Positions 1 through 64,000 of a stretch of 64,000 nucleotides of DNA are shown one piece after another; position 1 is the first letter of the stretch, and the number at the start of each line of letters is the position of its first letter. The notes under the pieces are model-generated. The model ran no database searches. It saw nothing but the letters and a program-made list of their open reading frames with translations, and was not told the origin of the DNA. Source of the DNA: Vibrio ponticus (GTDB taxonomy: Bacteria > Pseudomonadota > Gammaproteobacteria > Enterobacterales > Vibrionaceae); contig NZ_AP019658.1 of the NCBI RefSeq assembly GCF_009938225.1, positions 496,001-560,000 on the forward strand, given 5' to 3'. A program made the position numbers and the translations under genes.

Positions 1-431
1 CTTGAATCAACATGGCAATTTAGCTTTCATTTTAATGAAAGCTCTAGTTGATGGTTAATGTGATAAATTAGCACTTTCTCGATTGAAATTAAGATTTATT
101 ACATTGGTGTAGGTAGCCTTGTTAGTTTTGTAACTAATGACCTTTAGTCCTGTTTATTGATTGAATTGTTATTTCATTCCGTATGTTACAATGACAAGTT
201 GTAATCTAAATAATGGTTTACGATCGATGAATTTAATCGTGTCGATTTATTTGGTTTGTGGTTGTGTCAAATTAATACATTTTCGGGTGTCATTAAATTG
301 GCGATGAGCGAAGAAAATATCATTCTTACGTCAACTGCTATAACATAGAATTATATTCATGGTAACGGTTATTTTGTAAGCTATAAAATGATTGCGTATA
401 GGTTCACAGATTTGGCTTGCAGGATCGAGAT
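1..431. other. AT-rich intergenic leader
   Basis: No convincing gene is seen here. An inverted repeat AGCTTTCAT/ATGAAAGCT lies at about 22-43 and may be the terminator of a gene upstream of the window. The rest is AT-rich and precedes the EAL gene. A long AT-rich leader fits a promoter bound by H-NS-like silencers, but I can point to no specific site. Confidence 0.4.
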
Positions 432-1187
432 ATGTATAATTTTATAAATAGAACGGATGGGGTGATTGTAACAAGAGAGGATGACTATGCTGTGATTAGC
501 TATGTGTTTCAGCCTATATACTCTCCAAAAACAAAAAGAGCTATTTATTATGAAGTTTTGTCTCGCGTTACGTCACAGTCAGGTGAGATATATAGTAATC
601 AAGATTTTTTTGAAAACGTAGACGATGAATTTATCAAGAAGATTTGTATCAGCCAATTACAAGTAGCTAAGTCATTAAAAATAAAATCAACAATCTCGAT
701 GAATATTAATATGTCATGTTTAGCTGACAACCAATTTGTACATGATATTATGCTTTTTAAAGGTGTAAAGATTGCACTAGAGATAAATGAGTTAAATTGT
801 TATACGTCTGCCATTGAAACTATAAATAACATTAAAGCGCTGCAAAGTTGTGGGGTTATGCTTTGGCTTGATGATTATCATTCTAATAATGAACAAGCAA
901 ACTTGTCACTAGGAACTATCAACTGGGACTATATAAAAATTGATAAGAGCTTTTTGCATTTCAATAGTATTGAATTAATGCCGGCAAAAGCTTTGACTTA
1001 TGTTCTATCACCTTTTACTAAAAAAGGTTTAATATTCGAAGGGGTGGAAACTTATGAGCAGTCACAAATCGTTAAAGCTACTGGTTCCTTATCACAAGGA
1101 TATTTTCATTCTGTTCCAAAACAGTGGTCTGAAATAATCCAGGAAATTAAGAATGAGCATAAAATCAAAAACATTTCGGCTATTTGA
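432..1187 (+). CDS. EAL-domain protein, probable c-di-GMP phosphodiesterase
   Basis: A stand-alone EAL domain of about 251 residues without an obvious sensory or membrane segment. EAL proteins hydrolyse cyclic di-GMP to pGpG using metal-binding acidic residues. Visible motifs in order are EVL at 41-43 (in place of EAL), NINMS, LEINE, WLDDYHS (the DD pair), IKIDKSF (the lysine), FEGVET and SQGY. All the main metal or catalytic positions I can place are kept, so activity is plausible, although the signature is EVL and the DDF(G/A) motif reads DDYHS. The ATG at 432 is preferred to a TTG 15 bases upstream. The 3' end overlaps the AraC regulator that follows, which suggests co-translation. It could also be a degenerate EAL protein acting by protein contact. 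Confidence 0.85.
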   Translation: MYNFINRTDGVIVTREDDYAVISYVFQPIYSPKTKRAIYYEVLSRVTSQSGEIYSNQDFFENVDDEFIKKICISQLQVAKSLKIKSTISMNINMSCLADNQFVHDIMLFKGVKIALEINELNCYTSAIETINNIKALQSCGVMLWLDDYHSNNEQANLSLGTINWDYIKIDKSFLHFNSIELMPAKALTYVLSPFTKKGLIFEGVETYEQSQIVKATGSLSQGYFHSVPKQWSEIIQEIKNEHKIKNISAI

Positions 1188-1869
1188 AAGTAACGAATTT
1201 CAAGCCAGTCTCATGCTTAAACGAAAGCACGTTGTTTCTTTCAATTGTAAGGGGATCATTTCCTATAAAGGATGTGTCATCAATGTTACTGAAGGAGAAG
1301 CGATCACTTTACCAAAGAACAAGTTAATCCATTGCTTTTTATATGGGACTGGATGTTCGACTATCACTGTGCATCGATACTATGATGATGTGTCAAAGGT
1401 ATGGTACTCATCAAGTATGGTAACAGATTATGTTAACGCCTTTACTGAATTGGACCAAGTAGAGTTAGCTAACATCATGTTTATTGAAACTGCTCTTAAC
1501 CATTATATTAGGTTAGAAATTGCACGTACTTGTAGGTCGAGAGAATACAAAGCTGATCTAGTTGAAAAGATTAAAAGGTTAGTCATTCAAGATCTAAGAA
1601 AAGATTGGGGCGTTAAAGATGTGTGTGCACAAGTCTTTTTGTCTGAATCTAGTTTGTATCGAACACTCAGAGCTGAAAAAACGTCCTTTACGGCGCTAAT
1701 ACAAGACATTAGGTTAGTGTATGCAAAAGAGTTATTAGTAAGTTCTCGACTTTCAATTGGTGAAATTTCATATAATAGTGGTTTTAACAGCACTTCTTAT
1801 TTTGGTAATAAATTCAAAGCAAAATATGGAATGTCTCCTACATATTGTCGAAATTTGAGTAAGTGTTAA
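1153..1869 (+). CDS. AraC-family transcriptional regulator
   Basis: A 238-residue regulator. The C-terminal ~100 residues carry the two helix-turn-helix motifs of the AraC/XylS family, visible as VKDVCAQVFLSESSLYR and then LSIGEISYNSGFNSTSYF followed by F..KYGMSPTYCR. The N-terminal ~130 residues show no sugar-cupin signature that I recognise. The layout and length resemble the ToxT/GadX-like regulators of enteric bacteria and vibrios, but this is a family-level impression. The ATG at 1153 lies inside the end of the EAL gene (35-bp overlap), so the two are almost certainly one transcription unit. That pairs a c-di-GMP enzyme with a DNA-binding regulator. Targets are unknown. Confidence 0.85.
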   Translation: MSIKSKTFRLFESNEFQASLMLKRKHVVSFNCKGIISYKGCVINVTEGEAITLPKNKLIHCFLYGTGCSTITVHRYYDDVSKVWYSSSMVTDYVNAFTELDQVELANIMFIETALNHYIRLEIARTCRSREYKADLVEKIKRLVIQDLRKDWGVKDVCAQVFLSESSLYRTLRAEKTSFTALIQDIRLVYAKELLVSSRLSIGEISYNSGFNSTSYFGNKFKAKYGMSPTYCRNLSKC

Positions 1870-1886
1870 ATTGATAAGGTTTGAAG

Positions 1887-1925
1887 ATGTCTTAATGAAA
1901 ACTAATATGGCTTTCATTAAGACAT
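1887..1925. terminator. Perfect 14-bp inverted repeat between convergent genes
   Basis: Arms ATGTCTTAATGAAA (1887-1900) and TTTCATTAAGACAT (1912-1925) are exact reverse complements around an 11-base loop. It sits between the end of the AraC gene (1869) and the end of the opposite-strand AraC gene (1966), so a bidirectional terminator is the simplest reading. The U tract is weak on both sides, so an operator or other role is possible. Confidence 0.6.
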
Positions 1926-1965
1926 TGCAGAGAGGCTGAAATATGAGTTCTCGTGTTAGCACAAT

Positions 1966-3258
1966 TTACTTGTTAGTCCTGTATTGGCGCTCCATCTCAG
2001 GTAGTGTTCTCTCGCAGTAAGTCGCGGGAGTGCAGCCCATGACTTGTTTGAATACTTTTCGGTAATAGGCGGTGGAGCAAAAGCCAAGCTGCTCTGCTAG
2101 TGACTCTACGCTGTGTTGCTTAGTGACAAGAAACGGCAGTGACTCTTCAATTCTGAGTTGATTACGATATTGACTGATAGTTTGTTTCGTCTCTTTTTTA
2201 AATTGTCGTGCGAGATGTTCTTTTGAAACATTTAACTCCTCGGCAAGCGCTGCTAACCCTTGTGCATCCTGATTGAGGTTTTGCCTTAACAAGATAATGC
2301 TATTTTTAATCAGGGCTGAGTAGTGATTAAGGCTATAGCGCTGCACAATTTGGCAATACTCTCGCATTACGGTTGCCTGTAATTGCTCAAACTGAGCTAG
2401 GTTATCAATGCGATCGATCAGCTTGATGTTTCTACTTGATACGTAATCAACAATTGAGGCACTGACTCCGCCATGGAAGCAAGCGCGTGCCCCAATCGAA
2501 TTTAATGTGACAGCTAGATAGCGCCAATCGGTTACCGAGATTTTTACTCGAGAAGGGATACGCAGTTTGCCATTGACCTGTTTCAATAGTGCATCGAGAG
2601 AAACTAAATCCCCACTGCTAATAACACTACATAGCTTGTGTTCGATGGCATACCGTTTTTCTACCTCATCTTCGAGTATGTATTTATCTAGCTGTGCATT
2701 TATCGGTGAAGCGTATAGAGCTTGAAACTTTGTACCAAGTGAGTTTTGGTTATCAGCGCTAAAACTTTCTACCACGATATCTTGATTGATAAGAATCGCA
2801 CCAATCGCTTTCCCCAAACATTCGAGGACATCGGTTTGCAAGATAAGTCGTTTTTGTAAATACGCATCCAGTAGATAGCGAGTCTCTATCGGCATGTCAA
2901 TGCGTGCAAGTTGCGATGTGTAATCATCATGATTGCTATCGTGGCAAAAAGGACCGACCAAAAACGCAGTTTCTTGGTGATGGAATGCGAAATAGAGGTT
3001 CTGGAAATTCCCTTGCAGAATTTTTACCTGTTGGTTTTGTGGCTCCTCTAGTGTCATCCGTAACAATTGCTCAATCTCTTGGATGACTAATGCTGGAGCA
3101 AAGCCGATCATGCCTTCTTTCATGTTCATATCACGTTGCAGAAAACGCAGTTCTAAGTGGAATAGTTGCTCGATGACTTTCGCGTGGCTTTTAATTTGAT
3201 CTTGTGTGAACGTCGACATATTTGAAAAATTTTGCGGAATACTGTCAATATAGTACAT
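1966..3258 (-). CDS. AraC-family regulator divergent from GH2 glycosidase
   Basis: A 430-residue protein with a C-terminal AraC DNA-binding domain: LAALAEELNVSKEHLARQFK is the first helix-turn-helix and VESLAEQLGFCSTAYYRKVFKQVMGCTPATY the second with its signature tail. The N-terminal ~300 residues are an unassigned sensory region with no membrane segment, so the regulator is probably cytoplasmic. The start is the ATG at 3258; a TTG one codon upstream is less likely. The start lies only 92 bp from the start of the divergent GH2 gene, so this is the likely local regulator of that glycosidase, binding in the shared promoter and responding to a sugar or its metabolite. Confidence 0.85.
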   Translation of the reverse strand: MYYIDSIPQNFSNMSTFTQDQIKSHAKVIEQLFHLELRFLQRDMNMKEGMIGFAPALVIQEIEQLLRMTLEEPQNQQVKILQGNFQNLYFAFHHQETAFLVGPFCHDSNHDDYTSQLARIDMPIETRYLLDAYLQKRLILQTDVLECLGKAIGAILINQDIVVESFSADNQNSLGTKFQALYASPINAQLDKYILEDEVEKRYAIEHKLCSVISSGDLVSLDALLKQVNGKLRIPSRVKISVTDWRYLAVTLNSIGARACFHGGVSASIVDYVSSRNIKLIDRIDNLAQFEQLQATVMREYCQIVQRYSLNHYSALIKNSIILLRQNLNQDAQGLAALAEELNVSKEHLARQFKKETKQTISQYRNQLRIEESLPFLVTKQHSVESLAEQLGFCSTAYYRKVFKQVMGCTPATYCERTLPEMERQYRTNK

Positions 3259-3350
3259 CAAAATATCAATTTGGTGGATTATTTGGTTCGAAATTCGAAG
3301 GTAGTATGGGATTTATAAACATTGTATTGCCTATCTACTCGGAGAATGAG

Positions 3351-5678
3351 ATGACTCAATATATTAATTTGAACACTGATTGGTCTTTTACAAAACAGCC
3401 TTTAACTTTGCACCAAGTCCAAGCGGATCAAGGCTCTCTATTAGAGGGTGTGCAGATTCCACATTGCTGGAATGCGATTGACGGTCAAAATGGTGGTGAC
3501 AACTACCATCGTGGCTTGTGTTGGTATAAAAAAACGCTGCATGTTGAGTCGGTCGAAGAGGGGAAGTGCTATTTTATTGAGGTTGGCGCAGCAAACAGTA
3601 TTTCTCATACTTACCTAAACGGGGAATTGCTAGGTGAGCATCGCGGTGGTTACTCTAAGTTTCGTTATGATATTACCAAACACTTACAGCCAGGTGATAA
3701 CGAGCTGATTCTTAGCGTAGATAACTCCCATATCGAAGACGTTTATCCGCTTTGGGCTGACTTTACGTTTTATGGTGGGATTTACCGAGATGTAAACTTG
3801 GTTATTGCTGAAGATACTCACTTTAATTTGATGGATATGGGTTCTTGTGGTGTTTATGTTTCACAGCGTCAAGTGACAGAGAAACAGGCACAATTGGAAG
3901 TTAAGGCTCTTGTTACTAACCACAGTACAGCAGCGGCAGAGCTCTTGGTGCAATTTGTTGATCGCAAAGAGAACGTAGTTTCAGAAGCTTGCACAGCGGT
4001 TGCTGGCGATGAAACTTTAGTGAACTTGACGATTGATAATCCGACTCTTTGGCAAGGAATCGAAAACCCGTATCTGTATGAGTGCCGAGTTTACTTAACG
4101 GTCAATGGTGAGCTTAAAGACAGCCTAGTGATCCCAACAGGTTTACGTTATTTTGAGTTTCATAAAGACCAAGGCTTCCTACTCAACGGCAAGCCAACCA
4201 AAATTCGTGGAGTTAGCCGCCACCAAGATCGCGAAGCGGTGGGAAATGCGTTGACTCAAAGTCATCAAATTCAGGATATGGAGCTAATCAAAGAAGTGGG
4301 TGCGAACTCAATTCGTCTTGCTCACTATCAGCATAGTGATTTCTTCTACGATTTATGTGATGAAGCCGGTATGCTCACTTGGGCAGAGCCTCCTTACATT
4401 ACTAAAACTTCGTCGACAGACCGTGAAGCGACAAACGCTATCAGCCAAATGCGAGAGCTAATCCGTCAAGCTTACAACCATTCATCGATCATCCTTTGGG
4501 GAGTTCAAAATGAAATTGGTATTATGCCGGATGAGCGTCCTCTACTTGATATCGTGGAACAGATGCATGCTGTAGTAAAAGAAGAAGATACCACTCGCTT
4601 AACGACGCAAGCACAAGTGATGATGATTCGTGAAGATAACCCGGCGAACTTCGCAACAGATACAGTGGCATTCAACCAATACCATGGCTGGTATATGGGA
4701 GAGACGTCAGGGTATGACACGTTTATTCAAGCATTCCGAGCCAAAAATCCAAACAGCAGTTTAGGTTACTCAGAGTATGGCGCTGAAGGTATTATCAAGT
4801 GGCATAGCGAAGAGCCGAAAGTTAATGATTACAGTGAAGAGTTCCATGCCAAGTATCATGAAGAAGTGCTTGAGATATTCAATCGCTATGACTTCATGTG
4901 GGGAAGTTATGTGTGGAACTTTTTTGATTTTGGGTCAGATTTTCGCGATGAAGGTGGCGTTAAAGGGCGTAACAACAAGGGCTTAGTGACGTTTGATCGC
5001 GCGATTAAGAAAGATGCGTTTTATTTCTACAAGTCAGTGTGGAGTGATGAACCAGTTGTTCACATTACCTCTAAACGCTTTAAAGATCGTCATCTCGATA
5101 CAATTACCGTCAAAGTTTATTGTAACCAAGAAGATTTAACGCTGACTTGCAATGGCAATCCAGTCGCGCTTAAAGAGCGTAAGGGAACGGGCAGTCAGAC
5201 AATTTACTTGTTTGATGTCAGTTTAGAAGCGGGCTACAACCAGGTAGTTGCGACAGCGTCAGGTATCAGTGATCGCGTTGAATTTCGAAAAGTGGCTGAG
5301 GCTAATCAAGACTACATTCTACCTAAGGGTGAATCTGCGGGTATTATGGAGAGCCTATTTAAATCAGATAATGGTGACGAAAACGTTCGCAACTGGTTTA
5401 GCGATGGGGTCGAGGATGCTCAATTACCGGCTCTGGAGTTCCCAGAAGGTTACCTATCAATAAAAGATAGAGTGTGTGACATTCTTAAGGAAGAGCAAGG
5501 TCGTGAAATAATGGAAGAGCTATTCAAGCCTTTATTAGAAAGCGATAAAGCGGAGATGATTAAGGGGATTGCATTCGAGATGATCATCGAGTTTAAACCA
5601 GACTTGTTCCCGCAAAAACTGGTTCAACACTTTAATAGTCGACTGAATAAAGTGAGAAAAAGTATCGAATTAGTGTAA
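3351..5678 (+). CDS. Glycoside hydrolase family 2 (beta-galactosidase/beta-glucuronidase type)
   Basis: A 775-residue cytoplasmic enzyme with no signal peptide. GH2 enzymes are retaining exo-glycosidases that remove beta-galactose, glucuronate or mannose. The N-terminal jelly-roll contains PHCWNAIDGQNGG and WYKKTLH, then an Ig-like domain, then the TIM barrel. The acid/base Glu is E388 in VQNEIG and the nucleophile is E475 in YSEYGAEG. The ATG at 3351 follows a GGAGAATGAG ribosome site and starts at the expected N-terminal strand; an ATG at 3222 would add 43 atypical residues. The last ~120 residues are predicted helical and charged and are not part of the standard GH2 core. Substrate cannot be fixed from sequence. 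The neighbouring AraC regulator supports substrate-induced expression. Confidence 0.88.
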   Translation: MTQYINLNTDWSFTKQPLTLHQVQADQGSLLEGVQIPHCWNAIDGQNGGDNYHRGLCWYKKTLHVESVEEGKCYFIEVGAANSISHTYLNGELLGEHRGGYSKFRYDITKHLQPGDNELILSVDNSHIEDVYPLWADFTFYGGIYRDVNLVIAEDTHFNLMDMGSCGVYVSQRQVTEKQAQLEVKALVTNHSTAAAELLVQFVDRKENVVSEACTAVAGDETLVNLTIDNPTLWQGIENPYLYECRVYLTVNGELKDSLVIPTGLRYFEFHKDQGFLLNGKPTKIRGVSRHQDREAVGNALTQSHQIQDMELIKEVGANSIRLAHYQHSDFFYDLCDEAGMLTWAEPPYITKTSSTDREATNAISQMRELIRQAYNHSSIILWGVQNEIGIMPDERPLLDIVEQMHAVVKEEDTTRLTTQAQVMMIREDNPANFATDTVAFNQYHGWYMGETSGYDTFIQAFRAKNPNSSLGYSEYGAEGIIKWHSEEPKVNDYSEEFHAKYHEEVLEIFNRYDFMWGSYVWNFFDFGSDFRDEGGVKGRNNKGLVTFDRAIKKDAFYFYKSVWSDEPVVHITSKRFKDRHLDTITVKVYCNQEDLTLTCNGNPVALKERKGTGSQTIYLFDVSLEAGYNQVVATASGISDRVEFRKVAEANQDYILPKGESAGIMESLFKSDNGDENVRNWFSDGVEDAQLPALEFPEGYLSIKDRVCDILKEEQGREIMEELFKPLLESDKAEMIKGIAFEMIIEFKPDLFPQKLVQHFNSRLNKVRKSIELV

Positions 5679-5694
5679 AACGATTGATGTTTAG

Positions 5695-5722
5695 CCAAGC
5701 ATCGCTCCGGTGCTTGGTCTGC
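5695..5722 (+). terminator. Stem-loop after GH2 gene
   Basis: CCAAGCA (5695-5701) pairs with TGCTTGG (5711-5717) around a 9-base loop, 17 bases after the GH2 stop codon. The following tract is TCTGCTTT, so termination may be inefficient. Confidence 0.5.
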
Positions 5723-5972
5723 TTTAAAACCGACCATTGTATACATTGCGCAATGGTCATTATTTTAACCTTAAAGTTTATCTCTACTAGGCGCAAATTG
5801 ACGCTCTGCCCTTTCATTATTTTAAAAGATGCTACACTGTATCTAGAGAGGTATCGATGAGCTCTCCAACAAATCGATGTTTCTCTCTAGTTAAAGTAAA
5901 GAGTTTAACTATATGATATTTAGAATAATAAAGCATTTTTTTGCTTTGATAGATCACCACAAGGAGCGTGCT

Positions 5973-6260
5973 GTGTTTACAAAAACTTATTTTTTCATCA
6001 TCGCTGCATCCCTTGCTCTAACCGGTTGCAGTTCTACCTATACTGAGCAAGCTAAAGTGATGTCGAATTACGAGCTTTGCTTTGTCTCTGGGTATGGCAA
6101 TGAAACACCAACATATGTTGATGCGATGCAAAGTGAAATTGATGACCGCATCAAAGCGAGTGAGCTTGAACAAAATGTTTGTGCTCAAGATCGACAGTAT
6201 GGTGAGATGACGCGATATGCTGTCGAAAAACAAATCGGTGAGAAAATCGCCTATTTTTGA
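5973..6260 (+). CDS. Small predicted lipoprotein of unknown function
   Basis: A 95-residue protein starting at a GTG at 5973 preceded by AAGGAG. The N-terminus is a lipoprotein signal: hydrophobic YFFIIAASLAL followed by lipobox LTGC, so the cysteine becomes the lipidated first residue. The mature part is about 75 residues, hydrophilic, with two further cysteines that could form a disulfide in the periplasm. I recognise no domain. An upstream ATG at 5913 is open but would place a charged segment before the signal, so it is less likely. The gene stands alone and ends before a strong terminator. Confidence 0.7.
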   Translation: MFTKTYFFIIAASLALTGCSSTYTEQAKVMSNYELCFVSGYGNETPTYVDAMQSEIDDRIKASELEQNVCAQDRQYGEMTRYAVEKQIGEKIAYF

Positions 6261-6298
6261 TGTCTTAAACGACCAGTTAGATACGTAATGCTTAAAGC

Positions 6299-6337
6299 GC
6301 CCGTTGGTTCTCTGTACCAATCGGGCGTTTCTTTTTT
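6299..6337 (+). terminator. Rho-independent terminator
   Basis: GCCCGTTGGT and ACCAATCGGGC form a long GC-rich stem with a short loop, followed by GTTTCTTTTTT. It serves the lipoprotein gene and may also stop the opposite-strand cytochrome gene ending at 6366. Confidence 0.85.
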
Positions 6338-6365
6338 GGCGGAGCGAGAGTTTACAGTGTTATCC

Positions 6366-6983
6366 TTAGCCGCTCTGTAAGATCAGTAATGTGACTAAGC
6401 TAGAAATGATGAGTACCAATAGGGCTCTTTGGTTTGAAGCAAAAGCGACTGGAGCCAGTTCTTTTTTTTGCAAACTATCTTGCTTACCAGTGATCATTGC
6501 CTTTACCAGAGGCTTTGAACGCAGTTTGTAGATAACAATGGCACTCAAGTGTATGACCACAAAAACGATGAGCAGTTGTGGCGATGCACGGTGAATAGCT
6601 TTAAATAGCTCTAAAGTACTTTCACTGAGCAAAGATTCAGCATAAGGAAAGCTGTTAAACAGACCAACTAGCGCCATACCAGTTAAACATTGCACAAACA
6701 ATGTCGCAATTAATGCGATGACCATCCAAGCCCCTGCAGGGTTGTGTCCAGCGTGAGATGACTCTTTACCAAGTAAGTAGCGTACAGTGCGTGTTGGCGA
6801 AGACACAAAGTTCTTAAATTTACTCGTATCACTACCAATAAATCCCCAAACTAAACGCCAACAAATTAGTGTAAAGAGTGCTAAACCAAGTTGTAGGTGT
6901 GGACCGAAACCGGTAATTAGACAAATAAATAGTGTTGCTTGGATCCAATGGTAAAGTCGTGTTGGTAGATCCCAAATTTTCAT
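6366..6983 (-). CDS. Cytochrome b561 family membrane protein
   Basis: A 205-residue protein with about four or five hydrophobic helices. The opening WDLPTRLYHW is typical of the small cytochrome b561/Ni-hydrogenase b-type subunits, where the histidine (H12) helps ligate haem. Other candidate haem ligands are H80 (AGHNPAGAW), H131 (AIHRAS) and H145 (VVIHLSA). These proteins move electrons in the inner membrane, often to a periplasmic c-type cytochrome. No cytochrome c or oxidoreductase partner lies next to it, so the electron partner is unknown. The start is the ATG at 6983, and about 270 bp of apparently empty sequence separates it from the divergent RecX-like gene. Confidence 0.85.
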   Translation of the reverse strand: MKIWDLPTRLYHWIQATLFICLITGFGPHLQLGLALFTLICWRLVWGFIGSDTSKFKNFVSSPTRTVRYLLGKESSHAGHNPAGAWMVIALIATLFVQCLTGMALVGLFNSFPYAESLLSESTLELFKAIHRASPQLLIVFVVIHLSAIVIYKLRSKPLVKAMITGKQDSLQKKELAPVAFASNQRALLVLIISSLVTLLILQSG

Positions 6984-7253
6984 AGTGTTTCTCGAATGAT
7001 CGGTAATTTTTAAAAGTAAAAATGATTAAGTACCACTGCTTGAAAGCGGGCGAGTACTGGTGGGTTGTTTTCGATGGCGCTACTTTAAATTGTTCACGTT
7101 ATTTGATTAATGATGGATATGAATAATGATTGTTTCCATTTGACTGTTAATCATTCCACATAGACAGATATTTTTAGATTTCATCGAACCACCCAATTGG
7201 CTCAAGATTGATGTACACTCTCTGCAACATTCTCCATCAATGAGTCTTCAAGT

Positions 7254-8063
7254 TTGTACCCAGAAGAAAACCGAGTAAGAAAAGCCAGACGTATTGAAAG
7301 CGTGATGAATTCAGCGCTGTGGCATTTAGGTCAAAAAGACTTAACTGAGGCAGAGCTTTTGGCAAAGTTGCGGTTAAAAACTGACAATCAAGAGTGGATT
7401 GACGATACCTTAGAAAAGCTGCGTGGCTTTGGCTATCTCAAGTCAGACAAACAGTTCGCTGAGCAATTTGCTGAGCGCTCGTTTGCGAATGAATATGGCA
7501 GCGAATACATTCGTGACAAGTTGAAGAAAAAAGGATTGGATGACTCATTGGTCAGTGAGGCGATCGCAAAGGTGAAAGAATCACTGAATATCGACGAACA
7601 AGCGATGCTCAACGAACGAGTTAATCATTACTACCAAACCTTTACGATGAGCAAAGAAAAGCTCACAGCAACACTGCAGAAGCGCGGTTTTAGCTATGCT
7701 CAAGTTAATCAAGCGATAAAGCAGCATGCTTGTTACCAACAGCTGAAAACTAATTTAGAGCTGAAGGCTGAAAAAGCGGACCTTGAAAAAGAAGTGTTGA
7801 AATATGCCCGGAAAGGTAAGGGGCTAACGGTGATTCGCCAAGAGTTACGTCAACGTAAGATTGATATTACTGAGCTTGACGCACTAGTTGAAAAACTGAT
7901 TCATGCAGACCAACTCGATTTTTACAGTGCGTGTTTAGAACAGTTAAGCAAAAAGTCTTATGACCTGGCTGCTCATAGCGAGCGGAGTAAAGCTTACGCA
8001 ATGTTAAGCCGCAAAGGATTCAGTTCTGACGAGATTCAGTTTGCCATGAGCGAGTTGGAGTGA
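7254..8063 (+). CDS. Long RecX-family protein
   Basis: About 269 residues with repeated three-helix RecX modules, for example LTEAELLAKLRLK with GFGYLKSDKQFAEQF, and YGSEYIRDKLKKKGL; a third and fourth similar unit follow (MSKEKLTATLQKRGF and LTVIRQELRQRKI). RecX binds RecA filaments and damps recombination. Enterobacterial and Vibrio RecX beside recA is about 150-170 residues; this is the long form, and there is no recA here. The start is uncertain: the open frame begins at a TTG (7254) without a good ribosome site. An ATG at 7240 is out of frame, and an in-frame ATG at 7305 would cut the basic N-terminus. It may act as an accessory modulator rather than the housekeeping RecX. Confidence 0.75.
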   Translation: MYPEENRVRKARRIESVMNSALWHLGQKDLTEAELLAKLRLKTDNQEWIDDTLEKLRGFGYLKSDKQFAEQFAERSFANEYGSEYIRDKLKKKGLDDSLVSEAIAKVKESLNIDEQAMLNERVNHYYQTFTMSKEKLTATLQKRGFSYAQVNQAIKQHACYQQLKTNLELKAEKADLEKEVLKYARKGKGLTVIRQELRQRKIDITELDALVEKLIHADQLDFYSACLEQLSKKSYDLAAHSERSKAYAMLSRKGFSSDEIQFAMSELE

Positions 8064-8214
8064 CGGGACAAGAAAGCCCAGTGTTTTCCAACCCATCATG
8101 ATTGCCGTTTTTTCAGTGGTCTGATAAGCCAGCTTAACTATATTCATACACTGAGTTCACTATTTTGTGAGTTCAACAATTACCATTCGGACATATGTCC
8201 TATCGAGCTGCACG

Positions 8215-8250
8215 CCCTAAAACTACGATTGGTGGATTTTATTTTTAGGG
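8215..8250 (+). promoter_or_regulatory. Hairpin covering the ribosome site of the amidohydrolase gene
   Basis: CCCTAAAA (8215-8222) and TTTTAGGG (8243-8250) are exact reverse complements with a 20-base loop. The AGGG that would serve as the ribosome site lies 7 bases before the ATG at 8258 and is inside the 3' arm, so the structure could limit translation. Confidence 0.45.
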
Positions 8251-8257
8251 TGTCAAA

Positions 8258-9676
8258 ATGAATTTATTAAGCAAAAGTCTACTTGCAACCAGCATCCTGC
8301 TTGCTACAGCTGCCTACGCCTCTGATGTGAGTGCGACCACTCACGCAACGATCATTATTAATAATGCGCAAATTCTACCAATGGATGGCAAAACTCAAAT
8401 CATTGAGAATGGAACCATTGTGATTCAAGGCAACCAGATTGTCGCTGTTGGTGATGCAAAGGTAGCGCAAGGCTATAGTGCCGAGCGTGTTATTGACGCC
8501 AGTGGCAAGATTGTTATGCCTGGAATGGTCAACGGGCATACCCACATCGGTATGACGGCATTTCGTGGCTTAGGGGAGAGTGGGGTAGAAAATCGCTTGA
8601 AGCAAGTGATGTTTCCACTTGAAAAAGAGATGCTAGATCGTCAGTTAATTCGTACCGCATCACGCCAAGCAGCCATGGAAATGGCGCTGTCTGGGACGAC
8701 GATGATCGCTGACATGTATTACCATCAGGATGAAGTAGCCAAAGCGGTTGCAGAGGTGGGGATTCGTGGCGTAATGGGTGAGACAGTAATTGGCTTTCCT
8801 GTTGTCGACGCTAAGCAGCCTTACGGTGGATTGGAATATGCCGAGCAGTTTATCAAAGAGTGGCAAGGTCATGAGTTAATCGTGCCAGCTGTCGCACCTC
8901 ATGCACCTTATACAGTCTCTGCGGAGTTTTTGGTTAAATCTAAGCAACTTGCCGACAAATATGATGTGCCTCTATTGACCCACTTGGCTGAATTCCGCTG
9001 GGAAGAGGCAGGTGTGAGAAAGTTCTCTAAGCAAATGAGCGAAGAGCAATCGGTGATTGAGTATTTAGATTCTCTTGATGTGCTGGGGGACAATCTTGTT
9101 GCGGCACACATGAACTATCTCGATGAACACGACATGGATTTAGTCAAGCAGCACAATGTAGGTGTCGTGCATTGTCCTAAGTCGAATCTAAAAGGAGCGA
9201 ATGGTCAGAGTCCAGCTTGGATGATGCACAGTAAAGGCATTGATCTTGGTATTGGAACTGATGGTCCTATGTCTTCGAATCAAAACGATGTGCTTACCGT
9301 GATGAGTTATACGGCAATGAATGCGCGTACACTCCATAAAGATAACTCTAAATTCTCACCGTACGAGCTGCTGGAACTAGCCACTATTGGCGGTGCTCGT
9401 GCACTCAACATGCAAGATGAAATTGGCTCATTAGAGGTAGGTAAAAAAGCTGATATCGTGATTTTCGAAACTGACTCACCGAATATGCAGCCTAATTACG
9501 ATCCGTTCTCCACCATCGCATTTTCAGCCTATCCGCAAAATGTGGAGTACACGATCGTCAATGGTAAGGTCATCGTTGAAGATGGACAATTGATGACCGT
9601 TGATATGGCTGAACATAACCAAGAGTGGAAAAAAGTCACCGATAAGGTTGGCAATTTTGCTAAAACACTAAAATAA
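8258..9676 (+). CDS. Exported amidohydrolase (MtaD/SsnA/TRZ-like deaminase family)
   Basis: A 472-residue protein beginning with a Sec signal peptide (hydrophobic LLATSILLATAAYA, cleavage near AYA-SD). The rest is a metal-dependent amidohydrolase of the subgroup that includes methylthioadenosine/S-adenosylhomocysteine deaminase and chlorohydrolases. The metal site is visible: NGHTHIG (first two His), APHAPYT, THLAE (third His), and GTDGPMSSN (the Asp). The small beta-sandwich at both ends is seen as IIINNAQILPMDG and VGKKADIVIFE...VIVNGKVIVEDG-like segments. Most relatives are cytoplasmic, so periplasmic export is a distinguishing point. Substrate is probably an amino-substituted heterocycle or purine derivative, but this cannot be fixed from sequence. 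A terminator follows, so it is probably monocistronic. Confidence 0.88.
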   Translation: MNLLSKSLLATSILLATAAYASDVSATTHATIIINNAQILPMDGKTQIIENGTIVIQGNQIVAVGDAKVAQGYSAERVIDASGKIVMPGMVNGHTHIGMTAFRGLGESGVENRLKQVMFPLEKEMLDRQLIRTASRQAAMEMALSGTTMIADMYYHQDEVAKAVAEVGIRGVMGETVIGFPVVDAKQPYGGLEYAEQFIKEWQGHELIVPAVAPHAPYTVSAEFLVKSKQLADKYDVPLLTHLAEFRWEEAGVRKFSKQMSEEQSVIEYLDSLDVLGDNLVAAHMNYLDEHDMDLVKQHNVGVVHCPKSNLKGANGQSPAWMMHSKGIDLGIGTDGPMSSNQNDVLTVMSYTAMNARTLHKDNSKFSPYELLELATIGGARALNMQDEIGSLEVGKKADIVIFETDSPNMQPNYDPFSTIAFSAYPQNVEYTIVNGKVIVEDGQLMTVDMAEHNQEWKKVTDKVGNFAKTLK

Positions 9677-9719
9677 TAAGCCAAATTTAGCTCTCGGTTA
9701 GAAGCTAATAAAAATGTGT

Positions 9720-9750
9720 ACGGGTGCATCGTTGGATGTGCCCGTTTTAG
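9720..9750 (+). terminator. Terminator after amidohydrolase
   Basis: ACGGGTGCAT pairs with ATGTGCCCGT (two wobble pairs) around CGTTGG and is followed by TTTT. Confidence 0.75.
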
Positions 9751-9768
9751 TATGGTTGTAAGGACATT

Positions 9769-10431
9769 ATGCAACACTTTGATTCCATCGCTGAACGTGG
9801 GCAAGCTTTGCTGCTGGATTTAATAGATCAATCTAACCCCAAAGAAAAACTGTTTGCTAAAGGTGAATATTTGCTGCGCCAGAATCAAGTGGTGGATACC
9901 ATCTATTTAGTCGATATGAGCATGTGCACCATCGAGTCATCGTGTAACAATGGGCGTGTATTTAGCTTCGGTTTGTTTTTTTGTATTAATCAAATCTTTG
10001 GTGAGATGGAAGCGTTTACCGGTAAACCTTGTCAATTCAGCATTAAGGCGTATGACGATCTTGTCGCCAAGGCAATTCCTATCGCTGTATTTGAAAAAAT
10101 GGTGACAGAGCATAGTGAAGTTGCGGTTTTTTTGGCTAGAAATCTCGCCGTGAATTACCAAAACGCCACGCGCAACCTTATCTACCAACTGTTAAATCCG
10201 ATCACGGCACGAATTGCTTATGATATTGAGCAGCGAGATCAAAACCTGAAACCCAATCGCGCTTTTACTGTAGCGGTGAATGAATCCGATCGGTTTGGCT
10301 GTTCAGATCGAGTCTATCGTCGAGCGGTAAAAGAGCTGATCGATAGTGAGGTGGTTAAAAAAATAGATGGGAAGTTAATTATTCACGATTATCAAAAGTT
10401 ACACGCGTTATTACATAATGACGATGTATAA
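9769..10431 (+). CDS. Crp/Fnr-family transcriptional regulator
   Basis: A 220-residue regulator with an N-terminal cyclic-nucleotide-binding type beta-roll (LFAKGEYLLRQNQVVDTIYLV, then NQIFGEMEAFTG where the conserved GE pair lies) and a C-terminal winged-helix region (DRFGCSDRVYRRAVKELIDSEVVKKIDGKLIIHD). The phosphate-binding RxS(T) of true cAMP receptors is not obvious, so the ligand may not be cAMP, and there is no cysteine cluster like that of Fnr at the N-terminus. It resembles the YeiL-like branch in general form. It sits alone after a terminator. Targets are unknown; the small membrane protein downstream is a possible neighbour in the regulon. Confidence 0.82.
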   Translation: MQHFDSIAERGQALLLDLIDQSNPKEKLFAKGEYLLRQNQVVDTIYLVDMSMCTIESSCNNGRVFSFGLFFCINQIFGEMEAFTGKPCQFSIKAYDDLVAKAIPIAVFEKMVTEHSEVAVFLARNLAVNYQNATRNLIYQLLNPITARIAYDIEQRDQNLKPNRAFTVAVNESDRFGCSDRVYRRAVKELIDSEVVKKIDGKLIIHDYQKLHALLHNDDV

Positions 10432-10491
10432 GTTATTGGGAATTTGAGGATATTTGCTCACTCTATTTCGTTAAGTGACCATATTCATTGT

Positions 10492-10528
10492 TTGAACATT
10501 ACCATCAATATACATTGTTGATGTTCAA
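10492..10528. repeat. Nested inverted repeat
   Basis: TTGAACAT (10492-10499) pairs with ATGTTCAA (10521-10528), and inside it CATCAA pairs with TTGATG. It lies 60 bp after the Crp-like gene and about 140 bp before the next small gene. It could be an mRNA stem-loop without a U tract or an operator for a dimeric regulator. Confidence 0.4.
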
Positions 10529-10670
10529 TGGCATCTTTTATTTTATGCATAAATAAAGGTGACCAAATGTCTTTAGATTTACATGTAATAGAAATTAGTA
10601 CAGTAATCGTCAATAGCGTATTTTTCTCCACTATCTTGTGGGATTGTTTAAAACCTGCAGCGTATTAACA

Positions 10671-10934
10671 ATGAGAGTATTCTTGCCAGTTTGCGCTGTC
10701 ATTATGTCTGCCCTTTATGTGTATGACGTAATGAAAGAAAAGCGGTTAACGTTAACCCCACTAGAAGAGTATGCTTGTATGTTGGCGATAAAAGAGCAGC
10801 TTGAGCTGAGACAGCTGGAAATCAAGTTTGCGACGATCATGGTAAGCGGTCAAGGCAGTCAATTGGTTGTCAATCGAATTGAGCCTAACTACAGCATTGA
10901 AAAGTGTTGGCGGGTATGGCAGTTTTATCAATAG
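10671..10934 (+). CDS. Small membrane-anchored protein of unknown function
   Basis: About 87 residues from the ATG at 10671. The first ~20 residues are hydrophobic (VFLPVCAVIMSALYVYDV) and form a single membrane anchor or uncleaved signal. The remaining ~65 residues are soluble and contain two cysteines. No family is recognised. An in-frame TTG at 10638 would add 11 residues. Coding support is moderate: length and composition are gene-like, but the ribosome site is poor. Confidence 0.45.
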   Translation: MRVFLPVCAVIMSALYVYDVMKEKRLTLTPLEEYACMLAIKEQLELRQLEIKFATIMVSGQGSQLVVNRIEPNYSIEKCWRVWQFYQ

Positions 10935-11193
10935 TAGCGGTCAGAGAATAAAGCGCTAAATGTTATTTTTTGATCATAATTGCGAACCTAATTGTTAATA
11001 TTGATTTATTGGCTAAATATTGAAACTATCTAAGCAGCTTTTACATTGAGTTAGATGCTAATAAATATATACTATCTTCGTTAACCTAGTCTCCAAATGT
11101 TAACGTTTCTAGCTTAGCTAGTGATTACGAAATAATAATAATCCTTACTAACCTCCTTTGTGAGTTTATACTGAAGTCCTAGTCAGTACACTT
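10935..11193 (+). other. Non-coding stretch before a strong terminator
   Basis: There is no credible reading frame here. The stretch is AT-rich, contains the nearly repeated phrases CCTAGTCTCC and TAACCTCCTTTG, and ends in a textbook terminator 260 bases after the preceding stop. Either the small upstream gene has a long 3' untranslated region or a small RNA is encoded; the pyrimidine-rich CCTCC could pair with ribosome sites. Confidence 0.35.
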
Positions 11194-11218
11194 GACCGCT
11201 TAATTGCGGTCTTTTTTT
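11194..11218 (+). terminator. Rho-independent terminator
   Basis: GACCGC (11194-11199) and GCGGTC (11206-11211) with loop TTAATT, followed by seven T. Confidence 0.85.
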
Positions 11219-11365
11219 AACTAAGGTTATTACGTTTAAGAATACGTTCAAATTATTCAACATTGAGTTAATTCGCTAATTTGTGGCTAGATGATTTTTA
11301 TCTGTTTGTTTATAGTGAATACGAACATGAAGACCGAACATGGTTCACCCTAGATATAATGCTGG

Positions 11366-11476
11366 ATCCCCCGTGCAGCTTGAAGTTGTGTCGGGTACAG
11401 TGTTTGCTTTTTTTCAGAATTCAATCGTTGTTATTCTTCATAGCCAGTTCTAAATGTTGGAACTGGCTTTTTTTTG
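11366..11476 (+). ncRNA. Candidate small RNA with intrinsic terminator
   Basis: A consensus -10 box TATAAT at 11355-11360 predicts a start near 11367. Downstream is a structured segment (CCCG...CGGG enclosing GCAGC/GTTGT around 11370-11396), then a pyrimidine-rich single-stranded stretch, then a strong terminator at 11442-11475. The next gene is on the opposite strand, so the terminator must serve a plus-strand RNA of about 110 nt. No clear -35 box is seen. It does not match any sRNA that I can recall. Confidence 0.45.
11442..11475 (+). terminator. Strong intrinsic terminator
   Basis: AGCCAGTTC (11442-11450) and GAACTGGCT (11460-11468) form a perfect 9-bp stem followed by an uninterrupted T run. 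It is oriented for plus-strand transcription, away from the cyclophilin gene. Confidence 0.88.
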
Positions 11477-11547
11477 TCTCAAAGAACGCTTCTTCTCGAA
11501 CTAAATTTATGCGAAATGAGATGCCGCGCGATCTAGAGTAGAGGTGA

Positions 11548-12060
11548 TTAACGGACGACTACTTTCTCTATCACCACATCATGTGCCGGCATATCTTCAT
11601 GACCAAAGCGGGTGATAGTGTCCACTTTGGCAATTTTCTCAACCACATCCATGCCCATTGTGACACGACCGAAAACGGCATAACCCCAACCGTAATTGGT
11701 TTTTCCTGTGTGATCTAAAAAGTCATTATCTTCTAAGTTAATAAAGAACTGTGCGGTTGCAGAGTGTGGAGCATCGGTTCTTGCCATTGCGATGGAACCT
11801 GTGATGTTTTTCAAGCCATTATACGCTTCATTGGCAATCGGTGCGTGAGTGCGCTTTTCTACCATGTTAACTGCAAAGCCGTCGTCACGTAATTCGTAGC
11901 CGCCACCTTGAATCATAAATCCATCGATCACTCGGTGGAAAAGAGTGTTCTCATAGAAACCTTCGTTGCAGTAACGTAAGAAATTCTTGCTTGTTTCAGA
12001 CGCTTTTTGTTGGTCGAGTTCAATAGTGATGTCGCCAAAGTTAGTGGTAAAAATGATCAT
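11548..12060 (-). CDS. ppiB: Peptidyl-prolyl cis-trans isomerase, cyclophilin (PpiB type)
   Basis: A 170-residue cytoplasmic cyclophilin without a signal peptide, matching the length of PpiB (about 164). It catalyses cis-trans isomerisation of proline peptide bonds. The active-site region is visible: [13 protein letters not shown] (catalytic Arg), [17 protein letters not shown] and the final YAVFGRV. The start ATG at 12060 gives the expected first strand. It is transcribed alone. A second cyclophilin elsewhere in the genome could be the main housekeeping copy, so the gene symbol denotes type rather than proven orthology. Confidence 0.9.
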
Positions 12061-12407
12061 GCAGTTATGCCGTTAGTAAAATGATCAGGAAGTATAGGTA
12101 AAACAATAGCTGCGAACAACTGGCTAGAACGATGGCGGGATATAAAATCGATAATCAATAAACAGCGCTAGAACAGAATTTACCTATCACAATTTTTAAC
12201 CAAGTGGTTGTCGCGTTGACAGATAATTCTCACATAGTGAGATCTCGAGCCAGAAATTTTCATGAGAGAGCTTTTCACATTCATCAAATCAATATAATCC
12301 GAACGCTATGCGCATACCTGTAAGTGATTGTTTTAATAATTATTCTATTTGAGAAAACCATCGTCGCTTTGGGTGAAGTTATTTTGTTTTGTTGTTGAGC
12401 TTAATTT
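12061..12407. other. Intergenic region upstream of M60 protease
   Basis: There are no genes. It holds the divergent promoters of the cyclophilin and the secreted protease. A TATAAT at 12293-12298 is a plausible -10 box for the protease, with no good -35, which suggests activator-dependent expression. Confidence 0.35.
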
Positions 12408-15125
12408 ATGAAAAAAACTCTAATTGCGGGTTTGGTTATTGCATCAATTTCCGCACCCGCCTATGCCTTCGATAGTCGCCAAGACTATACCTTATCAGGT
12501 GAAGTGGGTTCATTTTTAGATACTATGGAACTTGAACCTTATGAGATTAAGGTGGTTGGCTATGAGGCGAATGGTGGTGGTCGTTACTTAGAGAGTGCGT
12601 TTGATGCTGAAACGTATACTCAGTGGAAGAGTGACAAAAAAAATACTCAATCATTTACCAATGAAGTTACGGTTTCATTTGAAAAAGCTGAGACTGTCGG
12701 GCGAATTATCTATGACCGAAAACGAGATGAAAGTGGACAGGCAGAGAAGTTTAGTATCTACGCGTCTCTTTCTGATGAAGGCGACGATTTTCAGTTAGTC
12801 GCAACAGGTAATGCTGTGCCACATGCCCCGCGCTTGGCGGATCTTACCTTTGCTCCAACGCTAGCAAAACGCATTAAAGTGGTGTTCGATAAGACCAATG
12901 ATGATTATGCAAGTGCGGTAGATTTCTACTTCTATATGCCATCACCATTTTCAACAGTAGAGAGTTGGTTTACCGATGCAACTTTTTCTGAGTTGACGAT
13001 TGATTCACTGACGTTTGAACAAATTGAGAAAGTGAAACGGCTGATTGACGAGTACCAACATGAAGATGACTATATTGGTATAGATAAGGGTCCATACTAC
13101 ACCTACATTGATGTAGCAAAAGAACTGGTTGCGGATCCTGATAAATACATTAATGACGTGGCGGTGATTGAAGACCAACAGCGCGACGCAAACAATGATA
13201 TCAATGAAGTACGCTTTTCTTCAGATAGTATTGTGACCGGTTTTGCCGCGATCCCTCATACCGAAATTGAAGTATTTATTGATAGTGGTGATAACCCTCA
13301 TGGGAAAATCCCGCTGCAGTTTTCTCAAGTCGCAGGCAATGGTCAAACCGGTTCGTTTGAAACGATTGAGATCTATCCTGGTTACCATCGTATTACCGTA
13401 CCGAATCCATTAAATGGTAACAACATTGGAGAAGGTGTGCGTTTTGGTGGTCCGGTTTATGTGAAATACCCGGCTTCGTACAATGGCTCGCCAATTAAGA
13501 TTCGTATCAAAGGTGGACAGAAGTACCCAATTTTCCGCTCGGGTGATGACCAACAGCAATTTAAACAGCAGTTGCGTGACTATCATGCAGAATATCAACG
13601 TGATCCTAAGATCATCGGTGTGTATGAGTTGCACTTCAAAAACTTGTTCTTTACCGATTTGCTCGAAAACGGCATACGTTCTTTTGTAAATCAAGATATT
13701 GATTTAGAGAAATTAAATGACCACTGGGATGACAAGTCGCGTAATGTTTTAGAAATCTTCGGGTTACCTGAAGAGTATATCGACAATGCTATGACTCATA
13801 TGGCGCTCGATAGCTCGCAGAAATTTATTGCTCATGCGACACACGGTGTAACTTATTACCCAAGAGACATCCATTTTCATCAATTACCATACAATGGTGA
13901 CTCATCAATCTTTTACCACGAGTGGAGTCATTTGTTAGAGCATTGGGGGTTCACTGAGTCTGAGGTGACGACAAACGTTGCTACTTATGTGCTTAGTCAA
14001 AGATACGATGACGTTGATGTGATGACGAAGGAAACCACCGACTACTATCAAGGTTACTTCACATCTCGTTATGAACTGATGTACAAAGAGCTGTTTGAAA
14101 ACAAGTCATTTGATTCGATGAAGCAAGGCACGATGACAATGATGTACGTTCAACTTGAGATATTGCAACCTGGTTTCTGGGCAGAAATCAATAAGCGTTA
14201 CCGTAATGGCGATTTGCCGAAGAAAGATCGCGTATCGTTTGTTACGCAAGCGTCTGAAATCCTCGGCTATGATCTGTCATCGCATTTCAAACGCTATGGT
14301 TACATCAGTAAAGACGCAGTGATTGAAGATATTCAACACTTAGAGAAGTTGGAGAAACCAACATGGTACCTAACTACTTTTGGTGCGCTGGACTATCAAG
14401 GTGAAGGCTTTACCGAGTCGCCAAATGCGAAAGTATCCCATGTAAACCGTAAAGATGTATTTATTAGTTACGATGAAACGCAGCGCGAGCACCTACTGGG
14501 CTTTGAAGTATACCGTGATGGCAAGTTAGTTGGTTTTACCCATACTTCTGTGTTTGTTGACCGCGCGATTGCGAGTACAGCGGACCATGAATATAAAGTA
14601 AAAGCAGTCGATAAAAAGTTAAATATTGATAGTGGTATTAACACTGCTCCAGAGCTTAAAGCTTATCCAAGCCGAAACGTTCTGATTGGTAGCGAGTTTA
14701 ACCCGCAAGATCATGTCACAGCATGGGATGAGCAAGATGGTGAGTTAACACAGTACATTACTTATCAAGGCTTTGTTGATACGAGCAAAGAAGGTCGCTA
14801 CCAAGTGACGTATGAAGTGATGGACCAAGGGGGGTTAACAGCGACTGCGACACAATGGATTTTTACAGTTGATCCTAGCGAAGTTGCTAAACCGGATGCG
14901 GTAGTGAAGCTGGAAGCCAAGACGAAAGAAGCAGAGCAATGGCTGTCAAACGGTCAAGGCAGCTGTGAAGCTTGGATGTACACCAATATGCAAGAGATGG
15001 TGGCGATGGGTTATGAAGTACTTGATGATCCAAATCATACCCAATCGAACGTGATGTCCACGTACATGATGCTAACTTTAGACTTAGAAGACTACAAAGA
15101 GTGTTCGGTGAATAGCTCTTTATAA
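12408..15125 (+). CDS. Secreted M60-like (enhancin/mucinase) zinc metalloprotease
   Basis: A 905-residue protein with a cleavable signal peptide (KKTLIAGLVIASISAPAYA). Residues ~40-175 look like an F5/8 type C (discoidin-like) carbohydrate-binding domain. The catalytic part has the zinc motif HEWSH at 504-508 in FYHEWSHLLEHWGF, with a downstream Glu in FTESEVTTN as the likely third ligand; this HExxH-plus-Glu pattern is that of the M60/enhancin-like mucin-degrading proteases. Residues ~770-835 form an Ig-like DUF5011-type domain (NPQDHVTAWDEQDG...GRYQVTYEVMDQGG). The tail contains a Cys pair. Likely role: degradation of host mucin or other O-glycoproteins outside the cell. It is flanked by a terminator and is monocistronic. 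Confidence 0.82.
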   Translation: MKKTLIAGLVIASISAPAYAFDSRQDYTLSGEVGSFLDTMELEPYEIKVVGYEANGGGRYLESAFDAETYTQWKSDKKNTQSFTNEVTVSFEKAETVGRIIYDRKRDESGQAEKFSIYASLSDEGDDFQLVATGNAVPHAPRLADLTFAPTLAKRIKVVFDKTNDDYASAVDFYFYMPSPFSTVESWFTDATFSELTIDSLTFEQIEKVKRLIDEYQHEDDYIGIDKGPYYTYIDVAKELVADPDKYINDVAVIEDQQRDANNDINEVRFSSDSIVTGFAAIPHTEIEVFIDSGDNPHGKIPLQFSQVAGNGQTGSFETIEIYPGYHRITVPNPLNGNNIGEGVRFGGPVYVKYPASYNGSPIKIRIKGGQKYPIFRSGDDQQQFKQQLRDYHAEYQRDPKIIGVYELHFKNLFFTDLLENGIRSFVNQDIDLEKLNDHWDDKSRNVLEIFGLPEEYIDNAMTHMALDSSQKFIAHATHGVTYYPRDIHFHQLPYNGDSSIFYHEWSHLLEHWGFTESEVTTNVATYVLSQRYDDVDVMTKETTDYYQGYFTSRYELMYKELFENKSFDSMKQGTMTMMYVQLEILQPGFWAEINKRYRNGDLPKKDRVSFVTQASEILGYDLSSHFKRYGYISKDAVIEDIQHLEKLEKPTWYLTTFGALDYQGEGFTESPNAKVSHVNRKDVFISYDETQREHLLGFEVYRDGKLVGFTHTSVFVDRAIASTADHEYKVKAVDKKLNIDSGINTAPELKAYPSRNVLIGSEFNPQDHVTAWDEQDGELTQYITYQGFVDTSKEGRYQVTYEVMDQGGLTATATQWIFTVDPSEVAKPDAVVKLEAKTKEAEQWLSNGQGSCEAWMYTNMQEMVAMGYEVLDDPNHTQSNVMSTYMMLTLDLEDYKECSVNSSL

Positions 15126-15149
15126 TTGCATAGTTCACGTTAACAGAGA

Positions 15150-15184
15150 AACGGTGATAAGTTTTTATTGGTCACCGTTTTTTT
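15150..15184 (+). terminator. Terminator after M60 protease
   Basis: AACGGTGA (15150-15157) pairs with TCACCGTT (15172-15179), followed by TTTTT. Confidence 0.82.
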
Positions 15185-15448
15185 GTTTCTGGGCTTATGA
15201 AGCTATGCAAAGACTTATTCAATTGATGGTAAACAACGCGCTCAAATCATGAGATATAGCATTGATTTGTAAAATGTTTACCGTGATATTGCTTGTGTGA
15301 GCTTTGTTTCAATGTTTAAATATGCAATATAAATCGCAATTAATGCGATCATATAGTCAAAAAATGTAATCACATATGTAACTAGGTTGTTATCCGTCGC
15401 TTGGTCGTTATTATTGCGACTTTTTTACTAATTGCACGGAATGTGGTT
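15185..15448. other. Intergenic region before PAP2 gene
   Basis: AT-rich, no reading frame worth calling and no clear promoter box. It presumably holds the promoter of the PAP2/barrel gene pair. Confidence 0.3.
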
Positions 15449-15994
15449 ATGAAACATAAGTTTATAGCTCCTCTCTTTGCTGTCAGTGCGTTATGGAGTT
15501 CGCACTCATTGGCGCTAGAAGGTCAGGAGTTGGAAACAACAGGAGATATTTTACAGTGGGCGATTCCAGCCACTGCGGGCGTAATTTCTTTGGCAAAATT
15601 TGATGGGGAAGGTTTTGGTCAGCTTGTTGAAGGCGCGTTTTTAACAGCGAGTGCGACCCATATATTAAAGGTCGCGATTAACGCTGAGCGACCTAATGGC
15701 GGTGACTATAGTATGCCTTCAGGTCACACGTCGGCTGCGATGCAGGGGGCAGCTTACTTACAGTTTCGCTATGGTTGGAAGTATGGTGTACCCGCTTATT
15801 TGGCAGCAGGTGTTGTCGGTTACTCAAGAGTGGATCGAAACTATCACTATTGGCGCGATGTGGCGGCAGGTACTCTATTGGCAACGGCAATACAGTATTC
15901 AGTGACTAAAGCAGGCTTCAGTGTCACTAATTTTGCTGTCGCCCCCACATTCGATGGTGAGCGAGTAGGGATTCTCGCTAACATAAAATTTTAA
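15449..15994 (+). CDS. PAP2-superfamily phosphatase, exported
   Basis: A 181-residue protein from the ATG at 15449 with an N-terminal signal segment (APLFAVSALWSSHSLA). The three PAP2 phosphatase motifs are complete: KVAINAERP (KX6RP), MPSGHTSA (PSGH) and SRVDRNYHYWRDV (SRX5HX3D with the nucleophilic His). Members act on lipid phosphates or undecaprenyl pyrophosphate at the outer face of the inner membrane; a small exported version may also act on lipid A or glycerophosphate lipids. Hydrophobic segments are modest, so it may be periplasmic. The stop is 17 bases from the next gene, a small outer-membrane barrel, so the two are probably co-transcribed. Confidence 0.88.
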   Translation: MKHKFIAPLFAVSALWSSHSLALEGQELETTGDILQWAIPATAGVISLAKFDGEGFGQLVEGAFLTASATHILKVAINAERPNGGDYSMPSGHTSAAMQGAAYLQFRYGWKYGVPAYLAAGVVGYSRVDRNYHYWRDVAAGTLLATAIQYSVTKAGFSVTNFAVAPTFDGERVGILANIKF

Positions 15995-16011
15995 CTTTGT
16001 AGGGAAACATT

Positions 16012-16497
16012 ATGAAAAAGTTACTCACGATCTTATTTCTCTTAAGTGTGTCAGTACCAAGCTTTGCAAAAAGCCCTTTCTATATCGGTGGTTCAGTAAG
16101 CCAATCGTCAATTCATGCTGATGACTCACTATCTCATAGCTTAGTGGTTGGTTCGGGGCTAATCACCGGCTTAAGTTTGGAAGGTGGTTTTACGACTCAT
16201 GGTAAGTTTGAGGTCAGCCAAGCAGAGCTAGAGGCTCAGTCGCTCTATGGTGCGATCAAACCCAATCTAAACTTCGGTCCACTGCAACTCTACGGCAAGA
16301 TCGGTGCACACTCATGGATCATCGAAAGCTCGAATAAACCAGAATTTGATGATGACAGTTTAGACTTATTCTGGGCGGTTGGCGTGGATTATGCCGTAAT
16401 GGGTCCACTGGCACTTGGCGTTGAATATACCTCGTACGAAATTGCAGGCACCACTTTGGAATCCGTCGGTGTGACAGCGGTATTGTACTTATTTTAG
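16012..16497 (+). CDS. Small outer-membrane beta-barrel protein
   Basis: A 161-residue protein with a clear signal peptide (KKLLTILFLLSVSVPSFAKS). The mature part is made of alternating amphipathic strands (FYIGGSV, SLVVGSGLITGLSLEGGF, LYGAIKPNLNFGPLQLYGKIG, FWAVGVDYAVMGPLALGVEY) and ends in aromatic F after VTAVLYL, the outer-membrane insertion signal. This is the OmpA-like/OmpW-like eight-strand barrel form. It directly follows the PAP2 gene. A joint role in envelope lipid remodelling is possible but is inference only. Confidence 0.78.
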   Translation: MKKLLTILFLLSVSVPSFAKSPFYIGGSVSQSSIHADDSLSHSLVVGSGLITGLSLEGGFTTHGKFEVSQAELEAQSLYGAIKPNLNFGPLQLYGKIGAHSWIIESSNKPEFDDDSLDLFWAVGVDYAVMGPLALGVEYTSYEIAGTTLESVGVTAVLYLF

Positions 16498-16524
16498 CCC
16501 CTAAAGATTGAAAGCATGGTGAAA

Positions 16525-16557
16525 CAATGAGTGTTCAGCGATGTTGAACTCTCATTG
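16525..16557 (+). terminator. Stem-loop after barrel gene
   Basis: CAATGAG-T-GTTCA pairs with TGAAC-T-CTCATTG with a single T:T mismatch and a 7-base loop. There is no good U tract, so it may be Rho-assisted or mRNA-stabilising. Confidence 0.45.
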
Positions 16558-16677
16558 CTGTTCTACAAAACTATGCTCAGCTAAAAGCGAAGGCTATCAC
16601 TGTGCTTCTAAGTGACTATCCATGCTCCTCAGTTCGTTCTAAAATTATTGCCGGTCTTATCTCTACAAAGAATTAAT

Positions 16678-17409
16678 ATGTATCAAGATAAAATAGTGGT
16701 TGTGACGGGCGGTAGTCGCGGAATAGGTCAGCACCTAGCAGAGGGCTACTCTAAGCTGGGCGCTCAGGTAGTGGTTTTGGATGTTTTGCTTTCTGAGTAT
16801 TCAGGGATCGATTTTATCAAGACGGATTTAGCTGACGTAGGCAGTGTAGATAAGGCATTCGAGACCATAGAGCAAAGATATGGCAAGGTTGATGTGCTAA
16901 TCAACAATGGCGCGATTGCTAACTTCAATAAACCTCTGAATGAATTGAGCTACGACGAGTTTTCGCGCGTTATTGACGTTAATTTGAAAGGGGCGTTTGC
17001 TTGCTGTCGTCAGTTCATTCGCCTCAATCAAGAGCAAACTTATGGGCGAATCGTAAACATCGCATCTACTCGCTGGAACCAGAATGAGTCAGGTTGGGAT
17101 GCTTATGGTGCTTCCAAAGGCGGTTTAGTATCGCTGACTCACTCTATGGCTATTTCGTTAGCGGCAAGCCCAATCACCGTTAATGCTGTGAGCCCTGGTT
17201 GGATTCAGGTTGAGGATTATCAGCAGTTGGTTGACTTCGATCATCAGCAACATCCGTCAGGTAGAGTTGGCAAAGCTCGTGATATTGTTAATGCTTGCCT
17301 TTTCTTGACTCACCCTGAGAATGATTTTATCAATGGTCATAATCTAGTGGTTGATGGCGGAATGAGTAAGAAAATGATTTATCAGGACAGTTTGCTCAAC
17401 GAGTCTTAG
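16678..17409 (+). CDS. Short-chain dehydrogenase/reductase
   Basis: A 243-residue classical SDR. The NAD(P)-binding motif is TGGSRGIGQ near the N-terminus, followed by NNGA, and the catalytic residues are S in NIAST and Y-x3-K in YGASKGG. VSPGW and the C-terminal DGG complete the classical pattern. The charged Asp after strand 2 (VVVLDVL) favours NAD over NADP. The start is the ATG at 16678; an upstream in-frame codon at 16612 would add a non-SDR extension. It reduces or oxidises a small alcohol/ketone; the substrate is unknown. There is no obvious operon partner. Confidence 0.87.
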   Translation: MYQDKIVVVTGGSRGIGQHLAEGYSKLGAQVVVLDVLLSEYSGIDFIKTDLADVGSVDKAFETIEQRYGKVDVLINNGAIANFNKPLNELSYDEFSRVIDVNLKGAFACCRQFIRLNQEQTYGRIVNIASTRWNQNESGWDAYGASKGGLVSLTHSMAISLAASPITVNAVSPGWIQVEDYQQLVDFDHQQHPSGRVGKARDIVNACLFLTHPENDFINGHNLVVDGGMSKKMIYQDSLLNES

Positions 17410-17544
17410 TTGTAAACGACTTGCTCAATTATTCCATGAGTCATGCAGATTGTCGTGTCGATAAAAATTTTTTAAAAAGCTTTTCTAGAGAACTGCTTAT
17501 GCGCCAGAGATAATATGCCGCAGTAATTAGCACGGATAGTCATA

Positions 17545-20500
17545 ATGCAGGCAGTTCTCGTCTTTCTTCTTTTTCTCTTATGTTCAACGCCTTTATTTGC
17601 ACAAGGTACGGAATCTAATCTGCCCGCAGAGGGCAAATCAAAATTGGTGATTGGGCGTCAAATCGATCATTACAAGTATTTGTGGACGCCTAAGCGTGGT
17701 GGTGAGGAGAACAGCACTTTTCAAGATCTAGTCGAGAGATTTGCCTCACAGCATGGGTATAGCCCTGAGTATCGCTTTTTCGCTAACCGCGATGAGATGT
17801 TTTCTGCACTCTATTTTGGCGATATCGATATGGTTTTGGGTTTTGCCAAAACGGACAATGCTGAAAAGTACTTCAATTACACTAAGCCAATTTTCAATGT
17901 ACGCAGTGTTACTTGGTATCAAAACTCGGCTAAGCGAAAATTTGCAAAAGAGAGCCTTCGTTGGGGGTGTGTGCGGGGTTCGCTTTACTGCTACATGTAT
18001 GAACAGCAGGGCTTCAAAAATATCTCTGCGTTCGACTCAAAGCGAGTGATGATGCGCTCGATAGCGCGTGGTGAAATTGATGCGCTTTATACCGATGTGA
18101 TCACGGCGGAACAATATTTATCGGTGCGCACACCAGGTGAATGGCAAGGCGATATTGACTATTTAGCTGAATTACCTCCATTTCCGGCTGCTATTGCGAC
18201 AGCCAAAAATAACACTGAGCTCCATCAGTTAGTAGAAAAGTATGTCGAGTTGTCTCGAGCTTCTTTGAAGCGAAATCAGCGAACGTTAGTCGACCCAATC
18301 GCCGAAGATATGATGTTGAAGGCTTTGGCGCTTCACTACGGACGAAGCACCATTCGATATAGTTTTGAAGAAAACATGCGTCCGTTTTCTTATATCGAAA
18401 ATGGTAATCAAGTTGGCTACATTCATGACTTTATGGCGATGTTGACGCGTAAAAGTGGCATACAGTTTGTCTATGTTTCCCCAGAAGATAAGTCACCAAT
18501 AGAGATGTTGAGGGATGGGGACATTGACCTTTTGCCGGGTTTTGCTCAGGATTCTAATCAAGATTTTATCTTTACTGAGTCATTTGCTTCGGTCAATTGG
18601 AAGTGTGTTGAGTCTAATTTCAAATCGGGTCGCGGTGAAGTTGCTATTTTAGATAGAACGGGTCGCTTGGTGGTGGGAGAAGCGCAGAAAGCTTTCGACG
18701 TTGTCCCTAAGATTTATCGAGAACTGGATGCTCTTCTGGATGATATGAAGAGCGGTGATGTTGATTACGCCTATATACCGTCCTATGTCGTAGATTATTA
18801 TGCCTACAACACCGAAGACGAACTATTTAGTGTTTTACACTCTTCTCAAGTGAAAAAGCTCAGTATCGATTTGGTGTTAACGTTTGCTCCAGAAAGCCGC
18901 TTACTGCAAGGTATTATGAACCAAGTCGTAGCTCAGGTGAGTGATAATGAAATTGATATGTTGCACTTGAAGCACCATAAAGTCGTTGTGCAGTATGGCT
19001 ACAACAAAAACAAAATTGCGTTGGTTTTATTATCAGTATTATCGCTATTTTTGTTGATTGTGGTGGCATTCCAAATCAAAGCGAGCCGTCTCTCTAAGTC
19101 ATTAGTGAAAGCCGATGAGCAAGCACAGCAAGATCAGCGTCGAATGCAATGGTTGAGCGACTTACTGGATCGCCTTCCTAGTATGATTGCGATTTATGAC
19201 TCCGAAGGTTCGATTGTATTGTCGAATAAAGCATTTAACCAGCATGGCATGGAATGCATGAGCTTTAAGAAGGGTCACTGCTTACTCAAAAATCAAACAT
19301 ACAAAATGGGTAATGATGATCACCTAGTTTGTCAGTGTAAGTTCTCGAAACGATACTTGCGTGTCATAGAGAATGAAATTGGTGGTATGAATGATGATGG
19401 TCGTTACAAGATGATGGTTTATGACGACTATACCGCGCTCGAACTGCAAAAAGATGAACTCAAGGAATCGAACCAAAAGGCACTCAAGGCGATTAAGTCG
19501 AGAGACTTGTTCCTTGCAACGGTTAGCCATGAGCTTCGCACGCCAATTTCTGCATTAATTGGTCTGATGGAGTTAATGAGTTCAAAAATCGAGAATGAAG
19601 ATAACGTTGAATTGCTGACCAATGCGCAGTTATCCGCGAATCGCTTACGCTTGCTGGTTAACGATATTCTTGATATTTCCAAGATTGAAGCAAATCAGCT
19701 TCATCTTGATACTCGCAATGGCAATATCTACAGTGAGCTCGCTCCTTTGTTGCGCACGTATGAGTCTAACGCAGCAATGAAGCATTTGAATTTTGAACTG
19801 GATTGGCAGGCAACACCGTACTTTAAAGCCAAGCTTGATTGGCTCCGAGTGACGCAAATCCTGAACAATTTACTTAACAATGCGGTGAAATTTACTCAGC
19901 ACGGTTCGATTAAAGTAACTTTGAAGTTATTAGAGGATCAGCTGCTTGTCACGGTAGCCGATACCGGCTGTGGCATGAATGATGAGCAACTTGGTCGTAT
20001 TTTTACCCCATTTGCCCAAGGTGATGTCTCTATTACTCGCCAGTATGGTGGAACAGGTTTAGGTATGACTATCGTCAAGAGCATTGTTGATTTGATGTCG
20101 GGTGATTTGGTGGTTCAGAGTGAGTTAGGTAAAGGAACAACAATTGAGTTGTCGCTTCCTGTCTCTCACACAACGGTGCTCGAAGTGCTAGATTGCCAAG
20201 CCTATTCTTACAACGCTGACATTTTATCTTGGTTACAAGCATGGTCGATTGATGTCGATGCAAGTTATCCTTTGGTTCACAATCCTGCTGGGGGGCTGAA
20301 TGTCTATCCAGATCATATCCTCGATGCCATCAACCAGCACGAGCAGGCGTTCGAAGATACGGAGTGCCATCAATCGACATTCTCCGGCAAAGTGCTTATC
20401 GCAGATGATGACCCGATCAACAGGCTACTGTTTAGTAAACAATTTGCTAAGTTAGGCGTTGATATTGTTTTAAAACATGATGGTTTAGAAGCTTATCAAT

Positions 20501-21087
20501 ATTTAGAAAACAGCCATGACACTATCGACCTTGTCATCACGGATTGCCATATGCCTAATATGGATGGTTATGAGTTGTGTCATACTATCAAGCAAAGTGA
20601 ATACCTTGCTCGCTTGCCCGTTGTTGGTTGTACGGCAGAGGACTCAATACTGGTGTTTGAAAAGGCGGAAAGTGTGGGTATGGATCATGTGCTGTACAAG
20701 CCATACAGCTTTGCCGAGCTTAGCGAGATGCTGAAACATTATCTCGAAGTTCGAACGCTTGATGTTACGAATGCTGAATCACTATTGATTACCGATTTGA
20801 CTTGGCTAGATGACCATCAGGGCGATGAAAAGCTCGAAATGATGCGCGTGGTCGTCGACTCATTTAAGCAAGAAAAAGCGCTGATTGAAGATGGGCAAGA
20901 TCTGCAACAAGTCATTCACCGCTTGAAAGGCTCAGCATCGTTGTTGCAACTTGAAGTGCTGACAAATTTAGCGATGGAATGGGAAGAGCTCACCCAGCAA
21001 GGTATCGACACAGGTACTCACTCACTTTTAGATGAGCTCTCGAGGTTGTTGTCAGTATTTGATACTTGGCTTGCACAACACGGTTAG
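17545..21087 (+). CDS. BvgS/EvgS-like hybrid sensor histidine kinase
   Basis: An 1180-residue membrane kinase. Order: signal peptide (1-19), two periplasmic SBP_bac_3 (Venus-flytrap) domains (about 30-240 and 265-480), one transmembrane helix (about 489-511, KIALVLLSVLSLFLLIVV), a PAS-like segment (about 535-640), HisKA with phospho-acceptor H662 in SHELRTP, HATPase (NNLLNNAVKFT, DTGCGM, GGTGLGM), receiver with phospho-acceptor D1000 in ITDCHMP, and C-terminal Hpt with H1125 in IHRLKGSA. This is the BvgS architecture and gives a full phosphorelay within one protein. The partner DNA-binding response regulator is not adjacent, and the CsgD-like protein nearby lacks a usual receiver. The stop codon overlaps the stop of the convergent manA gene. 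Confidence 0.9.
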   Translation: MQAVLVFLLFLLCSTPLFAQGTESNLPAEGKSKLVIGRQIDHYKYLWTPKRGGEENSTFQDLVERFASQHGYSPEYRFFANRDEMFSALYFGDIDMVLGFAKTDNAEKYFNYTKPIFNVRSVTWYQNSAKRKFAKESLRWGCVRGSLYCYMYEQQGFKNISAFDSKRVMMRSIARGEIDALYTDVITAEQYLSVRTPGEWQGDIDYLAELPPFPAAIATAKNNTELHQLVEKYVELSRASLKRNQRTLVDPIAEDMMLKALALHYGRSTIRYSFEENMRPFSYIENGNQVGYIHDFMAMLTRKSGIQFVYVSPEDKSPIEMLRDGDIDLLPGFAQDSNQDFIFTESFASVNWKCVESNFKSGRGEVAILDRTGRLVVGEAQKAFDVVPKIYRELDALLDDMKSGDVDYAYIPSYVVDYYAYNTEDELFSVLHSSQVKKLSIDLVLTFAPESRLLQGIMNQVVAQVSDNEIDMLHLKHHKVVVQYGYNKNKIALVLLSVLSLFLLIVVAFQIKASRLSKSLVKADEQAQQDQRRMQWLSDLLDRLPSMIAIYDSEGSIVLSNKAFNQHGMECMSFKKGHCLLKNQTYKMGNDDHLVCQCKFSKRYLRVIENEIGGMNDDGRYKMMVYDDYTALELQKDELKESNQKALKAIKSRDLFLATVSHELRTPISALIGLMELMSSKIENEDNVELLTNAQLSANRLRLLVNDILDISKIEANQLHLDTRNGNIYSELAPLLRTYESNAAMKHLNFELDWQATPYFKAKLDWLRVTQILNNLLNNAVKFTQHGSIKVTLKLLEDQLLVTVADTGCGMNDEQLGRIFTPFAQGDVSITRQYGGTGLGMTIVKSIVDLMSGDLVVQSELGKGTTIELSLPVSHTTVLEVLDCQAYSYNADILSWLQAWSIDVDASYPLVHNPAGGLNVYPDHILDAINQHEQAFEDTECHQSTFSGKVLIADDDPINRLLFSKQFAKLGVDIVLKHDGLEAYQYLENSHDTIDLVITDCHMPNMDGYELCHTIKQSEYLARLPVVGCTAEDSILVFEKAESVGMDHVLYKPYSFAELSEMLKHYLEVRTLDVTNAESLLITDLTWLDDHQGDEKLEMMRVVVDSFKQEKALIEDGQDLQQVIHRLKGSASLLQLEVLTNLAMEWEELTQQGIDTGTHSLLDELSRLLSVFDTWLAQHG

Positions 21088-22295
21088 GGGAGTGAGCAAT
21101 AAGCTCGGGCGAATCTACCACGGCAGCTAACTTGGTAGTGATTGCTTGCCGCGCAAATAAAGACCGCTTGACCTTTGTCGCACACAAGACGCTCACCGCT
21201 CGAATGCTCTAATACTATTGGTGCATCGAGCGGCAATAGGATCTCTGCGCTTGATGCATGTAGAGAGACGCTTGTGTTGTTTTGACGCTCTTGCTCTCCA
21301 TAGATGCTAAAGGAGAAATCATCGACAGGGACCCGATAATGCGCACCTTGATGATCGACTTTGGGTGCGAGTAGTAATGACTCTTGGGTCTGTGGTTCGA
21401 AGCGCACACAGGAAATGAGCTCTAAAACGTCAATATGCTTATTGGTCAATCCTGCTCTGAGTACGTTGTCAGAGTTTGCCATGATTTCTAATGCGGTACC
21501 TGAGATATAGGCGTGAGGAGTACAAGCGTTAAGGAACATCGCTTCGCCGGGATTAAGAGTGATGGTGTGAAGAAAAAGCGGTGAGAATAAACCAATATCG
21601 TTTGGATACTGAGTGGCCAATTGAGTCACAAGGTCAAAGGGCTGATTGTCGCTATGAGTTTGTGCGTAGTGGGTTAGATGCTGTATTACGCGTTGTTTTG
21701 CATTCCCTGATAATGCGAGAATGTCGGCAAATAATTGCTTTAAGCCGTCACTATTGAGTTGGACCTCATACTGTTGAACTAATGGGGTAATTTCAGCAAT
21801 GTTAAGTTCAGTCAGTAAGCTGTGAACCTCTCGGTGACAACGGAAGCCATTCATAGCTTGAAAAGGCGTTAATGCGTACACCAATTCAGGTTTATGATTA
21901 TTATCTTTGTAGTTTCGTTTTGGATCATCGATTGCAGTAATACCCAGTGATTGCTCTTGGTCGAATCCATTTTCAGCTTGTGATTTATTGGGATGAACTT
22001 GAACTGAAAGTGCTTTTTCCGCGCTTAAAACCTTAAATAGATACGGAAGCGAACTAAATCGTTGGACTGTCTTTTTACCTAAGGTGAATAGTGGGTTTTG
22101 CTCAATAAAGTCAGACAGTAAGATGTTACTACCATCATTTTTTATTGACGAGCAACCATTCGCATGAGCCCCCATCCAAATTTCAGCTTGTGGTTGTTGA
22201 GTGTCATTTGGAATATCAAATAATTGTTTGAATGATGAAGGACTACCCCAGTCATAATTTTGAATCTTACACTCTAGTGGATAAAAATAATTCAT
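21084..22295 (-). CDS. manA: Mannose-6-phosphate isomerase, type I
   Basis: A 403-residue cupin-type phosphomannose isomerase that interconverts fructose-6-P and mannose-6-P using zinc. Typical segments are YDWGSP near the start, SVQVHPNK (zinc-site Gln/His), HKPELVYAL (Glu) and the late NSDNVLRAGLTNKHIDV. The ATG at 22295 is preceded by AAGGAA; an upstream ATG at 22316 is less likely. It is last in the alginate-associated run, about 70 bp after the CsgD-like gene. AlgA in the same run already has isomerase activity of type II, so this is a second, unrelated enzyme for the same step, feeding the GDP-mannose pool. Its stop overlaps the stop of the convergent kinase gene by 3 bp. Confidence 0.9.
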   Translation of the reverse strand: MNYFYPLECKIQNYDWGSPSSFKQLFDIPNDTQQPQAEIWMGAHANGCSSIKNDGSNILLSDFIEQNPLFTLGKKTVQRFSSLPYLFKVLSAEKALSVQVHPNKSQAENGFDQEQSLGITAIDDPKRNYKDNNHKPELVYALTPFQAMNGFRCHREVHSLLTELNIAEITPLVQQYEVQLNSDGLKQLFADILALSGNAKQRVIQHLTHYAQTHSDNQPFDLVTQLATQYPNDIGLFSPLFLHTITLNPGEAMFLNACTPHAYISGTALEIMANSDNVLRAGLTNKHIDVLELISCVRFEPQTQESLLLAPKVDHQGAHYRVPVDDFSFSIYGEQERQNNTSVSLHASSAEILLPLDAPIVLEHSSGERLVCDKGQAVFICAASNHYQVSCRGRFARAYCSLP

Positions 22296-22368
22296 GTTTT
22301 TCCTTATGGCTTTCATTAATATTATGGTGTCGGGTAGTAGGGTAATTACTGGATTAAGCGCGTTTAAT

Positions 22369-23001
22369 TTAATCTAAGAGGTATTTATTTGCCCATTGCG
22401 TGGCTTGTGAACGATTTTTTACATTTATTTTCTTATATATATTGTAAATGTGCGTTTTGGCAGTCATCGGGCTAATGTCTAGTTTTGTCGCTATATCAAG
22501 ATTTGAAAGTCCGTTCACGATCATTTTTAAGATCTCTTTTTGTCGATGAGTCAGTTCGCCAACGGAAAGTCTTTTTCTTTCGTGGTAGCCTCTAAAGTGG
22601 TGGATAAGTTGAGTGCTTAGTTCACGGGATACCCATATTTCACCATTAATCATGCGCTTAATCCCATCAATTAGAAACTCTATTGAGTCATTAGGTTTAA
22701 ACGTGCCAACAACAGACGGCCATGAAAGAAATGCAGAATACTCTTTCTCCTCATCCACATTGAGTAGGATGATTAAGCACAAGGTGGGATTTTTTTCGAG
22801 CTTTTGTTTAAGAGTTTGGAGTTCACTTTCTTCGTTGACTAGATCTATGAGTACTAATGTTGGCTTAGTTTCATTAGTGATAAATTCAACATTATCAATT
22901 TTCTCTAAATTTAGTTCATCACAAATGACTCTTGTTAAAGCCGCACTTTGCAGAGATTCATTTCCGAAATAAAGTATTTTTTGTTTTGGTTCAAGATTCA
23001 T
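22369..23001 (-). CDS. CsgD/VpsT-like LuxR-family regulator
   Basis: A 210-residue regulator with a C-terminal LuxR/FixJ helix-turn-helix (LTHRQKEILKMIVNGLSNLDIATKLDISPMTAKTH, split here by reading it as two helices) and a degenerate receiver-like N-domain without the phospho-acceptor pocket. Just before the DNA-binding domain it has WVSR (123-126), in the place where VpsT carries its c-di-GMP-binding motif W[FLM][TS]R. VpsT/CsgD/BrpT-type proteins activate exopolysaccharide and matrix genes when c-di-GMP is high. It lies inside the alginate run, 94 bp after algC, and is the obvious candidate activator of the operon. Valine at the second motif position is a conservative change, but c-di-GMP binding is not proven. 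Confidence 0.87.
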   Translation of the reverse strand: MNLEPKQKILYFGNESLQSAALTRVICDELNLEKIDNVEFITNETKPTLVLIDLVNEESELQTLKQKLEKNPTLCLIILLNVDEEKEYSAFLSWPSVVGTFKPNDSIEFLIDGIKRMINGEIWVSRELSTQLIHHFRGYHERKRLSVGELTHRQKEILKMIVNGLSNLDIATKLDISPMTAKTHIYNIYKKINVKNRSQATQWANKYLLD

Positions 23002-23030
23002 TGAGGCTAATTTTTTATTTGCTAGTGGAA

Positions 23031-23061
23031 GTTAGTGGGTGTTGTTGGCTCACCCACTAAC
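23031..23061 (-). promoter_or_regulatory. Perfect 11-bp hairpin between algC and the CsgD-like gene
   Basis: GTTAGTGGGTG (23031-23041) and CACCCACTAAC (23051-23061) are exact reverse complements around a 9-base loop. There is no U tract on the minus strand immediately after it, so it is not a classical terminator. It lies 30 bp before the regulator start. An operator, an attenuator or a processing/stability element are the options. Confidence 0.5.
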
Positions 23062-23095
23062 CATACTGCCAAAATTAGTTTCTCAGCATTGAGAT

Positions 23096-24463
23096 TTAAT
23101 TAGCCAAAATCATTTCTTTAAGCATTTCAGTTTTTTCTCTCATTAGTTGAACATCATTTCGACTTTCGACATTGAGTCTAACGAGTGGCTCGGTATTTGA
23201 CATTCTTAAGTTAAACCTCCAAATACCTAAATCGACACTGATACCGTCGGTGTAGTCAATTTCAAAGCCGTCACGAGCAAAATGTTCAGCGATGAATTGG
23301 AGCACTTGTTTGGGTTGCTCTAACGTTAGATTGATTTCCCCTGATGCAGGATAAAGTTCCATACGTTCAGTGACTAAGCTAGACAGGCTGCATTTTTTTC
23401 GATTTAACAGGTTGAGAACGAGGATCCAAGGGATCATACCGCTATCACAGTAGTTGAAATCACGGAAGTAGTGATGCGCACTCATTTCACCACCATAAAT
23501 AGCGTCCTCTGCGCGCATCCGCTCCTTGATGAACGCATGACCAGTCTTTGATTGTATGGCATCACCACCATTTTTATCGACAACATCTACGGTATTCCAA
23601 GTTAACCTAGGGTCGTGGATGATCTTACTATTTGGATGTGAATTTAAGAAAGCCTCTGCCAATAGTCCAACAATATAATAGCCTTCAATAAACTCACCAT
23701 TTTCATCAAATAGGAAGCAGCGATCGAAATCACCATCCCAAGCAATACCCAAATCGGCGCTATGAGCAAGCACCGCTTCTGCGGTTGATGAACGATTTTC
23801 TTCAAGCAGTGGATTGGGAATGCCATTAGGGAATGTGCCATCCGGTGTGTAGTTTACTTTGATAAACTCGATTGGTGCCCCAAGTTGTGTCAGTGCATCT
23901 TCTATAGCATCCAATAGCGGCGCCGCAGCACCATTACCAGGGTTAATTACAACTTTCTTCGCTGACATACAACTATGGTCAAAATAGTTGACTAAGTATT
24001 TGGCGAAATCGGGTTTAATCTCCTTGAATTCAATATTCCCTTTGCGCTTCGGGTCTTTGAATATGCCAGCATAGACCAGTTGCTTGATACGATTTAACCC
24101 AGTATCACCACTAATTGGCTTACTATTGCGACCAACCAGTTTCATTCCATTGTAATCAATAGGATTGTGTGACGCGGTTACTTCGATTCCCCCACATGCA
24201 TCATAATAGGGTGTCGCAAAATAAACTTCCTCAGTCCCCGCAAGACCAAGGTCGATGACATCGGCACCACTATCGGTGAGCCCTGCCATTAACGCTGCCT
24301 TAAGCGCTTCAGTTGACTCACGTATATCGCCTCCCACCACCACTTTTTTGGCACTCAGGTGCTCGGCAAATGCGCGACCAATGCGGTAAGCGATCTCTTC
24401 GTTGAGGGTTTCCCCTAACTTGCCTCGAATATCGTAGGCTTTAAAACAGGTTACTTGTTCCAT
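23096..24463 (-). CDS. algC: Phosphomannomutase/phosphoglucomutase (AlgC type)
   Basis: A 455-residue alpha-D-phosphohexomutase converting mannose-6-P to mannose-1-P. The phosphoserine loop [13 protein letters not shown] is intact, the metal loop is visible as DGDFDRC, the sugar loop as GEMSAHHYF and the phosphate-binding loop as [12 protein letters not shown]. Length matches AlgC/ManB (about 460). The gene follows algA by 14 bp and precedes the CsgD-like gene. In Pseudomonas algC lies apart from the alg operon, so inclusion here makes the locus nearly self-sufficient for GDP-mannose. Confidence 0.92.
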
Positions 24464-24477
24464 GTTATTTGCCTACC

Positions 24478-25956
24478 TTATGAGTTTCTGACCATGTGTA
24501 AAAACGGAGCTGGTTGCATCAGTCCTGCATCATGCTTCTCGGTGGTCGAGCGACCATAGTTATCTTCGACACGCTCGATATCATCATCACCTAGATATGA
24601 ACCGGTTTGAATCTCGATAAGTTCGAGTGGTATTTGACCATTGTTGGTCAGTCGATGGTACGTGGCTGGTGGAATGTAAGTTGATTGGTTTTCTGTTATG
24701 ACAAAAGAGTTGTCATCCACAGTGACAATGGCGCTGCCTTTGACCACAATCCAGTGTTCTGCGCGATGATAATGGCGATGTAAAGAAAGAGAGTCTCCTG
24801 GATTAATGGTCAACTTAACCACTTTATAGCGACTGCCGTTATCGATACTGTCATTAAAGCCCCAAGGTCGATAGCTCTTAGTATGGTGAGAGCCTTCATT
24901 ACGGCTTTGATGTTTGAGAGACTCAACAACTTGTTTAATGTCTTGCACGTGGTCTTTATGTGACACCATCACCGCATCTTTGGTTTCTATGACAATTGTG
25001 TCTTTAAGCCCGTTAACATTGACTAAACGGTGGTTGGCTTTGACTAGGCAGTCTTGATTGCTTTCACCAATAACGTCCCCTTGATAGACATTACCTTTAT
25101 CATCTCGGATGTCATCTCGCTCTTCCCATAGGGCAGACCAACTGCCAACATCATTCCAGCCAGCGCTGAGCGGCACGATTACCGCATCTTGGGTATTCTC
25201 CATGACGGCATAATCAATTGAGATATCAGGGCAGCGACTAAAGACAGTTTTGTCAATACGGAAGAAGTCGAGATCTTTGTACTTAGAGTTGATAGCGGTA
25301 CGACAGTAATCCAATACATCAGGTGTGTGTTTTTTCAGTTCATCGAGTACGACGCTTGCTTTGAATAAAAACATGCCGCTGTTCCAGTAGTATTGACCCG
25401 ATTTCAAGTATTCGATGGCGGTATTAAGATCTGGTTTTTCCACGAAACGATCGACGGCGTAGGTATTATCAACCACACTTTCCCCTGACTTAACGTAACC
25501 ATAACCTGTTTCAGGACCGGTCGGCTCGATACCGAATAGCACCAACTTACCCGCTTGGGCTGCATCACATGCTTGGCTTAAGGCTTGGTGGAATTTTTGC
25601 TTATCTTTGATGACGTGATCAGCAGGAAGCACGAGCATCAGTTCATCACTGAGTCCTTGATGTTCAAGTTCGAGGGCTGCCAGGGCAACAGCTGGAGCGG
25701 TATTTCTGCCCATTGGCTCAAGTAGTACTGAACGAGGATGGCATTTGATTTCAGCCAGTTGATCTTTAACAATAAATCTGTGGTCTTCACTACAAATAAA
25801 AATTGGATTCTCATCGCTACCACTCGGGAGCCTTAAAACCGTGTCTTGAAGCAGCGAGAAATCGCTAACTAAACTAATAAATTGCTTTGGGAAATCCTTA
25901 CGTGAAAGAGGCCACATCCTAGAGCCACTGCCGCCTGACAGAATTACGGGAACCAT
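24478..25956 (-). CDS. algA: Mannose-1-P guanylyltransferase / mannose-6-P isomerase (AlgA)
   Basis: A 492-residue bifunctional enzyme. The N-terminal nucleotidyltransferase has the signature GGSGSRMWPLSR and FVEKPD and makes GDP-mannose from mannose-1-P and GTP. The C-terminal cupin (about 370-480; HRHYHRAEHWIVVKG and YIPPATYHRL) is the type II phosphomannose isomerase. Together they provide the first and third steps of GDP-mannuronate supply. It starts 2 bp after algL stops and is followed by algC. Confidence 0.93.
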   Translation of the reverse strand: MVPVILSGGSGSRMWPLSRKDFPKQFISLVSDFSLLQDTVLRLPSGSDENPIFICSEDHRFIVKDQLAEIKCHPRSVLLEPMGRNTAPAVALAALELEHQGLSDELMLVLPADHVIKDKQKFHQALSQACDAAQAGKLVLFGIEPTGPETGYGYVKSGESVVDNTYAVDRFVEKPDLNTAIEYLKSGQYYWNSGMFLFKASVVLDELKKHTPDVLDYCRTAINSKYKDLDFFRIDKTVFSRCPDISIDYAVMENTQDAVIVPLSAGWNDVGSWSALWEERDDIRDDKGNVYQGDVIGESNQDCLVKANHRLVNVNGLKDTIVIETKDAVMVSHKDHVQDIKQVVESLKHQSRNEGSHHTKSYRPWGFNDSIDNGSRYKVVKLTINPGDSLSLHRHYHRAEHWIVVKGSAIVTVDDNSFVITENQSTYIPPATYHRLTNNGQIPLELIEIQTGSYLGDDDIERVEDNYGRSTTEKHDAGLMQPAPFLHMVRNS

Positions 25957-25958
25957 AA

Positions 25959-27062
25959 TTATTCCTTATTTTGGTAATATGTTGAATGATAAAAAAGAAA
26001 ACCTAAATCTCCGCCTAAGCGTGTTGAGCGTAGATTGTCTGATAGGTTTATAACGTCATGAATTTGTCTCTCTTGCGCTGAAGAGTATGTAAGGTAGGGT
26101 GCGAGCCAAGCGCTACGACCATTTATTGTTATATTTGCATCAATCTGTTCGACACCAGTTTGATGTTCGAAAACGGGGTTACTCATTGCATGGTTGAAGA
26201 GATTCGTGGTTAATCGCTCAATCTGATGCCTATGAGCATCATAGACAGCGGGGCTGTTTTGTTTAATGAACAGTCCGAGCATCGCCAGTGGTTGCATTGC
26301 AAAATTATGATAGTTGGCAGCCCGTTGTTTCCTTTTGATTTCGTTAGGCAAAAAGCCATTGGCATCTATCTGTTTAGCTGCGTAAACAAAACCCGCTAGT
26401 GCCCAATGATAGAGTTCAGAGTCATTTAAAACGGCTGCGGAAGCCATTACAGCCCAAGCCGCCCAATAATCGTGATTATTGATCTGTGTGGGTTTGCGAT
26501 TTGAATAGTCCTCGACAACTTGCCACGCCAGTTTTGATAACCAACTTTTTATCTGTTCATCTTGCGGTGACGGAATTTGGGCTGCGTAATTGGTTCGTAC
26601 TTTCAGGTAGTTACTTGCGACGGTCGCTAGCGTCCATTTTTTGATGGCTTTGCCAACATAATTGACTTGTTCGCTTGAAGCAATCGAACTGGATTTCGCC
26701 CAATTTTCTAAGTTAGCTAAATAACAACTTAGATCGTTTTCTGCGGGTGATGCAATTAGCCTATCGGCTAGTTTAGTTGTATAAGAACTGAACTTATTTA
26801 TACCGAGAGTTTCTTGTCTATATTTTTTGTCTAAGCTGGCGACAACTTGGCTCTTGTTTGGATCATTTTTGCGATATTTACTATTAAATATCAATGTTCC
26901 TTGATAGGGCGGAATCATGATGCACGGCACTGGTTTCGGGCTCATCGGTGCCATTTGGATAATGTAGCCTGGCGGAACATCAACATGCACCACGCTCGCA
27001 TCAGTGCTGCAAGCAGTAACGAAAAAAGTCACAAGAGCCAATGTGCTGTGTCGCCAGGTCAT
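25959..27062 (-). CDS. algL: Alginate lyase AlgL (PL5), predicted lipoprotein
   Basis: A 367-residue protein of the polysaccharide lyase 5 family. Visible family residues are NSKYRKND (catalytic-site Lys, about K62), NNHDYWAAW (N196, H197) and RAANYHNFAMQPLAML (Arg and catalytic Tyr). In Pseudomonas AlgL is periplasmic and clears misrouted polymer during export. Here the N-terminus ends with VTAC, which fits a lipobox with Cys18, so the enzyme may be membrane-anchored rather than free. It starts 2 bp after algX and precedes algA. Confidence 0.9.
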   Translation of the reverse strand: MTWRHSTLALVTFFVTACSTDASVVHVDVPPGYIIQMAPMSPKPVPCIMIPPYQGTLIFNSKYRKNDPNKSQVVASLDKKYRQETLGINKFSSYTTKLADRLIASPAENDLSCYLANLENWAKSSSIASSEQVNYVGKAIKKWTLATVASNYLKVRTNYAAQIPSPQDEQIKSWLSKLAWQVVEDYSNRKPTQINNHDYWAAWAVMASAAVLNDSELYHWALAGFVYAAKQIDANGFLPNEIKRKQRAANYHNFAMQPLAMLGLFIKQNSPAVYDAHRHQIERLTTNLFNHAMSNPVFEHQTGVEQIDANITINGRSAWLAPYLTYSSAQERQIHDVINLSDNLRSTRLGGDLGFLFYHSTYYQNKE

Positions 27063-27064
27063 TA

Positions 27065-28423
27065 TTAGGCTCCCCTTGAGGTATCTAAGCAGACAGAACC
27101 CGAGATTTGGGTTATTGCAGACGATGTCGAATTGATATCAATTAAATCGACAGCAAGAATTTTTCCCAATTTGTCAGTTTGCTTCTCTGCCAGATCGAAG
27201 ACGAAGCGCCCATTTTTGTGTCGATTGCGCGTTGAGCTTAAGTAGACTTTTGTTTTGCGACCGGATGCGTGCCATATCAGCAATCTCAGCGACTTAGTGT
27301 CTGCTACTCCAGTATCTAGATCAATGACGAGTTGAGATGGATAGTAATTGAGCAGGCTTGGTGCAAAAATCAGTTCTTTCTTTTGCTTCCCTTCCAACGT
27401 TGAGTTGAATGTCGTTAGCTTAGGTTTGTTTTGGCAACCATTATCCGCCATTGGGAGCATGTGTTGTAAACGTTCAGGGCTAGTAGGGTCGTAGTGAGAT
27501 AGTAACTCCCAAATGATGATTCTGTGGGTATCACTACCGTCATCATCTGTTTGTAGAAATTGCAACCAAGCGCCATACTCAGCCCCCCCACTGACTGCAA
27601 AGTTCGCAACATCTCTTTCAAGTGCTTCTTTTAGGAAACCTTCAAAATTGTAAGCTAAGCCATTCGAATAACTTGTACCAATAAGGTAAATCTGGGGCTC
27701 TGCGGTTGCGAATAGATCAACTTCTTCGTCTGGTACTGTTTCATAACGTGTCGTTGTCTCATTAACAAACGAGTAACCACAAATGCTCTTGAGTACAGTA
27801 TTGAACGTTGAGCTTGAAAGTTGGTAGTCCCCGGTCTCACGTGTTTCATATTTGCTTTGAGACTTAGGAATGTGCTGTATTAGATTATGTTCCTCGAGAT
27901 AATTGGCAATGACATTAGCGGCATGCATCGCGCCTTCAGGTCGCCAGTGGATATCACGATGGAAATAATAGTTAGGCTCTACAGAGTCCATATCCTGAGA
28001 AAGGTCAGGAGCATGAATGCCTTCCTGTTTATACAGGTTTAATATCGCATGATATTGATCTCGAAGATCTTGTTTTGATGAATACTCACCATTGAACCAG
28101 CGATTTTTTTCCAAGGTCCTCGGTGGTGTATGAGCAATGACAATGGTTGCATTTAAACGTTGCTCTACGGTATCAATAAAGCGTTTAAGTTGTTTGATAC
28201 TTTGGCGGTCAATTCGTTTTGATAACTCTCGTTGACCACCAGCGATCCAGTTTCCTGAGTCGAGTACTAAGGGAAACATGTTTCTAGTGTACTCAGTATT
28301 GTAGTTGTCTTTATCCGCAGCGGCGTCGCAGAGTCCTCTCGCTACTTCAACATCGTAGGTTGGATTGGCGGCGGCTTTAAAGCTGACCACTAGTAAAAAA
28401 ATGAACATGTAAAACGTTTTCAT
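27065..28423 (-). CDS. algX: Alginate O-acetyltransferase AlgX
   Basis: A 452-residue periplasmic protein with a signal peptide (FYMFIFLLVVSFKAAA). The SGNH-like domain has D157 and H159 in RDIHWRPEG and the nucleophile S251 in IGTSYSNG, spaced as in Pseudomonas AlgX. The C-terminal ~110 residues should be the carbohydrate-binding module (LVIDLDTG, LRLLIWHASG, VYLSSTRNR), and paired Cys residues are present. It puts acetyl groups on mannuronate residues and is part of the trans-envelope complex. The ATG at 28423 follows GAGTGG; a GTG at 28432 is the alternative. It starts 2 bp after algF. Confidence 0.9.
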   Translation of the reverse strand: MKTFYMFIFLLVVSFKAAANPTYDVEVARGLCDAAADKDNYNTEYTRNMFPLVLDSGNWIAGGQRELSKRIDRQSIKQLKRFIDTVEQRLNATIVIAHTPPRTLEKNRWFNGEYSSKQDLRDQYHAILNLYKQEGIHAPDLSQDMDSVEPNYYFHRDIHWRPEGAMHAANVIANYLEEHNLIQHIPKSQSKYETRETGDYQLSSSTFNTVLKSICGYSFVNETTTRYETVPDEEVDLFATAEPQIYLIGTSYSNGLAYNFEGFLKEALERDVANFAVSGGAEYGAWLQFLQTDDDGSDTHRIIIWELLSHYDPTSPERLQHMLPMADNGCQNKPKLTTFNSTLEGKQKKELIFAPSLLNYYPSQLVIDLDTGVADTKSLRLLIWHASGRKTKVYLSSTRNRHKNGRFVFDLAEKQTDKLGKILAVDLIDINSTSSAITQISGSVCLDTSRGA

Positions 28424-28425
28424 GA

Positions 28426-29040
28426 TTACCACTCAGAATCAGCACTGATAGCTTTGGTACCCCAAGCTGTTTGAAATGCGACAATGTCACTGGCATAGCC
28501 GCGTTTTAGTGATACGCGGTTAATCTCTGCAACCGGCGTTTGGGCACTGTCTTTGATTAGGAAATTTAGCTTCATCGGATTGACTTCCCGTTCGATGGCT
28601 TGGTGTTTTCCAAGGTTCTCAAACACAGGTTTATTGCTTTGGGTTGTGAGGGATAGAGATTGATCGGAAATATTAATAAAGGCGATTCGCGCCGCTTTTT
28701 TACTGGCATTTTTAGCTTGTTCTACAAAACGAAGCTCATTGTTGAGAATGAAGAAGGTGAACTTTCGATTACTAGGGATAGTGAGTGTTTTTTCAATGCC
28801 ACCAACGGTGAGTAAGTAACTACCTGCATCAAGCGCGATATAAGGAGAAGCCGAATAGGCTGGGGTTGGTTTGGTTTTTTTGCCGTTAACTTTCAGGGTC
28901 TGACTATCGTTATCAGTATTGACAAGACGAACAAAACTCGAGTCCTTACTTGGTTTAGGATCATAAAGGGCAGCATCATCCGCTGATACTTGGAAGGCGA
29001 AGAATAAGCTCAACGTAAAAAGAGCGTTGATGAATTTCAT
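28426..29040 (-). CDS. algF: Alginate O-acetylation protein AlgF
   Basis: A 204-residue periplasmic protein with a signal peptide (MKFINALFTLSLFFAFQVSA). It has the two beta-rich halves of AlgF (FVRLVNTDNDSQTLKVNG and RIAFINISDQSLSLTT). AlgF is needed for acetylation with AlgI, AlgJ and AlgX, probably as an adaptor. Its ATG overlaps the TGA of algJ in ATGA, so translation is coupled. The open frame extends upstream, but the start at 29040 is set by the signal peptide and the overlap. Confidence 0.9.
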   Translation of the reverse strand: MKFINALFTLSLFFAFQVSADDAALYDPKPSKDSSFVRLVNTDNDSQTLKVNGKKTKPTPAYSASPYIALDAGSYLLTVGGIEKTLTIPSNRKFTFFILNNELRFVEQAKNASKKAARIAFINISDQSLSLTTQSNKPVFENLGKHQAIEREVNPMKLNFLIKDSAQTPVAEINRVSLKRGYASDIVAFQTAWGTKAISADSEW

Positions 29041-30092
29041 GAGTGGTCTCCTTGCATACTCATATAGAATTGTTGGGATTCGAAATAACGGATGGGTATT
29101 TCCCAAATAATGGTCTTAACGCCCCCTTCGAGTAGTGAAGTATCGTTAAGAACATGAAGCATTGGTTTAAAAGGACCTTCTCCTGCAACGGACATGTTAA
29201 TTAAGTCCTGACTGGCGGCTTCACGTAAAAAGCCAGGGAAATTCCAATTAGGATTCGCACTGTAGCTAGTGCCAACTAAAACAAGTTCAGGAGGAGGTTG
29301 GTCACCAAATAGCGCATCTTCATTATTTGCCTCTGGTGCGGTGCGATAGATAGACAAACTATCAGGAGAAGGTCCCAAAGATTTGAAATAGGGATAGACC
29401 GGAATAAAGTTGAGTAAGTCACCTCGGAACTCTTGAGTTTCAATTAACTGCGAAAGATAGGGTGTCTCCCCTTTACTTAATTGCTGGTTCGCTAAAGCAG
29501 TCGCGGCGACTTTTGCTCCGACCGGGCTCCAGTGCGTGTCGGTTTTCAAATAGAGTTCTGAATGGTCACTATGGTTGCTAAATATAGAAAATAGGTCGAG
29601 GTACTCAACTTGAATGGCATCCAATGAGTGAGTGACTCGCAATCTTAATTGCTCGCCTCTTAGCTGTTGCTTTGGGGATAGGTGAGAGTAAATTTCGGCT
29701 TTCTCGGGGATAAGCATTATCTTTAATGTGACATTAAGCCGTTGAAGCGTTTCTGCTGTATCCTGGATAAAAGCGATGTTTCCCGCCAATCGTGACTCAA
29801 CAGGTAGCTCATACTCCTCTTGGCTGAATAACCAACCATCAGTTCCTATGACTACTCCTGTCATTCCCTCATCTAGCAACACGTAGTCAAGCATTGCCCA
29901 AAGATTTTTTGACCATTCGGATAGAATGGAATGATCATCGTAGAGAGTCTCTATGGCTCTTGTACGCTCTCCATTAAGGATATTGCCTTGAATAGGTTGC
30001 TTAGGTATCTGATATAAGTTGCCAATGCAAACCAAGCTGATAAACAGCATAAAGATGAGCGAGGAAGTTTTGAGATAGATATCTTTCATCAT
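29037..30092 (-). CDS. algJ: Alginate O-acetyltransferase AlgJ
   Basis: A 351-residue membrane-anchored SGNH-type acetyltransferase with an N-terminal hydrophobic segment (SLIFMLFISLVCIG). Catalytic residues visible are D185 and H187 in TDTHWSPVGA and S276 in VGTSYSANP. It is related to AlgX but lacks the C-terminal binding module. It receives acetyl groups passed through the AlgI membrane protein. It starts 5 bp after algI. Confidence 0.9.
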   Translation of the reverse strand: MMKDIYLKTSSLIFMLFISLVCIGNLYQIPKQPIQGNILNGERTRAIETLYDDHSILSEWSKNLWAMLDYVLLDEGMTGVVIGTDGWLFSQEEYELPVESRLAGNIAFIQDTAETLQRLNVTLKIMLIPEKAEIYSHLSPKQQLRGEQLRLRVTHSLDAIQVEYLDLFSIFSNHSDHSELYLKTDTHWSPVGAKVAATALANQQLSKGETPYLSQLIETQEFRGDLLNFIPVYPYFKSLGPSPDSLSIYRTAPEANNEDALFGDQPPPELVLVGTSYSANPNWNFPGFLREAASQDLINMSVAGEGPFKPMLHVLNDTSLLEGGVKTIIWEIPIRYFESQQFYMSMQGDHS

Positions 30093-30097
30093 TAGCC

Positions 30098-31501
30098 TCA
30101 GAACTGGAAATAGAGGAATGGCGAGTAAGCTGAAGCGATAAGCTTGCTCACGGATAATGCAAACAAACCTAATACTAATGCGGGCTTCATAAGATTCGGC
30201 ATACTCATTGAAATGTGATTAAAACGGGTCGCTAAGTTTTCAATCAATATGTAACCGATACCGACGGCTAAAAAGCAGGTTGCACGATAAGAGGGGTTAA
30301 GTTGCACGGCTAGATCATCGATGGCTGAAAAATCGAACATAACCACGTAGTATTCGAATGCCTGCTGCACATCATTAGCACGAAAGGCTACCCAGCCTAT
30401 AATGACGATTAACATGGTTAGACTAAAACGAACCAACTTAAGCTTTTCCCCTTTTGACCAACCCGTTACTCTTTCTAGTGCGAGGATCGAGCCATGTAGC
30501 GTCCCCCAAAGAATGAATGTCCAGTTAGCGCCATGCCAAAGTCCTCCTAGTAACATAGTGAGAAGAAGGTTGCGATAAGTCAGCAGGTTACTGCCTCGGC
30601 TTCCGCCAAGTGGAATGTAGAGATAATCTCTTAACCATGTCGAAAGGCTGATGTGCCAGCGGCGCCAAAATTCGGTGATACTTAAACTGACATAGGGGCG
30701 GTTAAAGTTCTGAATAAAGCGAAACCCCATCATTAGCCCTAAGCCACATGCCATATCGCTGTAACCGGAAAAATCAAAGTAGAGCTGAATAGAGTAGGCT
30801 ATCGCTCCTAGCCAGGCATCGGCAAATGAAGGTTCGGAGAGCAAGAAGCTTTCATCGGCAATCGCTGCCACAGAGTCAGCTATCAATACTTTCTTGATGA
30901 AGCCAATCATAAATAGCAGCACGCCCTCACCGAAAAGCGCAAAGCTATGTGTGCGCGAGGCAAATTGTTCTGCGACGTCTTTATAACGTAGCACCGGTCC
31001 AGCGATAAGCTGTGGGAATAGGGCGATGAATGCCGCAAAGTCGATTAGCCGAGTGGTGACTGGAACATCTTTTCTATATACGTCTACAACATAGCTTATT
31101 GCTTGGAAAATATAGAACGAAATTCCGATGGGTAGAATGATATTCGCCAGTGGAAGAGGAGATGCGCCTAGCGATGTGAGTACGCTGTTGAGGCTTTCAA
31201 CGCCGAAGTTGGCATACTTAAAATAAGCCAATGTTGATAAGTTACCCGCAATAGCCAGTGTTAACCACTGCTTCGCTTTTTTCCTATTCGTCCCAATATG
31301 TTGTGACACTTTGAGCGCTAAGCAGTAGTTCCATAGTGTCACGGCAATGAATAAGGCTAGAAAATCAACTCGCCACCAAGCATAAAAACTGTAGCTACCT
31401 ACCAAGATCACCCAGGACTTGAGTCGAAAAGGAACAACATAGTAGATCGCCAAGAATATAGGTAAAAACAGAAATAGAAATACAGACGAAGAAAAGACCA
31501 T
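30098..31501 (-). CDS. algI: MBOAT O-acyltransferase AlgI
   Basis: A 467-residue polytopic inner-membrane protein of the MBOAT family. The conserved active-site His is H323 in LLGGLWHGANW, and RPYVSLSITEFWRRWHISLSTWLRDYLYIPLGG (two adjoining blocks) is the diagnostic membrane-bound acyltransferase region. It moves acetyl groups from a cytoplasmic donor to the periplasmic acetyltransferases. It lies between algG and algJ at 3-5 bp spacing. Confidence 0.92.
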   Translation of the reverse strand: MVFSSSVFLFLFLPIFLAIYYVVPFRLKSWVILVGSYSFYAWWRVDFLALFIAVTLWNYCLALKVSQHIGTNRKKAKQWLTLAIAGNLSTLAYFKYANFGVESLNSVLTSLGASPLPLANIILPIGISFYIFQAISYVVDVYRKDVPVTTRLIDFAAFIALFPQLIAGPVLRYKDVAEQFASRTHSFALFGEGVLLFMIGFIKKVLIADSVAAIADESFLLSEPSFADAWLGAIAYSIQLYFDFSGYSDMACGLGLMMGFRFIQNFNRPYVSLSITEFWRRWHISLSTWLRDYLYIPLGGSRGSNLLTYRNLLLTMLLGGLWHGANWTFILWGTLHGSILALERVTGWSKGEKLKLVRFSLTMLIVIIGWVAFRANDVQQAFEYYVVMFDFSAIDDLAVQLNPSYRATCFLAVGIGYILIENLATRFNHISMSMPNLMKPALVLGLFALSVSKLIASAYSPFLYFQF

Positions 31502-31504
31502 AAA

Positions 31505-33007
31505 TCAATCCTTATTTTTTTGAATTTGCAATGCGGTGGCGTCATTGACGTTTTGTGCAAAGACTTCAAAAAATGGTTTTAGGTCACCGAGAAAGTTCGC
31601 ATTGTAACTATTGCCATTTTCGCCGAAGGAGATGTTGCCAAGCGTGGTAAACTCGAAGTCACTAACGTTTATTGCCGCGCTTTTGTTGGCAACTATGCTT
31701 CCACCAGATGCGGTGAATGACACTTTGGCAGTGAAAGGATCCAGGGTTAGGTCACGGTGAGTGTGCTCAGACAGGTTATTGGTATGCCCATAAATTCCAG
31801 CCCCCCCATTGGCAATTAACTTATTGTCGTACAAAGAGATATTTTGACTATTGCGGATATTAATGCCGTGCTCTTGATTGTTATAGACAAGATTATTGAT
31901 GACAAAATTGTTGTCGCTTTCTTGTAGGGTAATGCCATCACCACCGTTGTCGAATGCGCGATTATTCACGATAAGGTTGTTTACTGACGAGCGGTCCAGC
32001 ATTATGCCCGAGCGTTTGTTATTGAAGCTGATGTTGTCAAAGATAAAGCTATTATTCACTTCGCGAGAGATAATGATGCCATGCTTTTGCAGCGTACCAT
32101 GTGTGATATTTTTTGCGATGATAAGTCGCTCTGAGTAGTCATGGGGGTCAATACCATAGACTACATTGGCGATATATTCGTTGCCCAAAATGACGACGTC
32201 TTCCGCCTTGTAACAGTAAAATCCATAGTAAACATCAATGAAATCGTTATTGACTAGATAACCAGTTGCCTTGGTATTACTGATCCAAGGTCTCTGCTTG
32301 AGTTCTTGCTCGCTGAGATATTGTGTCGTGAGGGATATGCCATAGGCTTTAGAACTGAAATAGCCCAAGCTTTCAAAACTGGAATTGTAGAAGAAGGTTT
32401 TTGAGCCATTCCACACGCTATAAAATGCACGGTAGTCGCTTTTATTTCCGGACCAATATGAAGGGCTATTGGTGGATTCGCGCCATGAGTTGATTGTTGC
32501 ATCAAGAACAAAAAACTCTCCGCCACCGACTAAGAAGGTGCGTCGTTCTTCTGACAGCCTAAGTTCTTCTCCGTCATCTATAAGGATTGCAGCATCACCT
32601 CTTACCAAAATAGGGAATCGAGCAAGGTAGGTGTTTGGCTTGCTTTCATCTGGGATCAGTGCATGCGGAAATTTCGCTGCAATATCTTCTAAGCTGGCTA
32701 AGCCATTTTCAATTACAAGGATTTGCGGTACCGCTCCTTGATCTTGAGCTTGCTGAGTCATATCGGTAATTAATTGAAAACGCCTTAATAACCCTTGCTC
32801 GGGTAATCGTTGTAATGTGATTTCTGCTTGATGCGACCATGAAGACAATTGTTCATGGAAAAAAGCTTGGTTGTAGCGGGAAATATCTGGCAATTCCGGT
32901 GAAACCTTAGGAGGTGTGTCAACTGGTTGGCTTGAATAGGGGGTTTGTTGCCCCGCGATCACGCAAAAGGGTAGTAAGCTTGAGAGTAAGAGTGTCGATT
33001 TTAACAT
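31505..33007 (-). CDS. algG: Mannuronan C5-epimerase AlgG
   Basis: A 500-residue periplasmic enzyme with a signal peptide (LLLSSLLPFCVIAG). The right-handed parallel beta-helix is visible as repeated short strands with Asn ladders (NNFVINNLVYNNQEHGI). The catalytic motif DPHD is at 287-290 in GIDPHDYSE. It converts D-mannuronate to L-guluronate in the polymer and protects it during export. The motif is strong evidence that the product is alginate-like rather than another mannose-derived polymer. It starts 8 bp after algE. Confidence 0.93.
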   Translation of the reverse strand: MLKSTLLLSSLLPFCVIAGQQTPYSSQPVDTPPKVSPELPDISRYNQAFFHEQLSSWSHQAEITLQRLPEQGLLRRFQLITDMTQQAQDQGAVPQILVIENGLASLEDIAAKFPHALIPDESKPNTYLARFPILVRGDAAILIDDGEELRLSEERRTFLVGGGEFFVLDATINSWRESTNSPSYWSGNKSDYRAFYSVWNGSKTFFYNSSFESLGYFSSKAYGISLTTQYLSEQELKQRPWISNTKATGYLVNNDFIDVYYGFYCYKAEDVVILGNEYIANVVYGIDPHDYSERLIIAKNITHGTLQKHGIIISREVNNSFIFDNISFNNKRSGIMLDRSSVNNLIVNNRAFDNGGDGITLQESDNNFVINNLVYNNQEHGINIRNSQNISLYDNKLIANGGAGIYGHTNNLSEHTHRDLTLDPFTAKVSFTASGGSIVANKSAAINVSDFEFTTLGNISFGENGNSYNANFLGDLKPFFEVFAQNVNDATALQIQKNKD

Positions 33008-33015
33008 TGTGTCAC

Positions 33016-34350
33016 CTACAACTTGACTGTGATATCGAAACGCAGACGAGTTTCGTCTTGAAAATGCTTAAGAGCATCATCTGTCACGAAATGAGAGGCA
33101 CGAATTTGCATCACACTGCTAAGAGAGGTACCGAGTAAGTTATCACTGCGATAAGACGCTTCTATATCAAAGCCTGTGCCAAGTGTTTTTTGTCTATTAT
33201 TAATAAGCAGTCGGTGCTGTCGACGAGATATAGGTGCGGCTCTATCTGCCTTTTGATAGCTTGAAATGGCACCAGTGATTGACCAGTCACGGTCAAAAGC
33301 GTAAGAAGCGAATATGGACCCGGTGACTAAGTTAGACAGATCTGGATCAAAGGCGTAGTTAAACTGGTAGAGTGAGTTACGGTTACCTGCATACTTGCCC
33401 TTATTTGAGGCTAGAGCAGTTTGAATAAAAGTACTTTCTGCATTTTTTCCGCCCTCACTATAAGCGAAGGTTCCACCTAAATAGAAAGGTGCTGATGATA
33501 TTTGCGTTCGAACTCCACCCAGAAATGCGTTGGCGGAAATGGAGCTCTGGCGAAGAGTCTGACCATTAAAGTCGAAAAACTGACCGTTACCAAGTAGCTG
33601 AATTGCTTGTAAATTATAGGCAAAGGTACTAGTAGGATCATCCTTGGCTAGCCAGTTATGACTTAAACCTGCACCTAACCACCACAATTCGCCTTCCAGT
33701 GCCGAAGAATACGCGCTAGATACTTTGTCTTCATCGATGTCTTTGTACTGCGTCGTTACGAGACCTTTTAAGCTCCAGTGATGGTAGGGCATCCAGTCGC
33801 TTTCGATTTCAGCCCAGCCATAGAGTTTCGACTTTTCTTCCTCTTTTAGGGAAGTGCTGGAATTGAACGTGGAGAACTTTTGTCCAAAACCAAGCTGCCA
33901 ATCGACGCGGGTGCTGCTTACTTGCCATGAGAGTGATTCAATTTCATCATCAAGCCAGTAAGGGGAGAGTCGATGTCGCTTAAGCCCAATAAATAGGCTA
34001 TTTTGCTGAGATGGTTGTGCAAAATTGTATTGCCACCAAAGCTGATTCAACTTGAATACCAAGTGATCGTTATCTTCAGTATTTGCGGTTGCATTACTAC
34101 CATCGAATGCGTTGTAGTTAACCGCGTCATTGGTAAGTAGGGCTCTTGCGTCAGCATAGATGAACTGATTGCTACTTAACGCGCGGCTATACTTAGCGAT
34201 GTATTCTGCACTGATGACATCGCGGTCTTTTTCCATTGAATTGGTGTTAGTAGACTGAGTTTCCACTGTTGTCTTAATCGATTGAACGAAATCAGCGTTC
34301 GCTTGCATCGACAAACCCGCGACTATGATTGCGATTACCGTCAGTCTCAT
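33016..34350 (-). CDS. algE: Alginate export porin AlgE
   Basis: A 444-residue outer-membrane protein with a signal peptide (IAIIVAGLSMQANA). The sequence alternates amphipathic strands and ends RLRFDITVKL, consistent with a large porin. It fits the AlgE family (SKLYGWAEIESDWMPY, DIEASYRSDNLLGTSL), which exports anionic polymer through an arginine-lined 18-strand pore. It overlaps the end of algK by 4 bp (ATGA). Length is a little below Pseudomonas AlgE (490). Confidence 0.88.
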   Translation of the reverse strand: MRLTVIAIIVAGLSMQANADFVQSIKTTVETQSTNTNSMEKDRDVISAEYIAKYSRALSSNQFIYADARALLTNDAVNYNAFDGSNATANTEDNDHLVFKLNQLWWQYNFAQPSQQNSLFIGLKRHRLSPYWLDDEIESLSWQVSSTRVDWQLGFGQKFSTFNSSTSLKEEEKSKLYGWAEIESDWMPYHHWSLKGLVTTQYKDIDEDKVSSAYSSALEGELWWLGAGLSHNWLAKDDPTSTFAYNLQAIQLLGNGQFFDFNGQTLRQSSISANAFLGGVRTQISSAPFYLGGTFAYSEGGKNAESTFIQTALASNKGKYAGNRNSLYQFNYAFDPDLSNLVTGSIFASYAFDRDWSITGAISSYQKADRAAPISRRQHRLLINNRQKTLGTGFDIEASYRSDNLLGTSLSSVMQIRASHFVTDDALKHFQDETRLRFDITVKL

Positions 34351-35678
34351 GGTGTATTGTCCTTTAAATTGTTGCTTTTAATGGCATTCCTAGCCATCAT
34401 CTCTTGTTTGATTAGTTGTTTTACTCGCGCGTCTTGACGAACGTCTTCACTGGAAGTAGCGGGCTGTTCGTTGGCAGAAAGTTGGTTGTATACGCTAAGG
34501 AAAGCATGTGAATAAGCCGAATTAGGAATGACGCCATTTCCCTGTTCGAACACTTTAGATAGTGTTAAGTAAGCTTTGTCTTGCTTGTTTCTCGCGGCTT
34601 TGAGTAACCAATTAACGCCAGTTTGGAGATGCTGATCGCCTAGTTTTCCAGAGATATACGTTTCGCCTAGTAACCGCTGGGCTTCTGGAATTTCCGATGC
34701 TTGATGCCAATGCTCTACGGCGTTGCGGTAGTTTTGTTGAACACCTTTACCTTTGAGATATGCGTTACCAATTAAGACGTGCGCAGGAGTGTAACCTTGA
34801 GCCGCGAGTACCTTTGCTTGAGTAATTATTTCACCCGCTCGAAGCGAGTGCTTCGGTAAATATCGGTACTCGGTGCTCATCGCCTGGAACCATAATTGAG
34901 GCTTTTCTGCGCCGACGATTTGTGCCAGTGAAACATACAGTGTCGCGTTGGGTCCTCCGATTCGGCGACTTTTAGCCAAGTGAGCGATTGCCGCGATATC
35001 GTCACTGCTCACATCACCTCGAGAATGCGCTTGTTCAAGTTGACTGATGAGGTCGAGTTTCTGTTGATCATTTTGATTCGATGTCTGATTTATAACGGCG
35101 AGTTTGTAGCAATTTATCTGATCGTTTCGAGGGGCGCTTTGACAGTATTGTTTGAGCTCCTTGTTGATATTCTCAATAGGTGCAAAGTCACTGGCGTATT
35201 TTAGTGCCAGAGAGTGGCGACCTGAGATGATGAGCTTATTTAACTCAGGTGCAAGTTCATTGACGTCAAAGCTGGTGTAGTAACGCTTGTAAAAGGACAC
35301 CAAAAGGGGGAGGGCATCGTGAGAAGTGTTCTGGCGATGCCAAATTTTGCTATACAGTTCACCAGCCTCTTCTTCTGTGATACGTGTCATTTCAAGTTTG
35401 AGTAGCCCTAACTCGGCTTTTGGATAAATGTCTAACAGCGAACGATAAAGCTCAGTCGCATTTTCCGGCGAATATGAACCTTTTTTAGGGTCGGCGTACA
35501 TAGCCGCTAAGGCAAGCTTTGCTTCCCAGTAACCTTCATTTGCCAAACGGTTGAGGGTCATTTCAGCTTCATTACTACTTCCCTGTTTATCGAGTTGTTT
35601 AGCGTTATTGACATCGTCAATAACGCATCCAGAAAGTAAGCCTAAAATCAGTAAAGAGACTGGTAGACGCAAAGACAT
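34347..35678 (-). CDS. algK: Outer-membrane lipoprotein AlgK with TPR/Sel1 repeats
   Basis: A 443-residue lipoprotein: the lipobox is LLSGC with Cys18. The mature protein is built of helical Sel1/TPR-like repeats (ANEGYWEAKLALAAMYADPKKG, LIGNAYLKGKGVQQNYRNA, LGETYISGKLG). AlgK helps AlgE localise and connects the pore to the inner-membrane synthase complex. It is 2 bp downstream of alg44 and overlaps algE. Sequence is diverged from Pseudomonas AlgK, and order is the main support for the exact name. Confidence 0.86.
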   Translation of the reverse strand: MSLRLPVSLLILGLLSGCVIDDVNNAKQLDKQGSSNEAEMTLNRLANEGYWEAKLALAAMYADPKKGSYSPENATELYRSLLDIYPKAELGLLKLEMTRITEEEAGELYSKIWHRQNTSHDALPLLVSFYKRYYTSFDVNELAPELNKLIISGRHSLALKYASDFAPIENINKELKQYCQSAPRNDQINCYKLAVINQTSNQNDQQKLDLISQLEQAHSRGDVSSDDIAAIAHLAKSRRIGGPNATLYVSLAQIVGAEKPQLWFQAMSTEYRYLPKHSLRAGEIITQAKVLAAQGYTPAHVLIGNAYLKGKGVQQNYRNAVEHWHQASEIPEAQRLLGETYISGKLGDQHLQTGVNWLLKAARNKQDKAYLTLSKVFEQGNGVIPNSAYSHAFLSVYNQLSANEQPATSSEDVRQDARVKQLIKQEMMARNAIKSNNLKDNTP

Positions 35679-35680
35679 AC

Positions 35681-36832
35681 TTACTCTCCAGTATTTGGAG
35701 TGGTTGAACTAAAAAGCGCACTGACGCTAAGCTGACTGGTACTCACCTTTACCGGTTGATTCAGCCTCAGATCGTCAATCGGAGAGTTTGGTGTTACATC
35801 GACTTGGACGTAGCCAGAACCGTTTTCATTGGTAAACATTGTGATGTTAGACACCGTCCCTTGCTCGACCTTATCACTGCCCGCTAACGAGAAATCTAAA
35901 GTATTACCAAGGTCGACTGACGACAGACTGCTATAAGGGAAGCTCGCCGAAATCAGTGGTTTGGATGTAAGCGAGGCTAAGCTGAAAATCGCGCTAGATT
36001 TAGTCACGAATTGCCCTTCAGTAAAATTACGTTCAAAGACTCGGCAATCACAAGGACTCTTAACGACCAGTTTTAGATTTTGATCCAAGATGGCTTGCAA
36101 GCTTTCGATATTGAAGTCTTTGTTGAGCAGTGTTGGCTCCATCAATTCGTAGAGAGGTGATTCGATGGTTGCTAATACGTCGCCAGTTTTTACGGTATCT
36201 CCGGGTTCAACGTGGCTAAATATGCGTCCTTCACGGGGTACGTAGAGTTTGTTATGTGGTAGCGTTACCTTGGCGGAGAGTGAAGACTCAACCCAATAAA
36301 CGTTATAGATGTTGGTGAGAAGGTAAGCGAAAGCGCAAAGACCAAGAACAAAGAAAAGAGAGGTGCCAACGATGCCTTTGAATTTAGCAAAACCGGCTAG
36401 TGGCGCTTGAACGTCTTTTTTACGTGGCTTGGCGTAGTTATCTCTATTGATAGTCGATAGCACATCACCCGCTTGGATAACTTCACCAGACAGATATTTT
36501 GTAATGATCAAACGGATGGTTGAGATTTCCTGCTTGCTCAACTCCTGAAATTCACAGCCAATTTTGCCTTCGACTGGGCTGTTAATTTGTGTAAATCGAA
36601 CCGGGACACTAAAACCAAAATCTAAAAACTCAAAACGTAATTGCCCTGAATAGAGTGTATTGGGTTGAATTATGTTATCGGTATTATCAATGCCAAATCC
36701 ACTGGCTGAAATATTATCGAGTTTTAGTAGTTTTGCGCCATTGTCTAGAGCAATGGTTGCTGGAATTTTTACCCTTGCATGCCTACGTTGAACTTCTGTT
36801 TCGTGGACGAGAGAAGGTTGGTTTACTGCCAT
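35681..36832 (-). CDS. alg44: Alginate polymerase co-subunit Alg44 (PilZ c-di-GMP receptor)
   Basis: A 383-residue inner-membrane protein. The N-terminal PilZ domain has QRRHAR (R16, R17, R20) and DNISASG (39-45), which together make the c-di-GMP site. A single membrane helix follows (about 154-180, SLFFVLGLCAFAYLLTNIY), then a periplasmic HlyD-like barrel/hairpin (VEPGDTVKTGDVLATIESP, VVKSPCDCRVFERN). C-di-GMP binding here switches on polymerisation by Alg8. The site appears complete, so polymerisation should be gated by c-di-GMP as in Pseudomonas. Confidence 0.92.
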   Translation of the reverse strand: MAVNQPSLVHETEVQRRHARVKIPATIALDNGAKLLKLDNISASGFGIDNTDNIIQPNTLYSGQLRFEFLDFGFSVPVRFTQINSPVEGKIGCEFQELSKQEISTIRLIITKYLSGEVIQAGDVLSTINRDNYAKPRKKDVQAPLAGFAKFKGIVGTSLFFVLGLCAFAYLLTNIYNVYWVESSLSAKVTLPHNKLYVPREGRIFSHVEPGDTVKTGDVLATIESPLYELMEPTLLNKDFNIESLQAILDQNLKLVVKSPCDCRVFERNFTEGQFVTKSSAIFSLASLTSKPLISASFPYSSLSSVDLGNTLDFSLAGSDKVEQGTVSNITMFTNENGSGYVQVDVTPNSPIDDLRLNQPVKVSTSQLSVSALFSSTTPNTGE

Positions 36833-36879
36833 GTTACATTCCTAGTAAAAAGTTGTTCTGAATTGTTGAATAGAGCGCT

Positions 36880-38352
36880 TTAGACAAGCGTGACGACGAT
36901 GGCTAAAAACAAGCTAACAGCTGAAAAAGTGGCAGCTCGGGTTGACCATTTGTTAAATCGCCCCTGAAAAGAGGTATCGACTTGAGCTAAAGTGGTTTTC
37001 TGTCTTGTCCAAGATTGGCGATTAAGTCTAAAAACGACATAGATCTTCACCAATGAGCCAAATATCTGATTGAAATAAAGCATTGCTGGATAGCTTGGTC
37101 CAATCTTGTGCCCGGAGCTGATAAGCAGCAGCGTGATGAAAGTTCGGGTAATCGAAATCCAAAGTAGATAGACGACCAAATAACCCACATGGTATTTGAA
37201 GCCGGCATAAATCGCGGCGGTCAGCCCTAATATACTGGTCCACATTGAAATGCGTTGGTCCCACACTACGTAGTAGGTAAACCAACCTAGTCGATTCGCC
37301 CCTAAAGAGGTGGCACGAGTATTTTGTCTTAAATTATTGCCATACCAGCGGAACATCAGTTGTTTAGCTGACTTGATAAAGCTCTTGTTGGGCGGGTGTT
37401 CGACTGTTTCGATAATCGCATCAGCGACATAGAAGGTATCCCAACCTTGCTGCATCATGCTAAACCAACTCGATTTGTCGTCGCCGGTCAGAAATTTGAA
37501 GGTACCTAAACGCCAATGCTTTAAGTGGTCATTCTCGACATCATCAATAAAGTGATGAGAGGTTACGACGCTGGCTCTAAACATTGACATGCGCCCAGTC
37601 ATAGTGAGAACGCGTTTAGATAACGCCATGGAACACATTGAAATATGTCGCTGTGCAAAACGTAGTTTGTGCCATTGGCTCATCCAGTATGAGCCTTCTA
37701 CTTCACACACTTCGTTGGTCGTGAGTGCACCGACGTTTGGATATAGCGAGAAATAGCCAATAGATTTATCAACGCAGCCTGGTTGAAGAATGGTGTCTCC
37801 ATCCACGACGGCGACGAGCGCTGTTTCATCGGGGATATCACGCGATATGGCACGAAAACCGTGAGCCAAACCATCGCGTTTACCGGTGCCTGGAATGCGC
37901 ACTAAGCGAAGTGAAACACGCTCTTGAGGAGGCGACAGCTCTTCCCATAGAGCGGTCATGATTTGCTCATCTGATTGCTCTACGATTGACGCCACTACAG
38001 TTGTTGAGTATTTAGAATCAATCGCTTCCTCAATGATTGATTTATATACTTTAGCGGTTGTAAGGGCGTCAATACGAAAGCTTGTCACCATCAAATAGAT
38101 ATGTGATGGCGGGCTCTGTTCAATTGCTTGAGCCGCTTTTTTTCGTTGGCGAGGGAAAACAATGAACAAAAATATCCATCCACGAATAAAATGAATGAAG
38201 CCAATGCTGTAACGCCAAATACCAATCGCACCGATAATGAACAGAAAATCATGATGTTCAGAGTCAAATACAGACGTAGGCATTAGGCTGGCTAAGCCTA
38301 ATATAAAGCAAGCGAGAAATAGCCAGCCGGTTATGTCTTTGAAAACCCTCAT
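36880..38352 (-). CDS. alg8: Alginate polymerase Alg8 (GT2 glycosyltransferase)
   Basis: A 490-residue membrane glycosyltransferase matching Alg8 (494). It transfers mannuronate from GDP-mannuronate and threads the polymer through the inner membrane. Motifs are VVDGDTI (DxD at 184-186), TGDDKSSW and QLMFRW (331-336), the QxxRW-type acceptor motif. Hydrophobic helices lie at both ends ([25 protein letters not shown]). It is 7 bp from algD and 47 bp from alg44. Confidence 0.92.
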
Positions 38353-38359
38353 ATTGAAA

Positions 38360-39670
38360 TTACCAACAGATACCTTGTTTGTTATCTTCTGATTGGTTTG
38401 CGGTTAGACCGTGTAAATCAATCACTTTGGTGGTTGCTGGTAAGTCTTGAAGGATAGACTGGTAGCTTTCATCGCCATTACAAACAAGAACTAATTCAGC
38501 ACTTTGAATGTTTTCGTCAGGTGTATCGACCAATAATGACGAAATATGCGGAATGTGGTTGTTGATATACTCTTTGTTTGAGCCATGAACCGATGCGTAC
38601 TTAACATTGCGGTCAAGAATCGAGAGGTCGTAGCCTTTACCGATGAGCTTCTCGGCCAAAATAACAAACGGACTCTCACGCAGATCATCTGTGCCAGCTT
38701 TAAAGCTTAGCCCCAACATCGCAACTTTCTTCACGCCTGCATCTTTCACCATAGTGAATGCGCGTTCGATGTGCGCGTCATTACTGTTCATGATTGCAGA
38801 AATCACCGGTGTTGATAGATCGAGTTGATTGGCTCGGTAACTTAGTGCGCGAACGTCTTTTGGTAGGCAAGAACCACCAAATGCAAAACCAGGTTTCATG
38901 TAGTAACTGGATAGGTTAAGTTTTTTGTCCTCGCAGACCACGTTCATGACTTTGCGTCCATCAACGTTGACTGATTTAGCAATGCTGCCGATTTCATTAG
39001 CAAAGCTTACTTTGAGTGCGTGCCATACGTTACAGCTGTACTTGATCATTTCGGCAACGGCGATCTCTTCGCAAATAAAAGGAGCGTCTAAATCACTATA
39101 TAGCTGTTGTAATTGTTCACCTGTTTTCTCTTCGAGGACACCAACGACAGTCATAGGTGGGTTGTCATAGTCATAGATCGCCGTGCTTTCACGTAGGAAT
39201 TCAGGGTTGACGCCGACACCAAAGTCTTTTCCTGCCGTTTTGCCAGAGTACTTTTCTAAAGTAGGAATAACGATTTCAGCAACGGTGCCCGGCAGAACGG
39301 TACTGCGGATGATAACCGTATGGCGACTGCTCTTCTCTTTGATAACAGAGCCAATTTCTTTACAAACCTCTCGGATATAGTCGGTATTCAGGTTGCCATT
39401 TTTTAAGCTAGGTGTTGGAACACAAATCATTGAAATATCGCTGTTTAACACCGCGTATTGGTAGTCAGAAGTGGCGGTAATAAATTGATTCTGAACGCCT
39501 TCTGTTAGTAATTCATCAAGACCATTTTCGACAATTGGTGATTTTCCACTGCCAATCATAGATACTTTTTCTTTCGAAATATCTACACCAATAATGTTGT
39601 TTCCACGTTTTGCTAGACAAGCTGTACAAACAGCGCCTACGTAGCCCATACCAAAGATACTGATTTCCAT
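38360..39670 (-). CDS. algD: GDP-mannose 6-dehydrogenase AlgD
   Basis: A 436-residue NAD-dependent enzyme oxidising GDP-mannose to GDP-mannuronate, the committed step of alginate synthesis. The NAD-binding motif is [14 protein letters not shown] at the start. The catalytic thiol is C268 in [11 protein letters not shown], the same position number as in Pseudomonas AlgD. Length equals the family (436). It is the first gene of the run, and the long intergenic region upstream should hold the main promoter. Confidence 0.95.
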
Positions 39671-40304
39671 TCTTAATCCCCAAAAGCAGTGAAACCTGCT
39701 GAAAATAAAAGTTAGAGTGATTTTTCGCAGTGAGTTTATCCAAGTGAGGATGGTGAGGTAATACGAAATAGATAAGCTTTAAAGTGCGCATTTCACGCTT
39801 AATACAGGCGTGAATGAATACGATTTTCTTGAGCAGTAAGCGAGGTTAATCGTTATAGATATTGAATTGCTGTTGCTTAAAACAAGCCATACAAATAACC
39901 TTGATGAACTGATTTTAAATGGATTTGAACACATGATAGGTATTATAAAGTTCGTATTCGGCTTGTGGTTTCACCTCAATTGATGAGATGAAGATCAAAA
40001 AGATAAATGAAAAATTGGTGTGTGAATTGCAAAGCGAGATTGTTAGGTGTCCAGTCAATACTTGGTGCTATAGGTTGTGTGTCTGTGGTGCTTAAGTATT
40101 TGTATTTGAGGGAAAATAAAGTCTCTTTTGTGATATAAATGGCTATGGTCATGTAGCATATTACAAAGAGTGATTGTCATAGAAAGACACAATGCTGCGA
40201 GCTTTACAGCAGCAAAGCTACCTAACCTGTACTAGCATTAGTTAATACTCACAAAGTCGTTGTTGTGAGGTGTTTTTTTTGGCTGTCGATGTTGGGTGGG
40301 TTTA
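39671..40304 (-). promoter_or_regulatory. algD promoter region: Upstream region of the alginate operon
   Basis: A 634-bp AT-rich gap between algD and a divergent membrane-protein gene, with no credible gene. It must contain the algD promoter. A TATAAT on the minus strand at 39947-39942 is the best -10 candidate and would leave a ~265-nt leader, but there is no matching -35, consistent with an activator. A short AGCAG/CTGCT hairpin lies close to the algD start (about 39686-39701). I could not recognise a VpsT box or an AlgU-type promoter by eye. Confidence 0.5.
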
Positions 40305-40979
40305 ATGAATTCAAAATCTGATCAGAAAGGCAAAAATATAATATTAAAGAATTCAAAGCTATTATCTGGAAAAGCTAGAAGAGCTTTTGTTGATGGGGGA
40401 TGGTTAGTCGCAACAATTGTTCTTATTAGTGTGCTGGTTAATGTCTCATTAAGGTTAGATGTGCAGTTTTTTGAAACCAACCTAAGTGAAACTTCACTGA
40501 CCGAACTGTTGCAGATTTTATTGCTTGTTATGATAGTCTCGGTGTTTATTAATCTATCAAAAAAAGTAGGCCAATTATATCACGCTTCAGTTTTGATTGC
40601 GGGTTTTTTCTCTGCATTAGCTATTCGCGAGTTAGATCATTGGTTTGATAAAATAAGTCATGGGTTTTGGTTGTATCCCGCTTTGCTGGTCAGTGGTGTA
40701 GCGATATATATAGCAAGTAAAGGACGTAAAGAGACGCTGGAGGAATTGGCTGAAATCATCGACTGCCTATATGGTAAGTTATTGATTATAAGTGTCATGC
40801 TGCTTCTTGTTTTTTCACGGTTATACGGGATGGGTAGCTTCTGGCGTAGTGTGATGGGTGCGGATTTTTCCCGTGACGTTAAGAACATTTCAGAAGAGGG
40901 TATTGAGTTATTGTGTTATTTTCTGATCTGTTTTAGTGCCATTAAAATCTATCAATATTTTTCGGTGAATAATAAGTAA
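40305..40979 (+). CDS. Polytopic membrane protein of unknown function, divergent from alg operon
   Basis: About 224 residues from the ATG at 40305 (a GTG at 40296 is possible). It has a basic cytoplasmic N-terminus and about six hydrophobic helices, for example WLVATIVLISVLVNVSL, LLQILLLVMIVSVFINL, FWLYPALLVSGVAIYIA, and LLIISVMLLLVFSRLYGMG. A conserved-looking acidic/His patch, RELDHWFDKISHGFW, sits between helices. I do not recognise the family. It shares the long divergent promoter region with algD, so co-regulation or a membrane role linked to the polymer is possible, but nothing in the sequence proves it. Confidence 0.7.
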   Translation: MNSKSDQKGKNIILKNSKLLSGKARRAFVDGGWLVATIVLISVLVNVSLRLDVQFFETNLSETSLTELLQILLLVMIVSVFINLSKKVGQLYHASVLIAGFFSALAIRELDHWFDKISHGFWLYPALLVSGVAIYIASKGRKETLEELAEIIDCLYGKLLIISVMLLLVFSRLYGMGSFWRSVMGADFSRDVKNISEEGIELLCYFLICFSAIKIYQYFSVNNK

Positions 40980-41285
40980 CAATGCTCGGTTGTCATTAAT
41001 TTTGCTTGTAATGTTAAAATAATTAACTTTGGGCGACTATTTATTTAATTTACTAATCTAAATAAATAATAAGGCTGAAATTTTTTAGGGTATGCGTATT
41101 TTCTAGCTCGTTTGGATTAAAATATTTCCTTATTTTTGTAAAGTTGGTACTCAAGCATCAGTATTATTTTGCCTTCTTTCCTATTATATGTAGTGGTAGT
41201 TTTAATGACTGTGTTAGCTATCCTCAAACTTTAAGTATGAGCTAATTGGTTCTAGCATGGTGAAGATAAATCAAAGGAGAAATAC
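40980..41285. other. AT-rich intergenic region
   Basis: There is no gene or structured element that I can support between the membrane protein and the Nudix gene. It ends in a good AAAGGAGA ribosome site for the Nudix GTG. Confidence 0.35.
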
Positions 41286-41684
41286 GTGAAACATTTGGCA
41301 ATGGCAGTGGTAGTAAAGCAGGATAAGGTGTTGATACAAAAACGCTACCGCGCTGATCGAGGGATGGTGTTTGAATTCCCTGGTGGGAAAGTTCGTTTAG
41401 ATGAAACGGGAACAGATGCAGCAATTCGAGAATTAGCCGAAGAAACGGGTATCAAGGGACTTGAACATACAGCTACTTATACCAAGGTAAATGAATTAGG
41501 TGGTCGAATTTACTTTGTGATTTTAAGAGCTCGTCAAGAAGTACAACCAACAGTTTTGAATGAATCTATCAAACAGGAACTCGTTTGGTTTGATGCTGAC
41601 GATATTCCGCATGGCGAGTTTTTCAGTGCCGATCGCGAATTCATTAGCCAGTACTTACATCAATACATCGCAACTCCTGCCTAA
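41286..41684 (+). CDS. Nudix hydrolase
   Basis: A 132-residue Nudix protein starting at GTG 41286, which is chosen because AAAGGAGA precedes it at ideal spacing. The Nudix box is complete: GGKVRLDETGTDAAIRELAEE then TG, with the REXXEE metal site. Nudix enzymes hydrolyse nucleoside diphosphates linked to another group, such as oxidised dNTPs, NDP-sugars or ADP-ribose. The substrate is not readable. It could clean up NDP-sugars near the alginate locus, but that is speculation. It faces the Qrr gene, which is convergent to it. Confidence 0.87.
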   Translation: MKHLAMAVVVKQDKVLIQKRYRADRGMVFEFPGGKVRLDETGTDAAIRELAEETGIKGLEHTATYTKVNELGGRIYFVILRARQEVQPTVLNESIKQELVWFDADDIPHGEFFSADREFISQYLHQYIATPA

Positions 41685-41708
41685 GTTAGTCTATTTTACC
41701 TCCTCTTA

Positions 41709-41817
41709 ATAAAAGAAAAGCCAATCACAACGGTGTGATTGGCTACATTACGTGTGAACAAATTTGGTTCACTAACAACGTCAGTTGGCTAGGTGACCCT
41801 CGGCTTAATAAGGGTCA
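41709..41817 (-). ncRNA. qrr: Qrr quorum-sensing small RNA
   Basis: Read on the minus strand, the RNA begins TGACCC and contains the invariant Qrr core CCTAGCCAACTGACG directly followed by TTGTTAGTGAAC, then ends in the terminator GCCAATCACA/TGTGATTGGC with TTTTC. Length is about 109 nt, as in known Qrr RNAs. Qrr RNAs act with Hfq, repress the master regulator LuxR/HapR and activate aphA. The promoter carries sigma-54 and LuxO sites (separate entries). Vibrios have one to five Qrr genes; I cannot say which number this is. Confidence 0.95.
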
Positions 41818-41827
41818 TGTATATATT

Positions 41828-41844
41828 AGCATTTTATGTGCCAT
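41828..41844 (-). promoter_or_regulatory. Sigma-54 promoter of qrr
   Basis: Minus-strand TGGCACATAAAATGCT has the GG at -24 and GC at -12 exactly 10 bases apart. The start falls on the TGACCC at about 41817. Confidence 0.9.
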
Positions 41845-41905
41845 CTTTTTCATGTGCAAAAATGTGCCTAACTAGCTCATTTATCGTACTATGCTCACTG
41901 TGTTG

Positions 41906-41931
41906 TTGCATTATGCAAGTGCAATTTGCAA
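41906..41931 (-). promoter_or_regulatory. Two LuxO-type binding sites upstream of qrr
   Basis: TTGCATTATGCAA (41906-41918) is a perfect dyad of the LuxO consensus TTGCAnnnTGCAA. The adjacent GTGCAATTTGCAA (41919-41931) matches with one change. Their position about 90-110 bp upstream of the sigma-54 start fits an enhancer for phospho-LuxO. Confidence 0.88.
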
Positions 41932-42083
41932 TCACCACTAATTTGCTAATGAGTAAAATGTAATTAATAGCGGTGGGAAAGGTAAAAGTTCCCCATTGCT
42001 GGAGACTTGCTTCCTTAAGGTTGCTTGTATGAAGGGCTGTTTTGGGCGCTTGAGAAGAAGCACTTCCCAGAATTGCAATGTGA

Positions 42084-42518
42084 TTAGATCGAACAGGGAT
42101 CTTGTCTGTCTCGCATTTCAGTTTTGCGTATTGGCATGCTGTCAATCGCTTGTTTGACTTCTAACCAATCAGTCGATTTACCCCAACGTAGTTTCTCTGT
42201 TCCGTCTTTGCCTATTAATATAGCGGTGTGTTCATCGGGGTTCACTCTGTACAAGTTGTAGAGCATACCTAGGTCGAACTGTTGATCGACCCATTCTGGT
42301 CTTGTATAACCGTCTAACGTGATTATTATGGTTACAACGTCACGCTCACTGAGCGCGCAGTCGTTGAGCAGGGTCTCTAGTTCAAATTGCTCGACGTGCT
42401 TGTCTTGTGATGGCGCGAAAAAAATGACACTACGATGAGGCCAATATTGACCATAGCTGGGATAGGCTTGCGTTGAAAAGGATACAATCAACGCGAACAT
42501 TACTAGGAGTCGATACAT
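42084..42518 (-). CDS. DUF4174-family exported protein
   Basis: A 144-residue protein with a signal peptide (YRLLVMFALIVSFSTQAYP). It shows the DUF4174 pattern: an early RSVIFFAPS strand, then AILIGKDGTEKLRW and QAIDSMPIRKTEM near the end, a thioredoxin-fold-like layout without a CxxC pair. The function of the family is unknown; periplasmic location is likely. The gene reads away from the qrr promoter enhancer and shares an intergenic region with the YgbA-like gene. Confidence 0.75.
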   Translation of the reverse strand: MYRLLVMFALIVSFSTQAYPSYGQYWPHRSVIFFAPSQDKHVEQFELETLLNDCALSERDVVTIIITLDGYTRPEWVDQQFDLGMLYNLYRVNPDEHTAILIGKDGTEKLRWGKSTDWLEVKQAIDSMPIRKTEMRDRQDPCSI

Positions 42519-42592
42519 ATATATTTCCTACATCATTGTGTTAGCCATTCGTTCTCCTTATATACGGTAAGTATAGTGTCAAAGCTCAAACA

Positions 42593-43081
42593 ATGTATTC
42601 ACTAGAATTGATGCTAAAGAGCCAACTAAGTGCCATTGATGGTATGATTAACCGATTATTGATAAAAAACGTGACTAGTATGGGAAAGCCGAAATCTGAC
42701 ATCTTGTCAGGTGAGCTATTGAAAGAGTACCAAACGGTAGCTTATATGATGGAAATCTATTGTAAGGCTCATCATAGACCGCGAGGCAAAGCGTTATGCG
42801 AGCAATGTGAAGCTTTGCTGGATTATGCCGAGGTGCGTCTAGACCGTTGCCCCTATGGTCAGAGCAAGCCCACTTGTAATCGTTGTCCGATTCACTGCTA
42901 CAAACCAGAGCCAAAAGCTGAGATGAAAGCGGTAATGCGTTATTCGGGGCCAAGAATGCTGCTGCCGCATCCGATTTTAGCGATTCGCCATCTGTTGCAT
43001 GAAAGGCGAGCACAGCCAACCACTAAGCCCGCTGCTAACCAATCAAATCGGCATTTGCGAAGCAAAACAAAGGGAGCATAG
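42593..43081 (+). CDS. YgbA-like (nitrous-oxide-stimulated promoter family) protein
   Basis: Up to 162 residues. The core is CKAHHRPRGKALCEQCEALLDYAE, then CPYGQSKPTCNRCPIHCYKP (each block under family spacing), a cysteine-rich pattern of the YgbA_NO family. It may bind iron or an Fe-S cluster, and relatives are induced by nitric oxide under NsrR. The start is ambiguous between ATG 42593 and ATG 42680; the shorter 133-residue form is closer to the family length (about 117). The stop codon lies inside a hairpin (next entry). Confidence 0.75.
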   Translation: MYSLELMLKSQLSAIDGMINRLLIKNVTSMGKPKSDILSGELLKEYQTVAYMMEIYCKAHHRPRGKALCEQCEALLDYAEVRLDRCPYGQSKPTCNRCPIHCYKPEPKAEMKAVMRYSGPRMLLPHPILAIRHLLHERRAQPTTKPAANQSNRHLRSKTKGA

Positions 43082-43090
43082 TGCTCCCTT
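43070..43090. terminator. Hairpin whose loop is the stop codon
   Basis: AAGGGAGCA (43070-43078) and TGCTCCCTT (43082-43090) pair perfectly, leaving TAG, the stop codon of the YgbA-like gene, as the loop. It lies between convergent genes; the T tract is weak on the plus strand. Confidence 0.65.
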
Positions 43091-43120
43091 ATTGATCGTT
43101 TGATTTAATCTTCTGCGCGA

Positions 43121-44281
43121 CTATTCGCCAGCCATTGCTTGGCGTTTGGTTTTGATACTTGCCAGTAGCATGTAAATGCAAGTCGCAAGCAGTGCTGCGA
43201 ATAGGTAGCCAAGCAAACCTTGTTCACCCATCATAAAGCTGTCTGCTAGGACAGGACCTGCTACAGAGCCAACGCTGTAGCTGAATAGCATTACTTGAGT
43301 TACCGATACAATGTATGCAGGGTCTAGTTTGTCACAGCCTAGATTGATTGCTACAGGGTATAGTGCAAATGTTGCCATACCTAGAATAAACAAGCTTACA
43401 CCAAGAACATGAAGACCATCATTCATCGCTGCCAAGCTGATTGATGCTACGCCCAGTAAGCAGAACATTGCCATCAGCAGAGTGCGACCTAGGTATTTAG
43501 AGAACCAAGGTACCAGTGGTTGTATAGCCATACCACCGAGGATCACAAGTGCCATTAGACTACCTAGGTTATCATTAGCAATACCACGGTTATGAAGCTC
43601 TACAGGCATTAAGCCGTAAATCGCACCCAACGTTAAACCAGATACAATGCAACCGATGATCGCTGCGTGGTTAAGCTTGCTGATCTGCTTCAGAGATAAA
43701 GCACTGCTTTGACCTTCTTCTGGTTGATCGCTACGCCCAAACATTAATACTAAAATCGCTAATGTTAGTAGAGCAAAAATTGCGATAAACGGAATGCTGC
43801 CAGTGATGCCAAGGAAACCGATACCGAGTTGACCTAGTGAGCTACCACCGTATAGCGAGCCCATGTACAAACCTAGTCGTTTAGCGCGCGCACTTTCATC
43901 CCCATGTAGTAGCCATGATTCTACAATCACGAATACGCCAGCTACAGCTACACCAGCGACAAAGCGAGATACAAGCCATGCAGACGAGTAAACCATGGTT
44001 GGTAGTACAATGATGGTCGCGATAAACGCAATTAAGCACCAAATAAACGCTTTACGGTGACCCACTTTATTTACGATCGGCTCAAATACCATTGCACCAG
44101 CTAAAAGACCGGCATAAAACACACTCGCTAGCCAACTCGCCAGTGAACTTTCCAAACCGTAGTGTGGAAGCATTAGCGGAATTAAGCTCATTAAATAGCC
44201 AGAAGCAACCGCATATAGAGCAAGCGCAATCACAGGGACTGAAATGCGAGCTTTTGGCGCAGTAGCAAGAGTGTTTTCCAA
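43121..44281 (-). CDS. MFS transporter (YcaD-like)
   Basis: A 386-residue major facilitator with 12 predicted helices. The helix 2-3 loop has the MFS signature NKVGHRKAF. Segments VAGVFVIVESWLLHGDESARAKRLGLYMGSLYGGSSLGQL (read as two blocks) are typical of the YcaD branch. The substrate is unknown. It starts at ATG 44281 and is monocistronic. Confidence 0.85.
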   Translation of the reverse strand: MENTLATAPKARISVPVIALALYAVASGYLMSLIPLMLPHYGLESSLASWLASVFYAGLLAGAMVFEPIVNKVGHRKAFIWCLIAFIATIIVLPTMVYSSAWLVSRFVAGVAVAGVFVIVESWLLHGDESARAKRLGLYMGSLYGGSSLGQLGIGFLGITGSIPFIAIFALLTLAILVLMFGRSDQPEEGQSSALSLKQISKLNHAAIIGCIVSGLTLGAIYGLMPVELHNRGIANDNLGSLMALVILGGMAIQPLVPWFSKYLGRTLLMAMFCLLGVASISLAAMNDGLHVLGVSLFILGMATFALYPVAINLGCDKLDPAYIVSVTQVMLFSYSVGSVAGPVLADSFMMGEQGLLGYLFAALLATCIYMLLASIKTKRQAMAGE

Positions 44282-44423
44282 TGTCGTACCCTCGAAAAAT
44301 GAGTGAGAAAATAGGTGGTTTATGGGCGCGACTATGGGGATTTTTTGAACAACGGTAAAATGAAATGTTTTACTCTTTACGATAAAAGAAATTTATCAAG
44401 AATTGTGGCGTATAATTATATGC

Positions 44424-44457
44424 AAAAAGCCGGAAAATCATGCAATTTTCCGACTTA
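44424..44457 (-). terminator. Terminator of trxC
   Basis: On the minus strand AAGTCGGAAAAT pairs with ATTTTCCGGCTT (one mismatch) around TGCATG, followed by TTT, 13 bases after the trxC stop. Confidence 0.78.
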
Positions 44458-44469
44458 AACTGCATAAAA

Positions 44470-44904
44470 TTATTTTTTAATGGCTTCGTTTAACCATTGT
44501 GAGAACTGGCTTTTCGGTAATGCTCCGTTTATGACATCTACTCTTTTGCCATTCTTAAACACCATGATGGTTGGAATGCTTCTAATCTGGTATTGGGCTG
44601 CGAGGTTTTGTTGTGATTCTGTATCAATTTTAACGAAGCGAAGTGCCCCATTTTGCTCTTCAGCAACCTGTTCGAAAACCGGTGCAAAGCCGACACATGG
44701 ATTACACCAAGGAGCCCAAAAATCAACAACGACTGGCTGGTCACTATTAAGTAAGGTGGCGAAGTTTAATTCGGTGCCTTCAATTGGTTTTCCGTCAAGT
44801 AATGGTTGTTGGCATTTACCACATTTTGGGCTCTCAGCAACTCGCTCACTAGGAACACGATTGACACCCTGGCAAGAAGGGCAACGAGTATTGAATGTTG
44901 ACAT
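44470..44904 (-). CDS. trxC: Thioredoxin 2 (TrxC) with CNPC active site
   Basis: A 144-residue thioredoxin with the N-terminal zinc finger of TrxC: two CxxC pairs (RCPSCQ and CGKCQ). The thioredoxin fold follows with VVVDFWAPWCNPC and SIPTIMVFKNG. The usual motif is WCGPC; here it is WCNPC, which could shift the redox potential or substrate choice. It reduces protein disulfides in the cytoplasm, and TrxC is often an oxidative-stress gene. Its promoter region retains a duplicated copy of the fabH control region. Confidence 0.9.
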   Translation of the reverse strand: MSTFNTRCPSCQGVNRVPSERVAESPKCGKCQQPLLDGKPIEGTELNFATLLNSDQPVVVDFWAPWCNPCVGFAPVFEQVAEEQNGALRFVKIDTESQQNLAAQYQIRSIPTIMVFKNGKRVDVINGALPKSQFSQWLNEAIKK

Positions 44905-44983
44905 GATTATTTCTCTCTTTGTTTTTATTTTTTACCTTAACACATCAATTAACCGCTTAGATTTATATCGATGTGAGATAGGA

Positions 44984-45004
44984 GGTATAGTTATACTATC
45001 GAAG
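44984..45004. repeat. Duplicated promoter element, copy 1 (beside trxC)
   Basis: A 21-bp identical block, GTATAGTTATACTATCGAAG with one more leading G, occurs here and at 46176-46196. It contains the inverted repeat ATAGT-TAT-ACTAT. Flanking similarity extends from about 44918 to beyond 45060, so this is part of a longer, diverged duplication. Confidence 0.8.
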
Positions 45005-45022
45005 TTGAAATAAGAAAACATA

Positions 45023-45100
45023 ACGACTGGCTATTAGATAGAAATTAGTGATGGGGGCAAGAGGCAGAAAAGCTTATCTAACGATAACGTTGACAAACGA
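45023..45100 (+). pseudogene. Vestige of the fabH 5' end
   Basis: After the duplicated promoter element, the sequence at 45023-45061 matches the start of fabH (46225-46263) at about 29 of 39 positions. Read in frame it gives TTGY-stop-IEISDGGK against [13 protein letters not shown] of fabH: the ATG has become ACG and a TAG has appeared. Weaker similarity runs on for about 40 more bases before the terminator at 45113. Confidence 0.7.
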
Positions 45101-45112
45101 AACCTCAAATAT

Positions 45113-45135
45113 GAAAAAGGCAGCCGAGGCTGCCT
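45113..45135 (-). terminator. Terminator of the glycine-rich stress-protein gene
   Basis: GGCAGCC-GA-GGCTGCC stem with the minus-strand T run (plus-strand AAAAA at 45114-45118), 38 bases after the stop at 45174. Confidence 0.85.
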
Positions 45136-45173
45136 GGATGCTTAAGCATTTAGGTAGGGTAACTTAAGCAAAA

Positions 45174-45680
45174 TTAAGCGTTAATGTGTTCTGCCTGATA
45201 GTCAGCTAAGATAGCTCGAGCTTTTACAATGTCTTCGGCATCGCCATGCACAATCACTAAGAACTTATCAGCTTTAATGGCAGATTCGTATTTTACAATG
45301 CTGTCTTTTGGAATGCCGATACTGGCAAGTGCACCACCAATGGCACCAGCGCCGCCAGTGACTACCCCACCTTCAATTGCGCCAACCACCGTGGCGACAA
45401 TTGGACCTGCAACCATCAGAGCACCAACACCAGGTAGCCAAAACATACCGGCACCAACGAGAGCACCCCATACACCACCCCAAAATGCGCCAGTTTTACC
45501 CCAGTTTTTTACGCGATCGCCGGTATTGTAGAAACCAGCAACATGTTCTTCACTATGGTAGCCTTTACCTAAAATCGAGATTTTTGACACGTCGTATTGC
45601 TCTTTTTTAAGCATTTTTACGATCGTTTCTGCTTCACTGTGAGTGTTTACGATGGTGATGACTTTATCTTGTGTTTTCAT
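45174..45680 (-). CDS. Glycine-zipper stress-type protein (YflT/general stress 17M-like)
   Basis: A 168-residue protein. The N-terminal ~55 residues form a small alpha/beta segment (VITIVNTHSEAETIVKMLKKEQYDVSKISILGKGY in two blocks), the middle is a glycine/alanine-rich hydrophobic zipper (GAFWGGVWGALVGAGMFWLPG and GAIGGALASIGIP) that can span the membrane, and the C-terminus is a second alpha/beta segment (FLVIVHGDAEDIVKARAIL). This resembles general-stress proteins of the YflT/DUF1269-like type. Precise function is unknown. It lies between two copies of the trxC/fabH promoter. Confidence 0.75.
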   Translation of the reverse strand: MKTQDKVITIVNTHSEAETIVKMLKKEQYDVSKISILGKGYHSEEHVAGFYNTGDRVKNWGKTGAFWGGVWGALVGAGMFWLPGVGALMVAGPIVATVVGAIEGGVVTGGAGAIGGALASIGIPKDSIVKYESAIKADKFLVIVHGDAEDIVKARAILADYQAEHINA

Positions 45681-46175
45681 AACATCTCTCCCTTTCGGAA
45701 TTCGCTGAATATTGTTTTAGTTAATCGCTATGGCTGGATACTCCCACCAACGAATGTAGAAAGAAACGCTTATTCTTGAGCATTAAGATTGTATTAATCG
45801 TCGCTCGGTATGAAAATAAATCAATGATTTTTAAAGGGAAAATTTTATGCCAATTATAGTCACGCTAATGGAATTAGATTGTTTCCATATTCCATTTAAT
45901 CCTGCTGTTTTGTTATGCCGAATAAGCAACCAGTGGCTTTTGGGTTCATAGTGCAAATATGACTAGCAGTGGATGTTAAGCTCAGAGATATGATTTGGTA
46001 GGCGAGTGTATTGGGGTGTTTGTTGTTTGGAAACCGGCGTGTTTGTCGGGTGAATAACTTTCACCGCTGATTGCAACCAAGAGCTTAATGCAGAAATGAC
46101 AGATTCAAGGTGTGTTTTTATTTGCCTAATCACACTAATCAACATGTTAGATTCAGGTCGACTTGAGGTGGGGTG
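45681..46175. other. Intergenic region with diverged upstream arm of the duplication
   Basis: It holds the promoter of the stress-protein gene and, at about 46110-46175, a diverged copy of the sequence between trxC and its promoter element (shared GTTTTTATTT, then TTAGATT and TCGA...TGAG). A very weak remnant of the trxC start may lie near 46080-46105. No live gene is supported. Confidence 0.5.
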
Positions 46176-46196
46176 GGTATAGTTATACTATCGAAG
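46176..46196. repeat. Duplicated promoter element, copy 2 (before fabH)
   Basis: This block is identical over 21 bp to 44984-45004 and about 1192 bp away in the same orientation. It lies 28 bp before the fabH ATG and contains TATAGT/TATACT boxes usable as -10 elements plus the ATAGT-TAT-ACTAT dyad. Confidence 0.8.
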
Positions 46197-46224
46197 GTAA
46201 AATAAGAACACACAAAGGCGAAGA

Positions 46225-47310
46225 ATGACCAACTATTACGCAGAAATTAGCGGTTGGGGTAAGTGCCTACCGCCCGCGACACTTTCTAATGACGACTTAA
46301 GTACCTTTATCGATACGTCTGATGAATGGATTCGTACTCGAACTGGGATTGAGAACCGCCGCATAAGCCATGTAGAAACATCAGACATGTCCACAGTGGC
46401 TGCTCAGCACGCGATTGCTTGTGCTGGCATTGAAGCCAAAGATATTGATGTGATTATTGTGGCGACATGTTCTCCTGATTCACTGATTCCTAATATAGCC
46501 TCTAAGGTTTCACAAAACCTAGGTATTAGAGGGGCGGCAGCCTTCGACCTAAATGCAGCTTGTACTGGCTTCGTGTATGGTCTAGAAACCGCAACGCGCT
46601 TGATTCAAGCGGGTAACTATCAACATGCATTAGTCATTGGCGCAGAACGTTTGTCGTTCTACATTGATTGGACACAACGTGATACTGCGGTGTTGTTTGG
46701 CGACGGTGCAGGTGCGGTGGTGCTGAGCAAAACCGAGCAGCAAGTTGGTTTGCAACAAGCGCAACTTGGCTGTGACTCGAAAGGTCGTGATATTTTGGCT
46801 GTGCCAAAGTTTGGTACTTCGATGGACCGTTTTGCTGCCGACAATGGACATTGGGACTTTAACTTCGTTGGTAAAGAGATCTTTAAGCGAGCGGTTAAAG
46901 GAATGGGTGCAGCAGCGCATACAGTATTGGCGCGCAGTGAACTCTCAACGGATCAAGTGGACGTAGTGATTCCGCACCAAGCGAATATCCGTATTATCCA
47001 GACGCTATGTGATATGGCAGGCATTAGCCAAGACAAAGCATTTGTGAATATCCAAAATTACGGTAACACTTCAGCAGCGACTGTACCGATTGCACTGTGT
47101 GAAGCGCTAGAACAAGGTAAAGTGAAGCCAGGCGATAACTTACTTTTGGCAGCGTTTGGTGCAGGCTTAACCTGGGGGGCAGGTCATATCAAGTGGGGAG
47201 AACGTGTGACTCCGATTGATAGTAATGACGCACAGCTGGTTGAATGTCACTTAACTGCTCTTGAGTTATTACAGAATGCGATTGAGCAGTGTAAAAACAA
47301 ACCTGCCTAA
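46225..47310 (+). CDS. fabH: 3-oxoacyl-ACP synthase III (FabH family)
   Basis: A 361-residue ketoacyl synthase III that starts fatty-acid synthesis by condensing acetyl-CoA with malonyl-ACP. The Cys-His-Asn triad is clear: C113 in NAACTGF, H251 in PHQAN and N281 in NYGNTSAAT, and GDGAGAVVL is present. It has a ~30-residue C-terminal extension beyond the usual FabH end (WGAGHIKWG), which is not typical. It is isolated from the main fab cluster, so it is probably a second FabH with its own substrate range. RBS AGGCGAAGA precedes the ATG. Confidence 0.9.
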
Positions 47311-47357
47311 CAGCCTGTTAACTTGAATATAGTTACAAGCCACGTAGAGTGATAAAC

Positions 47358-47407
47358 TTGCGCCCTAGAAGACAAACAATTAGTCAGTAGACAACACTAG
47401 GGCGCAA
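47358..47407 (+). promoter_or_regulatory. Perfect 11-bp inverted repeat abutting the sbcD start
   Basis: TTGCGCCCTAG (47358-47368) and CTAGGGCGCAA (47397-47407) are exact reverse complements around a 28-base spacer. The 3' arm ends at the base before the sbcD ATG and contains the AGGG ribosome site, so the RNA hairpin would hide it. Confidence 0.6.
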
Positions 47408-48547
47408 ATGAAGTTCCTTCATACCTCAGATTGGCACTTAGGTCGCCAATTTCACAACGTATCCTTGCTTGAAGATCAACAAGCAGTACTTGCACAAATT
47501 ATTACCTATCTTGAATCCAACCCAGTCGATGCATTCGTTATCGCCGGGGATATATACGATCGTAGTGTCCCGCCAACCGCGGCGATTGAGGTGATGAGTC
47601 AATTTGTTGAAAAGGTATGTGGCGAACTTTTTGTACCGGTGATTATCATCCCGGGCAACCACGATGGGGCTCAGCGTTTAGGGTTTGCCGCCAATCAGAT
47701 GAAGTCATCCGGTTTACACATCATCGCTAATTTTGATGAGATGCTAAAACCGGTCATCATTCCAAGTGATATCGGTGAAGTCGCCTTTTATGGCATGCCT
47801 TACAACGATCCTGAACTGGTACGCCACTACAGTAAAGAGCCGGTAAAAGATCATGATCAAGCACATCAACTGTTGGCAGAACTTATCCATCAGCAATTTG
47901 TGCCTGAGCAAAAAAACGTACTAATTAGCCATTGTTTCGTTGATGGTGCCATGGAGTCTGACTCTGAGCGTCCACTGGCTATCGGCGGTTCTGATCGTGT
48001 TAGCCACGACCATTTCACTCAGTTTGACTACGTCGCATTAGGGCATTTGCACCAACCACAGAAGAAAGGCGAAGAGTACATCCGCTATTCAGGCTCGTTG
48101 ATGAAGTACAGCTTCTCGGAGCAGCATCAAGCGAAAGGAATGACCTTGGTTGAGCTCGATCAAAGCGGGTTTAAATCTGCTACACATATTGCGCTGACGG
48201 CACCTCATCAAATGCGCATTATTGAAGGTGAGTTACAAACTTTACTGGAATTGGGTAAAACCGATCCAAACAATCATGATTATATTTTGGCGCGCCTAAC
48301 CGATAAGCATGCGATTCTTGACCCAATGGAAAAGTTGCGCAAAGTCTATCCCAACGTCTTACACCTAGAAAAACCGGGCATGTTAATGGGTGTCGAGCAA
48401 CAAATGGGTAAAGCTCGTTTAGCTCGTGGAGAATTAGACATGTTTAAAGATTTCTTCCTAGAAGCGAAGCAAGAGCCTTTGACTGCCGACCAAGAAAGTG
48501 CGGTGAGTGAAATCATTACTCAATTAACACGCCAGCAAGAGGCATAA
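47408..48547 (+). CDS. sbcD: Exonuclease SbcCD subunit D
   Basis: A 379-residue Mre11-type metallophosphoesterase. The nuclease motifs are SDWHLGR (motif I), AGDIYDR (II), IPGNHD (III), ISHCFVDG (IV) and YVALGHLHQ (V). With SbcC it cuts DNA hairpins and palindromes and processes blocked ends. It is followed by sbcC 3 bp later. Confidence 0.95.
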   Translation: MKFLHTSDWHLGRQFHNVSLLEDQQAVLAQIITYLESNPVDAFVIAGDIYDRSVPPTAAIEVMSQFVEKVCGELFVPVIIIPGNHDGAQRLGFAANQMKSSGLHIIANFDEMLKPVIIPSDIGEVAFYGMPYNDPELVRHYSKEPVKDHDQAHQLLAELIHQQFVPEQKNVLISHCFVDGAMESDSERPLAIGGSDRVSHDHFTQFDYVALGHLHQPQKKGEEYIRYSGSLMKYSFSEQHQAKGMTLVELDQSGFKSATHIALTAPHQMRIIEGELQTLLELGKTDPNNHDYILARLTDKHAILDPMEKLRKVYPNVLHLEKPGMLMGVEQQMGKARLARGELDMFKDFFLEAKQEPLTADQESAVSEIITQLTRQQEA

Positions 48548-48550
48548 TCG

Positions 48551-51500
48551 ATGACGCCATTAAAACTCACTATCCAAGCATTTGGTCCCTTTGCTGATAA
48601 GCAAGTTATCGATTTCACACAACTCGGTCAATCTCCACTGTTTTTAATCAATGGACCGACGGGCTCAGGTAAAAGCTCTATTTTAGATGCGATTTGCTTT
48701 GCGCTGTACGGAGAAACAACCGGAAGCGAACGTACTGGCGAACAGATGCGTTGTGATCACGCAGCTCCAGATTTTGCAACAGAAGTGATTTTTGAGTTCG
48801 CTCTTGGTAGTAAGCAGTACCGAATTGAACGAACGCCTACGCAGATGTTGCCGAAAAAACGTGGCGATGGCTTAACCAAAAAAGATCACACAGCGGTGCT
48901 ATTTCGCATTGATGGTGATGAAGAAGCGTTGTTAGCCAACAAACCTAGCCCAGTGGCAAAAGCGATCAGTGAGCTTATTGGTTTAGATGTAAAACAGTTT
49001 CGTCAGGTAATGGTGTTACCACAAGGTAAATTCCGTGAGCTATTGATTGCCAACTCTAAAGAGCGTGAACAGATCTTTGGTCAACTATTCCAAACTCATG
49101 TGTATGTCGCGATAGAAAAAGCGCTATTGGATAAAGCTGCGCATATTCGTCGAGCTAAAGATGAGTTTGATAACCAGATCAAAGGCGCACTCGATGTTGC
49201 CGGAGTATCGAGCGAAGAGGAGCTAAACCAGCAGATTGATGCCGTTAAGCCTCTTATTGGTGATGCGAACCTGCAGCTAACTAATGCTCAAAGTGTGTTG
49301 GAAAACGCTCAGGCGCAATATAAAGCTGCCAATGAGTTACAGGCTAAAATGATCAAGCGTGATCAACTGGTGGCAAGTCGCAATGAACATTTGGCGCAAC
49401 AACCAGCTATGGATCAGTTAGCGGCAAAAAGAAAACATGCTCAGCAAGCTCAAGATCTGCACTTACCTCACAACCAATGGCAGCAAGCGCAACAAAGACA
49501 AGTAAGCGCAAAGAGCGCGTGTGAGCAAGGTGCCAGACAACTTGAACAAGTGACGATTGAGTATGGTGAAGCAAAAGCGCAAGCAGATAAAGCTAGCTCA
49601 GATGCTCAGGCAATTCCTGCACTGACTCAGCAATTGTTCAATTTAAATGAGATCGCGAAACGTCTAAATCAGCGTGATCAAGAACACGCGAAACTCAAAC
49701 AAGCGCAAAACTCGCAACAGCAATTGCAACAAACGCATCAGCAAAACGTTCAACAAATCGTAATGCTTGAAGATGCGGCTAAAAATCAGCAGCAGCAGCA
49801 ACTGCAACTAGCAAAAGACAGCTTAGCGGCGCTACCAGCGCAGCAAGCGGAACTAAAACAGCTACAGACACAATTAAAGAACTACCAAGAGCTTGCGAAT
49901 ACTCAACAAGCTGCGGAGCAATTTAGGGCTATCTACCAAGTTAAATTGTCTGAGTTTGAACAAGCAAAAGCCCAGTTTGAGCAAGCAAAACGCTTTGCCG
50001 ATCAGCAAGAATATTATTGGCACACCTCGCAAGCTGCGCAACTGGCAAAAACACTGCAACTTGGTGAACCATGCCCAGTTTGCGGTAGTAAAGAGCATCC
50101 ACAACCGGCGCAGTTTACCGAGCAAGAGGTGAGCAAAGCGCAAGTTGATCAAGCCCGAGCAAAACAGCAGCAAAGTTTCAATTTGCAAGAGGCGGCATCG
50201 AGTGCTTTACAGGCAGCACAACGAGACGTCGATAGAGTGGAGCAGGCTGTAAAAGGTTGGCAGGGGCAATTGGGTGATAATCCGCAACCTCAGCCAGAAA
50301 TCCAACACCTAGCACAACAGCTTGAGATGCAGATTGGTGCGGTTAACCTCAACGCAGTTGAGCAAATCTCGCAACAGTTGCAAACCACGGAGCAATTGTT
50401 GTTGCAACATAAGCAGCAGGATGAATTGACTCATCAGCAGCTCACGGAAGCGACGCAACTGGTAGCGAAGTTAGAAGGCAGTTTGGCGAACTTATTGCAA
50501 GATTTGACTGAGCAAGATCAAGACTTGGCTTACGTGCAGCAAACTATCACGCAAACAGATAATCAAGTTAAGCAGTTGCAACAAGCAGAGCTGCAAGCAA
50601 AGCAGAAGCTGGAAACCCTTCATACCCAACTGGTTACGGTAAAGACACAGCAGCTAGAAAACGACAGGCAGCTTAAAGAGGCGTTAGAGCAACTTGAAAG
50701 CAATGAGTCTAATTGGATTAAGCAGCTGCAACAGAGCCAATTTGAGACTGAATCCGCGTATCTTGAAGCTCGTTTAGAACCGATGCAAATAGAGCAGATA
50801 GAACGGCAGTTGGCGCAATTTGCTGAGCGAACATCGAGCCTAAATGGGGCGCTAGAAACATTAGAGCAAGAACTAGCAGAGCAAAGTTTGCCGGATATAG
50901 AGCTGTTACAGCAGTCACTTAATCAGGCGCAAGCGGCGCATCAAATTCAATTGGATGCGCTGACTAAGTTGCAGTCACAACTTGATAACTTGAATAAAGT
51001 GGCGAAAATTTTGACTCAGCTTTATCAGCAAAACAAAGCTCTTGAAGCTGAATATCAAGTCATTGGTACATTGAGTGATATTGCCAATGGGCGAACCGGT
51101 GCGCGTGTCAGCCTGCATCGCTTTGTATTGGGCGTTTTGCTTGATGATGTACTAATTCAAGCGTCACAACGACTGCGCGTAATGAGTAAAGGGCGCTATG
51201 AGTTACGTCGTAAAGAAGAACGAGCGAAAGGTCTAGCAGGCTCCGGTTTGGACTTGATGGTTGAAGATGGCTACTCGGGTAAGCTGCGCGATGTGGCGAC
51301 TTTATCAGGTGGTGAATCCTTCATGGCGGCGCTTGCGCTAGCCCTTGGTCTCTCTGATGTGGTGCAATCTTATAGTGGTGGCATTCGTTTAGATACGCTG
51401 TTTATTGATGAAGGCTTTGGTAGCCTCGATCCTGAATCGCTCGATTTGGCTATTCAAACCTTAATTGATCTGCAACAAGGTGGACGAACAATTGGTTTGA

Positions 51501-51601
51501 TATCACACGTCAGCGAACTCAAAGAACAAATGCCACTAAGAATTGATGTGAAAAGCGACCGAAGCGGAAGCCATATCCAATTACAGGGTACGATCTTCTA
51601 G
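48551..51601 (+). CDS. sbcC: Exonuclease SbcCD subunit C (Rad50-like ATPase)
   Basis: A 1016-residue SMC-like ATPase. Walker A is GPTGSGKSS (35-43); long Gln-rich coiled coils flank the zinc hook CPVC (508-511); the C-terminal half has the ABC signature LSGGESF and the Walker B region DTLFIDEGFGSLD. It forms the ATP-driven clamp of the SbcCD nuclease. It is a translational partner of sbcD. The coiled coil is unusually rich in Gln, as in other Vibrio SbcC proteins. Confidence 0.95.
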   Translation: MTPLKLTIQAFGPFADKQVIDFTQLGQSPLFLINGPTGSGKSSILDAICFALYGETTGSERTGEQMRCDHAAPDFATEVIFEFALGSKQYRIERTPTQMLPKKRGDGLTKKDHTAVLFRIDGDEEALLANKPSPVAKAISELIGLDVKQFRQVMVLPQGKFRELLIANSKEREQIFGQLFQTHVYVAIEKALLDKAAHIRRAKDEFDNQIKGALDVAGVSSEEELNQQIDAVKPLIGDANLQLTNAQSVLENAQAQYKAANELQAKMIKRDQLVASRNEHLAQQPAMDQLAAKRKHAQQAQDLHLPHNQWQQAQQRQVSAKSACEQGARQLEQVTIEYGEAKAQADKASSDAQAIPALTQQLFNLNEIAKRLNQRDQEHAKLKQAQNSQQQLQQTHQQNVQQIVMLEDAAKNQQQQQLQLAKDSLAALPAQQAELKQLQTQLKNYQELANTQQAAEQFRAIYQVKLSEFEQAKAQFEQAKRFADQQEYYWHTSQAAQLAKTLQLGEPCPVCGSKEHPQPAQFTEQEVSKAQVDQARAKQQQSFNLQEAASSALQAAQRDVDRVEQAVKGWQGQLGDNPQPQPEIQHLAQQLEMQIGAVNLNAVEQISQQLQTTEQLLLQHKQQDELTHQQLTEATQLVAKLEGSLANLLQDLTEQDQDLAYVQQTITQTDNQVKQLQQAELQAKQKLETLHTQLVTVKTQQLENDRQLKEALEQLESNESNWIKQLQQSQFETESAYLEARLEPMQIEQIERQLAQFAERTSSLNGALETLEQELAEQSLPDIELLQQSLNQAQAAHQIQLDALTKLQSQLDNLNKVAKILTQLYQQNKALEAEYQVIGTLSDIANGRTGARVSLHRFVLGVLLDDVLIQASQRLRVMSKGRYELRRKEERAKGLAGSGLDLMVEDGYSGKLRDVATLSGGESFMAALALALGLSDVVQSYSGGIRLDTLFIDEGFGSLDPESLDLAIQTLIDLQQGGRTIGLISHVSELKEQMPLRIDVKSDRSGSHIQLQGTIF

Positions 51602-51608
51602 AAGCGAT

Positions 51609-51649
51609 TGCAGCCTCAAAGTAAAACAATGTTGAAAACTGAGGCTGCA
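51609..51649 (+). terminator. Stem-loop after sbcC
   Basis: TGCAGCCTCA (51609-51618) and TGAGGCTGCA (51640-51649) pair perfectly around 21 bases. No T run follows, so termination may be Rho-assisted or the hairpin protects the 3' end. A second small stem GCACA/TGTGC follows at 51646-51663. Confidence 0.5.
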
Positions 51650-51728
51650 CAAAACTGAGTGTGCAACATAATCTATATTTACCGTATGGCACAGCAACGG
51701 GTTGCGCCAGTCTATGATGAGAAGTGAA

Positions 51729-53786
51729 ATGGAATCGGTTCGTAAGGTCTATCAGTATGCGGAGCCTAACCTAACCGTAATTGGTTGGATGGGTTTTCTA
51801 GGCTATCCGGCATACTACTATGTGTGGCAATACCTGTTCCCACAACCATACGAATCTCTCTCATTGCGCATCGTTTGTTCGCTTTTGTTTGCCGTCATCG
51901 CGTTAAGACAGTACTTGCCAGCTTACTTACAACGCTACCTACCAGGCTATTTTGCCTTCAGTGTGCCAATTTGTTTGCCATTTTTCTTCTCCTACATGAT
52001 GTTCAAGAACGACTGGTCTGAAGTGTGGGTGATGTCATTTATGGCTTCGATTATTATTCATGTCTTGGTGGTTTATCGGACCGGGTTACTGCTGCTCCAG
52101 ACTACATTAGCCTTTATCGCATCGATATTTTTAGCCTATGGCTCGAGTTGGAATACGATTCAAGAGCACATGGTTTGGTCGTATGTCGCTATTTTTGCTT
52201 TTACCTACGTGTTTGGTAATTTATTTCATCTGCGTAGCCAAATAGAGCATGAATCCCGAGTTTCGCTTGCCAAATCTTTTGGGGCTGGTATTGCTCACGA
52301 GATGCGAAATCCTTTGAGTGCGCTTAAGGCGTCACTCGATGTGTTAGAGAGCTTGCTTCCATTGTCACAAGCAAAGCAGAGCAAACAGAAAGTCGGCGTC
52401 TATGAATTGGATGATACGTCGCTCAAGTTAGCTCATGAAGTGATTTTGCAAGCCAATGAAGCGATACGCAGTGGTACAGAAACCATCGATCTGTTGCTTA
52501 CTTCCATCGATCAAAACCGAATCACCAATGCGACCTATCGTAAGCACTCAATGCAGCTGGTGACTCAGCAAGCATTAGCGAGTTTCTCTTATCCAAGCCC
52601 TGCTGACCGATTAGCGATACAGCCTAATTTAAAAGAAGATTTCTTCTTTTTGGGTAGCGATACACTAATCAAATACGCTTTGTACAATTTACTTAAAAAT
52701 GCATTTTTTCATGGCAAACGCGATAAGTTCAATATTACTGTTGAGTTGCGTCGATTTAACGGCTTCAACCAACTGATCTTACGTGATAACGGCGTCGGGA
52801 TGAGCTCTGAAGTGAGTAAACAGATCTTTGACGATTTTTATACTCAAGGTAAGGCGGGTGGTTATGGGCTAGGATTGCCATTTTGTCTCAAAGTAATGCG
52901 AGCGATTGGTGGTGAGATACGCTGTCGTTCAGAGGTCAATGAGTTTACCGAATTCACCTTAACCTTTCCGCCGTATGAATCTCCTGCGGTGAATAAAATT
53001 AAGCTCGACATGCTTAAGAACAAGAGTGTGCTTTACATTGGGGAATCAATTGGTCTTTTGACTGCCCTTGATGAAAGTTCGTTTTATCTTGGTTTTAATT
53101 TTAAATCCAAGCGTTTGTCCAAGGCGTTGAAGAAGGCGGAATATGAATTTGAGTACGACATCATATTTGTCGATCTCGATGAAAAGCTGGCTGATCAACA
53201 AGTCCTTGCTGAGCTAGAAAGTAAACTCAGTTTTACCCAAGGTCGATTGGTATATCTCTACGATAAAAAGTCTGAGTATCGTTATGACTTAGAGTCTAGC
53301 ATTGAATTTTGTCCGGTTGAAAAAGCGCACTGTATTACTCAGTGTTCAAGCATTATTGATGAGTTGATTTTTGACTCGCCGCCAACCAGCCGTAAGCTCG
53401 ATTTAGGACAAAAGAGCTACCATGGTAAAACATTACTATTGGCTGATGATAACCATTCTATGCGTGCTTATACCGCTATTTTAATGCAGAAGTACGGTTT
53501 CACGGTTATCGAAGCGCAAAATGGGCAAGAGGCGTTAGAGCGCCTACAGCAGTCGAAAGTCGATTTGATTGTGATGGATATAGAAATGCCCATTATGGAT
53601 GGCTTAACGGCGGCTAAGGAGATTCGCCGAATGAACTCGCCCCTAATATCGATACCGATTATCGGTTATACCGGCGACTCTTCTGCTGAAATGGCGCGTA
53701 AGATTCATCGCTCCGGAATCAATGATTACCTCATTAAACCAGCCAATAGTGAAAACTTGATGCTAAAAGTGAGTAAGTGGTTGTAA
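51729..53786 (+). CDS. cqsS: Quorum-sensing sensor kinase CqsS (CAI-1 receptor)
   Basis: A 685-residue hybrid kinase closely matching CqsS: KVYQYAEPNL start, six-helix membrane sensor, H190 in GAGIAHEMRNP, ATPase motifs (NLLKNAFFHG, DNGVGM, GYGLGLPF) and receiver D617 in VMDIEMP. CAI-1-binding positions W100 and S103 are kept (W104/S107 in V. cholerae numbering). Residue 166 (cholerae C170) is Phe, as I recall for V. harveyi, where it favours the shorter eight-carbon CAI-1. At low density it feeds phosphate to LuxU and LuxO, which drive qrr. The start at 51729 is chosen from the conserved N-terminus; ATG 51714 is possible. Confidence 0.93.
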   Translation: MESVRKVYQYAEPNLTVIGWMGFLGYPAYYYVWQYLFPQPYESLSLRIVCSLLFAVIALRQYLPAYLQRYLPGYFAFSVPICLPFFFSYMMFKNDWSEVWVMSFMASIIIHVLVVYRTGLLLLQTTLAFIASIFLAYGSSWNTIQEHMVWSYVAIFAFTYVFGNLFHLRSQIEHESRVSLAKSFGAGIAHEMRNPLSALKASLDVLESLLPLSQAKQSKQKVGVYELDDTSLKLAHEVILQANEAIRSGTETIDLLLTSIDQNRITNATYRKHSMQLVTQQALASFSYPSPADRLAIQPNLKEDFFFLGSDTLIKYALYNLLKNAFFHGKRDKFNITVELRRFNGFNQLILRDNGVGMSSEVSKQIFDDFYTQGKAGGYGLGLPFCLKVMRAIGGEIRCRSEVNEFTEFTLTFPPYESPAVNKIKLDMLKNKSVLYIGESIGLLTALDESSFYLGFNFKSKRLSKALKKAEYEFEYDIIFVDLDEKLADQQVLAELESKLSFTQGRLVYLYDKKSEYRYDLESSIEFCPVEKAHCITQCSSIIDELIFDSPPTSRKLDLGQKSYHGKTLLLADDNHSMRAYTAILMQKYGFTVIEAQNGQEALERLQQSKVDLIVMDIEMPIMDGLTAAKEIRRMNSPLISIPIIGYTGDSSAEMARKIHRSGINDYLIKPANSENLMLKVSKWL

Positions 53787-53804
53787 GCGATAAAAGTGAG
53801 CCAA

Positions 53805-54776
53805 TTACCCTTCACTGTGATTTGTTGAACGAGTAAATCCCTCAGGGAAATACATCTTCACATAGCCAGCCGAAACCCAAACCACCAAGATAGTGGCAAT
53901 CGACAATTCAAAGAAGCCAAAGTCATGCAGCCAATGCCAACGCGGGTGATATTGTTCAAAGAAGGTGGTAAGACGATGCATCGCAATGGCGCTGATTACC
54001 GAAGGAAAGGTAACCGCAGCAATCGATGGCTGAAACTTCAAACGCATTAACCGGAAGTAACACAGATAGATCATCAGTGTCATGGTAATCGCGATACCGG
54101 CTAAAGCGCCCGTCAGAATCGGGTCTGGGTTCTTAAAGTTAACTAAGTAGGTCGCTAACGTTAGGTTAATGGGCGCTGCCATGATTGCCAGTGTTGGACG
54201 TGCTCGACGCGGTAACATCCCTTCAAATACTAATCGATAGAGTACCAGCGGCAACATAAAGAAATAGATGGTGATACAGGTGTTAACTAGGGTTTCTGAG
54301 AACACAGTATGACCAAACTGAGTGCCTGCCAACGAGCTGCTAATTAAGCCTACAGGATAGAGAAACCAACTCGGTACGATGTTTGAAATCTTAAAGTTGG
54401 TTAACTGAAAGGTAAAAAACAGCACCATCATGGTGATGTGTAGCCAAACTGCAGCAAACCAAATTGGGTAAGCAATGATTGGAGAAATAACCGCAAGATA
54501 ATCGCACAAAATCAGTAGCGCCATGCTCATTGGTGCCATTAAGCTGCCGCTAAGAGGATGACGGAGATCGGCGATAAAGATTTTAGGGTGCGTAAAGTAC
54601 TTGATGAGAACAGGAGCGAGCATAAGCGCCCCCAAGCCAGCCATAAAAGGGCGAATTGCTTCACCAATGGTTGGGACATATAGCGCCCATGCTTGACCTA
54701 AGCCAATAATGCCGAGAGCAAGAGCTGCTTGTGACGGTGGTACACCTTGAAATTGTGTCAGCCTTCTCCAGTTCAA
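53805..54776 (-). CDS. TDT-family transporter (SLAC1/TehA-like)
   Basis: A 323-residue protein with about ten hydrophobic helices (PPSQAALALGIIGLGQAWALY first, LSIATILVVWVSAGYVKMYFP last). The composition and the early G-x-G pattern fit the tellurite-resistance/dicarboxylate transporter (TDT) family. The substrate is not readable. It lies where cqsA would be expected beside cqsS. Confidence 0.82.
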   Translation of the reverse strand: MNWRRLTQFQGVPPSQAALALGIIGLGQAWALYVPTIGEAIRPFMAGLGALMLAPVLIKYFTHPKIFIADLRHPLSGSLMAPMSMALLILCDYLAVISPIIAYPIWFAAVWLHITMMVLFFTFQLTNFKISNIVPSWFLYPVGLISSSLAGTQFGHTVFSETLVNTCITIYFFMLPLVLYRLVFEGMLPRRARPTLAIMAAPINLTLATYLVNFKNPDPILTGALAGIAITMTLMIYLCYFRLMRLKFQPSIAAVTFPSVISAIAMHRLTTFFEQYHPRWHWLHDFGFFELSIATILVVWVSAGYVKMYFPEGFTRSTNHSEG

Positions 54777-54931
54777 GCCGAGCTCCTAACCTTAAATCTA
54801 TTGAATTGCGTGAGGCTGTCCATTGCCTCATTGAGTGGCGCGAATGATATCAAGCTCAATACCGTTGTGCCAATTATCAATTGGTCTATCTCAGCCTTGA
54901 TTCTCAATCGATGGGATTGATGGTCTTAATA

Positions 54932-56344
54932 TTAAGGCTGATTTTGATTGGTATCGCGTGGAAAATCCTCTTGTCTCAGTTTCTCATTTTTCAAGGTACG
55001 ATGTAGCAACTGGCTGTAAATAGGTTGCCCGCCCAATAATTGAGCAAAGATAACGGCACCTAAGCTGGTGATGATAAGCGGCAAGATTAAATAGTAGTTA
55101 TTGGTCATTTCAATCACTAACAATATCCCCGTGATTGGCGCACGTACAGTACCTGCAAACAACGCTCCCATGCCTGCAATTGCAAACATTCCCGGTGTGA
55201 TTGGCAATTCTGGGAAGAGCTGCTGGGCAATTAAGCCAAAGGCATAACCAAATAGTGTACCTAACGCGAGCATCGGGGCAAAAATACCACCAGGGGCGCC
55301 GGATGCAAAACAGAGTAGGGTAGTAAAAATGCGACCAAGGAACAGTAACAGTAGAAATGCTGCACCATACCCGCCATTAGTAATGTTCGGAATAAGCCAA
55401 ATACCACCACCAGTGAGTTCCGGCATGTATAAAAGCATTAAGCCAAAGCAGCCACCAATCATAGAGCCAGTAATTAAGTAGCGTTTACGGTCATTTTTGT
55501 GGAGGCGAATAAATAGATCTTGCGCAATTGTGACTAAGCGATTGAATACCACACCAAACATGCCGAACAGTGCACCCAGTACCAGAAATAGCCATAATGC
55601 TGATAATTCAGGGGCTTGGTATTGTGGCATGGTAATAACGGCTGCCTGTCCATTGATATAACGAAAGACAATGTTGGCAGAGACTGCCGAAATAATCACA
55701 GCTTTAATCGAAATCAAAGAGTAGCGGAATTGAGGACGCATCTCTTCAACGACAAACATAATACCAGCTAGTGGTGCGTTGAAGGCGGCAGCCAAACCGC
55801 CAGCAGCACCAGAGGCGAGCAGCGAGTGTTTGGTATCACTGTTTTTAACGCGGAAAATATCGGTCACCATACGACCGATTGCGCCGCCCATTTGTACAGT
55901 TGGACCTTCGCGACCAAGCACCATGCCAGAGCCAAGTGCTCCCATACCGCCAAAGAATTTAACCGGAAGTACGCGCCACCAGCGCACAGGGCGGATACCA
56001 TCCATTGCCCCTTCAATTTCAGGGATACCAGAGCCAGCGGCTTCAGGTGCAAAACGGTGAACAAGGTAGTAACCAACAAAGGCTAAGCCAGCACTTATCA
56101 CAAAGGCTGCGAGCCATAGTGGTAAAGCACTACCAATTTCAGATTTGAGCCAAACGGTGCGAGTTTCGGAAACAAATTGGACGGCGTGTTCAAAGTAGGT
56201 ACCGACAAAACCGGCAAGTACCCCAACTAACAGTGACATCAGCAGCACGGAAACAGGGGTTTTATCTTTAGAGAGAAACTGATTAATCGCATCTTTTGGC
56301 ACTTTTGCGAGTAAAGACTGTTTGATTTTCTCTCTATTGGTCAT
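54932..56344 (-). CDS. clcA: H+/Cl- exchange transporter ClcA
   Basis: A 470-residue CLC antiporter. Signature segments are GSGIPEIEGAMDG, GREGPTVQMGG (E146 is the gating Glu) and SGAPGGIFAPMLALG. It exchanges chloride and protons and in E. coli supports acid resistance. The C-terminus has no CBS domains. It starts at ATG 56344 and is monocistronic. Confidence 0.93.
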   Translation of the reverse strand: MTNREKIKQSLLAKVPKDAINQFLSKDKTPVSVLLMSLLVGVLAGFVGTYFEHAVQFVSETRTVWLKSEIGSALPLWLAAFVISAGLAFVGYYLVHRFAPEAAGSGIPEIEGAMDGIRPVRWWRVLPVKFFGGMGALGSGMVLGREGPTVQMGGAIGRMVTDIFRVKNSDTKHSLLASGAAGGLAAAFNAPLAGIMFVVEEMRPQFRYSLISIKAVIISAVSANIVFRYINGQAAVITMPQYQAPELSALWLFLVLGALFGMFGVVFNRLVTIAQDLFIRLHKNDRKRYLITGSMIGGCFGLMLLYMPELTGGGIWLIPNITNGGYGAAFLLLLFLGRIFTTLLCFASGAPGGIFAPMLALGTLFGYAFGLIAQQLFPELPITPGMFAIAGMGALFAGTVRAPITGILLVIEMTNNYYLILPLIITSLGAVIFAQLLGGQPIYSQLLHRTLKNEKLRQEDFPRDTNQNQP

Positions 56345-56596
56345 TCCGGTTATTACCTCTGCGAATATGGCTGTTTAGCCAGTAGTTTGAAAGGAAATAA
56401 AATTATACGCCTCTACTGATATAACTATAGCGATAAGAATGAAATATTGAATTCCAAAATTGGTTTTATTCACTGACCAAGAACTTTTTAAATGAAATAG
56501 TAGGGAATGTGAGCTGTTGCTTAATCGTGAGTTTTATTAACTGCTTATGATGAAAAAAATCTTGAACTTTTGCTGTTTTGAGCCATATTTAAAGCG
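56345..56596. other. Intergenic region upstream of clcA
   Basis: It contains the clcA promoter (minus strand) and a possible plus-strand -35 TTGAAC at 56562-56567. There is no reading frame. Confidence 0.3.
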
Positions 56597-56776
56597 TAAG
56601 GCAATCTGAATCAAAACTCGCATGGAGGAATGGCGCCTTACCTACAATTTGGATGGAATCAACATAATCATTTCGAAATCCTCGTAATATATCGGAATGC
56701 ATCAATAGACATTCTGATTCGCAGACTCACGATTGAGTAACGAGGGAGAAGGCGCGCTTTAATAGTGCGCCTTTTG
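56597..56776 (+). ncRNA. Candidate small RNA upstream of the CobW-type gene
   Basis: Between clcA (other strand) and the CobW-like gene, no protein is encoded, yet a strong plus-strand terminator ends at 56776. A weak promoter (TTGAAC, then TATTTA about 18 bases later) would give an RNA of about 180 nt. It carries several GGA motifs (GGAGGAA, TTGGATGGAAT, GGGAGA) that could bind CsrA, but far fewer than CsrB. No known sRNA is recognised. Confidence 0.35.
56750..56776 (+). terminator. Strong intrinsic terminator
   Basis: AAGGCGCGCT and AGTGCGCCTT form a 10-bp stem (one G:T pair) with loop TTAAT, then TTTT. Confidence 0.85.
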
Positions 56777-56845
56777 TCATCTAGGCTCTCGACGTTGCTC
56801 GCTTTTCAACGATATACTCACCGATATATCATTTGGAGAAATATC

Positions 56846-57829
56846 ATGACATCGAGAGTCCCAACCAACATCATTACTGGTTTTTTAGGTGTTGGTAAAA
56901 CCACCACGATTCTTAACTTATTAAAGAATAAGCCGCAGAACGAAAACTGGGCTGTACTAGTGAATGAGTTTGGTGAGATTGGCATTGATGGTGCCATGAT
57001 GACCGAGCAAGGGGCGATGATTAAGGAAGTGCCTGGTGGTTGCATGTGTTGCACTGCGGGTGTGCCAATGTCGGTGGGTATTAATGCTCTGCTTCGTCAA
57101 AAGCCGGATCGTTTGATCATCGAACCAACAGGTTTAGGGCATCCAAAGCAAGTGATTGCGACCTTGACTTCAGAACAGTATGAAAACTACGTCGATTTGA
57201 AAGCGACGATTGCGCTGGTAGACCCGCGTAATCTATCGAATGAAAAATATACCTCAAATCAGAACTTCAATGACCAGCTTGATAGTGCCGATGTAGTGAT
57301 TGGTAATAAAGTTGATTTGTGCCATAGCAACGACATCGATGTATTCAGCAGTTGGGTGACTGAACAGCAGCCGCCGAAGGTCTTTAGTAAGTTGGTGCAA
57401 AATGGCGAACTGCCTTTAGAAATCTTGGATATCGAGCGAGTATTCGGTGGTGCATCAAGCCATATCGAGCACCATCACCATCATCACGCAAGTTTAGAGC
57501 CGCAATTTGAACTGCCACCGGGTGAAGCTTTCATTCGTCGCGAGAACAAAGGGCAGGGTTATTTTAGTTGTGGTTGGCTATTCGGTGCAGAGTATGAGTT
57601 TAATTTTGATGAATTATTCTCAATGCTTTCAGCTTTAACGGCTGAGCGCGTAAAAGCAGTCGTGAATACTGACCAAGGTTGTTATGCATTTAACGTTGCA
57701 AATGGTGTGGTTTCCGTTAACCAAATGAGCCTAGCAGGTTTTGAGTCTCGTCTAGAAGTGATCGACTCTCAGTTAATGCCTTGGGATCAACTAGAACAAA
57801 TTTTAGTGAAATTAGCAGGCATTCAATAA
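56846..57829 (+). CDS. CobW/YjiA-type metal-chaperone GTPase
   Basis: A 327-residue G3E GTPase. Motifs are GFLGVGKTT (P-loop), VNEFGEIGIDG, the metal-binding GGCMCC (CxCC), EPTGLGHP and GNKVDL. A histidine run, EHHHHHHAS, lies before the C-terminal CobW_C domain and is likely to bind zinc or another metal. Members deliver metals to enzymes or act in zinc starvation. The start is ATG 56846 after TGGAGAA; the frame is open 81 bases further upstream but lacks a ribosome site. A Zur box was looked for but not seen. Confidence 0.9.
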   Translation: MTSRVPTNIITGFLGVGKTTTILNLLKNKPQNENWAVLVNEFGEIGIDGAMMTEQGAMIKEVPGGCMCCTAGVPMSVGINALLRQKPDRLIIEPTGLGHPKQVIATLTSEQYENYVDLKATIALVDPRNLSNEKYTSNQNFNDQLDSADVVIGNKVDLCHSNDIDVFSSWVTEQQPPKVFSKLVQNGELPLEILDIERVFGGASSHIEHHHHHHASLEPQFELPPGEAFIRRENKGQGYFSCGWLFGAEYEFNFDELFSMLSALTAERVKAVVNTDQGCYAFNVANGVVSVNQMSLAGFESRLEVIDSQLMPWDQLEQILVKLAGIQ

Positions 57830-57844
57830 AGTGTGCAGATAAAA

Positions 57845-57865
57845 AAGGGGACTTAACGTCCCCTT
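57845..57865. terminator. Bidirectional terminator
   Basis: AAGGGGAC and GTCCCCTT with a 5-base loop. The minus strand has a six-T run after it; it lies between convergent genes. Confidence 0.82.
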
Positions 57866-57902
57866 ACTATACTCAAACACTTTGAGATTACTTGAGCATA
57901 TA

Positions 57903-58847
57903 TTAGCGCTTGTTGCGCAGGTAACGCTTACGGCGTTCTTCTTTGCGCTTAGCCTTTTCTTCTGCACGACGAGTTGCTTCAATTTCAACTTGAACTAACT
58001 CTTCCGTGATCATTTCAGGGCGCTCTAATGTCACCTGACCTAAAGTACCGCCACGCAGTTCGTGCAGCAGGATCTCTGACACTTTGTGCAGGTCAACACG
58101 TCCACCAGAACGAAGTGCACCGCGACGACGACCGATCTCTTCCATAATTTCTACGTCAGATTCTGGCAGCTCATCAATTTGGTAACGTTCTTTAAGTAGA
58201 TCTGGATACGCTTGGGCTAAGTACTCTACCGTGTAGAATGCCACTTCATCGTACTCCATCGCCGTATCTTTTACCGCACCAGTTGCGGCAAGGCGGAAAC
58301 CACTGTGCGGGTTCTCCACTTTTGGCCACAAAATCCCAGGAGTATCTGAAAGTACAATACCATTTTGTAGGTTGATACGTTGTTGGCGACGCGTTACTGC
58401 TGGTTGGTTACCTGTTACTGCGATAGTACGACCAGCGAGAGTATTGATGATGGTGGATTTACCTACGTTAGGAATGCCCATGATCATGGTGCGAATGTTT
58501 TTACCAATCTCTTCGCGGTGCGGTGCCAGTTTGCGGCAAAGTTCGAGAATTTTTTGCACTTCTTGAGGTTGAGAGGTGGTAATAGCCATCGCTTTAACGT
58601 TGCTTTCCTTCTCCAGATGGTCAATCCAAAGTTGAGTCATCTCAGGATCCGCAAGATCGCGTTTGTTCAGTACTTTTACTACTGGCTTGTCGCCACGCAG
58701 CTCTGAAATCATTGGGTTTTCACTACTGAATGGAATACGAGCATCAAGCACTTCGATAATCACATCGATCTGAGGGATCGCTTCTGCAATCTCCTTTTGT
58801 GCTTTGTGCATGTGGCCCGGAAACCATTGGATAGAGTTATTAACCAT
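57903..58847 (-). CDS. Ribosome-biogenesis GTPase YlqF/RbgA-like
   Basis: A 314-residue circularly permuted GTPase. The order G4 (NKRD), G1 (GIPNVGKST), G3 (DTPG) is diagnostic. The N-terminus is WFPGHMHKA as in YlqF. The C-terminus is very basic (RRAEEKAKRKEERRKRYLRNKR in two pieces), fitting rRNA or ribosome contact. In Bacillus, RbgA matures the 50S subunit; the role in Vibrio is inferred. It is monocistronic. Confidence 0.9.
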   Translation of the reverse strand: MVNNSIQWFPGHMHKAQKEIAEAIPQIDVIIEVLDARIPFSSENPMISELRGDKPVVKVLNKRDLADPEMTQLWIDHLEKESNVKAMAITTSQPQEVQKILELCRKLAPHREEIGKNIRTMIMGIPNVGKSTIINTLAGRTIAVTGNQPAVTRRQQRINLQNGIVLSDTPGILWPKVENPHSGFRLAATGAVKDTAMEYDEVAFYTVEYLAQAYPDLLKERYQIDELPESDVEIMEEIGRRRGALRSGGRVDLHKVSEILLHELRGGTLGQVTLERPEMITEELVQVEIEATRRAEEKAKRKEERRKRYLRNKR

Positions 58848-58906
58848 TTGTATCTAATACCTTTATTTTGTCTATTCTAACCGTTTTTACCTAGATACTA
58901 ACCGCC

Positions 58907-59188
58907 ATGTATGCAGCCATTGTAATCAATCAGGTTAAACTGGTTGAGGTCTTTCGATATTGTACCACTTTTCATCGCAGGATCGTCTTTTGTCTGCAAG
59001 TAACTAAATTTTGGTGTTTTCATTTATCAGATCTCTCATTGTCCGATAGCGATTTTACTCGCCTGAGTGCACGCCTCGACGAGATTCGTGGTGAAAGATC
59101 AACGGGTAAAAATGAGGATGAGCACAGTCTAGGTATTACGATTGTTGAAGGCTGCGTGCGTAACCAAAGCAGTTATCTGGTGTTCTGA
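58907..59188 (+). CDS. Doubtful small ORF
   Basis: 93 codons starting at ATG 58907. There is no recognisable domain, the composition is mixed with several Cys, and the ribosome site is poor. It lies in a stretch of about 650 bases without a confirmed gene. It may be a small accessory gene or noise. Confidence 0.2.
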   Translation: MYAAIVINQVKLVEVFRYCTTFHRRIVFCLQVTKFWCFHLSDLSLSDSDFTRLSARLDEIRGERSTGKNEDEHSLGITIVEGCVRNQSSYLVF

Positions 59189-59501
59189 TAGCCGTAATGA
59201 TCAGCAATATGCAAAACCTCAACTTCCCGAGTGTTGAGGTGTGGCATAGCGTTTCCCCGAAATCAGGCAGCAAAAATAGTAGTCATAAGTTACATATTTC
59301 AGATTAAATTTGATATTTGTCGCAACTATGGGGCTTTGCCAATTGGACAAGCAATTAAGTTTGCTGAGATTTATTGATTTGTTGCTATTGATGGTAGGTT
59401 AAAAGCGTGAGGAATAGTGCTAATACAGCAATGAAGCATTCTCATTACTGGTTAGATACCAATTCCTTTTAGAAGTTGGAGCGTCAATAAGGATTGTTAA
59501 C
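59189..59501. other. Intergenic region
   Basis: AT-rich; no gene, terminator or structured element that I can support. A possible AAGGA ribosome site at 59489-59493 precedes a TTG-initiated ORF. Confidence 0.3.
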
Positions 59502-59714
59502 TTGAAACAGAGTAAAAGTGAATTCTGGTCGGGTGAAGAGTACGATGTTCAGTATGCAGATCGTTATTCACATGAAATAGCACTATTGCAGAAAATTGCG
59601 ATTGAACAAAACGCCAAGAGTCATTTACGTATCAAATACTGTTATTCCAATTGGCAGAGGTCGCCATATGAAGACGGGGTGAATAATTGTGTTTGTGTTA
59701 TTCAGCCAATTTAG
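59502..59714 (+). CDS. Doubtful small ORF
   Basis: 70 codons from a TTG at 59502, preceded by AAGGA. The product is hydrophilic (KQSKSEFWSGEEYDVQYADRY) with no known family. Coding status is uncertain. Confidence 0.25.
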   Translation: MKQSKSEFWSGEEYDVQYADRYSHEIALLQKIAIEQNAKSHLRIKYCYSNWQRSPYEDGVNNCVCVIQPI

Positions 59715-59774
59715 ATCTGGCGTATTTTAATGCTGAATTATGGTATAGCGAGATGCAAAGTAGGTAATTATTTC

Positions 59775-60200
59775 ATGAATCGTAATTTAATTATGGCAGC
59801 AATTAGCTGTTTTTTGGCTGCCCTAGCACATATTGGTTGTATCTTTTTTGGAGCGGACTGGTACCGTTTTTTTGGTGCAGGAGAGGAGATGGCGCAAATG
59901 GCAGAGCAAGGTCTTTGGTATCCTACTGTTGTGACTTTGACCATATCTCTAGCTCTGACAACTTGGGGGATATTCGCCCTATCTGGTGCTGGAGTGATTA
60001 GAAAGCTTCCTTTTACACAGTATGTATTAGTAATAATCGCCAGTGTGTTTATTGTCCGAGCAGTTGCGTTTGTGGCTTTAATGCCGCGGTTTCCAGAAAA
60101 CTCGCTTGTGTTTTGGCTAGTCAGTTCAAGTATTTGCTTGGTAATTGGGCTGTTGTTTGCCATCGGCGTAGGACAGCAATGGCGCACCTTGAATAATTAA
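59775..60200 (+). CDS. Small membrane protein, four predicted helices
   Basis: 141 residues from ATG 59775. It has four hydrophobic helices (LIMAAISCFLAALAHIGCIF, VVTLTISLALTTWGIFAL, YVLVIIASVFIVRAVAFVAL, VFWLVSSSICLVIGLLFAIG). This is the general layout of small DUF-type inner-membrane proteins. There is no catalytic motif. The stop is 51 bases before the acetyltransferase gene, so joint transcription is possible. Confidence 0.7.
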   Translation: MNRNLIMAAISCFLAALAHIGCIFFGADWYRFFGAGEEMAQMAEQGLWYPTVVTLTISLALTTWGIFALSGAGVIRKLPFTQYVLVIIASVFIVRAVAFVALMPRFPENSLVFWLVSSSICLVIGLLFAIGVGQQWRTLNN

Positions 60201-60251
60201 CCCCCATTGCATTAGATACGTCGGTCAGTATCACTATTTTAAGGATTATTC

Positions 60252-60725
60252 ATGGAAACGACACTATTAACGGATCATCAAGCTGACATTAATAAAATAG
60301 CGCGTTGGTACTACAAAGAGTGGTCTCACATTGCCCCCAATATTACAGAGGAAATGGTCCGAGACTCGGTTGCGAGTAAAGCAAATAAGTTAAATGGGAT
60401 GCCATTAGCATTAGTTGTTCGTTGCGATAATCAACTGGTGGGTGTTGCTGAGTTAAAATTTCACGAAAACAAAAATTACCCACAATATGAGCATTGGCTT
60501 GGTGGTGTTTATGTTGACCAAGCATACCGAGGTCGCGGTATTGCCACTCAATTAGTCACTGCAGCCAAAGAGAAAGCAGTCAGTCTGGGTGTTGAAGAGC
60601 TCTATTTACAGTGCGAAAGTCATAATATAGGTCTGTATAAAAATCAGGGCTTTGTAGAGCTTCATGCAGCAGAGCATCATCTCGTTACTACGACTATTAT
60701 GGTGTGGCAGCCGAGTCAATCATAA
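60252..60725 (+). CDS. GNAT-family N-acetyltransferase
   Basis: A 157-residue GNAT protein. The acetyl-CoA loop is YRGRGIATQLV (R/QxxGxG/A), preceded by the beta4 strand GGVYVDQAY and followed by LYLQCESHNIGLYKNQGFVE, typical of the fold's C-terminal half. The substrate is unknown. The start ATG at 60252 follows AAGGATT. Confidence 0.87.
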   Translation: METTLLTDHQADINKIARWYYKEWSHIAPNITEEMVRDSVASKANKLNGMPLALVVRCDNQLVGVAELKFHENKNYPQYEHWLGGVYVDQAYRGRGIATQLVTAAKEKAVSLGVEELYLQCESHNIGLYKNQGFVELHAAEHHLVTTTIMVWQPSQS

Positions 60726-60744
60726 GTGAGCTCCACAATAGGTT

Positions 60745-60812
60745 GGCTGTTGTGCTTGATCAGTAGACAACAGCCCATTTGGTAGGATTGAGTTTTGTTA
60801 CCTCACTCAATC
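60745..60812. terminator. Two stem-loops between convergent genes
   Basis: GGCTGTTGT/ACAACAGCC (60745-60775) and GATTGAGT/ACTCAATC (60786-60812) are perfect stems between the GNAT and hydrolase genes. Neither has a good T run; the second overlaps the hydrolase stop. Confidence 0.5.
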
Positions 60813-61430
60813 TAAATGTTCAAAGCAGTCATGCTTAATAAAGTAATCAATTTGCTTGGGCACGAACGAATTGTATATCAAGCTGGTATGGGTACTTGGG
60901 CTAAGGATATGGTCTGTCATGCCTTCGATTTTGGTCTCTTCTACCGTCACTGTTCCATCAGAAAGCATGGATTGATCCATTCCAAACAGTGCTCGAGCAC
61001 CGAGTGGAATTGTGCCAGCAATGCAGCCTAGCTTTTGCTTAAAATCCCAAAGATCATCATGCAGGTTTAGACCATGTAGCGGAGAGTTACCAAGCATACC
61101 GCCAATACCTAACTGCTGCATGCGCTCGACAATTGAAGCCCCTCTTATCGGGCTACCGATAGCGACGACGTGGCTAATGCTTTTAAGGTTTGGTTGCCTA
61201 TCATTTAAGTAAGCTTTGATGATGAGTCCACCTAAACTGTGTCCGACTAAAACATTGGTTTGGTCAGCGTCGAGTGCACAGTCGATTTTCTCAAAAACGC
61301 GTTGTTTGTCGATCGCAACCGTGTTGTAGGTCAGAACTTGAGTTTGATAGCCTAATTTACGCAGTTTATGACTCAATGGCTGCATGACTAATCCATGCAT
61401 ATACAAACCGTGCAAAATAATGATTTTCAT
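60807..61430 (-). CDS. Alpha/beta-hydrolase, lipase-like
   Basis: A 207-residue hydrolase. The nucleophile elbow is VGHSLGGL, the oxyanion HG is near the N-terminus (ILHGLYMHG), and a late DHILSPSTHTSLI supplies the catalytic His. There is no signal peptide, so it is cytoplasmic. It is probably an esterase or lipase acting on a small ester. The ATG at 61430 follows GAGGTG; a GTG at 61436 is less likely. Confidence 0.83.
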   Translation of the reverse strand: MKIIILHGLYMHGLVMQPLSHKLRKLGYQTQVLTYNTVAIDKQRVFEKIDCALDADQTNVLVGHSLGGLIIKAYLNDRQPNLKSISHVVAIGSPIRGASIVERMQQLGIGGMLGNSPLHGLNLHDDLWDFKQKLGCIAGTIPLGARALFGMDQSMLSDGTVTVEETKIEGMTDHILSPSTHTSLIYNSFVPKQIDYFIKHDCFEHLD

Positions 61431-61687
61431 CGCCACCTCAACTACTTCCGTACAACATCAACCAGAAATTATAAAGATTGCCAAGCACTAACGCTAGGGG
61501 CGGTGTCGCGAATATTAGCTCGAAAATACAGTGGTGAGATAACGGGATAAGTATCGATGAAAAGTTGGCACTGATGTTCGTGAGGGAGCGAAAGTAGAGA
61601 GCACAATCGCAGTCTTGTCGGACGTAATGAACACCAGTGCCAATTTGGTAGGTCAAGCGCTGCGGCTTAAAACAGCGCCTTTACAAA
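61431..61687. other. Intergenic region
   Basis: No supported gene. A stem GCGCTG/CAGCGC near 61655-61680 lies just after the lactate-permease stop and may help termination. Confidence 0.35.
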
Positions 61688-63379
61688 TTACTTCATTAGT
61701 ACATCAGTAAATTGGAAACCATAGATAATGATTAAGCCAATGATGCCCGTCATCACCAAGTAGTAGAATGTTGGGAGAACTGTCTTACGTAAGGTGGCAC
61801 CTTCACGACCCAGTAGCCCCACGGTTGCAGAGGCTGCGACCACATTGTGAATCGCAATCATATTACCCGCCGCAGCGCCTACAGCTTGTAATGCAACAAC
61901 CACAACACTAGAGATAGTAAGCGTTTGTGCTACCTCAAATTGGAATTGGCTAAACATCATGTTTGAGACCGTGTTAGAGCCCGCAATAAACGCACCCAGC
62001 GCGCCAACGGTCGCACTTAAGGCTGGGAAAGCAGAGCCAACAATGCCAGCGGCAAAGTTCGCCGTTGTTACCGGCATACTGGCGAGATCTGCACCATTAA
62101 CGCCTGAATTGATGAAGATACGCACCATAGGGATAGTAAACAGCAGTACGAAACCAGCACCAATCAAAGTTTTACTTGATTCAGTAAATGCCGCGCCCAG
62201 TGGTTTTAAGCTTTTCGCTTGCATTAATACCGCGACTAGAGCAACGAATACCAGGATACCACCAGGCAGGTAAAGCGGTTGAATTGCCGTGCTAATCCCT
62301 GTTTCACCGAGGATATTAGTGAACGACACACTGACACTGGTTAACATGGTTTTAAATTCAGTGCTGACACGGCTTGCCACTAGAACAACCGCTAACAAAA
62401 CGTAAGGCGCCCATGCCATCACTAAGCTCATTGGCTTACTTTGGTTATCTTTTAAATCAATTTTCAGTGAGCCTAACCATTCTGCTGGCCATCTATCTTC
62501 AGATTCGAAATCCCATTTGGTTTTTGGTACTAAAAAGCCCTTTTTCGCTGCTGAAACGACAATAGCGAGACCAAATAGACCGCCAATCAGTGATGGAAAC
62601 TCTGCGCCTAAAAATACGCCCGTTAACGCGTAAGGAACGGTAAATGCTATGCCAGCAAATAGCGCAAACGGCAGAATATCCAGACCTTCACGCCAGCTTT
62701 TATTTTTACCGAAAAAGCGGGTCAGCATCATAGCCATGAGGACAGGGATTAAGGTACCAACAATCGCATGAATAATTGCCACGCTAGAGGTGATTTGCTG
62801 TAGGTAGGCATTCCAAGTGGAGCCATTTTCAATCAGAGCATTACCAATACCGTGAGTATCCAGACCTTTATTCACCCCGACGATGATAGGTGTGCCGACC
62901 GCGCCAAACGAAACTGGCGTGGACTGAATCATCATGCCCATTAAAACCGCTGCAAGCGCAGGGAAGCCAATCGCGACTAATAGTGGGGCGGCGATGGCTG
63001 CAGGAGTACCAAAGCCAGAAGCACCTTCGATAAATGAGCCAAAACACCAAGCGATGATGATGGCTTGGACACGGCGATCTTCTGAGATGTCGGTAAAGCC
63101 GTTACGAATAGTGGTGATCGCACCGGTGTGTTTAAGAGTGTTAAGTAAGAAGATAGCGCCAAACACAATCCACAGCACCGATACGGTAATACCGAGTCCT
63201 TGGAAAATCGAGGCAAACACACGGGTTGGTGACATATCCCAGAGGAGTATTGCAATGAATACGGTTAAAGCAAATGCAATCGGCATGGCTCTTTTCGCTG
63301 GCCAGTTAAGGCCAACCAATAGTATTGCCGCCACCACAATCGGTGAGAATGCGGCTAGGGCAAGTAGGGTTTCATTCAT
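61688..63379 (-). CDS. lldP: L-lactate permease
   Basis: A 563-residue lactate permease with about twelve to fourteen helices. Family blocks [34 protein letters not shown] and [13 protein letters not shown] are visible. It imports lactate or glycolate with protons. No lactate dehydrogenase gene lies in the window, and the divergent LysR gene is the likely regulator. The start is ATG 63379 after GGAAATT. Confidence 0.9.
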
Positions 63380-63539
63380 AGGGAAATTCCTTTCTCGGGC
63401 AGAATAATCAAATGCTGACGAATGGTTTTTAGTTATATTTATTGTGATTTTGGTGTTAATTGGATGTGAATGTTACGCTTTATTTTTTGTTAATATAGGG
63501 AGATAATGAAAATTATTAGTTCCAAAAATGGTGTAATAA

Positions 63540-64000
63540 ATGCGAGCGGACGATTTAATTTTGTTTTCCCAAGTTTTCGAGCTGGGAAGTTTTAGCAAAG
63601 CAGCTGAGCAAAATAATCTTACAAATTCAGTAGTTAGCAAGAGAGTTGCGCGATTAGAAGAGCAAGCTGGCGTTCAATTACTTTACCGTACGACGCGCAA
63701 GCTCACACTTACGGAAGCAGGCCGCGCTTTGTTACAAGGTGCTAAAAATGTGAAGCAAGCCACGCAAGAAGCGGCTGACTCTGTCTCTGGATTTGGTGAG
63801 AAAGTAACCGGTCACATCAAAATGTCTGTGCCAACCATTTCTGGTGATCTTCTTTTGGCTGATGCGGTGGCGGAATTTTGCAACACTCACCCAGGTTTAA
63901 CCGTCGATATGTCGCTCGATAATCGCTTTGTTGACTTAGTTGATGGTGGCTATGATTTGGTGATCCGTACCGGTTATCTAGAAGACTCCAGTTTGATTGC
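63540..64000 (+). CDS. LysR-family regulator, N-terminal part
   Basis: It runs off the window end after about 153 residues. The N-terminal helix-turn-helix is FELGSFSKAAEQNNLTNSVV followed by SKRVARLEEQAGVQLLYRTTRKLTLTEAG, the classic LysR start. The beginning of the effector domain follows (GHIKMSVPTISGD). It is divergent from lldP by 160 bp, so it probably controls lactate uptake. The start is ATG 63540. Confidence 0.9.
   Translation, partial: MRADDLILFSQVFELGSFSKAAEQNNLTNSVVSKRVARLEEQAGVQLLYRTTRKLTLTEAGRALLQGAKNVKQATQEAADSVSGFGEKVTGHIKMSVPTISGDLLLADAVAEFCNTHPGLTVDMSLDNRFVDLVDGGYDLVIRTGYLEDSSLI

Follow-up and report, generated by a model that had tools for sequence, protein, structure and literature searches.

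The window analysed here (64,000 nucleotides of Vibrio ponticus contig NZ_AP019658.1, positions 496,001 to 560,000) carries fifteen open reading frames on the minus strand, from 39670 to 21084, in the order algD-8-44-K-E-G-I-J-F-X-L-A-C, then a VpsT/CsgD-type regulator and then manA. Adjacent genes are spaced by 94 bp or less, or show small overlaps, and the frames of all fifteen are open. The run lies within a block shared with V. fluminensis, and the features of this region are as follows, in window coordinates:

16612..17409, plus strand: SDR-family oxidoreductase, left end of the block common to V. fluminensis
17545..21087, plus strand: hybrid sensor kinase (SBP_bac_3, HisKA, HATPase, receiver and Hpt domains) in the diverged block, its 3' end overlapping the end of manA
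21084..22316, minus strand: manA, type I mannose-6-phosphate isomerase; TIGR00218 277 bits, over the cut-off of 116
22369..23001, minus strand: VpsT/CsgD-type LuxR regulator; motif W123-V-S-R126; best solved match VpsT 3kln, 1.8e-25
23096..24463, minus strand: algC, phosphomannomutase; NF011943 1.5e-200, 667 bits, below the cut-off of 801
24478..25956, minus strand: algA, bifunctional PMI/GMP; TIGR01479 695 bits, over the cut-off of 373
25959..27062, minus strand: algL, mannuronate lyase (PF05426); 4ozv 8.5e-63
27065..28432, minus strand: algX, O-acetyltransferase; D160/H162/S254; 4knc 1.1e-47
28426..29106, minus strand: algF; Pfam AlgF 5.5e-21; likely true start at 29040
29037..30092, minus strand: algJ, periplasmic O-acetyltransferase; D185/H187/S276; 4o8v 4.8e-49
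30098..31501, minus strand: algI, MBOAT acyltransferase; H323; Pfam MBOAT 5.4e-31; 65% to algI of G407 (presumably Echinimonas agarilytica)
31505..33007, minus strand: algG, mannuronan C5-epimerase; DPHD 287-290; 4nk6 4.3e-100; NF038177 1.3e-121
33016..34350, minus strand: algE, outer-membrane alginate porin; AlgE 4afk 3e-18 over residues 72-413
34347..35678, minus strand: algK, TPR/Sel1 lipoprotein; 3e4b 3.9e-24; NF038194 1e-35, below cut-off
35681..36832, minus strand: alg44, PilZ c-di-GMP receptor and HlyD-like co-polymerase; PilZ domain to Alg44 4rt0, 9e-16
36880..38352, minus strand: alg8, mannuronan synthase, GT2, 490 aa; DGD 184-186; 65% identity to P0159
38360..39670, minus strand: algD, GDP-mannose 6-dehydrogenase, 436 aa; C268; end-to-end match to 1mfz, 4.7e-180
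39671..40295, minus strand: region upstream of algD, with ATTTCGTATTACCT at 39769-39756, common to V. fluminensis and suggestive only
40296..40979, plus strand: predicted membrane protein, no Pfam family, divergent from algD; 53% identity in V. fluminensis
41286..41684, plus strand: NUDIX protein, right end of the block common to V. fluminensis

Matches to Pfam and NCBIfam carried the names AlgF, ALGX (twice), alginate lyase, AlgG, AlgK, MBOAT, GMP_PMI, phosphomannomutase, PMI, PilZ with HlyD, GT2 and UDPG/GDP-mannose dehydrogenase, and the best solved structures of AlgD, AlgG, AlgL, AlgX, AlgJ, AlgK, AlgE and Alg44 were their alginate namesakes; these matches rule out chance or misread frames. 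Alg8 found no match among solved structures and shares 65% identity with P0159, a P. aeruginosa protein named mannuronan synthase, and AlgE matched no Pfam or NCBIfam family model. In Alg44, Pfam PilZ and HlyD_3 both scored over cut-off, and the protein reads RRHAR at residues 16-20 and NISASG at 40-45. AlgA and ManA passed their NCBIfam cut-offs at the scores listed, and cut-offs were missed by AlgC, AlgG (407/700 bits), AlgK (123/700) and AlgL (256/429 and 254/366); AlgG, AlgK and AlgL are diverged from these models and are not claimed as the same equivalogs. As listed, algF opens with TTG, and the likelier start is the ATG at 29040, since this stands ahead of a signal-like stretch. A lipobox-like VTAC at the N-terminus of AlgL suggests a lipoprotein.

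The residues named in the initial annotation, which we take to be catalytic, are all present, at the positions listed for AlgD, Alg8, AlgG, AlgI, AlgJ and AlgX and as N195-NHDYW in AlgL. The motifs of AlgD, AlgG, AlgL, AlgJ and AlgX align with solved enzymes and the DGD of Alg8 aligns with P. aeruginosa Alg8, and H323 of AlgI was placed by motif alone. Alignments placing AlgG and AlgL in another uronan family had been named as grounds against the alginate assignment, and instead the two matched a solved poly(beta-D-mannuronate) C5-epimerase (4e-100) and a solved alginate lyase (8.5e-63).

The locus thus contains AlgD and Alg8, Alg44, AlgK and AlgE, AlgG and AlgL with their motifs, and the AlgI/AlgJ/AlgF/AlgX set, as in a bacterial alginate operon, with genes for every step from mannose-6-phosphate to export, each bearing the expected motifs. 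The thirteen-gene set in tight order that the initial annotation described was borne out by the reading frames and by the family and solved-structure matches, and so was its claim of a complete operon in a Vibrio background; counted with the regulator and manA, the whole run comes to 15 genes. The roles of ManA and the Alg proteins are established P. aeruginosa biology, applied to V. ponticus by homology. GDP-mannuronate would be made by ManA/AlgA, AlgC, AlgA and AlgD and polymerised by Alg8 and Alg44 upon binding of c-di-GMP to Alg44; AlgG would epimerise part of the polymer, AlgI/J/F/X would acetylate it, AlgL may trim it or clear stray chains, and export would run through AlgK/AlgE. The gene set looks complete and intact for acetylated alginate, a slime polymer known chiefly from Pseudomonas and here predicted from the genes, and we are highly confident that this is a functional operon for alginate biosynthesis and export in a Vibrio.

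It is very unlikely that AlgG or the acetylation proteins have drifted so far that the operon yields another, related uronan or a polymer that lacks acetylation, such as polymannuronate. Among the most diverged proteins are AlgX, AlgL and AlgK, which even against V. fluminensis reach 60%, 63% and 65% identity, and the C-terminal module of AlgX scores 25.2 bits, slightly under the cut-off of 26.6. However, the motif and aligned core of AlgG are conserved, D-x-H and Ser are kept in AlgJ and AlgX, and the closeness of Alg8 to the P. aeruginosa enzyme also favours alginate.

Foreign base composition was not seen in the thirteen alg genes, which resemble their flanks (GC 0.43-0.45, GC3 0.39-0.48). 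The regulator is lower in both values (GC 0.36, GC3 0.32). Its type had been left unstated in the initial annotation, and it is the most unusual part of the operon. Both of its domains scored over cut-off (VpsT-like_REC PF21155 33.0 against 27 bits, GerE 71.1 against 23.5), and the CsgD equivalog model was below cut-off (155.8/250 bits). The protein is only 25-34% identical to three other relatives in its own genome.

Published accounts, in the sections of PMC6237807 and PMC3359988 available, give the VpsT motif as W[F/L/M][T/S]R, with R134 and I141 required, and the same part of PMC6237807 describes QstR and BrpT as c-di-GMP-independent VpsT homologues. All six regulator homologues of at least 55% identity, the V. 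ponticus protein included, keep W[V/I]SR, the V or I at position 2 lying outside the published F/L/M set. I133 aligns with VpsT I141 and is isoleucine in all six, and the residue aligned to VpsT K120, which we take to be a relevant position, is D. A seventh aligned homologue (P0247, 36% identity) reads WVPR, sharing with QstR a proline at position 3, and D53 is invariant across all seven. Three of the six bear organism names, those of V. kasasachensis, Vibrio sp. 404 and Enterovibrio norvegicus FF-162, and their longest contigs (47820, 52262 and 59302 bases) equal those of the same organisms' AlgG hits, co-location with the operon being judged here from matching contig sizes and not from gene order.

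The regulator may alternatively act independently of c-di-GMP, as QstR and BrpT do, and serve a different signal, which the nearby hybrid kinase might provide. The V or I at position 2, the proline of the more distant P0247, the presence of the kinase in the same block and the invariant D53 would all fit such a role, which we nevertheless regard as rather unlikely: QstR and BrpT have proline at position 3, whereas the six close homologues keep S and R at positions 3 and 4 and isoleucine where VpsT has I141. We favour an operon-encoded VpsT-type regulator that likely binds c-di-GMP through the W[V/I]SR motif. It would activate the algD promoter, and c-di-GMP would then gate both transcription and polymerisation. 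As judged from sequence, the control of alginate in V. ponticus is probably of a vibrio-like kind.

Upstream of algD, the 14-base ATTTCGTATTACCT is shared with V. fluminensis; a match of this length arose in 3 of 500 shuffles, which were plain and did not preserve dinucleotides, so the element is only suggestive. A shared 11-base TTTATAATACC was within chance (100 of 500 shuffles reached at least 11), and a sigma-E-like GAACTT seen by eye was dropped for want of conservation in V. fluminensis. The promoter scan gave no site upstream of algD, and across 21000-40400 there was no surplus of sigma-70-like sites (30 found, 37.7 in shuffles) or terminator-like sites (18 found, 17.3 expected).

The same 15-gene order occurs in V. 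fluminensis, and the divergence of the block differs from that of its left flank. All 19 shared block genes had dS of 1.26-2.50 (eight genes) or beyond the reach of the method (eleven), against 0.07-0.30 in seven of ten shared left-flank genes; DNA identity was 56-85% in block genes and 86-98% in the ten flank genes. Alg8 is 97% identical as a protein and is under purifying selection, since dN is 0.021 against a dS of 1.26. Because dS is so high throughout the block and low in most of the left flank, the block was probably swapped or separately gained, and contig C2 may have a single site at which it can be exchanged. Fast local evolution of a single inherited operon could also raise dS. It would be consistent with the gene order being the same in both species and with their locations agreeing as judged by the left flank. 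Raised dS in three (0.74, 0.85 and 1.01) of the five shared genes that lie up to about 18 kb to the left of the block would fit it too, the other two being at 0.28 and 0.30. We consider such local evolution improbable, as the contrast between flank and block covers every block gene, alg8 included.

Three stretches from AlgG-free genomes (G105, G101 and G003) conserve the MFS gene and at least three right-flank neighbours, with no left-flank gene beside them, and showed no clean empty site; the contig of a fourth genome, G137, fell short of the length needed. Plasmid origin gained no support, the AlgG relatives in the plasmid collection being nine Rhizobium records at 33-38% identity, nor did phage origin, as a close-relative search of viral contigs gave no AlgG relatives. 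We tentatively propose, as a real possibility, that in one Vibrionaceae lineage Pseudomonas-type control of alginate has given way to a dedicated VpsT-type c-di-GMP regulator encoded in the operon. c-di-GMP would then act as a double lock, on transcription and on Alg44, and the operon would move between species together with its switch, as a single exchangeable island whose chromosomal site is fixed.

AlgG is rare in the genus, with 4 of 227 Vibrio genomes having it. Trees of AlgG and Alg8 separate the V. ponticus type from a Moritella-like type without algI/J/F, and these two separate groups suggest more than one entry of alginate synthesis into Vibrio. Among the matches listed in a search of open-licence titles and abstract openings, we found no report of an alginate biosynthesis operon in Vibrio, although such a report may still exist in print, and the word Vibrio is absent from the main text of PMC7112194.

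The view of vibrios as mostly alginate degraders, also voiced in the initial annotation, holds for part of the genus and fails for V. ponticus by the families tested. Profile searches of its genome found no PF08787 or PF14592 lyases (presumably standing for PL7 and PL6), and PF05426, the sole model used for PL17, found AlgL alone. The first control set for PF08787 gave no match and the model was then run over the whole genus, with matches in 86 of 227 genomes, of which 83 scored over cut-off; the PF14592 control matched in 1 of 14 genomes. Vibrio matrix biology has centred on VPS and related polymers, and vibrios are met mainly as alginate consumers. A Vibrio probably able to make acetylated alginate, in which PF08787 and PF14592 were not found, alters this picture for a few species, offers a source of marine alginate enzymes and provides a natural test of how one polymer machine can come under the biofilm switch of a different genus.

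The locus shares its functions and conserved motifs with the alginate operon of Pseudomonas and Azotobacter, and the Pseudomonas order likewise begins D-8-44-K-E-G. It differs in having algI-J-F before X-L and in adding algC, the VpsT-type regulator and manA. In P. aeruginosa algC lies outside the alginate operon, according to the portion of PMC10641220 available, and a published survey has reported that algIJF is rearranged within Pseudomonas (PMC7112194). The difference in order and the added algC and manA noted initially are real and not unique, the order being common to E. agarilytica and G404, and algC and manA to E. agarilytica. There the operon (L016/L017) runs D-8-44-K-E-G-I-J-F-X-L-A-C-manA as in V. 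ponticus, with proteins 20-69% identical; no regulator gene lies between algC and manA, so the regulator is dispensable for alginate function as such. V. fluminensis A621 (L002, presumably G050) has the same block, from the SDR and kinase through manA, the regulator and all alg genes to the membrane protein and NUDIX. The V. ponticus regulator and V. cholerae VpsT share a receiver-like domain with a LuxR HTH, W-x-[T/S]-R and isoleucine at the dimer position; unlike VpsT, the V. ponticus protein is encoded within an alginate operon and has V/I at motif position 2.

Fifteen minus-strand genes lie within 21084-39670, overlapping slightly or separated by no more than 94 bp, and read 5'->3' algD, alg8, alg44, algK, algE, algG, algI, algJ, algF, algX, algL, algA, algC, a LuxR-type regulator and manA. 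The initial annotation had called this a complete alginate biosynthesis operon in a Vibrio background, which was borne out by family and structure matches, with the motif positions it gave all present. AlgD, Alg44, AlgK, AlgE, AlgG, AlgJ, AlgX and AlgL had their alginate namesakes as best solved-structure matches (structures presumably mostly of Pseudomonas origin). The motifs of AlgD, AlgG, AlgL, AlgJ and AlgX line up with the solved enzymes, and the Alg44 PilZ domain aligns with solved Alg44 PilZ domains. Alg8 had no match in the solved-structure search and is 65% identical to P0159, a database protein annotated as P. aeruginosa mannuronan synthase. AlgF satisfies its Pfam family, and AlgI is an MBOAT protein at the expected place, 65% identical to its counterpart in G407, a genome whose name we infer as Echinimonas agarilytica. 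AlgE met none of the family models and matches the solved AlgE porin. NCBIfam cut-offs were reached by AlgA and ManA and missed by AlgC, AlgG, AlgK and AlgL, which are therefore diverged members. AlgL (25959-27062) may be a membrane-anchored lipoprotein, as a lipobox-like VTAC stands at its N-terminus (VSAC in V. fluminensis A621); the Echinimonas AlgL has no such cysteine within its first 30 residues.

The window derives from contig C2 (496001-560000 of 1,533,265 bases), probably the second chromosome of this 4.80 Mb, three-contig genome. At E 1e-20 or better and with one genome searched per species, so that strain-level carriage is missed, four of the 227 genus genomes carried AlgG, and the same four were the hits among 329 of the family; the order sample gave 4 of 394 (the window's genome plus three belonging to other families). 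The protein database includes AlgG named V. ponticus (the closest to the window's, 92% identity), V. kasasachensis, Vibrio sp. 404 and Enterovibrio norvegicus FF-162. AlgG relatives also occur on nine Rhizobium large plasmids (33–38% identity), and an Alg8 relative (P0124, 69% identical, 28 kb contig) is labelled Escherichia coli, possibly a mislabelled assembly. In contrast to the rarity of AlgG, PF08787, which we take to be the PL7 lyases, was found in 86 of the 227 genomes (83 over the cut-off); V. fluminensis was absent among the matches listed. Searches of the window's own genome found neither PF08787 nor PF14592, and its sole PF05426 match is AlgL.

Two types of alginate locus occur in Vibrio. 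Trees were built for Alg8, with 34 rows, and for AlgG, with 33, from fetched loci and matches chosen from the 120 listed per search. The window type forms a single clade in both (support 100/100), comprising three Vibrio rows for Alg8, and six Vibrio/Enterovibrio rows plus two further rows for AlgG. Two other Vibrio genomes, G068 and G069, group with G452, inferred to be a Moritella (100/99 for Alg8, 100/100 for AlgG), and these join Echinimonas next (98/96 and 87/83). Their loci (L007:8536-19060 and L009) also differ in content, with algD-8-44-K-G-X-L plus algA-algC, a 790-residue protein (beta-helix/CBM96) and a PL7 lyase, the last in keeping with the single PF08787 match in each genome. AlgX is kept, algI, algJ and algF were not found in the 31.5 kb fetched, and no algE lies between algK and algG; the Moritella locus has the same gene set, but with algE. 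Our own reading, for which we make no strong claim, is that the two types may have entered Vibrio separately. Alternatively, alginate genes may be old in Vibrio and have been lost many times since; a group test counting only vibrio and Pseudomonas rows was compatible with one origin. The trees are midpoint-rooted, and six AlgG rows sit on long branches, one of which (the database protein P0007) was flagged by the program near the window clade.

Comparison with V. fluminensis suggests that the block containing the operon has a different history from most of its surroundings. Approximately 12 kb of DNA is collinear across 28 kb of the window's left flank, with window insertions between, and the ten genes in common there show 86–98% DNA identity, with dS of 0.07–0.30 in seven and 0.74, 0.85 and 1.01 in three; the last adjoins the block, and the outermost gene is truncated where the fetched sequence ends. 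From the SDR gene (16612) to the NUDIX gene (41684), nineteen genes are only 56–85% identical; dS is 1.26–2.50 in eight of them and lies outside the range of the method in the other eleven. Alg8 has 97% protein identity, yet a dS of 1.26. Judged by block versus flank dS, the block began to diverge much earlier than most of the genes around it, a pattern consistent with recombinational replacement or with separate acquisition at a single place. To its right, the V. fluminensis sequence compared (some 30 kb) matches over only about 156 bases; three vibrios that lack AlgG retain the window's right-flank genes, but none of them showed a clean empty site.

Genes for an Ig-like/F5-F8 surface protein, a PAP2 phosphatase and a small outer-membrane barrel (12408-16497) lie between the collinear flank and the block and have no match at that place in V. 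fluminensis. Left of the block, insertions relative to V. fluminensis span window positions -9120 to -1763 (locus L023) and -108 to 7207; some of them carry genes low in GC (0.32–0.35), and they mark a variable region of the replicon.

The following features lie in or beside the operon.

22369-23001, minus strand: VpsT/CsgD-type LuxR regulator
40296-40979, divergent from algD: membrane protein without Pfam family, 53% identical in V. fluminensis
17545-21087, end overlapping the manA end: hybrid kinase, shared with V. fluminensis (78%) as part of the block

The regulator's best solved match is VpsT (1.8e-25), and it is over the cut-off for a VpsT-like receiver. Its three other relatives in the genome are only 25–34% identical, hence it is a separate paralogue. 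A search of 5.8 billion proteins, which depends on five-residue words in common and misses distant relatives, gave 284 scored candidates and nine homologues at E 0.001 or better, six of them at least 55% identical (the window's own included). Those of V. kasasachensis, Vibrio sp. 404 and E. norvegicus probably adjoin alg genes, because their longest contigs (47820, 52262 and 59302 bases) equal in size those of the AlgG matches from these organisms. In published work on VpsT the motif reads W[F/L/M][T/S]R, c-di-GMP binding requires R134 and dimerisation requires I141 (PMC6237807, PMC3359988); QstR and BrpT, which carry proline at position three, are described as c-di-GMP independent (PMC6237807). 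All six close homologues carry W[V/I]SR, fitting at positions one, three and four but not two, and isoleucine at the I141-equivalent place; a seventh (36% identical) has WVPR. We regard c-di-GMP dependence of the regulator as likely.

The interval between algD and the divergent gene differs mostly from that of V. fluminensis. One sequence, ATTTCGTATTACCT (39769-39756), is kept upstream of algD at a similar distance and occurs once in the genome; a 14-base match arose in 3 of 500 plain shuffles, and a conserved element here is suggestive only.

Alginate proteins of P. aeruginosa form one trans-envelope machine turned on by c-di-GMP at Alg44. By analogy, the window's proteins would form such a machine with the same switch; the regulator probably makes transcription c-di-GMP dependent too and, since its gene belongs to the operon, would act on its own expression as well. 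The kinase next to manA may contribute a signal, its link to the operon being place and common divergence only.

Neither the gene order nor the inclusion of algC and manA, which the initial annotation had singled out, is unique to the window. Echinimonas has the order D-8-44-K-E-G-I-J-F-X-L-A-C-manA, as in the window, and genome G404 has A-C-D-8-44-K-E-G-I-J-F-X-L. The G404 locus (L019/L020) also carries two algL-like genes in tandem. Rearranged algIJF in Pseudomonas was already reported in a survey of 1733 genomes (PMC7112194). Unlike the window operon, that of Echinimonas has no regulator gene. Overall, the operon belongs to a known type from which it has diverged, it is rare in Vibrio, and its control appears to be arranged in a new way.
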